NCBI GenBank assembly: GCA_037783545.1
Contig: JBBELK010000064.1
Span: 310,001-374,000 of the forward strand
Direction of reading: 5' to 3'
Length of the DNA stretch: 64,000 nucleotides
Source: Henricia sp. BOLD:AAB3569
Lineage: Eukaryota; Echinodermata; Asteroidea; Spinulosida; Echinasteridae
Shown: piece by piece, positions 1-64,000 of the stretch
How the letters are laid out: every line of letters begins with the position of its first letter
How positions within the stretch are numbered: the stretch's first letter is position 1
Position numbers and translations under genes: made by a program
The notes under the pieces: generated by a model
Told to the model about the DNA's origin: nothing
What the model saw: the letters and a program-made list of their open reading frames with translations, nothing else
Database searches by the model: none

Positions 1-189
1 GGTAGTCTGGTGCTCGACTCACACACATGCGAGCTCCATAGCGTGAAGGCGGGAGCCTAGATTTCCCGGAATCCGTGTGATCGGCCGTCAGGCCAAGTCG
101 GATCCAGCCTTAACTGACCACTCAGTTAAGAGCAGTACTTCAGGAGGCCGGGTCCTTTTAGCCGAAACGGCTAGCCCTTCCAGACTACC
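1..189. other. Multi-hairpin element at the window edge
   Basis: Bases 1-10 (GGTAGTCTGG) are the exact reverse complement of 180-189, so the block closes on itself. Inside are at least four more hairpins: GCTCG 12-16 with CGAGC 30-34, GGCC 83-86 with 91-94, a 9-bp stem 109-117/122-130 with a 4-base loop, and TAGCCG 159-164 with 168-173. It could be a structured RNA gene or its retrocopy, or a small foldback element. It does not match tRNA, 5S, SRP, 7SK, MRP or spliceosomal RNA as I remember them. The left end may continue outside the window. Confidence 0.45.
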
Positions 190-489
190 ATTGTGCAATG
201 TAGTCCTTTGGAATAACGATTAGACATACGACAAAGGTTAGTCTAGTTTATGGTCTGTATGCAAACGCTGAAAAATGAACAGAATTTATTGCCTCCTGCC
301 GAAAAATAAACTTCTTCCCTATGCCCCAGACAATAGCCCAACTAACACAAAATAACTCACAATTGAACACAATTTGGGATATGTCAGTGTATTCGGACAC
401 CGAATGCAATGGCAACTCCACAGTGTGTCCATACTGAAGGTTAAAGAAGGAGAGTGAAAAACCCCGACCTGATCTGGCTTTTTTAAAAA
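190..489. other. Unassigned
   Basis: AT-rich, no convincing gene. It may be the 3' side of the element that carries the minus-strand frame next to it. Confidence 0.4.
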
Positions 490-801
490 TTAAAAAAAAC
501 CGGCTATATGGCCATAACAGAGAAAAATCCCCAGAGAGGAAGGAACAAATACATAAGAAACACTTAGCTGGTTAAATTCGAATTGTCGTTGGTTCCCCTC
601 TCTACGCCATTTTGTTTTGGTGGTGTCCTTTATCTTCTCGGTCAGTGATTTCGTTGTTTTAGTCTGAAGCTCTACCACTTCTGATCTCGTCCGTTTCAAC
701 TTTTCGTCGAACGTCGACGCAAAAGCTGATAACATTTCTTGAATATCAGCTTTTGGTAGCTGGCGCAGAAGACGGATCGATGTCTTCGGCAAACATTGCA
801 C
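490..801 (-). mobile_element. Retroelement ORF remnant (possible DIRS/Ngaro-type ORF1), fossil
   Basis: A minus-strand frame of about 100 residues. It has a charged, coiled-coil-like first half (EKLKRTRSEVVELQTK) followed by KWRREGNQRQFEFN. The pattern K-R-x-G-N-x-x-Q-F-x-F-N occurs in ORF1-like proteins of tyrosine-recombinase retroelements in cnidarians and echinoderms, as I recall it. Only this fragment is visible and no recombinase, reverse transcriptase or repeat ends were found near it. It is read as a broken old copy. Low certainty on family. Confidence 0.35.
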
Positions 802-1590
802 GTATATGATAGATGACTATCGTTGAGACTAGTGTTAAGATTGACGGGGAAAATTGGAAGTGTAACAGCCGGCGCGAAACTGACCTGAATGAACCGAATA
901 GACCCGAGCACACCCTATAGACCCAAGCCCCATTACGCAACCTGAACAAAGGCCATTGAGAACCACTCACCGTGAAGAAAATAGATACATTCTAATTCGC
1001 ACCTGGTCGCTCAACCGAACGTATTTACATAAACTCAGGAACTGTTTTGTACCAGTATACAAATTAAACAGCCATAATGAACACCATAATTACAAACACT
1101 TGCATAATGACAAAATCACAATTAGTCCAACGGTATCATTTCTAATGTTTATGTATATCATATGTAAATTGTCATTTCTTCCCTCCCAGATTCGCTGTAC
1201 AGTTTGCCCGAGGCCCGGGATTGACAGATGCTTATTGTTGTAACAACGTCGTCGATTAGACAACTGAAATGTCACAAAAATACGACTTTAAGTACAATAT
1301 CGACACTAAACATAAGCCGAAATATACTGGTGTGGACAATCAGTCGCAGCTGTAAATTTTTGGGTGAAAATCAAAGTGCATAAACGACGCTAAAATGTGT
1401 CTCGAAACGCTAGCCACTCACGTGACAGCTTGTAGCCACTCACGCTGCAGTTGTTATCAAGCAAAGATGGCGCAGAGCACTGGGGAATATTAACCCCGCG
1501 CCCAAAGTGCAATCGCCGTAGGAAAGCACGGGTTTAGCAGTTTAGTGGCTCAGGGAACAAGTCATGTCTCTCTTTAATTGTATAGATGTT
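802..1590. other. Unassigned intergenic DNA
   Basis: No recognisable gene or repeat end. A TAGCCACTCACG direct repeat of about 12 bases occurs at about 1409 and 1433. The short open frames here lack family resemblance. Confidence 0.4.
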
Positions 1591-1591
1591 A

Positions 1592-1762
1592 ATAGACTAC
1601 TAAAGTGTGACGTCAGTTGCCATGGTATAATTGGGTCTAAACATTCGCTGGTAATCTTAAACGTCCATTGGTATAGTTCAGGGAAACAGTTCACTGGTTT
1701 TAGTGTAGACCCAAAAACCATGGCAACATACAAAGGGTGACGTTTTCACTTTAGTCGTCTAT
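1592..1762. repeat. Foldback MITE
   Basis: Two arms of about 50-60 bases pair: ATAGACTACTAAAGTGTGAC at 1592 with its imperfect complement ending at 1762, and the inner arms GTTGCCATGG (1617) with CCATGGCAAC (1718), plus TTGGGTCTA (1630) with TAGACCCAA (1705). A further loose copy of the arm end (TAGACGACTAA) is at 1889. No coding capacity. Confidence 0.6.
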
Positions 1763-1971
1763 CAATTGGCATTACATAGCGTATACTGTTTTTGAACAGT
1801 ACATTCTACTTTTTGGTTTTCTCTGTTTGCAAATAGTAGACTCTACTATATGGAATTATAAATTTACAGAAGATTCTGTTTTTTAATAGACGACTAAGTG
1901 TTCGTTTTGTGCATGGTTTTGTTCTTTAACAAAGCCTTCTGTACAGAAGCAATTCTATGTAACTGAACGAA

Positions 1972-2545
1972 GCACCTCCATAGTCATTACACCAGGCAGG
2001 TCCATCAATACCATCTTCAAGCAATTTGTACAAATCTTGGGAATAATTGTGTCACATTCGAAGGCCCAAAGCTATGGAATTCGCTTGATCCTAATTTGAA
2101 AAGTCAAGAAAAGTTACCAGCATTTAAAACAGAATTTAAAACTTTCCTCCTTGCTAAATTTTTAAAATTTGTATTATATATAAACAAACAATCAACAAAA
2201 TATTTTGTACGAATGGCAGTTATTACCTGCCCAGCTCTGCATTGTGTTAACTAAACCTTGCTGCTTTGTTTTTTGAACTCACTCACAGCTCAACTTAGTT
2301 GCTTTATTTCATTTTAATGCTGACCATTGCTGCGCTTCTTGTTTATTTATATTGATTTGCTGGCTTGGTTTTATTTACTTATAATAATAGTCTGGCTCAT
2401 ATTACATTTATTTGCACTATTTAATTAATTTGGTTAACTTTATAACTTAATATTTATTTCTGAGGAAGCTCACACTCGATAAGCTTTGCTTTTTGTGAGC
2501 TCCCCCATACTACCTTATTATACTAAAGTGAACTGAACTGAACTG
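1972..2545 (+). mobile_element. LINE 3' end (CR1/L2-like reverse transcriptase C-terminus plus tail)
   Basis: The plus frame from about 1984 to a TAA at 2252-2254 reads TNLGNNCVTFEGPKLWNSL, then DPNLKSQEKLPAFKTEFKTF. This is the conserved 'WNSLP..L+....FK..LK..L' end of CR1/L2-type LINE polyproteins. An AT-rich 3' UTR follows and ends in a short (TGAAC)n tail at about 2525-2545, as expected for a LINE 3' terminus. The copy is heavily 5'-truncated: the endonuclease and most of the RT are absent. Confidence 0.75.
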
Positions 2546-3590
2546 AAGCAGTCCAGGTTATTGACGACTGTATCGTGTTGTCTGTTTGAGTGTGGATTGA
2601 CAGTTTGCCCTTTACAGTTCACTTTTTTGTGTTGTAGATGCACCACACTCAGTGAACGATTTCCCCTGTATCGCATCCCAAAAATGCGACGCGTTTTTGA
2701 CAATGTGCGATGCCACTTTTCAAAGGGCATCGCAGTTTTTGACTTGATTTAGCGATGCAATTTGCGACACATTTTTTTGAACATCTTGTCCTTATTCTTG
2801 CACTTCCAGATTAGTTTTGTAAATTTTAGTGAGAAATGAAAAAACGAAAATGGAAAACTGACCTGACTAACGTACCGCGACGGCTTATACGGCAGAGTTC
2901 TTTTTACGCAAACGTGCGTATCGGCCCGATACGCTGAAATTCCGGTCCGACACGCAAACGGCATAAAAAATCAGCTCCCAATACACACGACAAAATTATC
3001 ACACATGGTGCTGCTAAGTAAGGCTAATGAAACTCGATGTTATGTTTCCCGTATAACATTTTTGTCAAGCCCAAATGAGGCAACTATTTCATTATTAATT
3101 ATTCATTATTTTGTAGCATTTCATTATTTGCAAAATAACGGCTATTTATAACGGCTATCAAAACTTAGGGCGCTCTATACCCTCTGATAGTGTGTTAAAA
3201 CACAACCCTGATCAACTTATACACAAATTTGTATTTATTAAAATATCTTTCACCATTTCCCAGGTATTTATGACAAAAAGATCAAGATATATTTAAATAA
3301 CAAAACACATTTATATCAGTCCACACATTTCAAATGGGAATTGCACCCATGCTTTTCTACCTGTATTTAATAACACTTGTTACCGAGTTCGACAATTAAC
3401 TGCAACAAAAGTGCACGTTTGAGACACAGTCGTGATAGTCCATGGCATCTTCATTATATACCCCTTCCTGTATCTTCACTATCACGAACATTTTATTTGT
3501 CTCACATCATACAACCGTGCAACCTTCTCCAAAACACGACAAAAAAGGATGCGATTATATGCGTCAACGGTACCTAAAAAGCTAGCCGCA
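2546..3590. other. Unassigned; small GCGATGC cluster
   Basis: No gene recognised. Around 2670-2775 the word GCGATGC/GCGACGC occurs five or more times in both orientations (2672, 2686, 2707, 2729, 2752), a small example of the iterated-motif DNA seen elsewhere in the window. The rest is AT-rich. Confidence 0.35.
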
Positions 3591-4290
3591 GTCAACTTAA
3601 GTGTCAAAGCCCATTTGTGGTCCGCGCGCCGCTCGCTAACGATAAAAACAATCGCCCAGCGCGGGGTACATGCATCACAAAAATGGCACGGGTAGCGCAA
3701 TGTCTTCTCCAGGAATTTTTTGTAAAGCACTGTTACAATTGTTCACGCACCGCCGGCCAGCCGCGCCGATACTCTGCTTCCGGGTTATTTTTTTTTTATG
3801 GAGGAAGAAAATTACGTTAAAATATTTTTGGCGGGAGGACGAGATGAGAATGAGCACCTCGCTCAAAATGTGAAATTCGAGCGCTGCTTTTAAATATCCA
3901 ACAAAAATGGCAAGAGAAAACATTAAAAACTTTATATTTTGGGGAAAAATACAAAATAATGAATTGTTTTTGGATTTTGGCATCTCAAACGCGGCCGAAA
4001 AATCCAAACGCGGGCGGGTTACGGGAAACATAAAATCGAGTTTCATTAGCCTAAAGAATTGACATAAATTTTCTTTCGTGAAAAAAAGAACCACGGAGAT
4101 AACTGATTATGAAGAACTGAAGTATTTCGATCACTGCTTCTGATTCGCACGAGCGGCAAAAAACAGCTCTCGATTTCGGTCCACAGCCAGCGGCCCGGTC
4201 CGACAGCGGTGCTAATCCACGACACGGCACGGCCGCTTCGCTATCGCTACAGCACGGCGCGTGCACGTGGTGGTACGTGACACAGTAAAT
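3591..4290. other. CpG-rich stretch without a recognised gene
   Basis: Two CpG-dense patches (3620-3780 and 4140-4275) stand out from AT-rich neighbours. The open frames across them show no family resemblance. This could be an unmethylated regulatory patch or a degraded repeat. Confidence 0.25.
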
Positions 4291-5435
4291 CCAAGTCAGC
4301 GGCTTGATATCTCATGCTGCCGATCACCGTTTTGTTAACTTAAACGTCATTGGCCAGAATTTAGTAGCAACAAGTCATATTATTTGTATCAGCCAATCAG
4401 CATGCGTTTTACAACACGATCGCTTTCTTGCAAAACTTGTTGTGTGTGTGCATGGAGATATCAGCTCAGCTGTGCCGTCGATCGTACCGTGATTTTCATG
4501 ATCGTTTTTTCGTAATCGTTTTTTTCGTGCATCCCAGCATGGAGGAATGATCGCAGCGACCGGTTTGGTTGATCGTCATTTTTGTGGAAAACATCGTCCA
4601 CTCTCATGGATAAAGTGTAAAATGTGTTGGAGAAATTAGGATATTTCGAAAGTGGAACAGTCACCAGTTACCGGCAATGACTGGCCGTGTGGAGCCTGCC
4701 ACTTATACGCTACGGGGCGGGATATATAGACCGGGCCAGGAACCCGGAAGACTAGGCATACGGCCACGGCCTAGGCCAATGGGCGCGGTATGGGAAAGAA
4801 TTGAGTAAATGTCGTTGATCATGGCTTCAGACCTTGTGTGCAAAACATGATGCAGACTGAATTGTTTTTTGAAATGTTTTCTCACAAAATATTAAAATTT
4901 TCCCACTCAAAAATTTGGAGTTTTCCTATCAAATCTGCACTCTTTAAAAGAGAAAAATTATGATGAGCTTCTCAAGAGTCTTACTCTTACTGTGCAGCCT
5001 GCAAGTAGGCCTATTAAAAATCATTTTTTAAAATTTTACTGTGCTTTTCAGAGACTACATGTACATGTACTAAAATAAAACATGTGGTGGAAGTTTGAAA
5101 TGAATGTGTGCTTTTGCTTTATTTATAGTGATTAACCCCAGGTAACTTAATCGTCACTTGTAATTCGGGTAATTTGTCATTAAATTTAAAATGTGAATAT
5201 TAACAACATTGTTATGGTCTTTAAAATAACTCGCAAAAAAATCCTTTATGCAGCATTTAATCATCCATTTTGAATTTACATAGTTGATTTGAGCTGTATT
5301 TTAACAGGTGAAGACTCAAAGTGTCTTGTTCCTGAACAAACCTGTAATTTAACTGCAAATCGTTTGTAATCAACAGACATTTTTTTAAAAATGTACACAG
5401 ACGGAAAAATATTAAAGGCATTAGGCCCTATATCA
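4291..5435. other. Unassigned intergenic DNA
   Basis: No gene, repeat boundary or RNA gene seen. A GC-rich patch lies at 4680-4790. Confidence 0.35.
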
Positions 5436-5616
5436 TTTCTCCTGTAATCTGGAAAAACCTAGTAAGTCTGTTCAATGCAAATTTGAGAAAACAAATGAAA
5501 ACTGTTGAATTGCTAGGTTTTTCCAGATGAAAAGCCGAGTTTCACACACTTTGGGTATAACTTAATTTTCACCAAAATTTGACTTACTAGGTTTTTCCAG
5601 ATTACAGGAGATTTGC
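5434..5616. repeat. Inverted-repeat MITE
   Basis: A ~34-base arm at 5435-5468 (starts TTTCTCCTGTAATCTGG, ends CTAGTAAGTC) is repeated almost perfectly in inverse at 5581-5614. The ~110-base spacer holds a third partial arm (CTAGGTTTTTCCAGAT at 5513). Confidence 0.65.
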
Positions 5617-6332
5617 AGATAAATTGTTTACGAATTCCAGGTAAAAGCAGTAATACAAAAAAAATAATGTTGATAAATTGCCTTGTCGAAATTACAGCCA
5701 CATACAGTTAAGCCCAAAACCCAGGAGGCCACTGCCCATTGACAAGTGGATGTCATGCGTGACCAAAAATCCACGTAAAAAGGGTCTTCTTTACCGATCG
5801 GGCACTGTATGTACGTATATACGGTACAGTGAATAGGGTATCGAAAACACCAAAAATCGAAATTCATTAGATCATATGTACTTCTGGTCTGTTTTTAGGG
5901 TCTCCCTGAAGTTTTTCCCTTTACACCGCACCGCGCAGTTTTCCCGGTCGAGCATCGGGCGAGCATATCGAGCAAGGCGTATATATAGTGTGCGTCCGTC
6001 TGATATAGGTCGACAGCTAGTTCGCTCATCATTCCCACCGCCCAAACTGGGCGTTGGTACGGGCTGATGTGCCTTCACAGATTTCTGTGACGGAAACGCG
6101 TGACACAAAGGTCACATATACAGACGTGCGGAGCATTGTGGGTTGCTTACTGCCAGACGAAAAATTGATAAATAGTAAAACAAAAACACACACTTAATAT
6201 AGCAAGTGCAAAAATCAAATTTACTCATAAAATGAGTGACTGCAAGACCTGCCTTGTCTGCAGGAAAAAATTGTTTTTACTCAGTTTACAATTTTGGCCA
6301 ATGAGGGCGCAAACAAATTAGCCTGTACCAGC
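5617..6332. other. Unassigned intergenic DNA
   Basis: No recognised gene. A CpG-rich patch lies at 5925-6060. Confidence 0.35.
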
Positions 6333-6696
6333 CATCGATATATAATCACTGGATGAAATGCAATAGCAGTTGGCTATACGAGAATTGAAGCCATGCGCCG
6401 GCCGCCATTGTACCCCACGAACAATGCTTGGCTGTGCAGCAAAGCCCGAAAGGGTACTTGTATTTTCTTCAACGTGGCATCCTCTCGCCATTGCCAGTAT
6501 ACAATAGGGCATACAGGAATAATGGAACAATGCTTGACCTATAGACTGCTCCCCGGTCCATGCGATCGCTTGCATTCCACTTAACACATGTAGACAGTAT
6601 GACCAGTCTAGGCAAGGCATTCTATTTGGTGGGGTACATTGGCGGACGGTGGCCTCAATTTTAGACGACGTTGCTTCATCCAGTGATAATGTATCG
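6333..6696. repeat. TIR element, family K copy 1
   Basis: Ends CATCGATATATA..CACTGGATGAA (6333) and TTCATCCAGTG..AT (6675-6690) are inverted. The interior repeats CATAGACTGG/CCAGTCTAGGC-type words. A second copy in the opposite orientation lies at 61864-62129 and shares ends and interior (TGTACCCCAC, GGCGGCCGGCGCATGGCTTC). Confidence 0.6.
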
Positions 6697-6866
6697 GGCG
6701 GCTGGGAACGAGCGAATACCTGTATCGGTCGCCGTGCCAGATGCGTAAAAATGTGTTGAGGTAAATGTGCACAGCGTGACAAGTGTGGAAAGCCATGACG
6801 GAAATATATCACATTGACCTAACTATATTTTTACCCTTATGCACGTGCGCCCACGCAAGACCTCAA

Positions 6867-7439
6867 AGGGCTGTGACATGTTAAACAACTTTGTGTCTAA
6901 GCTTTGCTTCATAATGACGGATTACTTGTTCAGCAAGACATACTATTGTTCGTTTAAATGTAAAATCAATAAAGGGTGGCCTTTTTCAACTTTGAAGATT
7001 TCATTGCAATAAATCACAGACAGAGGGCGCTGTTTTGAGTGCATCACAAAAGGAAGACAGAAGGGAAAAGTGAGGAAAAAAAATAAGACTTCAAGTTGGA
7101 CTTGTGGCAAATTGCTGCAGTTTCTACCCCCAGTTTTGTCATGGCTTACAGCAGGCAACATGTAAAACAAACTCAAACAGCCATGGATTACAAAAGTTTT
7201 AGGAAAATTGAGAACAAAAGTGGAAAATTTTGTGCACAGTTGAATGTGATTTTCCTGTGTTTGCCTCTTGTGACATCGTGACCTTAGTCATGAATATGCA
7301 TATTCGCATTAGCATAAAAACTAAAAACCTTTGTTTTAACCCACAAAGCAAGCTCCAAATAGGATTGTTATGACTTTAACTGAGTAGAGTGGTTTTAAAG
7401 CATAGATTTCATTGATAAAAATCCTAAATAAGGGGCCCT
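6867..7439. mobile_element. TTAA-flanked non-autonomous element, family B copy 1
   Basis: A 573-bp unit nearly identical to 33436-34005. It starts AGGGCTGTGACATG and ends GGGGCCCT. The right flank is TTAA (7440-7443) and the left flank a decayed TCAA. TTAA target duplications are typical of piggyBac and Kolobok elements. No transposase frame is inside. Confidence 0.7.
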
Positions 7440-7478
7440 TTAATGTCCCAGTAGGCTGGGAAAATGCTCAACATTTAA

Positions 7479-8278
7479 AGGTACACACCAGCCTACTGTT
7501 TACATGATTTAGTGATGTAGCAGCATTGACAATACTTGTTTGATGGTCGTTGTCAAAAAAAGATCATCAAAATATCCCGTAATTTACTAAAGAGTGCAAA
7601 ATTAACAAAAACGGTCAAAAGACGGGTTATACGCTTTACCAGCCGTTGCAACTACGCGCGCGCCTCACGACTTTGTCACAAACGATTTGCTCTCCAATTT
7701 TCTGCTCACGATTTCACTGGACAGCCCGACGACCGAATAGGAATTTCCGAGGAGTTGGCATCATATGTTTTTTCTTCACGAACGTACACCGAAGCAACAC
7801 GCCCGTGTGTGTGTGTGCACTCAGGCTATTTGCCGTGCTGCGCGGGAAAATATCCTACACTCCACGGTAGCCTGCCGTAGCACGCGCTCGCACCCGTTCT
7901 CCGGACTCTCGAAACAAACAATTATGTTCGAATTTTCATACTTATGTTTAACTTTGTTTCATACCTGTATAAATAGTCACTCTTTTGTCAATTACTTATA
8001 AATATTGGGGGGAATCAGAGTTGAATTTGGTGCAGTTCTGCAGTAACAAACTTTTATACGGCTGGAAATACAACTAACTCACAAGACCACGTGACTTTTC
8101 GGAACTAGAATTTGGTTCCAAAAAGTCACGTGACCTTGAATTTTTCAAAAGTGCTAAAAAACGGCAAAATTTGACTGCGTCTTTTCGGGATATATCTAAT
8201 TTACTTTCGAAGGCGCTTCAGAATAATGTATGGGTCTATTTCGAGCCCAAAATAGCCCAACAAAGCCGGTGTGTTCCT
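7479..8278. mobile_element. TTAA-flanked non-autonomous element, family C copy 1
   Basis: An 800-bp element bounded by TTAA on both sides (7475-7478, 8279-8282). Its termini AGGTACACACC / GGTGTGTTCCT are inverted. An inner palindrome reads CACGTGAC..GTCACGTG at 8088-8132. Copy 2 (inverted) is at 29016-29837 and a truncated copy 3 at 38358. No transposase. Confidence 0.8.
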
Positions 8279-8283
8279 TTAAT

Positions 8284-9480
8284 ATCGAGAAGGTGGAACG
8301 TGCACACCGAGCGTTGTGCTATATGGAAACCGAGCATCGTGCTACATTCACATGTCCACATCGAGCAACACCCTACATGCACATCGACACGATTGTACAT
8401 TCATATAGAATGTGCACATCGAAAGTCTCGTTTTGCCACAGTTGAAATTGTATTTAAATAAATGTAATACAAAGCTGGAAAACTATACTTGTTTGTTGGC
8501 TTAGTTGGTTGGAATAAACAACAATTAAACTGGGTAGGCCTATAGGCCTATGTTAGTATAAAAATATAGTACGTTCGTCGGATCTCGTATGTAATTTTGT
8601 ACAAAAATCTTGGGCTTCCGAGGCGTGGCCGCTTCAAACTCGTAAAACGTGGTGAATTTATGAACACGATGAAACATGCTACATTAAAACGCCGAACGTT
8701 GAACATTCACACCGACTATGATTACACATTCACAACGAACATGGTGCACTGTTAATATCGAGAAGGTGGGAACGTGCGCACCGAGCATTGTGTTATATGG
8801 AAACCGAGCATCATGCTACATTCACATGTCCAAACCGAGCAAAACCCTACATGCACAGATTGTACATTCATATCGAGGAGGTGCACATCGAAAGTGTCGT
8901 TACTGTGAAAATTGTATTTGAAAAAAAGTAATAAAAAGCTGAAAAACCATATTTGTTTGTTGACTTAGTTGGTTGGAATAAACAACAATTAAACTGGGTA
9001 GGCCTATAGGCCTATGTATAAAAATATAGTACGTTCGTCGGATCTCGTATGTAATTTTGTACAAAAATCTTGGAATTCCGAGGCGTGGCCGCTTCAAACT
9101 CGTAAAACGCGGTGAATTTATGAACACGATGAAACATGCTAGATTGATACGGCGAACGTTGAACATTCACACCGACTATGATTACACATTCACACCGAAC
9201 ATAGTGCACTGTTAATATCGAGAAGGTGGAACGTGCACACCGAGTATTGTGCTATATGGAAACCGAGCATCATGCTACATTCACATGTCCAAACCGAGCA
9301 AGAAACCCTACATGCACATCGACAATTAAGATTGTACATTCGTATCGAGGAGTTGCACATCGAAAGTGTCGTTACTGTGGAAATTGTATTTGAAAAAAAA
9401 GTAATAAAAAGCTGAAAAACGATTCTTGTTTGTTGACTTAGTTGGTTAGAGTAACATATTAAACTGGGTATGTATAAAAA
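8284..9480. repeat. Tandem array, ~460-473 bp period, 2.6 units
   Basis: The landmark ATCGAGAAGGTGG starts at 8284, 8757 and 9217. The units also share TTGACTTAGTTGG, TAGGCCTATAGGCCTATG and GTACGTTCGTCGGATCTCG. Within each unit a ~160-base block is itself built from loose ~20-base repeats around 'ACCGAGCAT..TGCTACATTCACATG'. Unit 1 abuts the TTAA of the element on its left exactly. Confidence 0.75.
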
Positions 9481-9947
9481 TCTAGTCAATCTGTGTAACA
9501 TTTACATTTTCTTACGTCAATTTTTTTGTAGATTACTTTATATGCATACATTTTGTGGGGCGTTTTTGCTAATGGCCGCCTATAGGCACAGCCAAAAACA
9601 CTTTGACACTTGATGGGGCGATCTGTCAGTAGAAAAACCGCAATCACCAAACTTCGATATAAACGCACTGAATTACATTTACACCTGTACGAACATCCGC
9701 AAGGCTGGAAAACATGAAAAACCGAACTCGATACAAACAGTGGCATTGGGCCTATATAGTGTATTGACTCACTGGCTGACCAAAAGCAACGTGATAATAC
9801 TAAATCCACTGCACTCCACGCCCACCCAATTCACCAGACAACGTCTATGTGCTATTCGTATCATTCATTCATTACCCGTAGAAAAATAACCGCTGACACC
9901 AATCATCCAAACGCACGCATTGCATAGCACTCAATATGAACTGTTGA
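9481..9947. other. Unassigned spacer between satellite copies
   Basis: Unique-looking AT-rich DNA separating the tandem array from its detached partial copy. Confidence 0.4.
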
Positions 9948-9948
9948 T

Positions 9949-10099
9949 ATCGAGAAGGTGGAACGTGCACACCGAGCACTGTGCTATATGGAAACCGAGC
10001 ATCATGCTACATTCACATGTCCATACCGAGCACCACCCTACATGCACATCGACAAGATTGTACATTCATATCGAGAAGGTGCACATCGAAAGTGTCGTT
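9949..10099. repeat. Detached partial copy of the 460-bp satellite unit
   Basis: Begins with the same ATCGAGAAGGTGGAACGTGC landmark and keeps the ~20-base sub-repeats up to CATCGAAAGTGTCGTT, then breaks off into unrelated sequence. Confidence 0.7.
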
Positions 10100-10888
10100 C
10101 CAGGGCCACCGTAGGTCTGGGGAATCACTGTAAAAGCTCATCGCTGATATTAAACGCTATTACCTATTCGTGAGCCGTCGTTGATAGTACGTGAACTGCG
10201 CTATTGGTCAGTGTTTCAAATGCTATGCGGTACCTGTTGTACGGTGATTGAATTTGACCGAGATCGGGAGGGAATTCTTCGTGTTTGACGAGGACAACAT
10301 CATAAAGAAGTGCCAGCTACTAAATAGGAACCTATAATTTAACGTGGGTGAAGAAGGTACGTGTCATGTTTCTTGTAAAGACCATTTGGGGTGTGTTATT
10401 TAAACTTATTTGTGTGCAGCCTTCTGAGCAGGGGTCCCGCACCGAAATTCAGTGCGGGCCTCAACAACCTCTTGAGCTCTCATCGTGAGTGATTAATCCC
10501 CAGACTGATGTGCGAGCATCCACAGCAGGTCGGGGTACGAGACTATGGCTGACTATGGTGGAACTTTCACTTTACCCAAGGACATTGGCATGTACAAATC
10601 CACCTATATTTTGGCTCAATATTATTTAGCATAAAAATACAGATGTTACGATGTTTGTTTGTACAATGCCTGTCCTAATTATTGATACCCAATGCTTGTG
10701 ATATAAATGCACATGCTTTTGACACTTCCAAGATTATTGGTAATGTTATGCACTTATTCCTATGTGTGCATAAATTATGAATGCATTCCAAATGTGGTCT
10801 ATTGAATGTTAAGTAATGTTAAAGAACAACACTGTTTTTATACTGTAAATTAAGGAGAACTGATGTAATAATTATCAGTTCATGCAGC
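10100..10888. other. Unassigned
   Basis: No gene recognised. A small GC hairpin (CCCGCAC..GTGCGGG) is at 10436-10465. AT-rich DNA follows up to the transposase remnant. Confidence 0.35.
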
Positions 10889-10972
10889 ATGGCGAAGAAG
10901 AAAGAACTTGGTGGGGACCTTCGGTTGTGTATTCTGAATGCTCACAAGGATCGAGAGGAAAAGCTAGAAGGT
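10889..10972 (+). pseudogene. Tc1-like transposase N-terminal remnant
   Basis: An ATG at 10889 opens MAKKKELGGDLRLCILNAHK followed by DREEKLEGYR. This resembles the start of Tc1-family transposases (M-x-K-x-K-E-L-S-x-D-x-R-x-x-I-V-x-x-H-K-x-G). The similarity ends after about 28 residues and the frame runs into G-rich, non-coding-looking sequence. The rest of the DNA-binding domain and the DDE catalytic domain are absent. A chance match cannot be excluded. Confidence 0.4.
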
Positions 10973-11939
10973 TATAGGGGGTGGGGGTGGTTATTCCCCA
11001 TTTTTACTCTGACAGGTTGCAAACAATCTTCTTATACATTGATTTTCACAGTTTTTCACTAAGTGTCGGTGTTGCTGTCGTAAACTGGTGCCGAGCAAGT
11101 TCTCTTCCACTTCATGTGTAATAAAATGTTAATAATTAAAAACCATACTCGTTAAAAATGTTTACTTCCGTGAAAACATTTCGTGAAGATTATTTTGTCG
11201 AGTCCCATATAAAATCGAGAATGTGAAAAATTCATTTTGTCATATCCACATAGGTTTATGCACAAATTACAAACCTTACTTACCATGCGCCTTAAGTGTT
11301 GTGAATGCCAAAACTGTTTATTGACAGATGGTATGTATATACCCAGCACGATTTGTGGCACAGATACTCTCCTACCGTGTCCCAACTTAATACATTTTGT
11401 TAATGAATCAACACCTCCTCCTCCCATAAGAATTCCCTTAATTAAAATTCTTTGGATGTTTCAGACACAATGGGGATTGCCAAGGATACGATCGCTATCA
11501 CAAATCATGCCCCAAATGGCGTGCATCGTATGTATGTACACATGTATTCTGCCATTTCATTTAAGCGAATTCCCTGAATTCCTCAAGAGATTGCTTTTAT
11601 CTCCGACTGCACTTGATGCAAAAGATAATTATTGTGCTTCAATAACCAGGGTTTTAAAAGAATTGTTTTTAAGTCAATTTGGGGAAAGGGGTTGGGCGGT
11701 GGTGTAGGCCTATAGGGGGTCTGTCATATAATCGTACACTGACGTACAATAGATTAGTTCCGCGGCTCCCATTGTGAAACCACAATTTGCCATCTTGATG
11801 CTGGCAAAACCGTGCTTTGCCTATAGACTGGTTACCACTTTTATAAGAGTAATAATAATAGTGGATTATTTTATTCCTGGCGCTGTTGCCATTATTACCG
11901 CTGCCGTCAGTGAATCACCAGAACCATTTCACTTTTAAC
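10973..11939. other. Unassigned
   Basis: A 156-codon plus-strand frame (11237-11707) covers part of it but has no recognisable domain. No repeat ends found. Confidence 0.3.
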
Positions 11940-12112
11940 TAGGTGGCTGCTGGCCAGGCGCTCAACCCTATCAGCAGTTAGATTGTGGCACTCCCCATTG
12001 CTTGGGTTGACGAGGCAACTGGGAATAAGTGCCTAATCATCTTGCCCAGGGGCACATCCACGTTGGTCGAAATGGGGCTCGAACCCGCAACCTCTGTTGC
12101 GGGTTCGAGCCG
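11940..12112 (-). mobile_element. tRNA-derived SINE fragment with palindromic B box
   Basis: Carries 'TGCCCAGGGGCAC' and 'GGGCTCGAACCCGCAACC', the antisense of a Pol III B box (GGTTCGANNCC), as in the SINEs at 23740-23975 and 33297-33420. The B-box region is immediately repeated in inverse: 12076-12091 and 12096-12111 form a perfect 16-bp stem with a CTCT loop. Confidence 0.5.
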
Positions 12113-12135
12113 GTGGAATGTGGCATATAGGCGAT

Positions 12136-13145
12136 CTTTTCACAGTATGAACGTCCGACCCGAAATCTACACGGTTCAAATCCGCTACGTTTTTACACTA
12201 CTAAACGCAACACCGGCATTTTTTCTACACGTGTTATGTTTCGACCCGTGTATCTTGCGATCGTTTCACACACACACGGCCGGCCGTCAACACGGGTCAA
12301 ATTGGAAAATCCCCCACATTGCATTGCAGCGAGTCATCTCATTCTACAAATTGTATACTCTCGTCATATATTTTTTACTAGTTTATCACGACACCCGGCA
12401 GCCATCAAATCCTCACTTATTTTACAAACACCTTGCTATTTCTGGTTGTTCCATCGAGCTGGTTTTGGATAGAATTGTCAGCCCAAATACCCAACATAGC
12501 AGCTACACTCTCAGAAATAATGGTTCAAATCTGCACCCTCACGGGTGCTTATCTTTGATATAATAGCAGCGCCCCTATAGGAGCAAATATGCACCATGTG
12601 AACATGATTTGCACCTTGAAAAGAGCGAGTCTGCACTTTAGGGGTGCACATATGTTCAAATGGTGCAAATTTACTCTCATAGGGTTGCACATTTCCTCCT
12701 ATAGGGGTGCTGCTATTGTATCAAGATAAGCACCCCAATTGCACCCTAATTTCTTAGTGTGTACCTCCTCTTCACTCCATGTCAGCCTTTTGTCTGATTT
12801 CGGACACGATTTTTCAGACATTATTGCAGAACAAAGTAAAAATGTGTACATGAATACATGCGCTTAGCACTGAATAACGCGCGAAAAAGCGAAACCCAAG
12901 CTTGTTCGTTGCAAAACAGCATTTACAACAGTGCGATGCTGCCGTGCTCCCAAATCTACACTGGTCCAAACTTAACTCAGATGCGTTCAGACTGTGGTTT
13001 TCAACACGTGTCGAACTTCTCTACAGGGGTCGAGAGTTTCAACACGAGTCGAGCGCTCTACACGGGTCAGTGCCGTGTTGAAATGATGTGGTGTGAAAAG
13101 CTAACACGTGTCGGACCCATGTACAATCCAGAGATTTTTCATGTG
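12136..13145. repeat. Iterated-motif TIR-like element (ACACGNGTC motif)
   Basis: The word ACACGGGTC/GACCCGTGT and near variants recur in both orientations at both ends (12155, 12170, 12226, 12243, 12290; then 13007, 13050, 13061, 13103). The outer flanks look weakly inverted (CTTTTCACA..GTCCGACC against GGTCCGA..TTTTCATGTGAAA reversed). A second foldback element sits in the middle. No coding potential. Confidence 0.45.
12504..12763. repeat. Nested foldback MITE
   Basis: Ends TACACTCTCAGAAAT (12504) and ATTTCTTAGTGTGTA (12749-12763) are inverted. The arms continue inward with TGCACCCT, GGTGCTTATCTTGATA and CCCCTATAGGAG in mirror order. It lies inside the ACACGNGTC element. Confidence 0.65.
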
Positions 13146-13217
13146 AAAGGGCCAGTTTATTTGAGGCATTTTTCCTCCAGTGTCAAGATGGCATACGGTG
13201 GCTTTATACTTCTCGCA

Positions 13218-13363
13218 TATAGACCGTATCGAATTAATAGCTGCCATCTTTTAGGGCAGTTTCTTTGTTCCGTGAGGGCATGCACATTTTGTGCTTACAT
13301 TGTTGACCAATTAATATGTCAAAAGTTGCCCTACAAGATGGCAGCTACTCGATACGGTCTATA
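13218..13363. repeat. TIR element, family D (complete short copy)
   Basis: Begins TATAGACCGTATCGAATTAA and ends in its complement TCGATACGGTCTATA. Inner arms AGCTGCCATCTT..AGGGCA and TGCCCTACAAGATGGCAGCT also pair. Single arms of this family occur at 38308, 40732, 43972, 60605-60651 and 62365-62412. Confidence 0.7.
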
Positions 13364-13395
13364 GCCAGTCGTTGAATTGAACAGCCATTATAATA

Positions 13396-13685
13396 TGTGA
13401 CCCGCTCTGGAAAAAGGTACTATAAGTCGCGCAGGCTAGGTCGAGTTTTCGCGACCATAAGTAGAAATCTGTGGCGGATGATCCACGCTCATAAACACAA
13501 AAACACAATGGAAATTCCAGGCGGAGCACGGACATTACATGCGGTATTTGGGAACTGCCAGTAATTTCCATTGTGTTTTTATATATTAATAAACGTGGAT
13601 CCGCCACAGATTTCTACTTGTGGTCGCGAAAACTCGACCTAGCCTGCGCGACGTATACCACCTTTTTCTAAAGCGGTTCACATGT
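13396..13685. repeat. Large foldback element, copy 1
   Basis: Two ~95-base arms are nearly identical in inverse. They start TGTGACCCGCTCTGGAAAAA and run through GTCGCGCAGGCTAGGTCGAG to AAATCTGTGGCGGAT. The spacer holds a second inverted pair (CACAATGGAAATT at 13505, AATTTCCATTGTG at 13562). A diverged second copy is at 36055-37614. Confidence 0.75.
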
Positions 13686-14212
13686 AAGTCCAGTGCACGG
13701 TATCATCTGAGATGCCAAATGGGTGTATTATAACAGAACACTATCAAATAAAGGAATTCAACACGATAAGATAGTGGAAACATTGTTTTGATTCAAACTT
13801 CGCAACTTGTGATAAAACTGTTAATAAACGTAGGTATTTACAAAAGCTTTATATTACGTCTATTTATTCCGAATTCTTCCGTCCGTTTTATTTTGAGAAA
13901 TTCCACTGCTATGAATAAAATGTACACACGAATACCAGACAATAGTTCAGGGGAATGTGAGCGACCTGTGTGCAATTATGTCACATAAAAGGGGGAGTTC
14001 CGTTTAATATGTGGCAAAGATGTCTCGGAAGTTGTTTTTTTATCTTAGTTTCAGTGCATGCCAGTTTGGATTTGTTGCATGCGCGCACGCACATATATGT
14101 TTGCAGTTTTAGTGTTAGGTCACTCTGGATTAGCAAGGTCAAAAAGTACGTGTATCACTGGAGCGACGCCGTGCAAACATCAAGTTTGGTCATATTTTTC
14201 AGAAAAGTTTGC
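13686..14212. other. Unassigned
   Basis: AT-rich, no recognisable gene or repeat end. Confidence 0.35.
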
Positions 14213-14935
14213 AGGTGTGGACAGCACATAAAACATTAGCAAACACCAGCAAACTTCACCAAACCGTGTTTGCCGATGTTTGGACATGCAGCTACGGGCA
14301 AACATTGGTAAACATATGGGTCTGTCCACAGTAATGGGGTACATTTGAAAAATAAGTCAATAATTCCTTTCAGATGTCTTTAGTTTATCTCAGAATTAAA
14401 GAAAAGTCCTTGTTTTGTTCTCAGGAGATAACTTTTGCCCAAAAAGGTAAGAAATTGCTGCCACAACATACATTTTTGAAAAGCAAGTGTACAAATTTTC
14501 CTATTAGGCCTACGTATGTAACGTGGAAAGACAATTTTGTGACATTTTTTCCGTCTTTGTTACATGCGTAATAAAAAGATTTGTGCACGATGTTTTCACA
14601 AATGTATGTTGTATGTAGGACTATTTTTCTTACTCCTTGGTGAAAAAGTTATTTGCTCAGTTTAGCTTGATAATTTAAAGATAAAATTAAGACATTTGAA
14701 GTAAACTGGGACCTAAGATCTTGAATGTTACAGAAATGTACCCCATTATACTCTGGACAGATCCATATCTGTTTGCTCGTGTTTTATGACCTTTCGGAGT
14801 ATGTTTCTGTTTGCCAATGTAGAGACACAGAAAAACATCAGCAAACATATCTGTATGGTGATGTTTACAAATAAAATGTTTGCAAGTGTTTGACATCGTC
14901 AAACACCTTGCCCAGACTGGTTCTATTACGTTCAA
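14213..14935. repeat. Iterated-motif element (GCAAACAT motif) with inner inverted arms
   Basis: GCAAACA/TGTTTGC words recur in both orientations near both ends (14208, 14239, 14248, 14267, 14298; 14770, 14808, 14840, 14877). An inner inverted pair, TCTGTCCACAGTAATGGGGT at 14322 and ACCCCATTATACTCTGGACA at 14740, bounds a central ~400 bp without the motif. Confidence 0.5.
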
Positions 14936-15040
14936 TACAGTATACTAAAATGCAGACGATCTTTTTTTTAGCAAACGCTTTGCTTTATTTTATGAATTAG
15001 ACCCTATGCATCGGCGGCCATGACAGAGTGTAGGTTTTCG

Positions 15041-15649
15041 TATTTAAAGATATACAGTCCGTGCGTTTTTGGGTGTGGCACCTCGAAAAGTTTTTTAATT
15101 GATATTTTTCGAGAAACATAAAAGTTATTCGCTTTCAAATGAAACATCAACGAAAAAAATCGACCAACGTTTATATAGTTATCGAACATTTACTGTCAAT
15201 ATTTCGAATTACATGTATTGGCGGTCCGCCAATAATTTAAGGCGTAGACTTTCCCAAGTCTGACCTCCCGTGCTCGGTCTGCAACGCGCAGCGCACAGTG
15301 CGCCCTCCGGACCGGTGGCCTGTCCAATCTATTCGCTTTGCAGAGTGGAAATTCCCTGATATCTCAGGATGCTGTTTCCTCTGTATCAGAAAGTCTTCCG
15401 AGACAGAAGAAAGGAGATTTGACAGGCCACCAGTCCAGAGGGCGCGCTGCATGCACCGCACCTCAGACCAAACAGGGGAAGTCGGACCTCGGCAAGTCTA
15501 GACAAGACGCAAAAACGGCCGTATAAAAACGGCGTTTTTCACATGGTGATGTTTTTTTTCACAGTATGATGTTTTTTTTCGTTAAAATAAAGTAAATGCC
15601 TAAACAAAATCAAATTTGCTGAAAACCACGGACTGTATATCTTTAAATG
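15041..15649 (-). mobile_element. TIR element, family M short copy
   Basis: Ends TATTTAAAGATATACAGTCC (15041) and GGACTGTATATCTTTAAATG (15630) are inverted. Read on the minus strand, the first ~140 bp match 44208-44345 and the last ~25 bp match 48765-48789. The long relative at 44208-48789 therefore has the same ends but a LINE fragment in its middle. Confidence 0.65.
15247..15499. repeat. Nested foldback element
   Basis: Arms of about 85-95 bp, GACTTTCCCAAGTCTGACCTC (with mismatches) at 15247 and its inverse at 15480-15499, continue to GGTGGCCTGTC / GACAGGCCACC. Inserted in the family M element. Confidence 0.6.
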
Positions 15650-16224
15650 ATGTGACAATAGATCCACTAAGTGCCTACTTTGCCCCATCTCATGGCCGCC
15701 TGTGCGAAGGGTCTCTATAGCCATATTGTAGCTGCTGTTGTACAGCCTATTCATAAGTTGATGCCCTCACATGTTTAAAACGTTCCCGGTATCTCCAAGA
15801 TACACAGCACCATGTAGCCGTTCATCTTGACTATGCATTGCCACACGTGTGAACAAGCAATGGTGTCTGAAGAATGAAGAACACTGGATAAACCTTGTTT
15901 ACTTTTATCGGCCTAAGAAGACTCGCAAAGCTACCCAATATAATAAATTAAAATTTAAAAATCCGACACAACACAATACTCTTGTTTTAGGCCTACCATT
16001 CATGCAGCCACAGGAGCAGCCTAAATACGAAATATGTCACACCGTTGTTATCTCCTTTGTTCGCCACAGCCTGCGCTTTATGTGTATACATAGGATCTGA
16101 ACATTTATTGCTGGACAGTCGGTATATAACGCTTAAACATTTAACTATACATGCATAGCGCAGCTCTGCTTTATGTACTTTTCAACAAGCTTATACAATA
16201 GTGAAATTCAAAAATCAACGAACC
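15650..16224. other. Unassigned
   Basis: No gene or repeat end recognised. Confidence 0.35.
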
Positions 16225-16228
16225 TTAA

Positions 16229-16754
16229 AGGCCCAGTGGATCATTTGCAATGACCCCAAAAAGTAATCGACGAGTTTACAGGGGAAACATTTTGAAAGTA
16301 AAGATTGAATTAATAGCAACTTCCCAATGAAAGGTTTTAGCTCAAAATGATATAATTTTACCAGAAAATAATCCGTAAAGATGAAATTATTTAGATCGTT
16401 TGCAAACGATTTACTTATTTTTGGTTCGCATCTACGCGGTCCAAAATGCATGGGCGCTGTGTACTGTATGTGCGTGTTCCAACGCGATGCATTTTTATGG
16501 ATCGCGCGCATGCATACATATGTGCGCCACAGAGTGCATGACGCAAGCCACATATAGTACCCGATCAACTGAGAACGAATATTTGAAACGCCCCGCCAAG
16601 GCCAGAAAAATGCATATGGATTTTCATGTTTTTTTAAAATGTGGTACATTTGACAAAGCTGAAATTTCTTCGGATAAGTTTGTTGATGTCTTTCTTATGA
16701 TTTATAATGGTTTTATTCGCAGAATCGCTCAAAAACAGATCATCTACAGGGCCT
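16229..16754. mobile_element. TTAA-flanked element, family F
   Basis: Flanked by TTAA at 16225-16228 and 16755-16758. The ends AGGCCCAGTGGATCAT and ATCATCTACAGGGCCT are inverted. The interior has a GATCG-rich centre and no transposase. It lies 72 bp past the stop codon of the sulfotransferase and supplies the first AATAAA (minus strand, 16717-16712) after it. Confidence 0.75.
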
Positions 16755-16825
16755 TTAACATCATAGGAAAACGTGACCTTTAAAAAAAGTAAAATCAGTA
16801 TGTAACGCGAGGAAAGAACCAAACT

Positions 16826-17779
16826 TTACGTCGTGTTTGGGTGTAGCCATTTCAAGAAACGCTCCATGGAGTATCCGAAAAGCCGATAATCCAAATCATA
16901 AATTTTCGATAATCTCGAAACATCTACTGGCGACAATTTTGGGAACTCCTGCCGAGCGATCGTGACTGTATCAGACGAGCCATCGGGAAACACCAAGACG
17001 CGACGGCCCTTGGCTCGATGGCTAAGGAGTCCAAGAATAGCGGCGGCATCAGGCCGCAGGGTCTCGTAGTGCCCCACGAAATCATAGCGGACAAGGCAAG
17101 GGCTACAGCGGGAGTAATAGGGTTCCCAGTGCATGTCCCGCAACAAAGGGGATGTCAGTCGCCCATTGGTGAGATAACGGACAAACTCAACAAAGCTGAC
17201 GGTCGAGATTTGGGCCGTTGCAAGCCGGTCTTTACCAACATGTCTGTGGTTTCCCGATTGGATGTTAGAGTAACTTTTAATCCTCGGCCCCCAAGAGCTC
17301 TGGTAGTCGCGACTCTGTGGTCCTACCACGAACTTGTCACGCCATCCGGAAACCAGTCTCAACATGGGTTCCCGTACGAACATGAACTTGGTGTAATCTC
17401 GAAGCCTGCTCTCGCGCTGTGGGGCCGGGTACGTGCCAAGGCGCCGCAAGCTGCTCCTCTCGACTCTGCTCACGTTTGGTGACGACACGGCGTCCAAGAC
17501 ACGGCGCCATGTTATGGACGATACTTTTCGTACCTCACAGAAGATTAACTTGTTGGCATCGTCGACCAGGAGGTGACTGGGTGGTTCCAAGGTTTTCCTC
17601 TTGTCGTGGTTCGGGAGACCATCACATGTCCGCTTCAGCACACTGGCTCGGAGGAACTGGCTCTTCCATACGTCGTACGTCTGATTGAGAATCTCTGGAT
17701 GATGGAGATACCGGTAGCTTTCGAATTCCAGGATGGCGCGGATATCGGCAAATGACCCAATGTTCCAGAACTTGAGATT
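16826..17779 (-). CDS. Carbohydrate sulfotransferase (CHST8-14/HNK-1 type), terminal exon
   Basis: 317 codons plus TAA (16828-16826). Golgi enzymes of this family move sulfate from PAPS to glycan chains. The 5'-phosphosulfate loop is CEVRKVSSITWRRVL (exon residues 81-95, family P-K-V-x-x-x-x-W-K/R-R with the lysine kept and Pro changed to Arg). The 3'-phosphate site is FVREPMLRLVSGWRDKF (134-150). Further on come DMHWEPYYSRCSPCLVRYDF and the family's end pattern IYDLDYRLFGYS. The exon is open up to a TATAG acceptor and starts at 17779 in phase 0 (NLKFWNIGSFADIRAILEFE), upstream of the first Met-like codon. The N-terminal anchor and stem must come from upstream exons. The catalytic core shows no disruption. 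The substrate glycan cannot be told from sequence. CHST10, 11-14 or the invertebrate-specific expansion are all possible. Confidence 0.88.
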   Translation of the reverse strand, partial: NLKFWNIGSFADIRAILEFESYRYLHHPEILNQTYDVWKSQFLRASVLKRTCDGLPNHDKRKTLEPPSHLLVDDANKLIFCEVRKVSSITWRRVLDAVSSPNVSRVERSSLRRLGTYPAPQRESRLRDYTKFMFVREPMLRLVSGWRDKFVVGPQSRDYQSSWGPRIKSYSNIQSGNHRHVGKDRLATAQISTVSFVEFVRYLTNGRLTSPLLRDMHWEPYYSRCSPCLVRYDFVGHYETLRPDAAAILGLLSHRAKGRRVLVFPDGSSDTVTIARQEFPKLSPVDVSRLSKIYDLDYRLFGYSMERFLKWLHPNTT

Positions 17780-19590
17780 CTATAATTATCAATTGAAAAA
17801 CAAAAACAAACAACTATAAAGCAGTACAGCTCACAAAAACAACAGCAGTGTTCGTGTCTGACTGTAGAATAACGTTATAAAATTATCTATATCAAGTACA
17901 TGTAGGCGCCCCTATTGGGAAATATCTTGTCAAATTTATTAGACGAAATTCCGTGGTTATAAATATTGTATTTAGCATGAAAATGTCTTGTTTTCTAAAA
18001 ATTGCTCTATGTTAATTAATTACATGCACTGCATTGCAAGTACATTGTAATACACTGTACACACCGGCAAATGGCAGGAGTTCAGCATAGGTAAAAGTAA
18101 AAACAAAATACAAAAGGCACGTCCCATGCTACGCGTGAAACAACGCGAGTCCTTGAAAATGACCTGACAATATCAATTGTATATCTCTTCTCTCTGACGT
18201 CACAATATCATAACAAAGTGCGCGGCAAAGCTCACACGTACACTTTGCCGTTCAGTGACAAAAACAAGCAAACAATGCGACATGATAAAACCGTCTGTAA
18301 AGGTTTGTATCACTGTCGTGCCGTCTTAGCAGTAGAGTTCACTGGGGAAAAATATTCCCACTGCGAAAGGCTGCGAGCGCTCGTTTAAATTGAGGCATTT
18401 GAATAGGGAAATAAATTAATAAGAGAAAAAAATGATAATTTTCCCGGTCTGCCGATATTTTAGTTTTCAAATACGATATCGGAAAAATGGGAAATTATGG
18501 AAGAAAATGTGCAACATATTAAACTTTGGCGGGAGGCAAAGTACTAGTACTTTAAATTGCACTCTTTAGATACCCCATTAAATAAATCTCTTTTGGTCAT
18601 GTTTTATTCAAATAGGCCTAGAAATCTTTTTTCAAGGTCGGCACAAACAATGTTTCTTAAGCATTCAAATTCAAGGTTTAATTAGCACGAGAATTAACAC
18701 ACTGTCACGAATTTAACGGGTGTTCATTTGAGTACTCCACAAGAGGTTCCGTATTGAAATTGTGGATCTCAGCAAACTGTGCGGCCGTTTCATACATGTA
18801 CAAGTGTGCATGCGTATATACACGTAGGTACAAGTAACAAGACATACACTAGTCGTTGGTATTGTATGTTAGGTCGATATATAAAAAGGTGCCTGCGCTT
18901 GATGGTACTTGTGCTCCCAATTGTCATTGCTGTGAAGGACGGCTTAACGGACCCTAACCAAGAAAATATCGGTAAAACATATTTCCGAAGGGAAACAAAT
19001 AAGGCAGTTGGAGTTTTTCTGATAGACAGAGCCCTCAACTCGTCATCACTGAAATCGTTTATAACGGCAGTCTGGGGTTTTGTACGAGGAATGGGACTTT
19101 GTGTTCAGCAGCGTTTACGGGACAACTGCTCATCGGTGTGCATGACTTGTGCGTGCATGGTGTCATCTTCTCTTCTGACCGGAGCACGCGGAGAGTTCTC
19201 ACACATCGTGTAGGAGCACACATTACACCATCCACAGTCCTACATTCCGTTCTGACCGTTGGCCGTGTTTAGGGAAAACCATCACCTCTGGTTTTCAGCC
19301 GTGTCTGGTTACGGTGAGTTTTTGAAGTTTAGGACAAATAAAATGGGATTTTAAAGTTGTTAACACTATCCGAATAACGAAACAAAATTGACTTTAATTT
19401 GTAAATTATTGTACCGTTTGCTTTTTTCCCTACATATCGCAAGATTATACTTAAACTAGGTAGAGTACAATGATTGGTAAACTGTTACAAAGGGCATTAT
19501 TTCCACTCGTGATTAAAAGCTCATGTTGATAAAACTGCCGTGTAGAAATTTCAGCCACATAAATGCACATATCAGTTGTTCCCCCACCCC
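17780..19590 (-). other. Probable sulfotransferase intron; no supported exon
   Basis: AT-rich DNA upstream of the terminal exon. A 144-codon plus-strand frame (18779-19213) has one hydrophobic stretch (LMVLVLPIVIAV) but no known domain. No middle exon of the sulfotransferase was identified. Confidence 0.4.
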
Positions 19591-19591
19591 C

Positions 19592-19839
19592 GGGCTGCCA
19601 CACCCTTTAGGTGGGGATTTGGTCACGATTTTCATGCCCCAGGGTGGGGACTTTGACACATAGAAATCTAATTTTCAGTGCACCTGGGGGGGGGGGGGGG
19701 GGGAACATGCGTATTTTTCCGCCAGGGGTGGGGATTTTGTCACCCAAATTGTGCCCCAGGGGTGGGGATTTTGTCACGCAAAAGGTGGCAATCCCCACCT
19801 CTTAGGTGGGGCAGCCCTGGGGGGGGGGGGGGGGGGGGG
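19592..19839. repeat. Poly-G-containing repeat, family E copy 1
   Basis: Inverted ends GGCTGCCACACC..AGGTGGGGATT and AATCCCCACCT..GGTGGGGCAGCC enclose repeated GTGGGGATTTTGTCAC words. Two G runs interrupt it: 18 G at 19686-19703 and 21 G at 19819-19839. Other copies are at 40930-41025 and 55996-56217. Confidence 0.6.
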
Positions 19840-20309
19840 TGCAATTGATAGGTGCATAATACTTCAGAAAACATGGCTTCGTGGCTTTTGTGTTACGTTG
19901 AATTGTAAAAACGTCTTTTGCAAAGGACTTTTTAGAAAACCACCTTCAGTTGTTAATTTCTCACACAAAATAGGCCTACCAGGGTAGAGGTGTGCGTGCA
20001 TACCAGGTTTCCCATCGCAATATAATTGTTTCTATGTACTGTGTTAGGGGTTCAATTTCACAAGAAGCTTCATATATGGTTTCTTAGGTCCATATGTATG
20101 ATTTAATCATGGATCTTTCCATCTAAGTATATAACTTTTTTTTGTGAAACTAAATCCATACTATATTTCGTTCGTTTGTACACCCGTGTTATAGCACGAA
20201 CATTCCTTTGAGCTCAAACAATCAAGCGCATAACACGCAGCGCTGGTTTACTCACATACTCCTCGTCTGCATGGCGAATACCATTACTGTTTAAATAGAA
20301 CTATGTGGA
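19840..20309. other. Unassigned
   Basis: No gene or repeat boundary recognised in this intronic stretch. Confidence 0.35.
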
Positions 20310-20361
20310 GTTACTGGAGGTATTTGTCACGAGATAAATCAGTTCGTTCGACGAAGATTAG

Positions 20362-20925
20362 TTAAACAGCTAGAATCCCCCCTTCCACATTTTTTTTGTT
20401 TTTCTGTTGATCATGGAGGTGTATGTGTCTACAACACCATCACAACTTGTTTTTCACAAAAAAATCGACAGGCTTTTGCTTAAAACGTAAAGCAGTTCCG
20501 ACCCTCTTTACCAGAAATTCTGAAACGCTCGAGGTCACTTGGTTTGTTTATCAACAGGGTTTTGACGTCAGAAACATACAAAACGGTCTGTGCAGTATTG
20601 AATGGAAAATACACGAAGTGAATGTTTATCATGCCTGTTTTGTCCTTGTAATTCAAAATACAAACGTGAAAAACACTTCATGTAATATGACAGCAATCTA
20701 TATACCCGTTTTGTGAAAACGGTGAAATTGTGGCTCACAATTAAGCTCTTTTGAAGTAAATACTGGTGCATTGCGACGGGTGGTTTTGTCACAGAACGAA
20801 CGGCATTCACAGCGGTCTGTGTATAGCATGGAACGGTTCCCTGCGGGCATCGGCCGGTACAAGTTAGAATGAGCGACTCATTTTTTTCTCTCTTGGTAAT
20901 AGAAAAGAAAATCTTTCTGCTCTCT
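20362..20925 (-). mobile_element. THAP-like repeat family, copy 1
   Basis: A ~560-bp sequence present in the opposite orientation at about 57235-57777 (shared blocks include GTGTATGTGTCTACAACACC reversed, GTGACCTCGAG, ACATGAAGTGTTTTTCACG, CAGACCGCTGTGAATGCCG). The minus frame is open but broken by differences between the copies. See the fuller copy for the possible THAP start. Confidence 0.6.
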
Positions 20926-20930
20926 TTAAT

Positions 20931-21056
20931 TTCCAATTATTAGGTACGATTTGGTACGATTGTGTATAGAGTCTATAGACAGTCCCTGGTAATCTCACCA
21001 AATCGTACCTAACCGTTGGAAATTCGTGGCAAAAATCGCACAGTGGGAGGCCCGCT
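20931..21056. repeat. Hairpin MITE family L, copy with truncated left arm
   Basis: The right arm ends GTGGGAGGCCCGC and carries ACCAAATCGTACCTAA. The left arm keeps only the inner TTAGGTACGATTTGGTACG. The full-length copy is 44921-45079. It joins the end of the THAP-like repeat directly. Confidence 0.65.
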
Positions 21057-21775
21057 TTAGACAACCGCTAACGAAGATCGAATGAAGCTGTGCGACGCCC
21101 CATCTCTTTTACGTGTCAAATCGCTTCGTCAAACGAAGGAGGGAGCGTTCACTTTAGAAATTTGCTTCGTCGAACGAAGCCATCTCTTCGTCGAATGAAG
21201 CTGAAGAATGAGTTAAAGACTAGAAACTTCAGAGACAATCATGCTTGCAAGTGCGATGCGTTTGGACCATGTCGATTGATGCGGGGTTCAAGTGTTTTTA
21301 TACCAAATCCAACGGCGCATTACGGAAGCAGCAAATTTAAACTGTGAAAACAACGACTGATGGAAGGGGCGTAAACAGCCGATACAAAAGGGCGACTGCA
21401 GCAAAATGAAAAAAAGAGGTATATAAATACATGTATGCCGAACACATCGTGGAAACGTATAGGCCTATTTGACGTTCCTTAAAATCAAATAGCCAAAGGC
21501 TATACCAAAAGAAGTTACAGTTTTCAGATTTTTATTGGCAGGATAATTTACATGAAAACTCGCCTGATGTTGGCTAAATGCAATATCGAGCCAAGTTTAC
21601 TCCATAAGGTCATTTAGATGAGGTTTATTTGTCGACGAAATAGTTCCAGTTTGCCGACTTTTCCTGTATTAAATTAGTTTGTCAAACGGACTTCGCAACA
21701 CGATCATGTTATGTCAGCAAGATATATTCGTTAATTAGATATACATGTGATTTGATGCTGTAAAAGTACATTCAG

Positions 21776-22206
21776 CAGGAGTCGAAATTAACCTGAATTT
21801 CATGCTGGTCAGAATTAGGACCAGTAGATTAGAGAACTTTACTGGTCCTGCTGAAAATTTGGTTGTCCACCGGTGCTTTTCAAAAATGGCACCGAGATAC
21901 TGCAACACTTTCAAGGTCATTGAGTTCAGGATGGACGAGATTGATTTTTGATCTAACACTGGGGCATGTCTGGAGAGATCGGAGAAATGTAGTTATCTGA
22001 AAATGTCTAAAGCGATCAGGAATTGTTTGTGATAACCAGGAATTCTTTGCATTGAGTAAGACATTTTTACTGTGGATTATGCATCAGAGAATGTTTCCAT
22101 GAGTCAGTAAATGTTTTCACTGGTCCAGTGTCTTTGACAGATCTAGTGGTCCTTCTAATTTTTTACTGGTCTTGGACCACATGACCAGTGTTAATTTCGA
22201 CCCCTG
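21776..22206. mobile_element. hAT-like non-autonomous element
   Basis: 431 bp with ends CAGGAGTCGAAATTAAC and GTTAATTTCGACCCCTG, the CAGGGG-type terminus of hAT elements. ACTGGTC/GACCAGT occurs eight or more times inside, in both orientations. The flanks share TTCAG, shorter than the usual 8-bp hAT duplication. No transposase. Confidence 0.65.
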
Positions 22207-22386
22207 TTCAGTATACCTGAACTACACTAACTTTGAGAAGTATACATGGAATAACTGTTAACATATGTGGTTATAACATATTTGGACCGCCGATTTAGCG
22301 TTTGTGTAAACTAGGCCTACTTTAAGTCTATATATTAAACCCATTTCTTGAATTTGTAAGACGCTTATCGTTATAAATGAAATTGC

Positions 22387-22608
22387 TCAAAAGTCTTGTT
22401 TAAAGTTTAAAAATGGCGAATATTTCACGGCAGCTTTGTATGAAGTCAACCATAAATTGGCCTTATGAAGGTATTCTGTAACAATCTTGGACGCGTACGC
22501 TGCTATACTGTACTCTACGTAAAATATCTCGCACATGGACATGCGTTCAAGTTGGCAGAGCACCATGGAAAGGTATTTGGGGAAAGACATCTGGGGAATG
22601 TCGCGACT
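22387..22608 (-). other. Open frame of unknown nature
   Basis: A minus frame opens after a possible CTAG acceptor at about 22622. It reads RFKFSRDIPQMSFPKYLSMV and continues about 60 residues to TGA at 22387-22389. 'IPQMSFPKYL' faintly recalls the 'V.F.EF.+YL' segment of sulfotransferases, but the rest does not fit. Probably a chance frame, though it lies on the strand and in the intron of the sulfotransferase. Confidence 0.15.
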
Positions 22609-22622
22609 GAATTTAAACCGAC

Positions 22623-23236
22623 CTAGTTTTTTGAGGTAAACAATTAGTAGCCAAAGTATGGCTTATCTTTGTCGGACATACAATTACTGCAGCCAAACAA
22701 GGCAATTTAATTAAAGTAATATTTACTCGTGAATCTTCTATTGTTAGATCATCTTTTTGTTACATGTATCGGTTTCGGAATACTTTTTGTCAGCCAACTT
22801 GAGACAGAATGTACGTTCAACTTTTGGCACAATTGTGGTTTACATTCTCAAGTCATGGTGACCTCAGATGGCACATAAACAAAGCAGCAATCTGTGACAA
22901 AGTACTGACTCGGGGCCCCTTTTGTCAGAATACCGCAAGTAATACTTCACTACCACGGGAAAAGATCACTCGCAAAGGTAACTAACTTTCGATGATGACT
23001 GTGGGCTTTCGCAACAGGTGTTTCGGAGGAAATTCCGAAAGTAGATGTGCCCATGGGGCCTTTGGGTACCAAGGTGTTAAATTGCTTGCAGATATATATA
23101 TACTTGTGTTCAGGCGGGCCATGCATTTTATCTTGAAAACTTAATTGCAAGATCAGTGTTTTTCTCTGTTTGCTACATGTACTTTAGAGAAAGAAATTTT
23201 GGTCAAAACTCTGATCCTGTTCACATCAGGGAACTC
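22623..23236. other. Unassigned intronic DNA
   Basis: No gene or repeat end recognised. Confidence 0.35.
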
Positions 23237-23541
23237 ATTTCGTTCGACAAATAAGGGGATTCGACGAAGGCAGAAACTGATGTGTGGGCACGGCTCTTGG
23301 TTCGACGATTAAAATCGCTCGGCTTCCTCGATGAACAAAAAGGGTTTTTATTCGACGAAGAGCTTTCTTAAAGGAGCTTGTTCAGATTTTTCCAGAAAAT
23401 GGACTTCGTTCTAACATAACAATCATATAAAATACCTCCCCAAAATACCTGCTATGGGAAGAAAAGAGAAAGTGGTGGTGGTTCTTTCCCCGCCTTTCAC
23501 CTCTACTGATACATGGTTTGCAGTCTAGTCTGCGTGCACGG

Positions 23542-23564
23542 CCCCCCCCCCCCCCCCCCCCCCC
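23542..23564. repeat. Poly-C tract (23 C)
   Basis: An uninterrupted run of 23 C, able to form i-motif/G-quadruplex structures, just before the SINE tail block. Confidence 0.95.
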
Positions 23565-23576
23565 AAAGGAGATTTC

Positions 23577-24072
23577 TATGTGGGTTTTCCTCCCACTTCT
23601 AAAACTGCATCTCCTTCTTAGTCATCTCAAGTTATTAATATTGTTATTATTATTTCTTTCTGGTATCCATACCAATGATTCCTCAATAGTGCTCATTGCA
23701 CTGTCGCTCGCAAGCCTGAGGAAACCCATGAAGAATTAGAAATGACCAGAGACACTGGGGAATCCCCTTGCTCTGGGATCTTTAGAGTGCGTTACCATTA
23801 CCTAACAGACTGGACCAACGGCTTTACATCCCTTCCGAAGGATGGAGCAAGTGTGGTTAAGTGCCTTGCCCAAGGGCACAGGTACCGCAGCCGGATTCGA
23901 ACCCGCAACCCCAAGCTTTCACCTATGATTGCGAGTCAATGACCCAAACCGCTCGGCCACGGTACCCCACAATAATAAAAGAAAGTTGAAGCCTTAGTTG
24001 GTGGCATAAAGGGCCTTATAGGCCTATATAGTTGCCGACGATGCCATAAAATTAACTTCAACAACAACAACA
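23577..24072 (+). mobile_element. tRNA-derived SINE (family S), split by an insertion
   Basis: The block 23577-23645 (GTGGGTTTTCCTCCCACTTC, AAACTGCA, GTCATCTCAAGTT) and the block 23991-24072 (GGCATAAAGGGCC, AGTTGCCG, GATGCCATAAAAT, then (CAA)n) occur contiguously, in inverse, in the SINE at 53998-54296. About 345 bp, including another SINE, separates them here. Confidence 0.6.
23740..23975 (-). mobile_element. tRNA-derived SINE inside the family S copy
   Basis: Read on the minus strand it starts with a tRNA-like head (GTACCGTGGCCGAGCGGTTT, an A-box region) and has the B box GGGTTCGAATCC at 23896-23909. It then carries the CTTGGGCAAGGCACTTAACC block also seen at 33297-33420. The acceptor arm is not that of a functional tRNA gene. 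Confidence 0.65.
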
Positions 24073-24075
24073 GCT

Positions 24076-26110
24076 TCCAACTTGTATGGTCAGTTTCCCC
24101 TACATTTCCCCCCTCGGGGCATTTGTACACAAGGTGTGCAAACAGACTTATGTGACGTGAGGTAAATAAACTGATTACATGTAGTACTAACCATGCATCT
24201 TTCACGATATGGTCGTTTTTATTGCTCTAAACACCTGGCGACCGACCAACCAATATTATCGATTCGGAAAATACAACCCCATTATGATTTTTAGGTTAAA
24301 TACAATTACTGGTTCACTGCTGCTCACGTTGGCGTCCGCTCATAAAAAATCAAAATATCGACCCGTTAATATCGTCGGGACATTTTGGTCGATTTGGCAA
24401 CTCCAATGCATTGTTTTCAGTCCGAAATAAATTAACGTGGAAGGCAGGCTATCAATCACTTTATTAGCTGCATGTATTACACTTTTGGTACCAACGGTAT
24501 ATCCCCATATCCTTAACCAAAAACTCTTGTCGATTTTAATTTGGCGAAGGTGCTCGCGTAAAGTATTACACGTATGAGACATAGTTTGTACACAAGGCGT
24601 ACGCGTAAAATCGACCCAAGATGTGACGTCACAAAGTTTGTGTACGTGTACACAGTTTAACACTTTCCTATGGCCCAACAATTAACCATCTGGTTCCTTC
24701 AGACTGCCACAAGCAAAGGGTGTCGTAAGTCTTGAATTGAGTAAAATAGTGCTGCACAGTTCCAAACATACAACCAGAAAATTATTTTGTTTCTTTGTTT
24801 GGTAAATGTTGCTGTTTGTTTCTTGAGATAAACAATTTTAGTCGAAACTCGTTAATAGAAGGTCCTTGGGAGTTTGCAAATTACCTTGTTATAAGGTACT
24901 TGAAATTATTCTTATTATTAGCAGAATGTTGTAAAGTGCTCGAGGTTCTACTGCATACAGCCCCAAAATGTGTATACCTACCTTTTCGGGCGACATAAAA
25001 TTGTCCCTCCTGCGGGTTGGTTGGAGGTCCGTAGGTCCTAAAATGAAACAAAATCATACAGTGCATGAAAATTGAGTAATTTTGATATATGCACTGATAT
25101 GTACTGCATTCTACGTTCACCGTATCTTGAAATTGCCCTAAACAAAATAAACTAAAAGTACACGTATTTTAAAACTGGCTATTTGGCCCTATAACATGTT
25201 AGATTAGCAACATTTGTTTTCGTCCTGAGTTTCCAACTGTTTGTATCTTTGTCCGAGGGACGAAAGTCAAAAGCCATAAACTCAGCTGTGCCGTAGATCG
25301 AGGATCACCACCCCACCCGAATATTAAGCATATAATGTACAATGACATCTGCTTTGTTTACCTGTGCGGAATTATAAACGGAGGCCCGGGAAATCGCCCG
25401 GTTTGTATGGACAGAGGAAAATGCACATGTAAATAAACTGTGACGTCATTATAAAGTTTAGGTCTATAAGTATAGGGAAAATGTAAGAAATTACGGGAAG
25501 TGGTCAGTGCGACTTTAGTTACTGGTCATAATCCGTACAATAAGTGCTAACAGGTTAATTAACTTTGAGAAACAAAAGGATATAAACATCATATGCCATA
25601 TACGACTCTCCACCCCCGCTCATACTCCCACCCCCATCCGCATCCTCATGCAAGGTCTCCGACCCCGGCCCCACTCCCACCAACCACCCCCATCCCCACA
25701 AGTTCTCTTGTGTGCATAATTATACAGTAGTAGTAGTCCGTCAGTACAAATAGCGGGACGTCAATGACCTTGAAACTATTTCAACAAACTGATTAAAAAA
25801 ATGAGACATGCTGTTTCCGAAATTGCTCGTTGAATAGGCTCCATGCGACGAAGGCATGCTCAAGTAGAAATCACAGTAGACAAAACAGCTATAGCCTGTA
25901 ACTTAGCTAGAGACATTTCGGCAGTAACTTTGACTTCCGCTGTTTTCCAACATAAGGTAACAATCAAACATGAGAATACTATCCTCTGATTAGACCAAAG
26001 ATGAAACCATTATGCCTACGTGCAGTGTGTGCATTTGTCATTACGCGAAAAGCATTCTGGGTGGACCGTATCAACCATTGGGCACTTCATGCTAAAGTGA
26101 AGAAAAAATG
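24076..26110. other. Unassigned intronic DNA with a C-rich patch
   Basis: No exon or repeat boundary found. At 25608-25702 the plus strand is a low-complexity run of CCACCCCC/CATCC words. Open frames are short and unlike known families. Confidence 0.35.
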
Positions 26111-26121
26111 TCACTATTAAT

Positions 26122-26250
26122 TTGTATGGAATTCCAAAACGGACAGGCAAACGTCGTACTTCAGTTTTAAAACGTCGTACATCCGTTTTCAAACGTCGTG
26201 GTTCAACTTTTCACACATCCTGGTTCACCTTTTCAGCAGAATGTATGGAA
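26122..26250 (+). repeat. ~21-bp repeat family G, copy 1
   Basis: Opens with TGGAATTCCAAAACGGACAGG, then repeats a ~21-base unit of the form AACGTCGTNSTTCARNTTTTC about five times. It ends at TTTTCAGCAGAATG. The same order is seen at 27493-27745 and, inverted, at 30738-30962. Confidence 0.7.
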
Positions 26251-26267
26251 TTCCAAAACGGACATGA

Positions 26268-27490
26268 TGGGTCATTCTTCAGTAAGTGTCTATTTTCGTG
26301 TCCCGCCACTTTAAGACGCTATATCTTAAAAACTACACGGTGAAAGTTTGATTTTTAAGCGGTAAAATAATCTTTAACATAATTCACATTATTTGCAGTG
26401 GTACAAATTCCTGAAAACAATAGACAAAGTGCTTATATTTTACGATGAACTTTCAGAACCCCCAAAAAACACCTGTCTTGGTCGAACTTCCCAAAATGGC
26501 CACATCGCCATAATTTGTAAAGTAAGCAACTTGAAAAGGTAAACATACTACTGAAAGACAAGTGAAGTTCGTCTCCTCCAAATGCAATGTTAAAAAATTC
26601 ATAATTTCAACCATAACTGCATGAAATCTGACATTTTATGAGTCAAAAAACGTGTCCCGGCATTTTTGGTCATCTCCGTCACGATATTTTGGAGCATCAT
26701 ATCTGATAGAGAACTGACCATGAACAAGACTTGCATTAGTCCATCGGATACCTCAGAGCGTATACAGCATGACATAATTCATTTAAGAAAAGTGCAACTC
26801 GTAATAGCCGAAGAATTGTGGACTTTCTCAAAAAATTACAATAGTACCTTTATTCAACGTCATCTCCGAACGCTTTATAACATATCTTATTTGTGTTTTT
26901 AATTTTAAAAAAGTGTTCATGAAAACGATCAGAATTGTGCAAACTTCCAAGCTTGTGTGGTGTTTGGGCTAAAAAAAAAGACTGTGGATGGTGTTATAAA
27001 AGTTTAATTGTTTATTTTTCCGTCACTTTTTGCCGTGACGGAGATGATTTTTTGGCATTTTGGGTCATCTCCGTCACGATAATTTGGAGCATCATATCTG
27101 ATTTTGTTGGCATTTTCATTTGTCAATAATGGCAATAAAATTAGGACAATAAGTTGCCTTATGTTCTGTTCAAAGCCCTCTGATCACTGGTTGTTATTCT
27201 ATATTTAAACTTTAAATTTTGTTGTTTGAATTTACTCAGCTTCCGAAGTCATTGTCATTTCCGTCACAAAAGTGTGACGGATATGATTTTGGCAATTTTT
27301 TCCTATGCTACAACACTGAAAAATTAATGTTAATTAAATTAAATAAAACTCCCCTAAAGATTGTGCCGAACGTTAATTATAGTGATTGTGTACCTTAATG
27401 AACATGTTCCACTAAACATAATCAAGATTTAAAAAACTTTGTTCATGATTTCTTAAGGCCAAAAATAGACACTTACTGAAGAATGACCCA
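26268..27490. repeat. Iterated-motif TIR element (CCGTCACGAT motif)
   Basis: Ends TGGGTCATTCTTCAGTAAGT (26268) and ACTTACTGAAGAATGACCCA (27471) are inverted over ~30 bases and continue TGTCTATTTT. Inside, TCATCTCCGTCACGAT or close variants occur six times in both orientations (26669, 26861, 27031, 27064, 27249, 27275). TTTTGGAGCATCATATCTGAT accompanies two of them. No coding frame. It lies between two copies of repeat G. Confidence 0.65.
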
Positions 27491-27492
27491 CA

Positions 27493-27745
27493 TATGGAAT
27501 TTCAAAGCGGACAGGCAAACGTCGTACTTCAACTTTCAAACGTCGTGGTTCAACTTTTCAAACGTCGTACTTCAGTTTTCGAACGTTGTACATCAGTTTT
27601 CAAACGTCGTGGTTCAACTTTTCAAACGTCGTGGTTCAACTTTTCACACATCGTGGTTCACCTTTTCAGCAGAATGGATCCACCCATCGCGCGACGCGAT
27701 TTAGCGCAGATCGACCGATCGCGCCCAAAAGCCGCCCAACGCTAC
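27493..27745 (+). repeat. ~21-bp repeat family G, copy 2
   Basis: Eight or nine ~21-base units (AACGTCGTGGTTCAACTTTTC and variants), followed by the family's non-repeated tail (GGATCCACCCATCGCGCGACGC, with small differences between copies). The open frames across it exist because 21 is a multiple of three. Confidence 0.75.
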
Positions 27746-28548
27746 AATTCCCAGACCCAGCAATTATCAAATTAATTCAGCGTGACTGAGAAATGTTAGA
27801 AGAACCTGTCTATCTATGTTTATAACCGTATCCATTGGGTGAGGTCACAATTCTGTGTGTGTGTTAGGTGTTAATCTCGACCTCTAACTGAACGTCCAGG
27901 TTAACACCATGTTAACATATCTGTTAACACGATGTTACAGTTTTTCCCACCCGCTTACACACGATAGGTGCAACTAAAGCCACAATATTCGAATGAAAAC
28001 ACTCGCCGTTCACAAATGTGCAGAATATGTGCAGAGGAGGGAAGGAAGAAACTAAAATGGGCCTTTTGTTCTCTCAAAAGAACTGTCACCCTAATTGATA
28101 TATCAGGACGGCCATCAATTTCATAGAATGTGAATCTAGCAGGAAAACAACGCCAGAACTCAAATGTGAATGTGAACTTGACGGCCTTTTACTTGTGACG
28201 TTTGGTTGTTCTATATAAACAACGATAATTTTTCATACACAACATCTCGATCAATTTCAAATCACCATTGTGACTTTTGTGAGTGTCTCGAATACGACAA
28301 GGTAATTAGTTTACGACTAAAACGACTAAAACGCCTATTCCTATAACACGGCGGGATTTTGTTTTTTGTATATACATTTTTCTGTCCAATATTAAGTATA
28401 CAACCGACCCGAAAGTGATTCGGGTAACTAAAATGTTTTTTTACAATATATAATACATGCATAATTATCTCTAAAAACGATAAAAAGTTATTAAAATTTC
28501 GTGACCTGAATAAATTTCTCTGCTAGCACATTCTTCCTCCAATTTGGA
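27746..28548. other. Unassigned; short repeat at the left edge
   Basis: The block TTCCCAGACCCAGCAATTAT at 27752 recurs at 28988 next to the family C copy 2 insertion. The rest shows no gene. Confidence 0.35.
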
Positions 28549-28869
28549 ATGGATGACCCAAGTGTGGATTCATGTGAAAATGAATGCTTCGTACTTGGGC
28601 ACTCTAAAAAAAGTCTGCAAGCTGTACTTTTGGTAGATGGCGTTTCGCTTATCGCTAGCGAGGTCTGTATGTACACTGTAGACATACGTACGTCGGCTGC
28701 TGTGCGTGTTGCATATCTTTTGCTGCATGTAGTTTACGATCTTCAAAGATTGACTTGTCGGCTCAGAAAAGATCGTGAATTTTTACATTTCGATTGCTTA
28801 TTTTTGATTATAAGAATTTATTTAGAGATACGCGTTTTGGGCCGTCTGAGTTTACAAAAACCTGCGTAA
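28549..28869 (+). other. Coding-like frame of unknown family
   Basis: 106 codons from ATG at 28549: MDDPSVDSCENECFVLGHSK, LLVDGVSLIASEVCMYTVDI, TSAAVRVAYLLLHVVYDLQR, LHFDCLFLIIRIYLEI. The balanced composition, helical hydrophobic pattern and length look more like real protein than the other chance frames here. I seem to recall similar segments in repetitive proteins of marine invertebrates but cannot name them. No start context, partner exon or neighbour supports a host gene. A mobile-element frame is the likelier reading. Confidence 0.3.
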
Positions 28870-29015
28870 ACAAAATAATCCAAGAATTTCGCTCGCGACG
28901 TGCGTTGAAGAGATAGGGTCTTGTGCCCGGAAATAACAGTGGTCTCGCGCGGTCTCGTACGTTCGCGAGGTCAACTTACATAGTCTATTCCCAGACCCAG
29001 CAATTATCAAATTAA

Positions 29016-29837
29016 AGGAACACACCGGCTTTGTTGGGCTATTTTGGGCTCGAAATAAACCCATACATTATTTTGAAGCGCTTTCCAGAGTAAATTAGAT
29101 ATATCCTGAAAAGACGCCGTCAAATTTGGCCGTTTCTGAGCATTTTTCAAAAATTCAAGGTCACGTGACTTTTTAGAACTAGATTTTGGTTCCGAAAAGT
29201 CACGTGGTCTTGTGAGTTAGTTGTATTTCCAGCCGTATGAAAATTTCTTACTGCAGAACTGCACCAAATTCAACTCAGATTTCCCCCCAATATTTAAAGT
29301 AATTGACAAAAGACAGACTTTTTATACAGGTATGAAACAAAGTTAAACATAACTATGAAAATTCGAACATAAATGTTTGTTTCGAGAGTCCGGAGAACGG
29401 GAGCGAGCGCGTGCTACGGCAGGCTACCGTGGAGTGTGGGATATTTGCCCCGCGCAGCACGGCAAATAGCCTGAGTGCACACACCGTACCGCCGGGTGTG
29501 TTGCTCCGGTGTACGCTCGTGAAGAAAAAACATGATGCCAACTCTTCAAAAGAAAACGGAAATTCCTATTCGGTCGTCCGGGCTGTCCAGTGAAATCGTG
29601 ATCAGAAAATTGGAGATATCCCGAGTAGGAGAAGAGTTGTGAAGCTCGCGCGTAGTTGCAACGGCTGGTAAAGCATATATATAACTCGTCTTTTGACCGT
29701 TTTTGTTAATTTAATTTGCACTTCTTTAGTAAATTACGGGATATTTTGATGATTGTTTTTTCACAACGACCATCAAAAAAGTATTGTCAATGCTGCTACA
29801 TCACTAAATCATATAAACAGTAGGCCGGTGTGTACCT
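29016..29837. mobile_element. TTAA-flanked element, family C copy 2 (inverted)
   Basis: Bounded by TTAA at 29012-29015 and 29838-29841. Ends AGGAACACACCGGC and GCCGGTGTGTACCT. It is colinear in inverse with 7479-8278, including the CACGTGAC palindrome. Confidence 0.85.
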
Positions 29838-29841
29838 TTAA

Positions 29842-30737
29842 TTTGTGGGCGACAAACAGCACCCGTAGCACACGTTTATTAGAATACAGTTTTAAACAAA
29901 TACGAACAAGTATCCCCATGAACAGTAGACAGTTTCACAAATCTGTCTGGCAAACACGAACCTGGACACGATCGAACTTCTTTTATTTTGGTATATTTAG
30001 CAGACATCGCAGTTTCATTATTTCCTGTCCGGCACACGCAAAATTCTGCAAAATGTGTGCAATGCCGTGCGGCACGCACATAAACGGTCTCGAAATCGGT
30101 CGAATAATTGCACTCTCTTCAAGAATGTAAGTCAGTCATTGTACTCGGCTAAAACATCGATAGGCTACTTGAACCTCAGATGGTGTACAACGTGTATTTG
30201 TGGCCATTTTGAGGTTGAAACTGTTCCTTTTTGGGGGCGTGTGTGGATCGTGAATTCCACCGCCGGGCGCGGGCCGCGCCGGGGAAGTCTAGTTTGGCAG
30301 CGGAAAATCTGTGCCGTTCTTTTAAATTTTACGTTGATGATTCTTCCCAATTTGTAACACACTTGATTCGAGTATATCGTATATGCAAGTGGCTGTTTTG
30401 TTTTTTGGAGTATATTGGACCAAGATTTCGTAGGAAGGAAATAACCCTAGCTGTGCGTGCACATAAAGTTGCCTGCAGGCTGGCAGGCTCATTATGTGGA
30501 ACTCTGTTGACCTCTCTAATGCATATGTATAAGCTTAGGTTAGAGGTCACACAGTGTCACATACCAACGTTCGACAAATGTCCCAAGACGTTTCTGCGAA
30601 CAACAGTTTGTATGGCGCCCTCTCTTGACGATTGTCGGTGGTCGTGGTTAGCGCCTGGCGGTTAGTGACAAATATCACGCAGATACGTCTTGCACCAAGA
30701 CTACCCATAATACAGATCATCAGTGGACACGGGAAGC
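29842..30737. other. Unassigned intronic DNA
   Basis: No repeat end or exon recognised. A GC-rich patch lies at 30230-30300. Several overlapping frames on both strands are unlike known families. Confidence 0.3.
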
Positions 30738-30962
30738 TTGGGCGGCTTTTGGGCGCGATCAGTCAATCTGCGCTAAAACGCGTCGCGCGATGGGTGGATC
30801 CATTCTGCTGAGAAGGTAAACCAGGATGCGTGAAAAGTTGAAACACGACGTTTGAAAAATTGAACCACGACATTTGAAAATTGAAGTACGACGTTTGAAA
30901 ACTGATGTACGACGTTTGAAAAGTTGAACCACGACGTTTGCCTGTCCGTTTTGGAACTCCAT
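30738..30962 (-). repeat. ~21-bp repeat family G, copy 3 (inverted)
   Basis: Minus-strand copy with about six ~21-base units and the same tail (GGATCCATTCTGCTG at its junction). Confidence 0.75.
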
Positions 30963-31369
30963 AAATTTGTGTGTTGCCAAGTTAAATGAATGAGCTGTTT
31001 CCGTGCGTTTGCAGATTACCAGCGAATCTATGTGGCTAAAACATGTTTACAACTATGCAAAAGGTAGTTTATCAACATTATTCTTAAGTTTAGTTATGCA
31101 GTTCTAGTAAGTAGGCCTATGAGTGTTGTTGCTGTTTTTACTAGTTTCTCAATTATGTAGGCCTAGCCTATAACCCGTCTTTTTAAAAATGCTAGGCTTG
31201 GGCGTCTATTAAAGTTTAAGGATTTGTTTTATCCTCACAAAATGGCGGGTTGCGCGAGGAAACTAATACAGTAATAAAGTACATGTAATTGGGCTTGCCT
31301 AGTGTACTTTCCAATCCTAATAAAAACAACACTGGTCACGTTTAGTTTTGCACTTTGTGATTTACATAC
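30963..31369. other. Unassigned
   Basis: No exon or repeat end recognised. It begins just downstream of the proposed donor of the sulfotransferase first exon. Confidence 0.3.
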
Positions 31370-31544
31370 CCGAGATCTCTGACATCAACTTGCCAACCAA
31401 TTTGGTGTTGGACACAAAGACCGCTCCGAGGTTGGAAAACAAGTTCAAGCGCATGACGATCGGAGTAATGCATAGCAGAAGAACAACAAACAGTGTTATT
31501 CTTGTCAACAGCGGACGAATTAACTTGCAAGGAAGTGGCTTCAT
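31370..31544 (-). CDS. Possible first coding exon of the sulfotransferase (signal-anchor)
   Basis: An ATG at 31544-31542 starts a basic tail (MKPLPCKLIRPLLTR), a membrane segment (ITLFVVLLLCITPIVMRL, about residues 16-33) and the start of a stem (NLFSNLGAVFVSNTKL). It ends at a strong donor G|GTATGT (GT at 31369-31368) in phase 1. This is the layout of type II Golgi sulfotransferases, on the same strand as and 13.6 kb upstream of the catalytic exon. The catalytic exon begins in phase 0, so at least one phase-1-to-0 exon must lie between them and was not found. It could instead belong to another membrane protein. Confidence 0.45.
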
Positions 31545-32746
31545 GACCGTGATCTTCTTGTCACGTGCCTTTGTATGACAACGGCTTGCTTTAATACAGT
31601 TCAATGAGGCCTCGACTGGGTATTTTCAGAACCAGAAACTGAAGAACTTTGTAAAAATGAATGGTGTGTGCATATGTACTGCACTGTGTGAGCTCAGCAT
31701 AGTCTAGTACTAGTAGTAGTAGCATAGCACAACGTGCACCGTGCGTGACAACCACAAAAATCAAGACAACGCGTACGTATGCGCGCGCGTCAAAAAGTTG
31801 GCGTTGCATAATAATGAGGGCGCGCAGTGTACATCCGCATCCGTGTTAAATGGGTCATCAAAGTCTGCACTGTCCGGAAACTGGGCATCACCCCAAAACG
31901 CAATAAAATAGTTTATGAAAGAAACCCCATGCAATCCATAGTTTCCGAGTAACATAAGTAATTACATGTATTTATACATTTTTTTAAAAAATTGTTGTCA
32001 CCCATAATATTGCTGAAATATTGTTGATGTCCCCCATCGTGGCGCGGCCCCTAACGTGGCGGGCTTTACTTTCCGTTCTCTCTTGGCGCAATAAACAATC
32101 TGTTGCACTTGGCATTAAATGGAAATAAAGTTCTCAAGTACCTTCATAAATTCCAAAACTAAAATACGGAGAAGAATCATTCAGTTACTAGAAATTCACC
32201 GGAATGTGAAGGAATCGCCGTTCGCTTCAGGTTGTCATGACACCATACACGGAAGCCCGTAATCGGCATTTCACGTGAATAAAACCAGGCATACTGGCGT
32301 TGTGTACAGTGTCACAGTGTGTGCGTGCAAGTGGTCTTTGTGGGCCATCGTAGTAAGGCATCAAACCGTTTCAGCCAATCAGCGACCCACTCCACGTTAC
32401 GGGACAGTCCGGGCGATTTCGGGAAAAAAGTGTTCATCGTTTTGTCCCGATTGTTCGTGTTATTTTGTACTTGTTGATGAGTCAAAATATTAAAGTATTA
32501 CTTTTTCTTGGAGCCTATGAATTATACTACAAGGTGTGTAAGTTTCAACTAATTCTGCTAGGGGGTTTTGCTATAAGGTGAGCGGATTTCCAGTGAGTTG
32601 TCGAAGTGCGCCAAGTTAGGGGACATGACTATACGCCAAGCCTGAGCAGGATACGAACCAGTCCGTTTTGAAAACAGCCAAACTATAACTCGTACGGTGA
32701 GACAGCTCGGACTTTCGTCCGGTTGCATCAATCTTCCGCATGTCAC
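31545..32746. other. Unassigned; possible 5' region of the sulfotransferase
   Basis: The frame of the anchor exon stays open to a TGA at 31628-31626, so the ATG at 31544 is the first Met. No TATA box or CpG island was recognised upstream. No other gene. Confidence 0.3.
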
Positions 32747-32991
32747 CAGGGGCCAATTTCATAAAGCTCTTTAGCAGAAAAATGTGCTTAATCAAAAATT
32801 TGTTTGCTTTATAAAAATGTGTTATAATAGTCCAAATTGTATGTCAACTTGTTCTTCACAAGAATATCTGCTAATCTTGCTAAGAACACAAGTTGACATA
32901 CAATTTTGACCATTGACCCATTTTTATAAAGCAAACAAATTTTTGTTTAAGCAAATTTTTCTGCTAAACAGCTTTATGAAATTGGCCCCTG
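32747..32991. mobile_element. hAT-like hairpin MITE, family N
   Basis: Ends CAGGGGCCAATTTCATAAAG and CTTTATGAAATTGGCCCCTG are inverted. Inner arms (AACAAATTTTT, AAAAATGGG-type, GTATGTCAACTTGT with ACAAGTTGACATAC) make it foldback throughout. A short 87-bp relative is at 34388-34474. The CAGGGG terminus suggests hAT. Confidence 0.75.
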
Positions 32992-33296
32992 ATCATTATT
33001 GTCTAGCTGTACATACAGACGGACGGGCTATAGTTTTCCGTCTCCCATGCACACTGCTTGTTCGCACAAAATTTAAATGTACGATAAAGGTAAATGTACG
33101 TAAAGGTAAATGTACGATAAATGTTGTCCTTATTTCTCAACTGGGGCGGAATTTTCTCATTTGTTTTTATTCATGCAGAATACATGTCATTATGTTTTTC
33201 TAGTTAACGGACACGATGTGCATACATGTTTATCGTTTAAATGTGTTTAACAAAGTTGTCAGCCCAATGGTGTCCCAATGTGTTTTTATTTATATA

Positions 33297-33420
33297 CCAC
33301 ATCCAACAGCGGAGGGACCGCCAATTACAGGAACGGGAGCAAGTGTGGATGAGTGCCTTGCTCAAGGGCACAGGTGCCACAACCCGTCACGGCCAGGAAT
33401 CGAACCTACATTCTAGTACT
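33297..33420 (-). mobile_element. tRNA-derived SINE fragment
   Basis: Shares GAGCAAGTGTGG.TGAGTGCC and TCAAGGGCACAGGT with the SINE at 23740-23975, and has a B-box-like GATTCGAACC equivalent at 33397-33407. It abuts the TTAA element to the right. Confidence 0.5.
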
Positions 33421-33435
33421 AGCACAGGAACTTAA

Positions 33436-34005
33436 AGGGCCTGTGACATGCTAAACAACTTTGTGCCTAAGCTTTGCTTCATAATGACGGATTACTTATT
33501 CAGCAAGACATACTATTGTTTGTTTGGATGTAAAATCAATAAAAGGTGGCCTTTTTCAACTTTGAAGATTTCATTGCAATAAATCACAGACAGAGGGCGC
33601 TGTTTTGAGTGCATCACAAAAGGAAGACAGAAGGGAAAAGTTAAGAAAAAACATAAGACTTCAAGTTGGACTTGTGGCAAATTGCAGTTTCTACCCCCAG
33701 TTTTGTCATGGCTTACAGCAGGCAACATGTAAAACAAACTCAAACAGCCATGGATTACAAAAGTTTCAAGAAAATTGAGAAAAAAGTGTAATCTTTTGTG
33801 CACTGTTGAATGTGATTTTCCTGTGTTTGCCTCTTGTGACATCGTGACCTTGGTCATGAATATGCATATTCGCATTAGCATAAAAACTAAAAACCTTTGT
33901 TTTAACCCCCAAAGCAAGCTCCAAATAGGATTTATATGACTTTAACTGAGTAGAGTGGTTTTAAAGCATATATTTCATTGATAAAAATCCTAAAGAAGGG
34001 GCCCT
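33436..34005. mobile_element. TTAA-flanked element, family B copy 2
   Basis: 570 bp with clean TTAA on both sides (33432-33435, 34006-34009). Ends AGGGCCTGTGACATG and GGGGCCCT. About 95% like copy 1 by eye. A 134-codon minus frame inside is not conserved as protein in copy 1. Confidence 0.85.
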
Positions 34006-34009
34006 TTAA

Positions 34010-34835
34010 GTTCGACGCACTGTGTTTAATATTTCAATGCTTTATAAACGTCATGTGTTCTGCAATTAAACTTATGTTCTGAATACTTGTTTATAATAAA
34101 CACGCTACATATTTATTAATTAAACATATAGGCCTATAAATATGGGCATTGCAGAACACGTGACGTTTATGAAGCATTGAAATATTAAACACAAACACGC
34201 GACTCGTTTATAAACTGAACATGTAATGTATGGGTATATAACCTAAACACTTTGTTAGCATTCAGATGATAAACACTTCCGTGCAAACTGTCGTCATCCC
34301 AACGATATCACAGTGCATACGTTTAATATTGGAACGTTTTATAAACGTTGCACATTCTGTAAATAAACATGGTAAATTAATGTTCTTGGGCCAACTTCAT
34401 AAAGCTGTTTAGCAAAACAAAAATTGCTTAATCCAAAATTTGTTTGCTAAGCAGCTTTATGAAATTGACCCCTGTTCATAACAAAAACACGTGACGTTTA
34501 AAAACATGTAATAAAATAAACATCTAGCAATGTGTGTGTCAGAAAACACTGCATAAACGTATTTACCAACTGGACACATTACATGTTGGCCTATACACCA
34601 ATCCGAGCTGGAAAGTCATGTACCGTGTTCGTCCATATAGCTGGGGCCATCCAGCCTGAGTGCCATGAACTGTGTGTTTTGTGTTGATGATATTCTTCTG
34701 AAACACGTGTCATGTAAAACAATAAAAACATGTTAATTTTATAAACACGTTCAACTTATATTAAGTTTATAAACTGTTACGTTTTAGCGTTTATTCGCGC
34801 GTTTAGATGTTAAACACCGGGTTTTACAGTGTAGC
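34010..34835. repeat. Iterated-motif region (TTTATAAACGT / ATAAACACG)
   Basis: Words such as TTTATAAACGT, TAAACACG, GTGACGTTTA and AATATTAAACAC recur more than fifteen times in both orientations. The right end reads TTAAACACCGGGTTTTACAGTGT and a related CACTGTGTTTAAT lies at 34018, suggesting inverted ends. An 87-bp hairpin MITE is nested inside. Confidence 0.45.
34388..34474. repeat. Short hairpin MITE, family N
   Basis: GGGCCAACTTCATAAAGCTG and CAGCTTTATGAAATTGACCC are near-perfect inverse arms with a ~35-base centre. Confidence 0.7.
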
Positions 34836-34911
34836 GATTTCTATTGTGCTCCGTGTATGCATACATCGCATAGCCCACGGTTGCACACATCTACTAAAAT
34901 TAAATTTACTA

Positions 34912-35594
34912 TAGGTTTTCCCGCACATTTTAAAACATGTTTTATTCAAATTCATATCCGGTTAACTTCGATTTTGTCCCAAGACGAGTGAAACGCGCAA
35001 ATGCTATACAATTGATTTGGTCTTTGATCTTTCCAATTGATCAATGGTAAACCAATTTCTCCATCCAATGTCGTAGGATTTCAATCGAATTCGTCTCGAC
35101 TGATGATCGTCTACATCACGTAAGGATTGAATTCGTCTTTGTTTAACCATCGTCGGATGGTCAAACTGTATATAGCTTTGTGTGCAAGCTTTTTAAGGAC
35201 AACTTTAAAGGTTAATTTCTTGCGTGTACTTGCTCTCTTGATTCCGAATCTTTAACAAACATACCATAATCTGTGTACAAATTCCATGTAAAATATGAAG
35301 ACGTAGAAATATCCAAAGTTGTCATGCAATCAATAAGTGACGAATTATAATGAAATATATTTGAAATTTATTACCTAATGACGAAATTTTTTCCATTCGT
35401 CGTACTCTTGGCAACTGCTGACGACGAAATCAAATAATCTTTTTTGAAAAAGTGTGAAAACGTACGAATAATTTAGACAAATAGGCCTAAGAACATGTGC
35501 GACTAATTACGAAATTAAACATGGGAAATGCAAAGTTGTGAATTTTCGAGACGAAATCAAATGAAAAGTGTTTTAAAATGTGCGGGGAAATCTA
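34912..35594. mobile_element. TA-flanked TIR element, family P1 (ends TAGGTTTTCCCG)
   Basis: Ends TAGGTTTTCCCGCACATTTT and AAAATGTGCGGGGAAATCTA are inverted and flanked by TA (34910-34911, 35595-35596). The interior repeats ATTTCGTC/GACGAAAT words in both orientations (35090, 35137, 35389, 35398, 35426, 35552). The ends resemble those of 36360-37588. No transposase frame. Confidence 0.65.
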
Positions 35595-35596
35595 TA

Positions 35597-36050
35597 TTAG
35601 TCGCTCATCTGTCGCTAGCTTGTGCAACAGCTGTAAATTCTGCATCTTTTCCAAGCAAAAACAGGTGAAAGAGAAAGTTCGTCTTAATTTGATGAACTGC
35701 ATTATTTAATTTATTATGTACCGTGTCTATGAAAACATGATCGTATATGTTTTGAACGTGGGGCCAGACATGTGAAAAATTATGTCATCATCAACATTTC
35801 ATACGTAACCTGTTTTACAAGTTCTCGCAATTTTTAACAGGACAATACAATACAATACATTTGGACTAACATAGACTGGTTCCCGCTCCACATATTCCAC
35901 ATACAATAAATGAATATGCATCGGCTACCGTATAGTGTTTAAAATAGCACTAAGCATTACGTCTTGCATTTATTTTTAGGAGCGCATAACCGTTAATTTT
36001 GAAACCGCGCAACGGCACGAGTGTAAAACAATTTGAAAGGGGTTATTCCA
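35597..36050. other. Unassigned
   Basis: No gene. GACTGGTTCCCGCTCCACAT at 35875 recurs at 43393, a short dispersed repeat. Confidence 0.35.
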
Positions 36051-36054
36051 TATT

Positions 36055-37614
36055 TGTGACCCGCTCTGCGAAAAAGAGTATTAAGTCACGCTGGCTAGTA
36101 TTATTTTTACGACCACAAAAAAAAATCCGCGGCAAATCCACGCTCAATAAAATACCAAAACACAATGGAAATTCCTGGCGTTGCCCAGATACCGCCTGGA
36201 ATGTCTGCATGTGTTCCCCCTGGAATGTCTGTGTTCCCCCTGTAATGTCTGTGTTACGCCTGGAATTTCTTCTGCGTTTTGGTATTTTAATGAGCGTAGA
36301 AATGCCACAGATTTCTTCTTATGGTCGCAAAAAGAATTACTAGCCAGCGCGACTTAATATAGGTTTTCCCGGCCAATTTGAACAAAAATCCATTCAAGTT
36401 AATACCCGACTCATTCAATTTCGCTTGAAAATAAATGCTCAGGTACATCAGCATTCAACAGTTAAAAAGAGTCATTCAATTTCAACACTTGAGCATTCAT
36501 TCGACAAATAAAATCATTCAATTTAAAATGGTCACTAAGTTCATTCAATTTCGTCACAGCCAGCACCAACGGGCTGGTCGACCATTGATCATGTTCATCA
36601 ACTGGCAAACATTTTTAAAATGTTTGCATTCAAGTTCGTTTCTGTGGTATGCGCGTTCTGGTTCGTATTTGCCTATATTTCAAGAAGTGGCTCAACAGAA
36701 TGTGGGACAAATAACTCATAAAATTGCGTGAGATGGTACAGCCAAACTTACATGCCGAGATGCCTAGCACGTCAGAACATTGAAGGTTAAAGAAAACAAT
36801 TTCAGATATATAAACGTATATCAGAAATAAACAGAAAAAGAAAAGAACCTGTGAAAAAAATCCACAGGGAAACAACGTTTAAATTTTATAACGATCCCCT
36901 TATATAGGAAAATCACATATTAATTAATGTTAATTTGTGTGGTCTTATTAAACATTAACGAATAAAAAAAACAAAAAAGTTAATTAAAGACCAATGCAAA
37001 CGAATACAATGCAAACAAATGCAAGCACTATATTGTGTATTGTTTTTTATACTTATGTGCCATAAAACTTTATTCAACCGTTCTTTAGACACATTTTACA
37101 GTTTAATCATGGGGTAACAAAGCAAAAGGAACACATTTGCAATTAAGAATAACAATAAGAATTTAATGAAACGCAAAAGACAACTGCCAGTAAAAGAACA
37201 TTATCGCTAACTTTAAACGCAAGCATGTAAGCCGTATCATACTCATGTTGAATTTGAACGCTCAAATGTTGAAATGCGTTGCCCATAAACGAAAAAGAAA
37301 ACAACAATAGGTACAAAATTGCAGTGCGCTTCGATGACTCTGAATTTGATTGCACCTATTGGGAAAAGGTGGTGGATATTCAACAAAAGAATGGCGATCT
37401 TGTAGTCTTGAATGCCTATAAACGAAATAGAATGAAAAGAAAGGAATCATGGGTGCACAAAAACGAAATTGAATTCAATAATATCGAAAGAGTAACCCTA
37501 GTTTGCTTGAATTAGAGAAATCGCGTGAATTTGAAAGCGCAATAATGAAATTGAATGATCTTTTGCTGAAATTGGCCAGGAAAACCTATACCATTTTTCG
37601 CAGAGCGGGTCACA
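36055..37614. repeat. Large foldback element, copy 2, split by an insertion
   Basis: Starts TGTGACCCGCTCTGCGAAAA and ends CGCAGAGCGGGTCACA, matching the element at 13396-13685. Inner arms pair (GTCACGCTGGCTAG with CTAGCCAGCGCGAC; CCAAAACACAATGG region). A 1.2-kb element sits close to its right end. Confidence 0.7.
36360..37588. mobile_element. TA-flanked TIR element, family P2 (CATTCAATTT motif)
   Basis: Ends TAGGTTTTCCCGGCCAATTT and AAATTGGCCAGGAAAACCTA are inverted. TA flanks at 36358-36359 and 37589-37590 give a clean insertion: joining the outsides restores the host foldback sequence (ACTTAATACC). CATTCAATTT repeats seven or more times on the left and its complement (AAATTGAATG types) on the right. 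A 78-codon frame at 37279-37515 is within the array side and looks non-coding. Confidence 0.7.
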
Positions 37615-38307
37615 TTTGGCCAATACAAATTTAATCTATTAAACCTTAAAATATTACACATGCCCATTATAGCATAACAAATCAAATTCAAACATTGTCT
37701 GTATCATCATAAATAAACATGCGGCGGCACGCGGCGTCAATTCAAATACTCGAAACAATGACGAATCGTACCCGACGATTAACGATAACGTCCGGACTTG
37801 CATTCGGGTAACTTCGGGAACCTTCGGAAACAGGAGGAATTCCTCCTGTTTCAATATGGCGGACTACCACGTATATGGCGGCTGCCGGAACTAAAGATCA
37901 GTCGGGAATCTTTTGGTCCGGGAACCAGACTATGGACTAACACAGTAGTTTTGCACATAGGTTTCCCAGGATAATATTTTAAATCTTTTTTTTTTTAATT
38001 TGAAGTTTCTGACACTGAAATTCGTCCAGCGGGCGTTTGCAAAAATTGTGTATTTTATCATACAGTTTGCTGCAAGAGAGATTTAATTTCGTCTCGTCTT
38101 TTGTCGCACATTTACTAACAACATTTTTCAATTTCGTCACATAGGCCTACTCCATTATTGATTATTTGTAAATGCTGACGCCGTTACAATTTGCCATTTT
38201 CGTGTCATCCCTTTGATATTAATAAATTTATGGGTTGCCTCCGTTTTTGGTAAAACTCTTCACTGTAGTTCGGTGTACCAGCTTTATCTAAAGCCATACA
38301 GGCTATA
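37615..38307. other. Unassigned; contains a 26-bp perfect palindrome
   Basis: GAAACAGGAGGAA followed at once by its complement at 37827-37852. At 37957 a lone TAGGTTTCCCAGG resembles the P1/P2 ends, and ATTTCGTC words follow (38087, 38132), suggesting a decayed relative. Confidence 0.4.
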
Positions 38308-38990
38308 TAGACCGTATCGAATAGCCGCCATTTCGTGGGGCACCTTTTGTTACTTAGAGGTACACACCGGCCTACCGTTCACGTAATTTAGTGATACAGC
38401 ATCCTTGACAATAATGTTTTGATGGTCCTTGTGAAAAAAGATCGTCAAAATGTCCCGTAATTAACCACAAAAGCTTAAAATTAATAAATACGGTCAATAG
38501 TCGAGTTAAGTTATACGCTTTACCACTGTCGTTCACTATCGCGCGAGACTCACGACTTTGTCAGAAACGATTCGCTCTTCACTTGGCAGCTTTTTGCTTT
38601 AAAGACATCTCTCATTTTCTGCTGAAGATTTCACTGGACAGCCTGGACGACCGAATGTTTTTTTTCCGTTTTCCGTAGAGGAGCTGACATTCATGGTTTG
38701 TCTTCACGAACGTACAATTGTAGTTCCACGGCACTGTACCGGTTTTGGGCGGGCATGCAACGTGTGTGTGCCGTGCATAGGGGCTAAATGTCACATTGTC
38801 CGGTAGACTGTCCACGGTGAAACTCGCTTCGGTTCCTCGGACTTTGTGTCAAAATGTTATGTTCGATTTTTCAGAGTTATGTTTAACTTTGTTTCATAAC
38901 CTGAATAATTAATAGTCTCTTTTGTCAAATACTCATAAATATTTTGAAAAATATCAGAGCTGAATTTGATGCAGTACTGCTGCAATAAAC
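38308..38990. mobile_element. Family D arm followed by family C copy 3 (truncated)
   Basis: TATAGACCGTATCGAATAGC at 38308 is a family D end. From 38358, AGGTACACACCGGCC starts a copy of family C colinear with 7479-8278 but diverged. It breaks off near 38990 before the right end. Confidence 0.65.
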
Positions 38991-39305
38991 TTCAGGAATA
39001 AGCCTACACTGTGTATCACACGGCCATACAGCCTGATCGGCCTTGAAGATAAGTACCATTGACTGAAGAGATGGCAACGGTGCTCATTACATGCATGTCT
39101 GGCAGGGATTATCATAAGTAATGTTATTTCTCCGTATACATCAATTTGTATAAAAGCAACTTTTTTACGGACTCGAGGCCAATTTTTTTCCCAGAAGCCT
39201 ATCTGAGCTCTGCCTATAGAAATGCTCCGTTTGACGTCGGTTACCAGCATGCGTGCATGAAGCCAGGTGGCATTAATTCCGTGCGTGTAAGATAAACAAT
39301 AAATT

Positions 39306-39621
39306 AACCTTTTGCGTGTAACATTTGCATAATGGCTGGCGCCCCGAATTCTGCACTTTCAAAATAGGGTGCAGTTTAGAAAGTCACACACTACGCTGTT
39401 GTTGCTACGTGGTGCACGCCATGGCCTGGCAACCAACAGTCTAGTTACTTTATGCCATATTCTCCTAATACGGTGAACACGGTTTTGATTCTGTACTTCA
39501 CACATGACGCGTGCACCACATAGCAAAACAAAATAGTCTGGTCAAGTGGACACTAAGTGTGCATGTGAAAAACGTATGTCAGTACATCAGACGCTACTCG
39601 TGTGAAACACGTAAATGGCTG
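39306..39621. repeat. TIR element, family J copy 1
   Basis: Ends ACCTTTTGCGTGT and ACACGTAAATGGCT are inverted (imperfect). The body shares ATGGCTGGCGCCCCGAAT, CTACGTGGTGCACGCC and GACACTAAGTGTGC with copies at 48849-49176 and (inverted) 63111-63426. Confidence 0.7.
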
Positions 39622-39845
39622 ATGTAGGCACACGTAGGTCGACATAAGCGAGGGATATCGCCAATACTAACAGCCGATCGCTTTGAGTCATTTATCTCTG
39701 GCATTATTATGGCGCATGCAGCACTCTCAACATACATCCAGTCACTTACAGCTATATAGGTATATCGTGTTTTCAAAAATCTTTTTTCCCCACTTTTTGC
39801 CTTTTTCAGGGCAATACAAAGTCATGTATCGGGACTTTTTCAGGT

Positions 39846-39867
39846 GGGGGGGGGGGGGGGGGGGGGG
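39846..39867. repeat. Poly-G tract (22 G)
   Basis: Uninterrupted run of 22 G on the plus strand. Confidence 0.95.
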
Positions 39868-39969
39868 TGGAGACACTGGGGGACACTAGAAATTGTTGGG
39901 GTGCACGTGCCTCCCAGCCCCCTGCATGGCTACGCCGCTGATGGCATGTAAAGTTACATGTGGAAGGTT

Positions 39970-40172
39970 CGGACACTGACGCAAACCCGACGTAAGCCAT
40001 GATGCATAAAGCATAGTTTCCATATAATCGGAACGAATCGGTACTGCGTTGGTCTTGCGTCGGTTGCGTCAATACTGCGTCGCTCGCGTCCCTCTTGCGC
40101 ATACTTACTGCGTCGGCTTGGCGTCCATTCCGCAATGGCGGAAAAAACGGTACGCAATCCGACGCAATTTTA
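39970..40172. repeat. TGCGTCG-iterated stretch upstream of the HNMT-like gene
   Basis: TGCGTCG, TGCGTTGG, GACGCAA and related words recur about a dozen times in both orientations within 200 bp. It ends about 350 bp before the first coding exon. Either the body of a small iterated-motif element or a cis-regulatory cluster. Confidence 0.4.
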
Positions 40173-40467
40173 CAGCACAAACCGGCCACTTTCTGGATGC
40201 AGCAATGTTGGTTTAACCTTCAAGTTACAAGGTCGAGTCTCGATTATTGGCCGCCCTGTCATTAGCTATGCTGTGATCTATAGAATACCAAAGTGGGACG
40301 TCAATTGTTATGGTAAAGGCCGGCTCTATATAGATAATTTAAGCTCCATTCCAAACACACGGTTAAAATATTGAATGAGCTATTAATGTCGCTCTGTTGC
40401 CGTGGCAATTGAACAGAATGACGTATTTTGCTCTGTATAATCTGTTATAATATCAAACTTCTTACAG

Positions 40468-40703
40468 CAATCGGCACTCTCATCAGCGGTAGTGGCAGCG
40501 ATTGGCCGCAACTGGCCGAGCCATGAAGACCTTAGCTGAGCCGTACTACGTGCAAACACTGGAAGCATTCATCCAACGATGCGACCAGGAGCCCGTGACA
40601 CTGGCCTGGATCCGAGCTAAGATGTCGACCTTGCTAAAGGAAGTACGCTGGCCCGTCAGTACGGCCGAAGTGGTACGGGTCATTGGCGTGGGATCCGGTA
40701 AAG
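40468..40703 (+). CDS. HNMT: HNMT-like exon 1 (5' UTR part plus codons 1-61)
   Basis: Coding from 40523 (context GAGCCATGA). Upstream CTTACAG at 40461-40467 could be an acceptor, so 40468-40522 may be 5' UTR of an internal exon. MKTLAEPYYVQTLEAFIQRC aligns with the human helix ending at Glu28. Ends ..GGTAAAG|GTATGC in phase 1. Confidence 0.88.
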
Positions 40704-43700
40704 GTATGCATGTCATCAATTGGGGCCCTTGTATAGACCGTATAAAAAACAGCTGCCATCTTGTAGGGCAGTTTCTTTGTTCCATAAGGGCATGAATGGA
40801 TGCGTTTTTGCATTAAGCGCTTTGTTTTATCTTCAGCGGGCCGACTAGAAGACAAGCCCAACGCCTTGGTCAAGGCTAATAATGCACCTATATGTATTGT
40901 TTCCACGTCCATCTTCCCCGCCTTACTGCGCTGCCCTACACCTTAATAGGTGGGGATTTAGTTACGTTTTTAATGCCCCAGGATGGGGATTTTGTCAATC
41001 CTCACCTCTTGTGCGGGGTAGCCCCTTAGGAGGAGAGCATATAGTGTGAATAAAGATATTAGGAACAATATTGACAGGTCTCGGATTAGGATTTTTCTCT
41101 CATCCCGAGTTTGGTTGTTTCATTTGTATGGTGAGGCACCATACCAGATAGTTGCGCTTCCATGCAACACCAAGAAACATTACGTCCATGGGGAAATCCG
41201 AGGGAGTATACCAACTGTGCCTTATAGCTCAGCTGGTACACTGTAAACATTTCACTAGCACATTTTTGTCCGAAAATCATGAACACAGCATGAAGCAGGT
41301 AACTGCTTATGGATACCTGAGCAGGTACCTGATGTGATAGTGACTAGCACCCCAAGTACCTGAAGTAGATTAAACCACTGTTCCCCATGTACATCAGGTG
41401 ATGGTTTAATTTGTTAACTCGTTCATTCATTCATTCATTCATTCATTCATTCATTCATGTATGGTTTATTTATACAACAATGCCAAACAACTAGTCCAAA
41501 GACTAACACTGCTTGATTTACAAAATACTACATAATACACAAAAATACACAATACTAAAATTTTAAAATCAACATACATCCTAAACATCAAAATCACATA
41601 TTATCACAACCATTCAAAAGACTAACCATATACGGCACTGATCAATTACCGTTGATACCATGCCAACCTGGTTAATTAAAGCAAATGTTCATGCTCTTGC
41701 CCCATTTCTCACTCGTATCATCAATTCCTCCCTGTCTACTGGCATTTTCCCGTCCGACTTGTCTCATGCTATTGTTAAACCCATACTAAAAAAGCCCAAT
41801 CTTGATCCCAACGATCTGAAGAATTACCGCCCAATTTCAAATATTCCATTTCTGTCTAAGCTCATTGAGAAGGTAGTGCTGAGGCGAGTTAACGACCACG
41901 TTGGTGATAACTCTCTTCACCAACTCTATCAGTCCGCATACAAGGCTCACCATAGTACTGAGACAAGTCTATTACACGTCAGAAATGACATCCTTCGTGC
42001 TATAGACAACAAATCAGCTGTTATGGTTGCTATGCTAGACTTGTCTGCTGCCTTCGATACGATAGACCATGTCATTTTGACTGCACGGCTTTCTCAATCT
42101 TTTGGCTTTAGTGGTTCAGTCCTGAACTGGTTTAGTTCCTACCTCAAAAAACGTCACAACCGTGTTTGCGTTAATGGCGTCTTTTCTGAGGAAAAACGCT
42201 TGGAATTCGGGGTTCCCCAAGGTTCAGTCATCGGTCCGTTGCTATTCACATTTTACACCAAACCTGTTTCCGATATAATCGAACGTTATGATCTTGAGTA
42301 CCATGTTTACGCAGACGATATCCAGATATATGCCTCTTTTAACCCAGCCCGTCCCAGCGATGCTGAACAGGTACTTGGCAGACTTTCATCTTGTATTGCT
42401 AGCATAAAGCAATGTCTCTTAACAAACTTAAGATCAACGACGACAAAACTGAATTCTTCATCGCTGCATCCCCCCATGCCTTGAAGTAATTGCCTGATTT
42501 TTCTTTATCAGTCGGGCAATTTGACATTAAGCCATCATCATATGTCAGAAATCTTGGTGTCATGTTTGATCCCACTATGTCAAACATGTTACATCTGTCT
42601 GTAAATCTATTAATTTCCACCTTAGAAACCTTCGCCGCATCCGCAAATACATTGATCAAAACACATGTCACCATGCAGTCCGTTCTCTCATTACCACTCG
42701 CCTAGCTAGACTACTGCAATTCATTAATGTACGGCATCAGTCAAGGCGAAATGAACCGCTTACAGAAACTCCAAAACCAGGCTGTTAGACTGGTTTATTC
42801 TGTTGACCGATTTGCGGATGCTCGGATCCTAATGAACCAACTACACTGGCTACCCATCGGGCATCGCGTCCTCTTCAAACTTCTAGTACTTGTCTTCAAG
42901 TCTCTACATAGTGCAGCACCTCCCTATCTGTCCGACCTGTTGTCTTCCTATAGACAGGCTATAGGGAGGGACTCAGGTCCTCCTCTGACACAACCCGTTT
43001 GCATATACCTTACTGCTCCAAAACAGTTGGCGAAAAGTCCTTCTCGTTTGCTGGCCCTAAGGAGTGGAATATGATTCCACAGAGCATACGAGATTCTTCC
43101 ACTGAAATTGCTTTCAGGAAATCACTTAAATCTCATTTGTTTAATCTTTAATTGTTTTGTTTTCCCCATGTTCAGCGCTTTGATCTTTTAGCTAAAAGCG
43201 CTATATAAATGCTTTTTATTATTATTAAGAGGCCTTTCAGAACAGGTTTCCTGAGAGGGAGGTACCAACAAAAAAGACCATCTAGAAAACATATGAAAAA
43301 GTATGAAGGAACAAGTCTGAACCTCAACAAGGGACACCCCGGGCGTAGACGAACTGGGTTTCTGCTGAAAATGTCCAAACTGTAAGGGGGGCCATAGACT
43401 GGTTCCCGTCCACATATTCCACACAGGAGAATATAAGGACAGGTAAAGGGTGCTTCATCTTAAACTGTAATTGGTCGTCTTTGCGCGTGCGCATTGTGTT
43501 TTTTATATTTAAATGCTTTAGGCAATATACTTTATTTACATAATTGGATATGTTCGACACGCACGGCCAAGTTACAAATGTCAAATGCCAAATCTGCGCA
43601 CTTACTTAAAAAACAAAAATAATAATAACCACGTGACGGGCAGAATTCTGCCCGTCATGGCTGCCCTTTACCGATCCCTATATTTTCGCAATAAGCGAAC

Positions 43701-46700
43701 CAATCTATAGGGATCGTGAACGAATCCAGGGAGGCCATTTAAGCGAACCCTATAATAGGATAAGCTGCTAACTTGTCAATGTGATGATTTCACCACCTTT
43801 CATATGACCACGTTCGCTCAGTCATGATTGACAGTTACATAATGCCCCTGGTACCATTGGACAGAGGACAGTCTGGACTTCCCCGACATACACACCCTTT
43901 TTTGAAATATTGCACAGATTTCTGATAATTTGCATTTAAAGATGAGTTTCCTTTTTTTATGGACACCCTGTACAAGATGGCAGCTGTTCGATACAATCTA
44001 TTATGAAGTTTCCCTTCCTTTGTGTCTTTTCAGTTTATAAATTGTAGCATTTTAATTCGGTTATTTGTATGAGGGGTAATTGGGTCCGTCCTCTGAAAGG
44101 AAACAGCAGAACGTGAAAATCAGAAAATGACGGGCAACGGTATGATAGAACTATATGGAATATGGATTGGCCAGAATCAGCTGCTATCTTGTAGGTCAAA
44201 TTTTTACATTTAAAGATATCCGTGGTTCTCAGCAAATTCGTTTTTTTTTTTCTCTGAACAAATTGTTAATGCATTTACTTTATGTTAACGAGAAAACATT
44301 AAACTTTGAACTTCAGACATCGGCAACCCTGTGAAAAAAAGCCGTTTTGTATTGCATGCCTGCTCGCCAAATCTGGAAATTCTCACAGTTAGCCTGCGGC
44401 CATTTTATCTTCCCCGTGAGTTTTCTCACATTGTATTTTCAACTGTATACATTCCTGATTGCTTTGTGGCTAAGCCAGGTGCTGAAGAACTTTGTTCTGC
44501 TATTCACGATATTCACTGATGCCTTCATGGACTTCAATCACGCGAACCTGAGGAAAAGTACAATCCACCTGTGCTACCCGTAATACTTTGACCTTGGACA
44601 TGTTTTATTGTAATTTAAAAAACAAATATACTCCGCTTCACCTCTCCCACAATTGGGTAAATCAGACCATAACTTATATATAGTTATTTTGTCGCCGATA
44701 AACCGGCCAGCGGTGCAAATCGAGACACTGAAAGCCAAAGTTTGTGACCGTGAAGCGATGGGACGATAACAACTTGAATGAACTGCATGCTTCACTTGAC
44801 AGTACAGATCGGAACATCTTTATGGAAACCAATTCGAACTTAGACATTATTGTTACCACCGTGACGGTCAATGACTATATTCATTACTTTAAAAAAGCTA
44901 AGAGTTTTTCCAACAATAAAGCGGGCCTCCCATGCACTGTGCGATTTTTGCCACGAATTTCCAACGATTTGGTGAGATTATCAGAGACTGTCCACATACT
45001 TTAGGCCTATACACAATCGTACCAAATCGTACCTAATCGTTGAAAATTCGTGGCAAAAATCGCACAGTGGGAGGCCCGCTAGTAAGCCTTGGATTACGAA
45101 AGAGGTTAAACGAGTTATCAACAAAAAGAAACAAATCTTTGGACAAGGTGACAAAAGAGAACTGGTAATGACACAAAAAGACTTGAAACGAATCATTAGA
45201 TGTGAAAGAAAGAAATACTGCGATATGATTGAACAACAGTTTTCACGAAACAATTATGAAAATTTTCTGGAACGGACTGTGGCTAATGAGTGGTTATTCA
45301 AATGGTTCAAGTAAATGCACCCACCTTCCCAAGACAACACTTGAATATGGAAATGAACTTAACGAGTTTTTCAATCGTTTTGATAGGGTTGATTTCCAAC
45401 AGGAGATCGATGAACTATAGGCGGGTCAATATACCACCTGACCCCCAAAAAATTGCAACAAAACGTTTTATGATCGTTTTCTGTACTATTCGATGTGACG
45501 AACAACATATCAAAAGTTGGACAATTTTGACGCACGGGAAAGTCTCCAAAAATGACGTCAAAAACAAGATGGCCGCCAACATAAAAAAGGTTAAATAGAG
45601 GGGTATATTTATGTAAAAAAGTACCCCAACCTGGTCCTACTGAATGTGGTGAATAACAGGAAAAAATTCTACCAAAATCAAGCCACCGGAAATCTGGGTT
45701 AATTTCAAGATGGCTGCCGTTGACCTTGAAAATCGCTGAAATGACTGTAGCTTCTTTAATATCAGGAGTAAAACAGTGATTTAAATGTCTACCCTAGGGT
45801 TTTCATGGCCAGGGAATTCACTAGTATCCATAACATTTTAATCCAACCTTCGACAAACAATAAAAGCCACAAACTCAAAATGGCGGTTATAATGCATGGA
45901 AGGGTAGCGACAATAACTTCTCTAACTGCAGTCAGTAGTAGCTTATTTTTTCGGTCAGTAATGTGTATGACATGATCCCTTCTGTGACAAGGCAGGCTAC
46001 ATCAGCTACCGTACGAGCCGCTTAGGCAGGGTGCGCCACACTGCCCGAATTGCCTTCCTGAGAACCTGCACTTCTTGGGCTGTTTTTGAGACGCGCGATT
46101 CAGGAGGTCAACTAACCCACGCAGGTTTAATCAGGATAAAAACCTATTACACTTACTTTCTTTGAGCTTTTAGGTACAGGATTCTCCTTAGTATAGTAGT
46201 AAAAAATAATACCATTGCTGTGGGTACAGGCTTTGGGCTAGCCTGGGCTGGTAGGAGGGATTGAGCGGGCTGGGGGGCTGGGTAGTATAGGAGTGCTTCG
46301 GGCTGGGCTGGCATGGCTTTGGGCTGGAAGAGCTGGGCGGGGTGCGGTGCTAGGATGGCATCGGGCAGGGTTTGCCACGGTTGGGATGGCTTCAGGCTGG
46401 GCTGAGATGGTCTTACGCTGGGCGTAGATGGCCAGCTAACCAAATAACGTCCCCGAACGTTAGGAATGAACGTAATTGTGTGGAGTTTTCAGGGGACGTG
46501 TCAATAATTGTACAACACCTTTATGACGCATTACGTAATCAGACCATTTTAATCAACTTACTAATCTCTTACCTGAAGTTCCAGTGCTCACTTCCTCTTA
46601 CTATGTATAGTAAGTATACGCTTGATATATATGCTCCTTGAATTTCCTTCGTATGTAGTCATGGTTGGCGGACATTGGAAACCACATTTTGTACTATTTC

Positions 46701-49700
46701 TTGAAAATCTTACCTTTTTAGACTATAGATGGGTTTTATATACAAAAATACATACATTTCAAATCACGTAGTGCGTGGTTATACAACGTAAAACTTAAAA
46801 CAATGCAATTTTTCGTGAAATCTACGGAAAAATAATCTCCGCGCGATCTGCTTTGTTAACAACGTTTTCGGAATGTTCTTAGAACGTTACACTGCAACGT
46901 TATATTCAAACTTCCACAAAACGTCCCCTCGACGTTCAAAACGAACGTGACCAAAAACGAACATTCTCCGAACGTTATTAAATAACGTTCTGAGAATGTT
47001 CGTTTTTTAGAACGTTAAAGTGCAACGTTAGATTTAAACGTTGGCACAACGTCCCCTCGACGTTCAAAACGAACGTAACGTCCACGAACGTTGTTAGCTG
47101 GGAAGTTTGTCAAGGGTTTTTCCCGATTAAACCTGCATGTGGTGAGCTGACGTGCCTGAATAGCGCGTCTCAAAAACAGCCCTAGAAGTGCAGGTTATTG
47201 GGGAGGCAATTCTGGCAGAGTGGTGCACCCTGCCTTAGCGGCTCGTAGCCTCGTGCGGTGGTTGATGCAGCCAGCCTTGCCACAGGAGGGGATCATGATA
47301 TGCACATTACTGCCCAATAAAAGAAGCTGACATCAGCACTTAGATTAGAGGAAGTTATTGTCTCTACCCCTCCCATGCCTGTACGTGTAATTATGACCGC
47401 CATTTTGAGTTTGTGCATGGCTTTTATTATTTGTCGAAGGTTGCATTAAAATTGTGTGGATACATTAAAATTGTGTGGCCCTAACAACCCTAGGGTGGAC
47501 ATTTAAATAAATGTTCTACTCCAAATATTAAAGAAGTTAAAGCCATTTTAGCGATTTTCAAGGTCAATGGTGGCCATATTGGAATTGACTCAGATTTTAC
47601 CCATTTCCGGTTGCTAGATTTTGGTAGACTTTTATCCTACCATCCTCCACATTCAGTAGAACCAGAAACCGTTGACAAATCTTTTGTTATCATTTTTGGG
47701 AGGTTAGGGTACTTTTTCCATAACTATACATGTATATACAATACATTCTTTACAATTAGCGGCCATTTTTTAACGTCAGATTTGATCACTTTCCCGTGCT
47801 CCGTTTCTGTCCAACTTTTGATATGTTGTTCAGCATACTTGAAAGTACAGGAAATTGCAATAAAACAATTTGTTGCAATTTTTTTGAGGTTGAGGTATTT
47901 TTTGTGCTATATTGACCCGCCTACTAGGCAAACGTTTGAATGATGACCCTGGACCTTTGCATTTGCCATGTCGCAAACCGACGTTTACAGTGAGTGATCC
48001 TCGACTGCTGCAGGTCCGTTTCAGCGAAAATTTTGTAATGTTGTGCAAATGAATTGAGTCTGATTTTTTTCCCTATAATTTCCAACTTGTCATTTAGGAC
48101 TCATTCCGAGCATATGGAAACATTATTGTATCATACCAATATTCATAAGAAATTAATCATTATCCTGTAATAATGATTTGCGACCTATTGCATTAACCTC
48201 GATTGTTATGAAAATCTATGAGCGTATTGTTCTAAATGTTTTTGGATCCAATGCAATTAGCCTATTGGAAAGGTAAAAGTTGTGAAGACGCCCAATGGTT
48301 GTTTTCGATAAATTGTATTCTATTCTAGCGAAAGTCAAGTCAGGTCATAGTGCAAGAATTATGTTCTTTGATTTTCCCTCGGCCTTCAACACTATTCAAC
48401 CTTATGTTTTAGTACATAAACTTTTAGTTGACTGTAACGTTTCTAAATCATTCCTTTGTTGGATTTTAAATTATTTGACAAATCGTATACTCAGTACGTG
48501 AGGATTGTCTCAACTAATACAGTGTCTGATACTATTCGGTGAAGTACAGGTGTTCCGCAGGGCACTGTACTCGCTCCGTTTTTATTTTCGCTGTATACAT
48601 CAGACTGCCTTGCTAGAGCCCCTTTGTTCCAGTCAAGTTTGCAGATGACACGGTGTTGATTGGTCTTATAAAAAATTACAACGATACAGAGTACAAGCGC
48701 GAGCTTGAACGCTTTGTGCAATATTGTGAGGAAATGTTTTTTAATTTGAATGTGAACACCTAAAACGCACGGACTGTATATCTTTAAATCACGCATGTAG
48801 CGGCGTAGCCAAGGAGGCGTGGGGGACCAACGTATGAAGACCATCATTAGCCGTTTTGCGTGTAACCTTTGCACTATGGCTGGCGCCCCGAATGACTCAC
48901 TTTCAAATAAAGGTGCGGTTTAGAAATTCCACATGCTATGATGTTGTTACTACGTGGTGCACGCCAATGCGAAGCAGCAAACAGTCTGGTTGCTTTATGC
49001 CATTCTCTACAACCGTGAATACGGTTGATTCTGTATTCGACTTGTGCACCTGCCGCGTCACATTACCTAGCAACACAAATTTAGTCCGGTCATTTGGATA
49101 CTAAGTGTGCTTACATGTGAAAGAAAATACATCAGTATCAGACGCTGCATGATCATGTAAAACACGCAAAAGGCTAAATTGCTATGGAGTCGTTCTCTGT
49201 CGTCGCATTTTGAACAGAAAGAGCAATGTAATAAATGGAACACCGTGTGGTGTGATCAATTTTTCCAATGTGGGGATTATTTTCGCGAAAAAACAAATTA
49301 TAAACTAACGTGCTTGGGTGTTTCACCACTGTGCTTTATAGGGTTTTATAGGCAAACCAAGATTTTTAAACGCTTTGCGTGGACCATTTATGGCTATCCG
49401 CCACCCCACATAGGATAATTCGACCGCTACTGACGTAGTGGTCCCACCAAAACTCCTAATTGTCTTGTTTCACGGACAACGGAGGTACTTAGGACAAGAT
49501 GGACGTAAATGGTGCATAAACCGTAACACAGCTCGAACTCTAGCAAAATGATTTCTCCGAAAAACAATAACAACATCCAGAAATAGCTGTCTTTAATAGC
49601 TAGGAATTTGGGGAAATATAAATAGTTTACAATGACTTTACATAAACAATATACCGAAATAGAAAGTCAATGTTTTGGAACTTATCTTGCGTCAGTGGAT

Positions 49701-52700
49701 GGGGTTGCAGACCGAATACCAGGTAAGAGTAAAGTCTAAACATTCTTAGTTTTGCAGGATTGCCCGATACATGTATACAATGTTCACGTATAGATCGTTT
49801 GGATTACATTAGACTCTTGAGATACGTTTTCCTGCACTCAAATCACCCGCGAAAACATAAAGTTAGAGCCCCAATTCATGATTTGAAGTTACCCAAATTT
49901 TACTTCACGAGTTGACAAGAAAAAAAACGACTAAGAGTGTTGACAGCAATTAAAGGCAGAGGCTCGTCAGCAATGCACGCGCGCCAAATTCGTGCCACGA
50001 AATACGCAGCTCCATGCCTTTGCTTTGGAGCTGCGTATTTCGTTGCACGAATTTGGCGCGCGCGCATTGCTGACGAGCCAGTGCCTTTAATGGGGGATAT
50101 TACCAACTGAAAGTGTTTTTTTAAAGGTGTCCGCAGACAATTTGTGACCATTCATTCATTTACACAAATAACAAGCCTTGGGTTTTTTTCCCCAGGTTTT
50201 CTGAACTATTACTGCATCTACGTGGCTGAAATTTCTACAAGGCAGTTTTACGAGAGGAAATATCGTTGTTTTTAACAGTTTACCAATCATGTAGTACTCT
50301 ATCTTTTTGGTATACCTTAAATTCATTTCTTCAATGATGACCATCGTTATAAATAAAATTGGTAGAAATTTAACTGGAAATGATAAAAACAAGAAATAGA
50401 AAACTTTCAGCTTCTCTACGACCGCACATTTAATTCCAATAGTAAGTATAATCGACCAGAATTTGGCTGTTCGCCAAAGTTGTTGAGGTAAGTTGGGCTT
50501 TACTGAAGACATTGAGTAATTTGAGCCGCCAGTACCGCGCGCTTCGTAAACAAGCCGCAGTGTGCAAAACAAAAACGTATACGACTGTCCAACACCAGGT
50601 GTATGCATGGGGACGACAACTTCCGAGCTTCTGCAAATATGACTACATTATGGTCAAGAAGGAAAAATACACGTACAGACCCTACTTTTGTAAGGCGTCA
50701 AAGCAATGATTCTGATGAACAAAAATGCTCATACGAGTTGTGCCTTTACAATTGACGTGCTGTTGTCACACCTTAATTATCTAGTGTATATCTATTGACC
50801 ATTTTTTTTCCTTTGCAAGCAGGAATCATGGATCTTCAGGTATTAAAACTCGTCCAGCAGGAAGTACCAGAGAACCCAATTCACTGTATCGGGATTGAAC
50901 CTAACCCAGATGAGTTGGCAAGGTACAAGAAATCAGCAGCTGCAAATCCAGAATTCACACGGGACGGAACAACCTTCGAATGGCACGAGAAGATTACTGA
51001 GGATTTTGAGGTAAATTGGCCAATATTATTTTGAAATTAACAAATTTACTCATCTGCTGTCTCGCGATGTGGTCAGCTTAGACACTGCGACGTTTCGACC
51101 GCGAATCTACAGGTATTCATCAGGCGATGAAGATTTAAAATGGTTTTTAATACGTCATGGTTTGTCTAAATGCGCGCAACATTTCTATGTGGGTAATTCC
51201 CCAAATTAGGGGTCCAAAACATTTGGTGTCCCAGTTATGATCACAAATGCTCAGTAATAGACTGTGGCCTGGGATTATAGGGGACAGCACCAATTTCTTG
51301 AATATTTTGTTCTGTGATTACTGACCAATATATGAAACAAAAGACCACAAAGGCTCATAATTTGTTCCATTATATTGAATAGGAATTTGGTACGTCGTCC
51401 TTTCAAGAAGGTTTGACGGACATTTTGTCTCCGTAAATCCCCGTTGACAGTATGTTTGCTGATATCTTTTTTAATAGTTAACCCATATATCATTAAAGTT
51501 GCACTGTCCGATTTCAGGCCGATTTGAGCGTCATTTTGGGGTTTTTTAAAGTTAAATTGCTATTTTTATAGAATGGAAAAAGTTATCAGCTTTCATTTGG
51601 TACCAAAAACGTAAACATTCGTCAAGGATTAATGCCAGTCGATTAAAAACAAGAAATAATAAAAGACAGTCCCTGTCTTTTATTCGACAGGGTTATGACG
51701 TAAATGTACATGTGCGCGCACATGTGTACACTGTACATATGAGCGTACGCGCACATGCACAACATGTGAAGCCCGTTTCAAGAAAAATGCTTGTACATCT
51801 CCAATTCCCGACGTCGAATTATATTTTTCGTTACAGAGACACGTAAGCTTTCTAAATTCGTTCGCTTGTGTAAATTATTTGTTTAATCCTTTCACCCAAA
51901 CACGGACAGTGCAACTTTAAGAGATAGGCAAACCGTGAAAAAAAGATATCAAATTTTATTCGCATTCGTTTTTACGTTGACAACGTTTTTACTATTTGAG
52001 CACCGCTCGGCCTGGCCTGCAACGAGGACATTACCTTTTTAATGTATGGCGGAACAAAAGGAGATTCTTTTGTAAGATTGCTAAAAACTTGATTTATCTA
52101 TTGTAATTACGTTGAAGAGACGCAATCGTAAATAAGATCAATGCATAGTTCCGAGATTGCCCAGTTAACCCCGCCCCTTAGATACTGTTGCTATGTGCTC
52201 ACAAGCCATCGCAAAAAAATGGCGACACAACGTACAAAGCAACGGGACTCGGCATGGAAAGCACAGATTCATTGGAGAAAACTCAAAGGTATTTATGTTT
52301 TAGGGTCGACAGTTACCGTAGAACACAATGAGCAAAGGGCTAGTAATGCAGGGATGACATATATTCATAAAAAAATGCGCTTTCCTACCGTTGAACAGCG
52401 AATTGCCCGACATTGAAACCAAAATTCACCCGGTCACTGGCACATACAACATAACATACAAACTGTATGGGCAGAACATCGCGTGATTGTTTGTGATGAT
52501 TGCATCACTTTGACCTATGTGGGCGCCGTCTGCTAGCTCTGTTGTGATTGGTCGGCGGGTTCGGCTTGATTGACAGGTCGGAACTATGCATTGAAACTAA
52601 AGTGCGCCCTCCTATTGTGCTGCCATACCTTAACGGTCAATCCTATTTATTGACGCGCCAACTATGCGCGTTTTATGTGTCAGAAACAGACATACATGTA

Positions 52701-55274
52701 AAACTGCATCGCTTCGATACTCATTGTCTCATTTTAATGCTTTAAATTATTATGTTTTGTCTTAGAAACTGTTACAAGACCGCCCAGACACGAGGTATCA
52801 CGTGGTCCACATGTTCCAAATGCTGTACCATGTACACGATATGGAGGAGACCATTCGGAATTATCACACGAAGTTGACAGAGGGCGGGCTTATGGTCATC
52901 ACTATTGCCTCAAAAGGTATAGATCTTCCGTCATCTTTTCTAAAATATGAAGAAAACAATATTAAGAAAGTCAGTGACAACCCACCTAAAGGCACAGGCT
53001 CGTCAATGCGCGCGTGAGGCCAAATTCGTGCCACGAAATACGCAGCTCTATGCCTTTGCAAAATTTCTGAACTTACTCTGCGTGTGTCTGCGATCACCTG
53101 CGTGGTTGTTGCGTTCTTCAAACCTATAAAACCTATTAGTTGCGTGTGAGTTGCGTTCGGAACTTATGACCACTATTTTGTATTCGCAACCATACGCAAC
53201 TGGTGATCGCTATGGTGTGAGGGCACCATTAAGGCGTGTCCCAACAGTCGTTAGCGTATACACCAATCCGAGAGCTGAGGACTCCTTTTCTTTATATCCG
53301 CCATAGCCGAGGGCTTCCACTAAATGAACTGTATGTTTTTTTTGCTATTGCTGAAGTTGCATTTTGTTAAGGCCCTGTCACACCTTGACGTTTTAGCCAG
53401 CGTATGCTGACGTATGAAAAATATGGCGAATACGCTGGCGTACGTCGAATAAGTTATGGGTAAGTTTTGTAAAAGTTAAGAGCACGCTGAAATACGCTGG
53501 TATACGTCGTAGTATAAGGCGAGGTCGTCGAAAAATTGTGTGCATGCACAACAATTTTCGGCGTATGCCAGCGTGTGGCTCATATAAGTCCCGCATAAGT
53601 TGCAGGTAAGTAATACGATCGTTGACACACGTTCACACGTTACTTGTAAGTTACTCATAAGTCGAAATACGTTGAGATAATGTCTAGCGTACCCAAAACT
53701 TATTTCTAACCTATATGAGTAACGTGCTTTGAACCTATGTCGAACTTATCTCCAACGCATATTGAGGTATGTAGACGTATTTGACGTGTTCCGTACGACC
53801 ACATAATTTACTGAACGTGTTTCTAACTTACAGCTACCGTGTAATGGCGTATTGGCAGCGTTTAGGGGAATTGGTATATACAAATGGGGTTCACAGGAGG
53901 AACCCGTCAGTACTCCTCAAGACTCCATGGTCTAGTGCGGTTATGAATTGAATCGTCGAGCGGCAGCCTTTTTATAGGCTACGACACGTGATCGTCGGCG
54001 ATACGCTGTTGTTGTTGTTGTTGTATATTTTATGGCATCTTCGGCAACTAAGGCCCTTTATGCCATCAACTATACGGTTTTAGCTTTAACTATACTATAT
54101 TATCAACTTGAGATGACGAAGAAGAAGTTGCAGTTTTAGAAGTGGGAGGAAAACCCCCAGAGAAAGCCCCAGGGGAAAACCCACGCGGTCAAGTAGGGAC
54201 TGCAAACCCAATCCACATACACGCCCCGGATTCGAACCCGGGACCCCAGAGGTGAAAGGCGAGGAAAGAACCCGTACGCCAACCCGACCGCCCTGGCGAT
54301 ACGCTGCCGCCCGCTATGCATAAGTTATACTATCGTTGGGCATAAGTTGTGAACGCCGGCATGCACGCTAAGCATTCGTTGGTATTCGTTGGTATAAGTT
54401 ATCTAAACGTTATGAAAACGTTCTATGTAAGTTACTACTACGGTATGTATACGTCCAACTCGTTATGAATACGCTTTGTATACGCTCAAAATTGAAAAAA
54501 AAACATCGATAGTTCAGCGTATGCCAGCGTTTTATAGAAATTTTCATACGTCAGCATACGCTGGCTAAAACGTCAAGATGTGACAGGGCCTTAACATACA
54601 GCAATACAAAACGCACAGTCCATGCACTGGAAGCCCCAGCTTTGGCGAATATACAGGGAAGGAGACCTATAGTAACAGGATTGGTCACAGAGTCATTTCA
54701 AGTATTGGTTGGCAAATATTCATTGGTATTGTATATTCAATTTATATGTAATTATTTTATAATCAATAAATACGCAAAGCGATGCACACCGAAACTTTCC
54801 TCATTTTCGTATTGAGTCGAGTGTAAAAACAAAATCTGCATGGCTTTCTCCTAACATTCTGCAGACGGAAACGACCTCCTCAAGGCCTTCCAGGACTACG
54901 AAGCCACCATCCCCAACCTGCAAACTCTTCCAGCCCAGAACTTGAAGCGTTACAGCGATGACATCATCCCGATCCTGCAGCGTCACGGCATCCCCTACCA
55001 CATGGAGACCGTCACGTATCAAGTAGACGTCTCCGAGTGCTTCAAAGATCCCTCGCTGTGTGGTAAGATGCTACTGGATTTCATTTGCCTGACCAATGCC
55101 ACGCGTGTCTACCAGAGCATTGCAGAGAACGACCGCAGCACACTCCTCAACAGCCTAAGCAAATACTCTCAGTCCAGTGAGGACGGTCAGCGAAAGCTCA
55201 CGCTGACTTTCGACTGCATCACTTTATACAAGGGCCAGCTGGAACGCAACGGCACAACCAACGACATCCTGTAA
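40523..55274 (+). CDS. HNMT: Histamine N-methyltransferase-like gene (4 coding exons, intact)
   Basis: Joined exons 40523-40703, 50823-51010, 52766-52916 and 54865-55274 give 309 residues plus TAA; human HNMT has 292. HNMT is a cytosolic SAM-dependent methyltransferase that inactivates histamine by ring N-methylation. SAM motif I is VIGVGSGKGIMDL (residues 53-65, split by intron 1). The acidic ribose-binding position is E86 in GIEPN. VHMFQMLYHVHD (137-148) matches human IHMIQMLYYVKD. All introns are GT-AG with phases 1, 0, 1. There are no stops or frameshifts. By hand alignment the histamine-contact Asn283 of the human enzyme is Leu here and Trp183 is not kept, while the Gln143/Tyr146 equivalents are kept, so the substrate may not be histamine. 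In-frame stop TAG at 40490-40492 makes ATG 40523 the start. Confidence 0.93.
40732..40795. repeat. Family D arm at the start of intron 1
   Basis: TATAGACCGTATAAAAAACA followed by GCTGCCATCTTGTAGGGCAG and TTTCTTTGTTCC, the left arm of the 13218-13363 element. No partner arm is nearby. Confidence 0.6.
40930..41025. repeat. Family E copy 2 (short)
   Basis: CTGCCCTACACCTTAATAGG to CTCACCTCTTGTGCGGGGTAG, with GTGGGGAT and ATGCCCCAGGATGGGGATTT inside. No long G run here. Confidence 0.6.
41026..41423. other. Unassigned intron 1 DNA
   Basis: No exon or repeat boundary. GGTACCTGA/AGTACCTGA words repeat at 41295-41360. Confidence 0.35.
41424..41500 (-). mobile_element. LINE 3' tail with (ATGA)n
   Basis: A (CATT)n microsatellite at 41424-41458 is followed by TATGGTTTATTTATACAACA. 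Read on the minus strand this is a LINE-type 3' end (..TATAAATAAACCATACATGA then repeated ATGA). The body is not recognisable beyond about 41500. Confidence 0.5.
41650..43228 (+). mobile_element. LINE (L2/CR1-type) reverse transcriptase, 5'-truncated
   Basis: A frame from about 41654 encodes PTWLIKANVHALAPFL, LKNYRPISNIPFLSKLIEKV, MLDLSAAFDTIDH, FGVPQGSVIGPLLF and the catalytic YADDIQIY (RT motifs 1-5). A frameshift near 42418, a TAA at 42486-42488 and at least one more frameshift near 42590-42710 interrupt it. The thumb and C-terminal part continues to ALRSGIWN. The 3' end (AAGCGCTATATAAATGC then (TTA)n at 43199-43228) is L2-like. The endonuclease domain is missing. It lies in HNMT intron 1, in the gene's sense orientation. 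Confidence 0.88.
43229..44207. other. Unassigned intron 1 DNA with a family D arm
   Basis: TACAAGATGGCAGCTGTTCG at 43972 is a lone family D arm. GACTGGTTCCCGTCCACATA at 43393 matches 35875. No exon seen. Confidence 0.4.
44921..45079. repeat. Hairpin MITE family L, full copy, inside the LINE
   Basis: Ends GCGGGCCTCCCA and TGGGAGGCCCGC. The ~60-base arms pair (TGCGATTTTTGCCACGAATT, AACGATTTGG). It splits the LINE frame between ..SFSNNKA and SKPW... The second copy is at 20931-21056. Confidence 0.8.
46233..46432. repeat. GGGCTGGGCTGG low-complexity tract
   Basis: Irregular repeats of GGGCTGG/GATGGC words. The Pro/Gln-rich minus frame across it is a by-product. Confidence 0.75.
46433..47104. 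repeat. Iterated-motif TIR element (AGAACGTT motif), nested
   Basis: Ends CCAGCTAACCAAATAACGT and ACGTTGTTAGCTGG are inverted. AACGTTC/GAACGTT occurs more than fifteen times, clustered at 46448-46470 and 46860-47095. The middle is unique AT-rich DNA. Fourth level of nesting in this intron. Confidence 0.6.
48849..49176. repeat. TIR element, family J copy 2
   Basis: Ends AGCCGTTTTGCGTGT and ACACGCAAAAGGCT. The body is colinear with 39306-39621 and inverted with 63111-63426. Confidence 0.75.
49177..49949. other. Unassigned intron 1 DNA
   Basis: No exon, gene or repeat boundary recognised. Confidence 0.4.
49954..50086. mobile_element. TTAA-flanked 133-bp palindrome, family I
   Basis: TTAA flanks at 49950-49953 and 50087-50090. 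Ends AGGCAGAGGCTCGTCAGC and GCTGACGAGCCAGTGCCT. The two halves pair almost perfectly through GCGCGCCAAATTCGTG and AAATACGCAGCTCCA to a tiny loop. A half copy is at 52985-53062. Confidence 0.8.
50091..50822. other. End of intron 1
   Basis: No repeat recognised. It ends in a pyrimidine tract and acceptor TTTTTTTCCTTTGCAAGCAG (AG at 50821-50822). Confidence 0.6.
50823..51010 (+). CDS. HNMT: HNMT-like exon 2 (residues 61-123)
   Basis: The first two bases complete Gly61 across the intron. Encodes IMDLQVLKLVQQEV, then HCIGIEPNPDELARYK and FEWHEKITEDFE, the second half of SAM motif I and motif II of HNMT. Ends GAG|GTAAAT in phase 0. Confidence 0.93.
51085..51135 (-). other. Penelope/hammerhead-like signature
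   Basis: The minus strand reads CGCCTGATGA..19 bases..CGAAACGTCGC, the CUGAUGA and GAAAC boxes of a hammerhead ribozyme core at plausible spacing with a weak stem II (ACC/GGT). Such 'CTGATGA..CGAAACGT' strings are common in Penelope-like element ends. No reverse transcriptase is nearby. Confidence 0.25.
51497..51916. mobile_element. TTAA-flanked element, family H copy 1
   Basis: TTAA at 51493-51496 and 51917-51920. Ends AGTTGCACTGTCCG and CGGACAGTGCAACT. The interior includes an alternating purine-pyrimidine run (51708-51770) with TGTACATG and GCGCGC palindromes. Copy 2 (inverted) is at 60895-61342. It lies in HNMT intron 2. Confidence 0.85.
51921..52765. other. Rest of intron 2
   Basis: No repeat boundary or extra exon recognised. 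Acceptor TTTTGTCTTAG at 52755-52765. Confidence 0.5.
52766..52916 (+). CDS. HNMT: HNMT-like exon 3 (residues 124-174)
   Basis: KLLQDRPDTRYHVVHMFQML followed by YHVHDMEETIRNYHTKLTEG and GLMVITIASK, equivalent to the human 'HMIQMLYYVKD..LL..' segment that lines the SAM and substrate pockets. Donor AAAAG|GTATAG, phase 1. Confidence 0.93.
52985..53062. repeat. Half copy of the family I palindrome
   Basis: TAAAGGCACAGGCTCGTCA through CCAAATTCGTGCCACGAAAT to CTCTATGCCTTTGC. The right half is absent. Confidence 0.65.
53371..54590. mobile_element. TTAA-flanked iterated-motif element (ACGTATGC/GCGTAT motif), family Q
   Basis: TTAA at 53367-53370 and 54591-54594. The inverted ends (GGCCCTGTCACACCTTGACG.. 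at 53371) pair over ~50 bases with the right end. Between them are dozens of loose words (ACGCTGGCGTACGTCG, AAGTTATGGGTAAGTT, TACGTCGTAGTATAAG) built on ACG/CGT and TAAGTT. A SINE is nested at 53998-54296. It lies in HNMT intron 3. Confidence 0.7.
53998..54296 (-). mobile_element. tRNA-derived SINE (family S), near full length
   Basis: Minus strand: a tRNA-like head (GGCGGTCGGGTTGGCGTACG), B box GGGTTCGAATCC at 54230-54241, the GGTTTTCC.CTGGGG..TTTTCCTCCCA block, GATGGCATAAAGGGCC, ATGCCATAAAAT and a (CAA)n tail at 54005-54025. Fragments of the family are at 23577-24072 and 62155-62285. Confidence 0.75.
54595..54864. other. End of intron 3
   Basis: Unique AT-rich DNA up to acceptor TTCTGCAG at 54857-54864. 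Confidence 0.6.
54865..55274 (+). CDS. HNMT: HNMT-like exon 4 (residues 174-309 and stop)
   Basis: DGNDLLKAFQDYEATIPNLQ, RYSDDIIPILQRHGIPYHME, YQVDVSECFKDPSLCGKMLL and DFICLTN match the human 'SDDLTQML..L..KYECYDLLSTMDISDCF' and 'DFLTETCNFNAT' order. GC-rich and strongly coding compared with its surroundings. TAA at 55272-55274. Confidence 0.94.
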
Positions 55275-55292
55275 AAATGTCGGTGGTTGTTT

Positions 55293-55347
55293 TGTGGACG
55301 AGCTGCTGCAATTACATATTGTTAAAAGTTACAGCAGCTCGTCCACA
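55293..55347 (+). other. Perfect 16-bp hairpin in the HNMT-like 3' UTR
   Basis: TGTGGACGAGCTGCTG (55293-55308) and CAGCAGCTCGTCCACA (55332-55347) pair fully around a 23-base AT-rich loop, 18 bases after the stop codon. It could be an RNA control element or a tiny foldback insertion. No AATAAA follows on the plus strand until 56272. Confidence 0.6.
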
Positions 55348-55934
55348 GAGGGCGTGTTTGTTTCATCGCAGATACTACTCACTATAGTCCACTAACACAG
55401 TTGCGACAACGTCCAGTCATCGGGACGCCATCTAATAACTTAGCGAGGCAAAACTTAGAATTTAAACCTCTCACGTGGCAAGTCCCTCTATCAATGAATG
55501 GACTCTGCTGTACAGTCGCAGACCCGAATCCAGATCCCATGCATAACCGCGCATCAGAAACGAACGAAACTGCTCCCAACGAGGATTACAAGTCATAGGA
55601 ATTTTTTTTGAAATAATACACAGTTTTCCTAATTTCTCAACAAAATGTCACCCGTGACATCAAATAAGTAACTTAACAGCCTCAATTTGCTGTATCGTGT
55701 GTTGTCACTGAAAATTTGAAACGATACGATTTACTCACAAAAATCTTTGCAACGTTTACGTCGCCATTTTGAATCTTACGCTGAACCACCTCTCGAGAAG
55801 GATCCCAGAGATCACAAATCTCGATCAGGATCTGCAGCATGCGAAAAGTGAACGAATTCATCTCGGATCTGCACAAATCTGGATTCGAATCCATCCGAAA
55901 CAAGCACGCCCAAAACAATGCACCTATCAATCGT
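55348..55934. other. Downstream flank of the HNMT-like gene
   Basis: No canonical polyadenylation signal and no gene recognised. A GATCTGCA/GATTCGAATCC-rich patch lies at 55790-55905. Confidence 0.35.
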
Positions 55935-55995
55935 CCCGCCCCCCCCCCCCCCCCGCCCCGCCCCCCCCCCCCCTCCCCCCCCCCCCCCGCCCCCC
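55935..55995. repeat. Long C-rich tract
   Basis: About 60 bases of C broken only by a few G and one T. It abuts family E copy 3. Confidence 0.9.
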
Positions 55996-56217
55996 GGGCT
56001 ACCCCACCTAAAAGGTGGGGATTGTCACTTTTGTTGGTGACAAAATCCCCACCCCTGGGCCAACATTTAGGTGACAAAAATCCCCACCCGAGGATTTTTG
56101 TCGCGCGTCTTGTATACAAATACACCCAAACAAATTATTTCAAAGGGTCAAATGCCCCACCCTGGGGCATGAAAAACGTGACCAAACCCCCACCTAGGGG
56201 GTGGGGCAGCGCGGGGG
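55996..56217. repeat. Family E copy 3
   Basis: GGGCTACCCCACCTAAAAGG to GGGGGTGGGGCAGC, with GACAAAATCCCCACCC words inside. Inverse orientation of the same word set as 19592-19839. Confidence 0.65.
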
Positions 56218-57194
56218 TGGGGAGGGGTGGGGGAAACAATTGATAGGTGTATAACACTTTCAAACCTAAATAATAAAAACGTTTGGAGCTGGATGACAAA
56301 CAACGGTGGTATTTTGTAGGGAATATTGCGCCCACCTTCTCAGTCTAGTTGGTCTTAATTAAGCTCACAGGATTTGCAATGTCCCAAAATGTTAATCAAC
56401 CATTTAGGCCTAACCAGAAAAACCTTACTCAAATGGAAGATATAGAAGTGGTTCCAACTGTCCAATTCAATAATTCCGCCCGAGATCATATATTTTTTAT
56501 AAGAAACGATAATTGAAAATGAATTTATATAAATGCGTGTGCACATACAGTTTTTTTAACAAGAGCGCCCTCGTGTGAACGAAACTGTATAGGCCCCTGA
56601 CTACCGTGGTATTATGGCTCCGTTGTCCGTGCAGCATAACACGGAACCAGCCTAAGTAGGACGGCGGTTTCACACAATTTCTTGAATGTTTTTTGGTTTT
56701 CTCTGTGCGCGGTTTTTCCTTAGCACATATGTTTTTCATCCTTCTAATTAAGTCGACTTAATTAATCAGCAAAGTATTGTAAATTTGTAAAATTGACTCG
56801 CTCGGCCAGAAAGCGCATTGCACTGCTTTAACAACGATGGCATTCAAACAAAAGCCGATTTAAAGAGGAAGAATCCCCCTTGACGAAAATCCAGCATTTA
56901 GGACTTTTTCGATAGTCCAAACATCCCTCTTGCCGACGTGGATTTTTATTATTTTTTAATTGTCGGTTTTAAGTGGATAAATTGCAAGCAAAAGTGCGCT
57001 TTTCGAAAAGGAGATTTTTGCGATTTCTGAAACGCTCATTAGGTATTCAATATATGCGCGTGACCCCGTGACGCAATCCTGAGAAAGAGAAGTCACAACA
57101 CGATTGTTAGCTCTATACGTTTACACGCAAAAAACGTGGAAAACCGTCTCTGTTAGATGGTGTTTTTTGAAGAATTTTGTTGGTCTTAAAAGCC
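56218..57194. other. Unassigned
   Basis: No gene or repeat end recognised. The first plus-strand AATAAA after the HNMT-like stop is at 56272-56277. Confidence 0.35.
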
Positions 57195-57777
57195 AGAGAT
57201 ATGCCCAGTAGCTGCGTAGTTGTATGTTTTACCAGACACTATGAAAAAAAAGAGCAGAAAGATTTTCTTTTTTATTACCAAGAGAGAGAAAAATGAGTCG
57301 CTCATTCTAACTTGTACCGGCTGATGTTCAAACACGTGGGAACTTCCCCCGCAGTGAATCGTCCCATGCTGTATACACAGACCGCTGTGAATGCCGTTCG
57401 TTCCGTGACAAAACCACCTGTCGCAATGCACCAGTATTTACTTCAAAACAGGTAATAGTAGATTGTTGTCATATTACATGAAGTGTTTTTCACGTTTGTA
57501 TTTTGAATTACAAGGACAAAACAGGCATGATAAACAGGCCGTTTTGTATGTTTCTCAGGATGACGTCAAAACCCTGTTGATAAACAAACCAAGTGACCTC
57601 GAGCGTTTCAGAATTTCGGGTGAAGAGGGTCGGACTGCTTTACGTTTTAAGCAAAAGCCTGTCAATTTTTTGTGAAAAACAAGTTGTGATGGTGTTGTAG
57701 ACACATACACCTCCATGATAAACAGAAAAACCTAAAAAATGTGGACGGGGGGGGGGGGGGAGATTCTAGCTGTTTAA
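57195..57777 (+). mobile_element. THAP-like repeat family, copy 2
   Basis: An ATG at 57201 opens MPSSCVVVCFTRHYEK, like the N-terminus of a THAP zinc-finger domain (M-P-x-x-C-x-x-x-x-C). A stop follows after about 30 codons. The remainder is shared with 20362-20925 in inverse. THAP domains head P-element and some other transposases, so this may be the 5' end of a dead DNA transposon. A 14-G run is at 57747-57760. Confidence 0.4.
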
Positions 57778-58709
57778 GTTGTATTAACAAACTAGGAACC
57801 TTTAATATTTAGTGTTTTTTCTTTAATTAAATGCCTCACACTGTCATCTTTGGAAACCGAAGACCTTTGTTGCGCGGTAATGTGTTTTCACAGATGCGCA
57901 TCACATGCTTTCCCAAAAGCCCTCGATTGTCAAACGTTCGAAGGAATTATAATAAATCCGATTTCAAAATGTAATTTCGTTGTTCAATATTCAGATTGAC
58001 AGTTGTGATTTAAATAGAAACTTCCCTCCGAAATTTCAACCTCAAAATCCTCAGCATTATGAATTAAAAATTTTGTTGTATGTTTGATTTAACGATTTGA
58101 CAAAGTGTGAATTGTGGCGAATATGATGACGTTATTTACAAAAAGAAATCAATATATTTCGAGGCCAGCGTTCATCGGAGTGCCATTTGCAATGAGATAT
58201 TAAAACTAGACAGTCCATAAAAACTAGACAATTCCATTGTATATAAATTGATTTATATCATTTGGTTTCCTTATCGTATGGTTTCTTTATTGCTTTCACA
58301 TTTTATTTCATTTTAGTAAGTGGTTTAGTGATTTCGAGTTTTGTTATTTCTATTAGTTTAGATTTACATTTATCTATAATCGTGTATAATAAACATGGGT
58401 GTATACTAGTCTCATTCAACGGAACCGTGCAGAGAGCACACGACCGCTTTCTTATATAGAGGAAGTCATATCGTGTCATGTTCCTAGCACCACCGCCCGC
58501 GGTTCTACGGGGTGTCCTAGAAAAAACCGATATTAAATTGCTACTTACTAGGTAATTACTGAGAATTTTGGAAAAGGGCAATTGCTATCCGTTTCATCAC
58601 CGTGTCCTTTTTCCTATGGCACCAAGAAGTCCAGAGTACCTTCATGAATGACTGAGCATGGATGGTTCAAAGCGACCCTGTCAGAAACTAACTTTGTACC
58701 AGATTATGA
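57778..58709. other. Unassigned
   Basis: AT-rich, no recognised gene or repeat end. Confidence 0.35.
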
Positions 58710-58746
58710 ATAGCCGCCATTTCGTAGGGCACCTTTTGTTCCTTAA

Positions 58747-59533
58747 TACCCCCGTCGACACAACGGAGGCGCGGTGCCACTGCGGTGCTTGTACGGCATA
58801 AACCGCAGTGGCACCGCCATGATCGTCGTGGTTCCGCCATTGATCGCCGTAGCACCGCGGAAAACTGTCAAAACCGCGGACTGTACCTTCGCGGTGGCAC
58901 GGCGGAAACTTTGAACATGTTCAAAACTTCCGCAGTGCTACCGCGAGTTGGGCCAATCCGCAGTGGGATCGCTGCGGCACCGCCATGACCGCCGTGGGAC
59001 TTTACAAGGACCGCAGTAGCACCTCCATCACCGCCGTGCCTCCGCAGTACAACCGCCGTGCAATCGCCGAAAAAGTAGACTGGCGACCCTATAGGGCGAT
59101 CCCGTGGCGGTTCTACTGCGGTTATGGCGGTGCTACCACGGTAGCACTGCGGGTATGGGGGTGCCACTGCGGAGCCAGGAAGGAATTTTAGAAAATTTGG
59201 CGATCTTACTGCGGTGCCACTGCGTTCCTACGGCGGTGCCGGCGGTGTTATTGAGGCGCTTGTACGGCAATGGCGTTTCCACTGAGGTTGCACTGAGGTG
59301 CTTGCACGGTGCTACTGCGGGCATATTTTGTAGTATAAAAGCTTCGGTTTTCTGCTTCAATTTCAGTGTTCTAAAAGTCTTCAAACAGTTCAGATCGGCA
59401 GTAGCACCGCGAAGAAAAACACATGTGTGACGGGTAGGGGAAAACTATGAAAAACTACTGGCGGTGTCACTACGTTGATGGCGGTTTTGACCAAAAACCG
59501 TAGTGGCACCGCGCCTCCGGTGTGACGAGGGTA
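58747..59533. repeat. Iterated-motif TIR element X (GCGGTGCCACTGCGG)
   Basis: Inverted ends of about 35 bp: TACCCCCGTCGACACAACGG left, GTGTGACGAGGGTA right, both meeting GGAGGCGCGGTGCCACT. Inside, CCGCAGTGGCACCGCCATGA-type words recur roughly twenty-five times in both orientations. GC-rich against AT-rich surroundings. The three-base phasing opens several long but meaningless frames. Confidence 0.75.
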
Positions 59534-59535
59534 TT

Positions 59536-60546
59536 AGGCTGGCTCACATAGTAGGGGCGATAACCCGCGAAAGGCGACGGACGTGAAAATCACACAATTT
59601 TGGCGGCAAAACGACGGCAAAAGGGGAAAAGCAAGATTCGCTGACGGGTGGGAACGACCTTCAGCGACAACACGACGGCAAGGGACGAATGGCTGCGGCA
59701 GGGAACGGAGTCTAGCGACCAAAATCGGACGTTGTCTGGGCGGCGAGTGACGATGTCTCGACGGAGCCCGGCAACAAGGAACGAGGTCAGACGGCTGGCA
59801 GCGGATTGGCTGGGGGCAAGGAACGGCGGCTGACGGTGGGTTGCAGCGACGATGACGTGACTCAGCGGCCGACATCAAAGCCTGTGTGTGTGCGGGTCGT
59901 ATAAATTTCCTCGACTTTGGCGTTCCCACTCTTCACAGTCTATTGAAATCGAACTGACGTCAAAAAACGTCAAAAATCGCACAAAAAGTTTAAAATCGTG
60001 GACCATCGTTTCAAAATCGTAACCCATCGCAGACCACCGTTGCAATGCCGCAGGTACTCGCAAACGACCCGCCATCAACAGTCATCACCCGTCACCCTCC
60101 GGACAAAATTCGCAAGCCATTGTCGCACCAAGGTCGTTACAATTTCGTTACTTGCCGCAATGTGTCGTCAGGGTTCGAGATGTGACGTCACTTGCCGTTG
60201 TTTTGTCGTCAATGGTCGTTGACAACGACTACCAACGAAATTGTGACGACCTCAAAACGACTAGAGACGGCCTCGCACGGCATGGAAACGTCAAGGAAAT
60301 GAGGGTTGCGGTCTCCAACGAAATCTGAACGGAATCACAACGAATTTGTTGCCGCCACAAAATGTTCAACATGCTGAAAATTTGCCGACGGACGCGACTG
60401 ATAATTTCGGCCGTCTGCGGTCGCTAGCGGATTCGTCAGCGACAATTGAAGGCAACACACGATGATTGGCGGGAAATTCAAAATTGCAATTCGCAGCTTA
60501 ACGTAGCTTGCGGTACCCCCCTATTCGTCATAGTGTGAGCCAGCCT
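59536..60546. repeat. Iterated-motif TIR element Y (ACGACGGC / CGACAACGAC)
   Basis: Inverted ends AGGCTGGCTCACATAG and CATAGTGTGAGCCAGCCT. The body repeats GCGACAACACGACGGCAAGG-like words, then GGTCGTTGACAACGACTACC, with CGAC/GTCG as the core. CpG-rich. Open frames across it are by-products. Confidence 0.7.
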
Positions 60547-60894
60547 TTAAACCGTTCAACAATATATGTACAATATGTTCAACCATACATATCATGTCTT
60601 CAAGGAACAAAGAAACTGCCCCACGAAATGGCGGCTATTCGATACGGTCTAAAGGCATTGAAACTTTGTTTTCATTATTACGTCATTAAAATAAAACAAT
60701 TAAAAACATGCCCGCAACATAGCCGCCGGTGCTGCTGATTGGGGTGGTGTCAGGCTACTTGCAGCGCATGGTTGGAGTGCGTATGTTTTTCCCCAGATGT
60801 AAAACATGAGGTTATGTTCAATCACACATTTGACGGCAAATTTTAAATTAAATTGTAAATTATCTATGCAGTCGATGTCATTGTACATGATTAA

Positions 60895-61342
60895 AGTTGC
60901 ATTGCCCGTGTTTCGGTGAAATGATTAACAAAATTAATTTACACAAGCGAACGAATTTAGAAAGCTTACGTGTCTCTGTAACGAAAAATATCAAAAACTT
61001 AAATTTCCGACGTCGGGAATTGGAGATACAAGCCTTTTTCTTGAAACGTGCTTCACATGTTGTACATGTGCGCGTACGCTCATATGTACATAGTATGTGT
61101 ACAATGTACACATGTACGCGCACATGTACATTTACGTCATAACCCTGTCGATTAATTGACCTGCCAGCCTTTTAATCATTTCTTGTTTTTAATCGATTGG
61201 CATTAATCCTTGACGGATTTTTACGTTCTTGGTACCAGTACCAAATGGAAGCTGATAACTTGTTCTATTCTAGAAAAATACCTATTTAACTTTAAAAAAC
61301 AAATTTGACGCCCAAATCGGCCCAAACACGGGCAGTGCAACT
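60895..61342. mobile_element. TTAA-flanked element, family H copy 2 (inverted)
   Basis: TTAA at 60891-60894 and 61343-61346. Ends AGTTGCATTGCCCGTG and CACGGGCAGTGCAACT. The alternating purine-pyrimidine run is at 61060-61132. Confidence 0.85.
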
Positions 61343-61346
61343 TTAA

Positions 61347-61863
61347 CCTCTATTTCTATACGTCCATGCCACACACCTAATTGCTCAGAGAATATGAATT
61401 AAACACAGTCGGCGAAATATTCCAAATTAAAGATTCCCGTATTAATTGTTTGTATAGATTTTGGCGAACTTTGACATTTACAAGATGTGAAGGTCGAAGA
61501 CGAAGTCTGTACTTCAGCTCAGGGGGAGGACTTTGTACAATTTTAAAACAGTATACATGTACATGTATATGGACGTTCCAGGAAAAAGATGATAATCGTT
61601 TACGGGCATATATGCGCATAAACAATTAATTTTAGAGTTTGTGTTTGTGTACGGAATTGTGCGGATTTTCTTTTTGTACGTACATGTATTTCGTTTTAAA
61701 ATGTCTTTTAGTTTAGCTGTAAGAGCATGATATTTTGTCGGTACTATAGGGATGGGTGGCATTATAGCATGGTGGACAATATACCTGTACAGAAGTAAAC
61801 ATTTACAACTGTCTCGGTTTTCGTGACGTTTGTTACAGAGTATGTGTTTTCAACAGACTTATA
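61347..61863. other. Unassigned
   Basis: No gene or repeat end recognised. ACATGTACATGTATA palindromic words at about 61555. Confidence 0.35.
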
Positions 61864-62129
61864 ACATCGATATATACACTGGATGAAGCAACGACGTAGT
61901 ACGTACCCCACCAAATACAATGCCTTGCCTATAGACTGGTCATACTGTCTTCACTATTATAGTCTACATCATGGTCTACATGTGTTAAGTGGAATGCAAG
62001 CGATTGCATGGACCGGGACCAGTCTAGGCCAAGCATTGTTTGTGGGGTACAATGGCGGCCGGCGCATGGCTTCAATCCCCTTTTAGCCAACTGTTATTGC
62101 ATATTTCATCCAGTGTATATATATCGATG
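61864..62129. repeat. TIR element, family K copy 2
   Basis: CATCGATATATACACTGGAT at 61864 and its inverse at 62108-62129. The interior is colinear in inverse with 6333-6696. Confidence 0.7.
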
Positions 62130-62154
62130 ACATATAAGCATAATGACGCAATTC

Positions 62155-62285
62155 GTTGTTTATTTAATGGCATCTTTGGCAACTGAGGCCCTAATTTATG
62201 CCATCAACTATCCTCACCCAAGCTCAGGAACCCAACCCGGCATGCCAGTGAGGGGCCGGGGAAAGAACCAAACCGACTGAGCCGC
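62155..62285 (-). mobile_element. tRNA-derived SINE (family S), diverged
   Basis: Minus strand: GCGGCTCAGTCGGTTTGGTT head, TTTCCCCGGCCCCTCAC, then AGTTGATGGCATAAATTAGG and TTGCCAAAGATGCCATTAAA, the same 3' module as 53998-54296. Confidence 0.55.
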
Positions 62286-62364
62286 AATTTTTCTTTTCTT
62301 TTCCGAATTGCTATAAACCGTTCAACACTGGAAGCAAAATAATGTGCACCCATGCATGTCCTCA

Positions 62365-62412
62365 ATGAACAAAGAAACTGCACCACGAAATGGCGGCTAT
62401 TCGATACGGTCT
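62365..62412. repeat. Family D arm
   Basis: AACAAAGAAACTGCACCACG then AAATGGCGGCTATTCGATAC and GGTCTATA. Confidence 0.65.
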
Positions 62413-63110
62413 ATATATATGGTTTTTATAGCACTCATAAAAAAAAACACCGCAACGTAAACAGACGTCACTATGTATTAGACCTAATAATTGTGTTTCG
62501 TATTATTTATTCATAGCATGTCTTACTGACTATAAAGGCGTGTACGTGCCCAGCCTATTAGCAATGGCGAGATATGTGTTGAAAGAAGCCCAACTCTTGC
62601 GGGTATGAAAGTGTCCCACAGCTTTTGTTGGATGGTGCGAAAATTAAAAGGGTTCCTGGCGTAATACCAATTGAAAAGCAAATGCCTATAATACTACATG
62701 TATATTATATAGTGTACCTCACTATACTGCGCTTTGTCAGAATAATGCAGGTACGCCGAATTACACTGGTACTCGTCTGACCGAGAAAAAAAGCCGCCCG
62801 TTGATTGGTTGTTGAGTATGTAGGTAAAAGTTCATGTCGCGACCGAGCTTCCGGGACGCACGATTTTGTTTGTTTTCTTTTTTGTTTGACCTGTTTTGCC
62901 CACTAACCTATATGTAGTGGACTGGAAAGAGACTCCCTGAATGAAGCCATCACCGTCCGCCATCTTAGTACTCCCAAGACAATACCTTGCGTAGACTGGC
63001 TATGGCCAAACTAGCTTCACCAGAGTGTGCAAATGGTTGCAAACTAGGGAGCAGTCTAGGCAAACATTGTCTAGGAAGTACTAATAAAGGCTAGCGCGTG
63101 GCTTCATTTA
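62413..63110. other. Unassigned; decayed family K-like words at the right
   Basis: GCGTAGACTGGCTATGGCC at 62991 and GCAGTCTAGGCAAACATTGT at 63050 with GCGCGTGGCTTCATT recall family K interiors. No gene. Confidence 0.4.
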
Positions 63111-63426
63111 ACCTTTTGTGTGTTTCGTATGAACAGCGTCTGGTGTACTGACGTACATCATTTCACATCCTCACTTAATATAAAAGTATACACTTGACCA
63201 GATTAAATTTTTGTTGCTATGTGGTGCACACGGCAGGTGTGAAGTACAGAATCTATACCGTGTCCATGCACCGTAGTAGAGAATGACAAAACAACCAGAC
63301 TGTTGGTTGCTGTGCAATGGCGTGCACCATGCACGTAGCAACAACGGCATAATATGTGACTTTCTAAACTGCACCTCCGTTTGAATTAAGTTAACAATTT
63401 GGGGCGCCAGCCATTATATGCAAAGA
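63111..63426. repeat. TIR element, family J copy 3 (inverted)
   Basis: ACCTTTTGTGTGTTTCGTAT at 63111, TGCTATGTGGTGCACACGGC, CTACGTGC and GGGGCGCCAGCCATTATATG at 63401. Inverse of 39306-39621. Confidence 0.7.
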
Positions 63427-64000
63427 AAGAATGATCCTCGCATAGTATTACATGCTGTTTTACACAGTCCAGTGTATATTAAGTCAGGTTTTTGTTTTGC
63501 CTCACTTGGGGATTTCCTCGCTTCTGATTGGTTCCTTGAAAATATATGTCCATAATAGCGCGCTCAAACTTAATTTCCCTACAGCGACTGCCGTATGCGA
63601 GAAGTGAAGTCATGTGAAGGACAGTCTCTGTTTGTTTTTACTTTTGAATTATTTAGAAAAACTATACATGGACCAAAATGTTGTCAGTTGAGACAAAGGA
63701 ACTTTCTTTCAACAGCCGCACCCTAAACTTTTGTCTGGTGCTAGCTGCGCGTGTAAACCTCCGTACGTACCAGTGCTTTGAGAGTAACGGCGTGTTGCTG
63801 TATCACTTAAAAGGGCGTATTATTATGAAGATGACGCCACAAAGCATGTCTGCATAATACCTCCTCTCTGCCTCAACGAGCACGTGTTTTCTGCGTCGCT
63901 AGCCATTAGAATGTTACTGGTATCGTCATGCCTAGTACTTTCGGTATAGATGAACCAGACTAATAAATTACTGTTTCTGACTCCGTTCCTACGTCAGAAA
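63427..64000. other. Unassigned to the window end
   Basis: No gene or repeat boundary recognised. Confidence 0.35.

Follow-up and report, generated by a model that had tools for sequence, protein, structure and literature searches.

The nearest known systems to the elements described here are the termini of Galileo and Foldback and the subterminal motifs of hAT transposons. Subterminal motifs occur in the hAT elements Ac and Hermes, an 8-bp target site duplication is typical of hAT insertions, and the repeats of Foldback (FB) form a hierarchy of 10-, 20- and 31-bp units. TTAA serves as the target of piggyBac, which has CC-type termini, autonomous Kolobok elements encode a DDE transposase with a THAP domain, Tc1/mariner elements duplicate a TA target, and a generic MITE is short and non-coding, with terminal inverted repeats and a target duplication.

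According to excerpts of PMC3688188, the THAP domain of Galileo, a P-superfamily transposon of Drosophila, binds one proximal and two repeat-borne sites, and it is an open question if Foldback and Phantom tandem repeats serve as binding sites. The FB elements of Drosophila contain oppositely directed blocks of 27–31 bp repeats, the repeats being highly alike and the target duplications 9 bp long (PMC7642927, in the portion describing them). The transposase of the hAT element Herves binds CG/AATTCAT, a short motif in subterminal position (excerpts of PMC3143072), and Kolobok elements have a TTAA target and 5'-RR ... YY-3' termini (excerpts of PMC6004289 and PMC9587614). The CMITEs of corals are TTAA-flanked MITEs of about 100 bp with CCC-type ends in most listed families and a conserved interior that is left without explanation in the relevant part of PMC2872659.

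The window analysed here is a stretch of 64,000 nucleotides from Henricia sp., in which the original prediction had named eight elements, designated below by their first positions. They resemble Galileo in their long, internally repetitive termini; Galileo, however, has few sites in long tandem repeats, whereas our elements carry 6 to 33 called sites each, as loose short cores spread through the element and helically phased in three cases. Inverted arrays of short repeat units are shared with FB, but the spacers here have near-random identity (far spacers 0.25–0.32, random 0.25–0.28) and insertion is at TTAA or TA-type targets; the highly alike repeats and 9-bp duplication of Foldback or MULE-F elements were not found. 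Unlike hAT motifs, those of our elements extend through whole elements, and the flanks of 53371, 58747 and 59536, inspected by eye, lack an 8-bp target duplication, which sets these three apart from hAT. With Kolobok and T2 MITEs they may share the TTAA target, which is complete on both sides in 53371 and on one side in the other two, and 53371 (GG..CC) and 59536 (AG..CT) also have purine–purine termini; in contrast, 58747 starts with TA (TA..TA), and a Pfam scan limited to ORFs of 120 aa or more (26 of 28) found no transposase domain. Phased arrays go unmentioned in the excerpts of PMC6004289 and PMC9587614. A piggyBac assignment of the TTAA elements was rejected, their termini being GG, TA and AG. 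CMITE families have one conserved interior in common, as far as the relevant part of PMC2872659 goes, in contrast to the private motif arrays of our window. All features of a generic MITE are present in 53371 and 36360 and most of them in 58747 and 59536, while 26268 has the inverted repeats only; no clear agreement with the definition emerged for 12136, 14213 and 46433.

Named elements and neighbouring arrays

The eight elements and the structures adjoining or resembling them are as follows.

53371..54590: element with TTAA at both sides; inverted repeat GGCCCTGTCACA(C/T)..TTGACGTTTTAGCCAGCGTATGC; motif CAGCGTAT / AACNTAT, periods 10.3–10.8 bp
58747..59533: element with TTAA left flank and TTAG right flank; ends TACCCCCGTCGACAC (left) and TACCCTCGTCACAC (right, reverse strand); motif GCGGTGSCACTGCGG, 10.45-bp phasing up to 300 bp
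59536..60546: element adjoining the preceding one; perfect 13-bp inverted repeat AGGCTGGCTCACA; TTA left flank, TTAA right flank; motif CGR / GACGGCAA, phased at 10.4 bp
36360..37588: element with inverted repeat (TA)TAGGTTTTCC(C/T)GGCCAATTT at a TA-type target within a palindromic MITE; motif CATTCAANTT, mainly + strand in the left part and mainly - strand in the right part, weak 10.2–10.3 bp periodicity
46433..47104: element with CAGCTAAC ends within a long inverted repeat; AACGTT motif, best period 12.8 bp
26268..27490: element with a 29-bp perfect inverted repeat
14213..14935: diffusely palindromic; terminal repeats unconfirmed at these coordinates
12136..13145: array of GACCCGTGT / ACACGGGTC, in part an 18–19 bp tandem; palindromic repeat inside at 12543–12735
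34911..35595: second element with ends (TATAGGTTTTCCCG) resembling those of 36360; different word, TTCGTCTT / GAGACGAAATC; best period 10.6
36055..36357: palindromic MITE split by 36360; unsplit relative at 13395–13683
53040..53232: TGCGT(G/T)T array, word picked by eye; minus-strand end TTAA followed by TGGTGCCCTCACACC
39976..40170: TTGCGTCG array, word picked by eye; spacing about 10–11 bp; termini not found

A poly-G run lies close to the last of these arrays and may raise the periodicity score there.

The mobility of four elements (53371, 58747, 59536 and 36360) is supported by their position within other repeats, at targets of the TTAA or TA type. The flanks of 53371 are themselves inverted repeats and are read as a palindromic host repeat. 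Those of 36360 and 34911 can be read as TA on either side of TAGG..CCTA, or as TATA, and comparison with the MITE at 13395 fits TA and TATA alike.

Clear terminal inverted repeats were seen in 53371, 58747 and 36360. The inverted ends originally attributed to all of the elements hold for these three and for 26268 and 59536; 46433 has only CAGCTAAC, and none could be verified at the stated boundaries of 12136 and 14213. The interval 12136–13145 was not accepted as a terminal-repeat element, since inspection by eye revealed just a 9-bp CTTTTCACA match and a target duplication is missing. The elements had also been described as sharing no sequence. This proved incorrect in two respects: the three TTAA elements have a (G/C)TCACA core in common close to the termini, 58747 deviating on its left with GTCGACAC, and the ends of 36360 match those of 34911–35595, which had not been listed. 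Searched with exact patterns of the 53371 end, viral and genome contig sets yielded 0 matches; such sets are poor places for eukaryote elements, so that this result is uninformative on copy number.

Enrichment and privacy of the motifs

The main enrichment statistic was corrected for composition and for the choice of the best word, with 60 dinucleotide shuffles per element. Under this test a private word array exceeded 60/60 shuffles in all eight named elements with both word sizes (8-mers and 11-mers), the composition-corrected 8-mer scores being 5.4–19.2. Among 51 control tiles (12 shuffles each) the median score was 3.9, and a tile lay more than 1 above the best of its own shuffles in 5/51 cases with 8-mers and 8/51 with 11-mers. 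The weakest-scoring element was 59536, above which 7 of the 51 control tiles were placed in the 8-mer test. A simple best-word count was replaced by the expectation-corrected score, as AT-rich words dominate such a count and mask 36360 and 26268. In this cruder count, made with 8-mers and without composition correction, six of the eight elements passed, the failures being 26268 (reached by 94/100 shuffles) and 36360 (9/100), and 5/51 control tiles exceeded 40/40 shuffles.

Each of the 12 words reached its top density in its own region when 12 regions were compared; since the words were picked from these regions, the result demonstrates absence of sharing and not enrichment. A short core carries most of the information. 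The claim of element-private arrays with no detected transposase is supported in 8/8; some of the words had to be replaced. ACGTATGC, proposed for 53371, does not occur there exactly and has 13 one-mismatch copies, the top-scoring word being CAGCGTAT; CGACGAC likewise has 0 exact copies in 59536–60546, its 9 one-mismatch sites (5.1 in shuffles) were reached by 11/200 shuffles, and the words of this element are GACGGCAA/GACGTCAA, i.e., phased CGR. The AACGTT count in 46433 is raised by an internal duplication and an internal palindrome, and 26268 has the weakest array, with 6–8 sites, a contribution from one 49-bp direct duplication and no phasing.

Helical phasing of the motif copies

In the three TTAA elements (53371, 58747 and 59536) the motif copies are spaced at multiples of about 10.45 bp, which corresponds to the DNA helical repeat, and the copies therefore face one side of the helix. 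For same-strand pairs up to 70 bp apart, the phasing at 10.5 bp in 53371 (41 pairs) and in 58747 (71 pairs) was reached by 0/2000 random placements in each case, and that of 59536 (27 pairs) had p=0.0005; with the eight elements pooled (220 pairs, same distance limit) the best period was 10.4, again with 0/2000. The phasing extends over about 130 bp in 53371, same-strand coherence being lost past this distance, and up to 300 bp in 58747 and 59536, where coherence at 10.45 bp over 131–300 bp is retained in the former (0/400) and is weak in the latter (p 0.035 and 0.015). Autocorrelation, which does not depend on motif calling, gave z values at 10.5 bp of 8.0 for 53371, 19.1 for 58747 and 9.6 for 59536. 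Of the control tiles, 3/51 had z > 4, one containing the 30.8-kb tandem terminal array and another most of 34911–35595; a mild 10.5-bp tendency is present outside the elements (z > 2 in 11/51 control tiles). The third tile, 19001–20000, has a high 10.5-bp signal without explanation.

The phase is kept among same-strand pairs with flanks no more than 30% identical in all three TTAA elements (each 0/1000). Opposite-strand pairs 15–130 bp apart keep the phase in 58747 (p 0.0005) and in 59536 (p 0.004), the effect being not significant in 53371 (p 0.12) and 36360 (p 0.55); the value for 46433 at 10.5 bp (p=0.006) was disregarded, its motif being palindromic. Three core-only patterns were evaluated for phasing of 58747: GTGSCAC, with 4 pairs, showed no signal; for the 19 pairs of [AG]GTGS[CT] the mean cosine was 0.54 (null maximum of 300, 0.49); and a mixed-strand pattern fell short of significance (0.09 vs a null maximum of 0.15). 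In 8/8 cases strand-specific words scored above the null maximum, TGCGG narrowly (5.9 vs 5.8).

Same-strand phasing at 10.5 bp is weak in 36360 (p=0.03) and absent in 12136, 14213 and 26268. The GCAAACAT copies of 14213 are frequently 10 bp apart, with a best period of 9.8–9.9 and not 10.5, and four patterns of the AACGTT cores of 46433 each gave a best period of 12.8–13.0 and no 10.5-bp signal. The notion of one uniform class does not withstand these data, phasing being absent in 3/8 elements, weak in 36360 and replaced by a 12.8-bp period in 46433, with two elements lacking verified termini.

Putative docking sites and competing explanations

We consider the elements to be non-autonomous, MITE-like DNA transposons with same-face arrays of putative transposase or helper sites, a reading to which we assign a probability of slightly under one half. 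The view of the motif as a putative transposase site gains indirectly from the phasing at 10.45 bp of the three TTAA elements, which includes unlike-flank pairs and, in two of the three, opposite-strand pairs. Each word would be the site for the DNA-binding domain of the family's own transposase (or of a helper protein), and many protomers might bind next to one another at intervals of one or two turns, cooperating to find and pair the ends. Array size would change through duplication of one-turn or two-turn units, while selection for transposition would hold the core and the phase, leaving the spacers free to drift; families with differing binding domains would acquire unlike motifs within a like architecture. 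The arrays occupy the element bodies, beyond the needs of end recognition, which counts against the docking-site reading. The more far-reaching proposal, in which transposon bodies are helically phased docking tracks with about one core per turn, a private word co-evolved with the transposase domain and a one-face filament or multimer coat, seems to us rather unlikely.

Unit duplication does contribute to the regular spacing. The arrays might be neutral minisatellite-like by-products, in which slippage or unequal exchange copies 10-, 21- or 31-bp units within inverted repeats, both orientations arise from the inverted symmetry, old units decay, and the period reflects the origin by duplication and not a protein. 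Periods of 19–22 bp in 15 of 23 rows of a tandem-repeat scan (some rows overlap) are consistent with this, as are the whole-unit differences between copies of two other repeats, of 10 bp (by eye) in one case and of 21 and 43 bp in the other, and the somewhat greater likeness of near than of far spacers in 53371 (0.34 vs 0.28), 59536 (0.33 vs 0.25) and 14213 (0.36 vs 0.30), which is clear in 12136 (0.47 vs 0.29). The far spacers, however, are near the identity expected of random sequence, yet three elements retain the phase among unlike-flank pairs, and 58747 and 59536 do so among opposite-strand pairs; small indels should, moreover, have destroyed the phase of old neutral units. On this evidence we hold the neutral origin to be somewhat unlikely.

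Binding of host proteins or shaping of chromatin (rotational nucleosome positioning, intrinsic curvature), which would aid survival or escape from silencing and not transposition directly, appears improbable: a period of about 10.4–10.5 bp maintained for 100 to 300 bases would suit rotational positioning or curvature as well, and the control tiles too carry a mild 10.5-bp tendency, but sequence-general chromatin effects need no distinct specific word in each element. A mixed grouping, in which a motif-hunting eye lumped together ordinary MITEs, decayed palindromes and a tandem array as if these two or three unrelated kinds were one, is very improbable, for although the ends of 12136 and 14213 are unverified, the array of 26268 is weak, a different period holds in 46433 and 7/51 control tiles score above 59536 with 8-mers, all eight elements passed the selection-corrected test, 46/51 control tiles were not more than 1 above their shuffles (8-mers), and the three TTAA elements have ends and phasing in common.

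The original prediction is thus partly confirmed in what it observed and partly supported in its interpretation of the motif as a transposase binding site. If same-face arrays of transposase or helper sites are indeed present, MITE interiors would be selected docking tracks and not junk, and the private word would be an aid in identifying the matching transposase. From phased element-private arrays one can predict where the bound protein sits, at what spacing and in what geometry, which makes the Foldback/Phantom binding question testable from sequence. A search of open PMC papers, directed at phasing to a small extent, brought up no account of helically phased elements of this kind, and searches by sequence (the 53371 end, the name LanceleTn, AACGTT words) returned nothing relevant.

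Among the other contents of the window, one exon is weakly similar to histamine N-methyltransferase (E 0.011); together with a sulfotransferase and a reverse transcriptase, also present, it is consistent with an animal. The stretch 52777–52917 has a weak PDB match to a designed protein, with 0 stretches passing.

Private words of the eight elements

The eight elements considered here (12136-13145, 14213-14935, 26268-27490, 36360-37588, 46433-47104, 53371-54590, 58747-59533 and 59536-60546, each called below by its start coordinate) were analysed within the 64,000-base window alone, the G+C content of which is 41% and which also holds the following features, taken as signs of an animal genome:

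16826-17779, sulfotransferase ORF
41642-42484, reverse transcriptase ORF
54855-55274, exon with a weak likeness to histamine N-methyltransferase (E 0.011)

The original prediction assigned to each element a short word of its own, repeated loosely in both orientations. Most of the words that it named are in clear excess over expectation, with the exception of CGACGAC in 59536-60546, and ACGTATGC, proposed for 53371, has no exact copies. The bias from picking the best word after looking was removed as follows: the count of each word present received a Poisson score, with the expected count taken from a first-order Markov model; the highest score was kept, and shuffled versions of the sequence served for comparison. 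On this measure a repeated word is present in all eight elements, each of which exceeded 60 of 60 shuffles both for 8-mers with one mismatch and for 11-mers with two. Among 51 control tiles of the window (12 shuffles each), 5 for 8-mers and 8 for 11-mers were above their own best shuffle by more than 1, among them tiles from a tandem of 460-bp units (8-10 kb) and others that contain 34911-35595, a further element absent from the prediction; seven of the 51 had a higher 8-mer score than 59536, the weakest of the eight. A cruder count, made without correction for expectation, was not passed by 26268 and 36360. The tandem repeat with the 460-bp unit (8279-10099) contains many ACCGAGCA words.

The motifs are indeed private. 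When 12 words were counted across 12 regions, each reached its highest density in its home region; the words were taken from those same regions, and the result thus speaks to the non-sharing of motifs.

Ends, insertion sites and affiliation

The prediction of a shared architecture without shared sequence held for the motifs and not for the ends, which are common within families. The elements 53371, 58747 and 59536 (the TTAA group) have (G/C)TCACA near their ends (GGCCCTGTCACAC, TACCCTCGTCACAC and AGGCTGGCTCACA, the second being the right end of 58747), and 34911-35595 combines ends like those of 36360 with a different word; ends are therefore shared within families and motifs are not. The left end of 58747 reads GTCGACAC, and an additional end, TGGTGCCCTCACACC, at 53.2 kb was grouped with those of the TTAA elements. 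The inverted repeat of 26268-27490 is perfect over 29 bp, while no terminal repeats were verified for 12136 and 14213.

Several elements bear marks of insertion. 36360-37588 splits a palindromic MITE with an intact relative at 13395-13683. 58747-59533 adjoins 59536-60546, the three junctions being TTAA, TTAG and TTAA; the outer flanks of the pair are oppositely oriented matches to one dispersed repeat, and no uninterrupted copy of it across the insertion point was found within the window. 53371-54590 has TTAA at both flanks, and the flanking DNA is itself an inverted repeat, which we read as a palindromic host repeat; alternatively, element and flanks may be a single longer element with degraded outer arms. 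46433-47104 lies inside a long inverted repeat (45381-47960, arms of about 840 bp) that also holds a GGGCTGG-rich zone at 46180-46432. A separate palindromic MITE at 49949-50091, TTAA-flanked and with the ends AGGCA.AGGCTCGTCA and AGGCACTGGCTCGTCA, has a partial relative at 52987-53059.

As far as the definitions in PMC6004289 and PMC9587614 go, the TTAA group bears a partial resemblance to Kolobok, in its target (TTAA on both sides in 53371, on one side each in 58747 and 59536) and in the purine termini of two of its three members; because 58747 breaks the purine-terminus rule and no transposase domain was seen in the ORFs scanned (26 of 28 of at least 120 aa), we do not assign the group to that superfamily. 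Assignment to Foldback, hAT or piggyBac was rejected on the features tested. We regard the elements as a variant of the known non-autonomous transposons in which transposase sites, here putative, recur; the helical phasing of these sites, seen in three elements, is the new feature.

Helical phasing

This phasing was absent from the original prediction, which is partly borne out: the pattern is real and unusual. Motif sites were called on both strands by expectation-maximisation and their distances compared with random placement. Among pairs on one strand at distances of up to 70 bp, the 10.5-bp signal was reached by none of 2000 placements in 53371 (41 pairs) and 58747 (71 pairs); p was 0.0005 in 59536 (27 pairs) and 0.03 in 36360. 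In 46433 it was 0.0055, yet the best period was 12.8, and no such phasing was found in 12136, 14213 or 26268. All eight pooled (220 pairs, mainly from 58747, 53371 and 46433) gave a best period of 10.4 bp (0/2000). Word autocorrelation, which needs no motif calling, gave z at 10.5 bp of 8.0, 19.1 and 9.6 for 53371, 58747 and 59536, and 2.6 for 36360. Control tiles exceeded z of 4 in 3/51 cases and of 2 in 11/51, which points to a mild 10.5-bp tendency in the genome itself.

Coherence at 10.45 bp, followed over distance in four of the eight elements, reaches 131-300 bp in 58747 (0/400), is weak over that range in 59536 (p 0.035, 0.015), is gone past 130 bp in 53371 and appears in 36360 at 41-80 bp only (p 0.022). 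The trinucleotide CGR is by itself enough to show the signal in 59536: its cosine sum is 75.9, compared with -3.6 (SD 7.7) in 300 shuffles. One stretch of that element is legible as units of 10, 11, 11, 10 and 10 bases.

When periods between 6.5 and 18 bp were scanned, z was above 6 in 41 of 637 windows, with a best period of 10.2-10.9 bp in 28 of them and, after merging, at 10 of 18 loci. Periods near 10.4-10.6 bp also occur at 19001-20000 and at 20801-21300, the latter of which holds a small palindromic repeat copy (20928-21059); at 46201-46600, overlapping the GGGCTGG-rich zone, the best period was 10.6.

Tandem duplication and a putative docking track

We asked whether the arrays could be the product of tandem unit duplication alone. 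Such duplication is suggested by a tandem-repeat scan of the whole window, where 15 of the 23 rows have a period of 19-22 bp (roughly two turns of the helix), and by two other repeats whose copies differ by whole units (10 bp, by eye, and 21 and 43 bp). However, same-strand pairs with flanks no more than 30% identical stay phased in 53371 (39 pairs), 58747 (63) and 59536 (28), each at 0/1000; p was 0.056 in 36360 (15 pairs). In the column profiles of seven elements most of the information falls within a short core, roughly 7-12 bp long (58747 has a longer one). The identity between far spacers is 0.25-0.32, compared with 0.25-0.28 for random sequence; for near spacers it ranges from 0.21 to 0.47, being elevated in 53371, 59536 and 14213 and highest in 12136. 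Opposite-strand pairs, examined in 58747, 59536, 53371 and 36360, gave p of 0.0005, 0.004, 0.12 and 0.55 at 15-130 bp (Fisher 0.0001) and 0.076, 0.030, 0.040 and 0.074 at 15-70 bp (Fisher 0.002); a separate test of seven elements up to 70 bp gave values from 0.006 to 0.62. Unit duplication, we concluded, supplies the arrays with copies, and something maintains the phase and the core once the spacers have drifted.

Directly supported are the private arrays in all eight elements, marks of mobility in four and the phasing in three. We infer that the arrays are putative binding sites for a mobilising protein, which would dock on the private words cooperatively along the same face of the helix, while selection via transposition would maintain the arrays. 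Precedents for such putative arrays, in the accounts given in the respective sources, are Galileo, whose THAP domain binds repeat-borne sites within long termini (PMC3688188), and Herves, a hAT element whose transposase binds a short subterminal motif (PMC3143072). Two points disfavour one rule for all elements: there are more sites than end pairing needs, and four of the eight are not phased at 10.45 bp. If the docking-track reading were confirmed by copies or by a cognate binding domain, the finding would weigh much more.

Unit structure is also visible in other repeats of the window. The two copies of the small palindromic repeat (44917-45080 and 20928-21059), with CACTGTGCGATTTTTGCCACGAAT ends and AATCGTACCT-like units spaced one turn, differ by one 10-bp unit (by eye). 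The 3.5-kb element at 27493-30963, with an extra copy of its end at 26125-26262, has inverted ends of about 200 bp, 93% alike and containing 21-22 bp tandem units, and shows a period of 10.8 in the autocorrelation scan.
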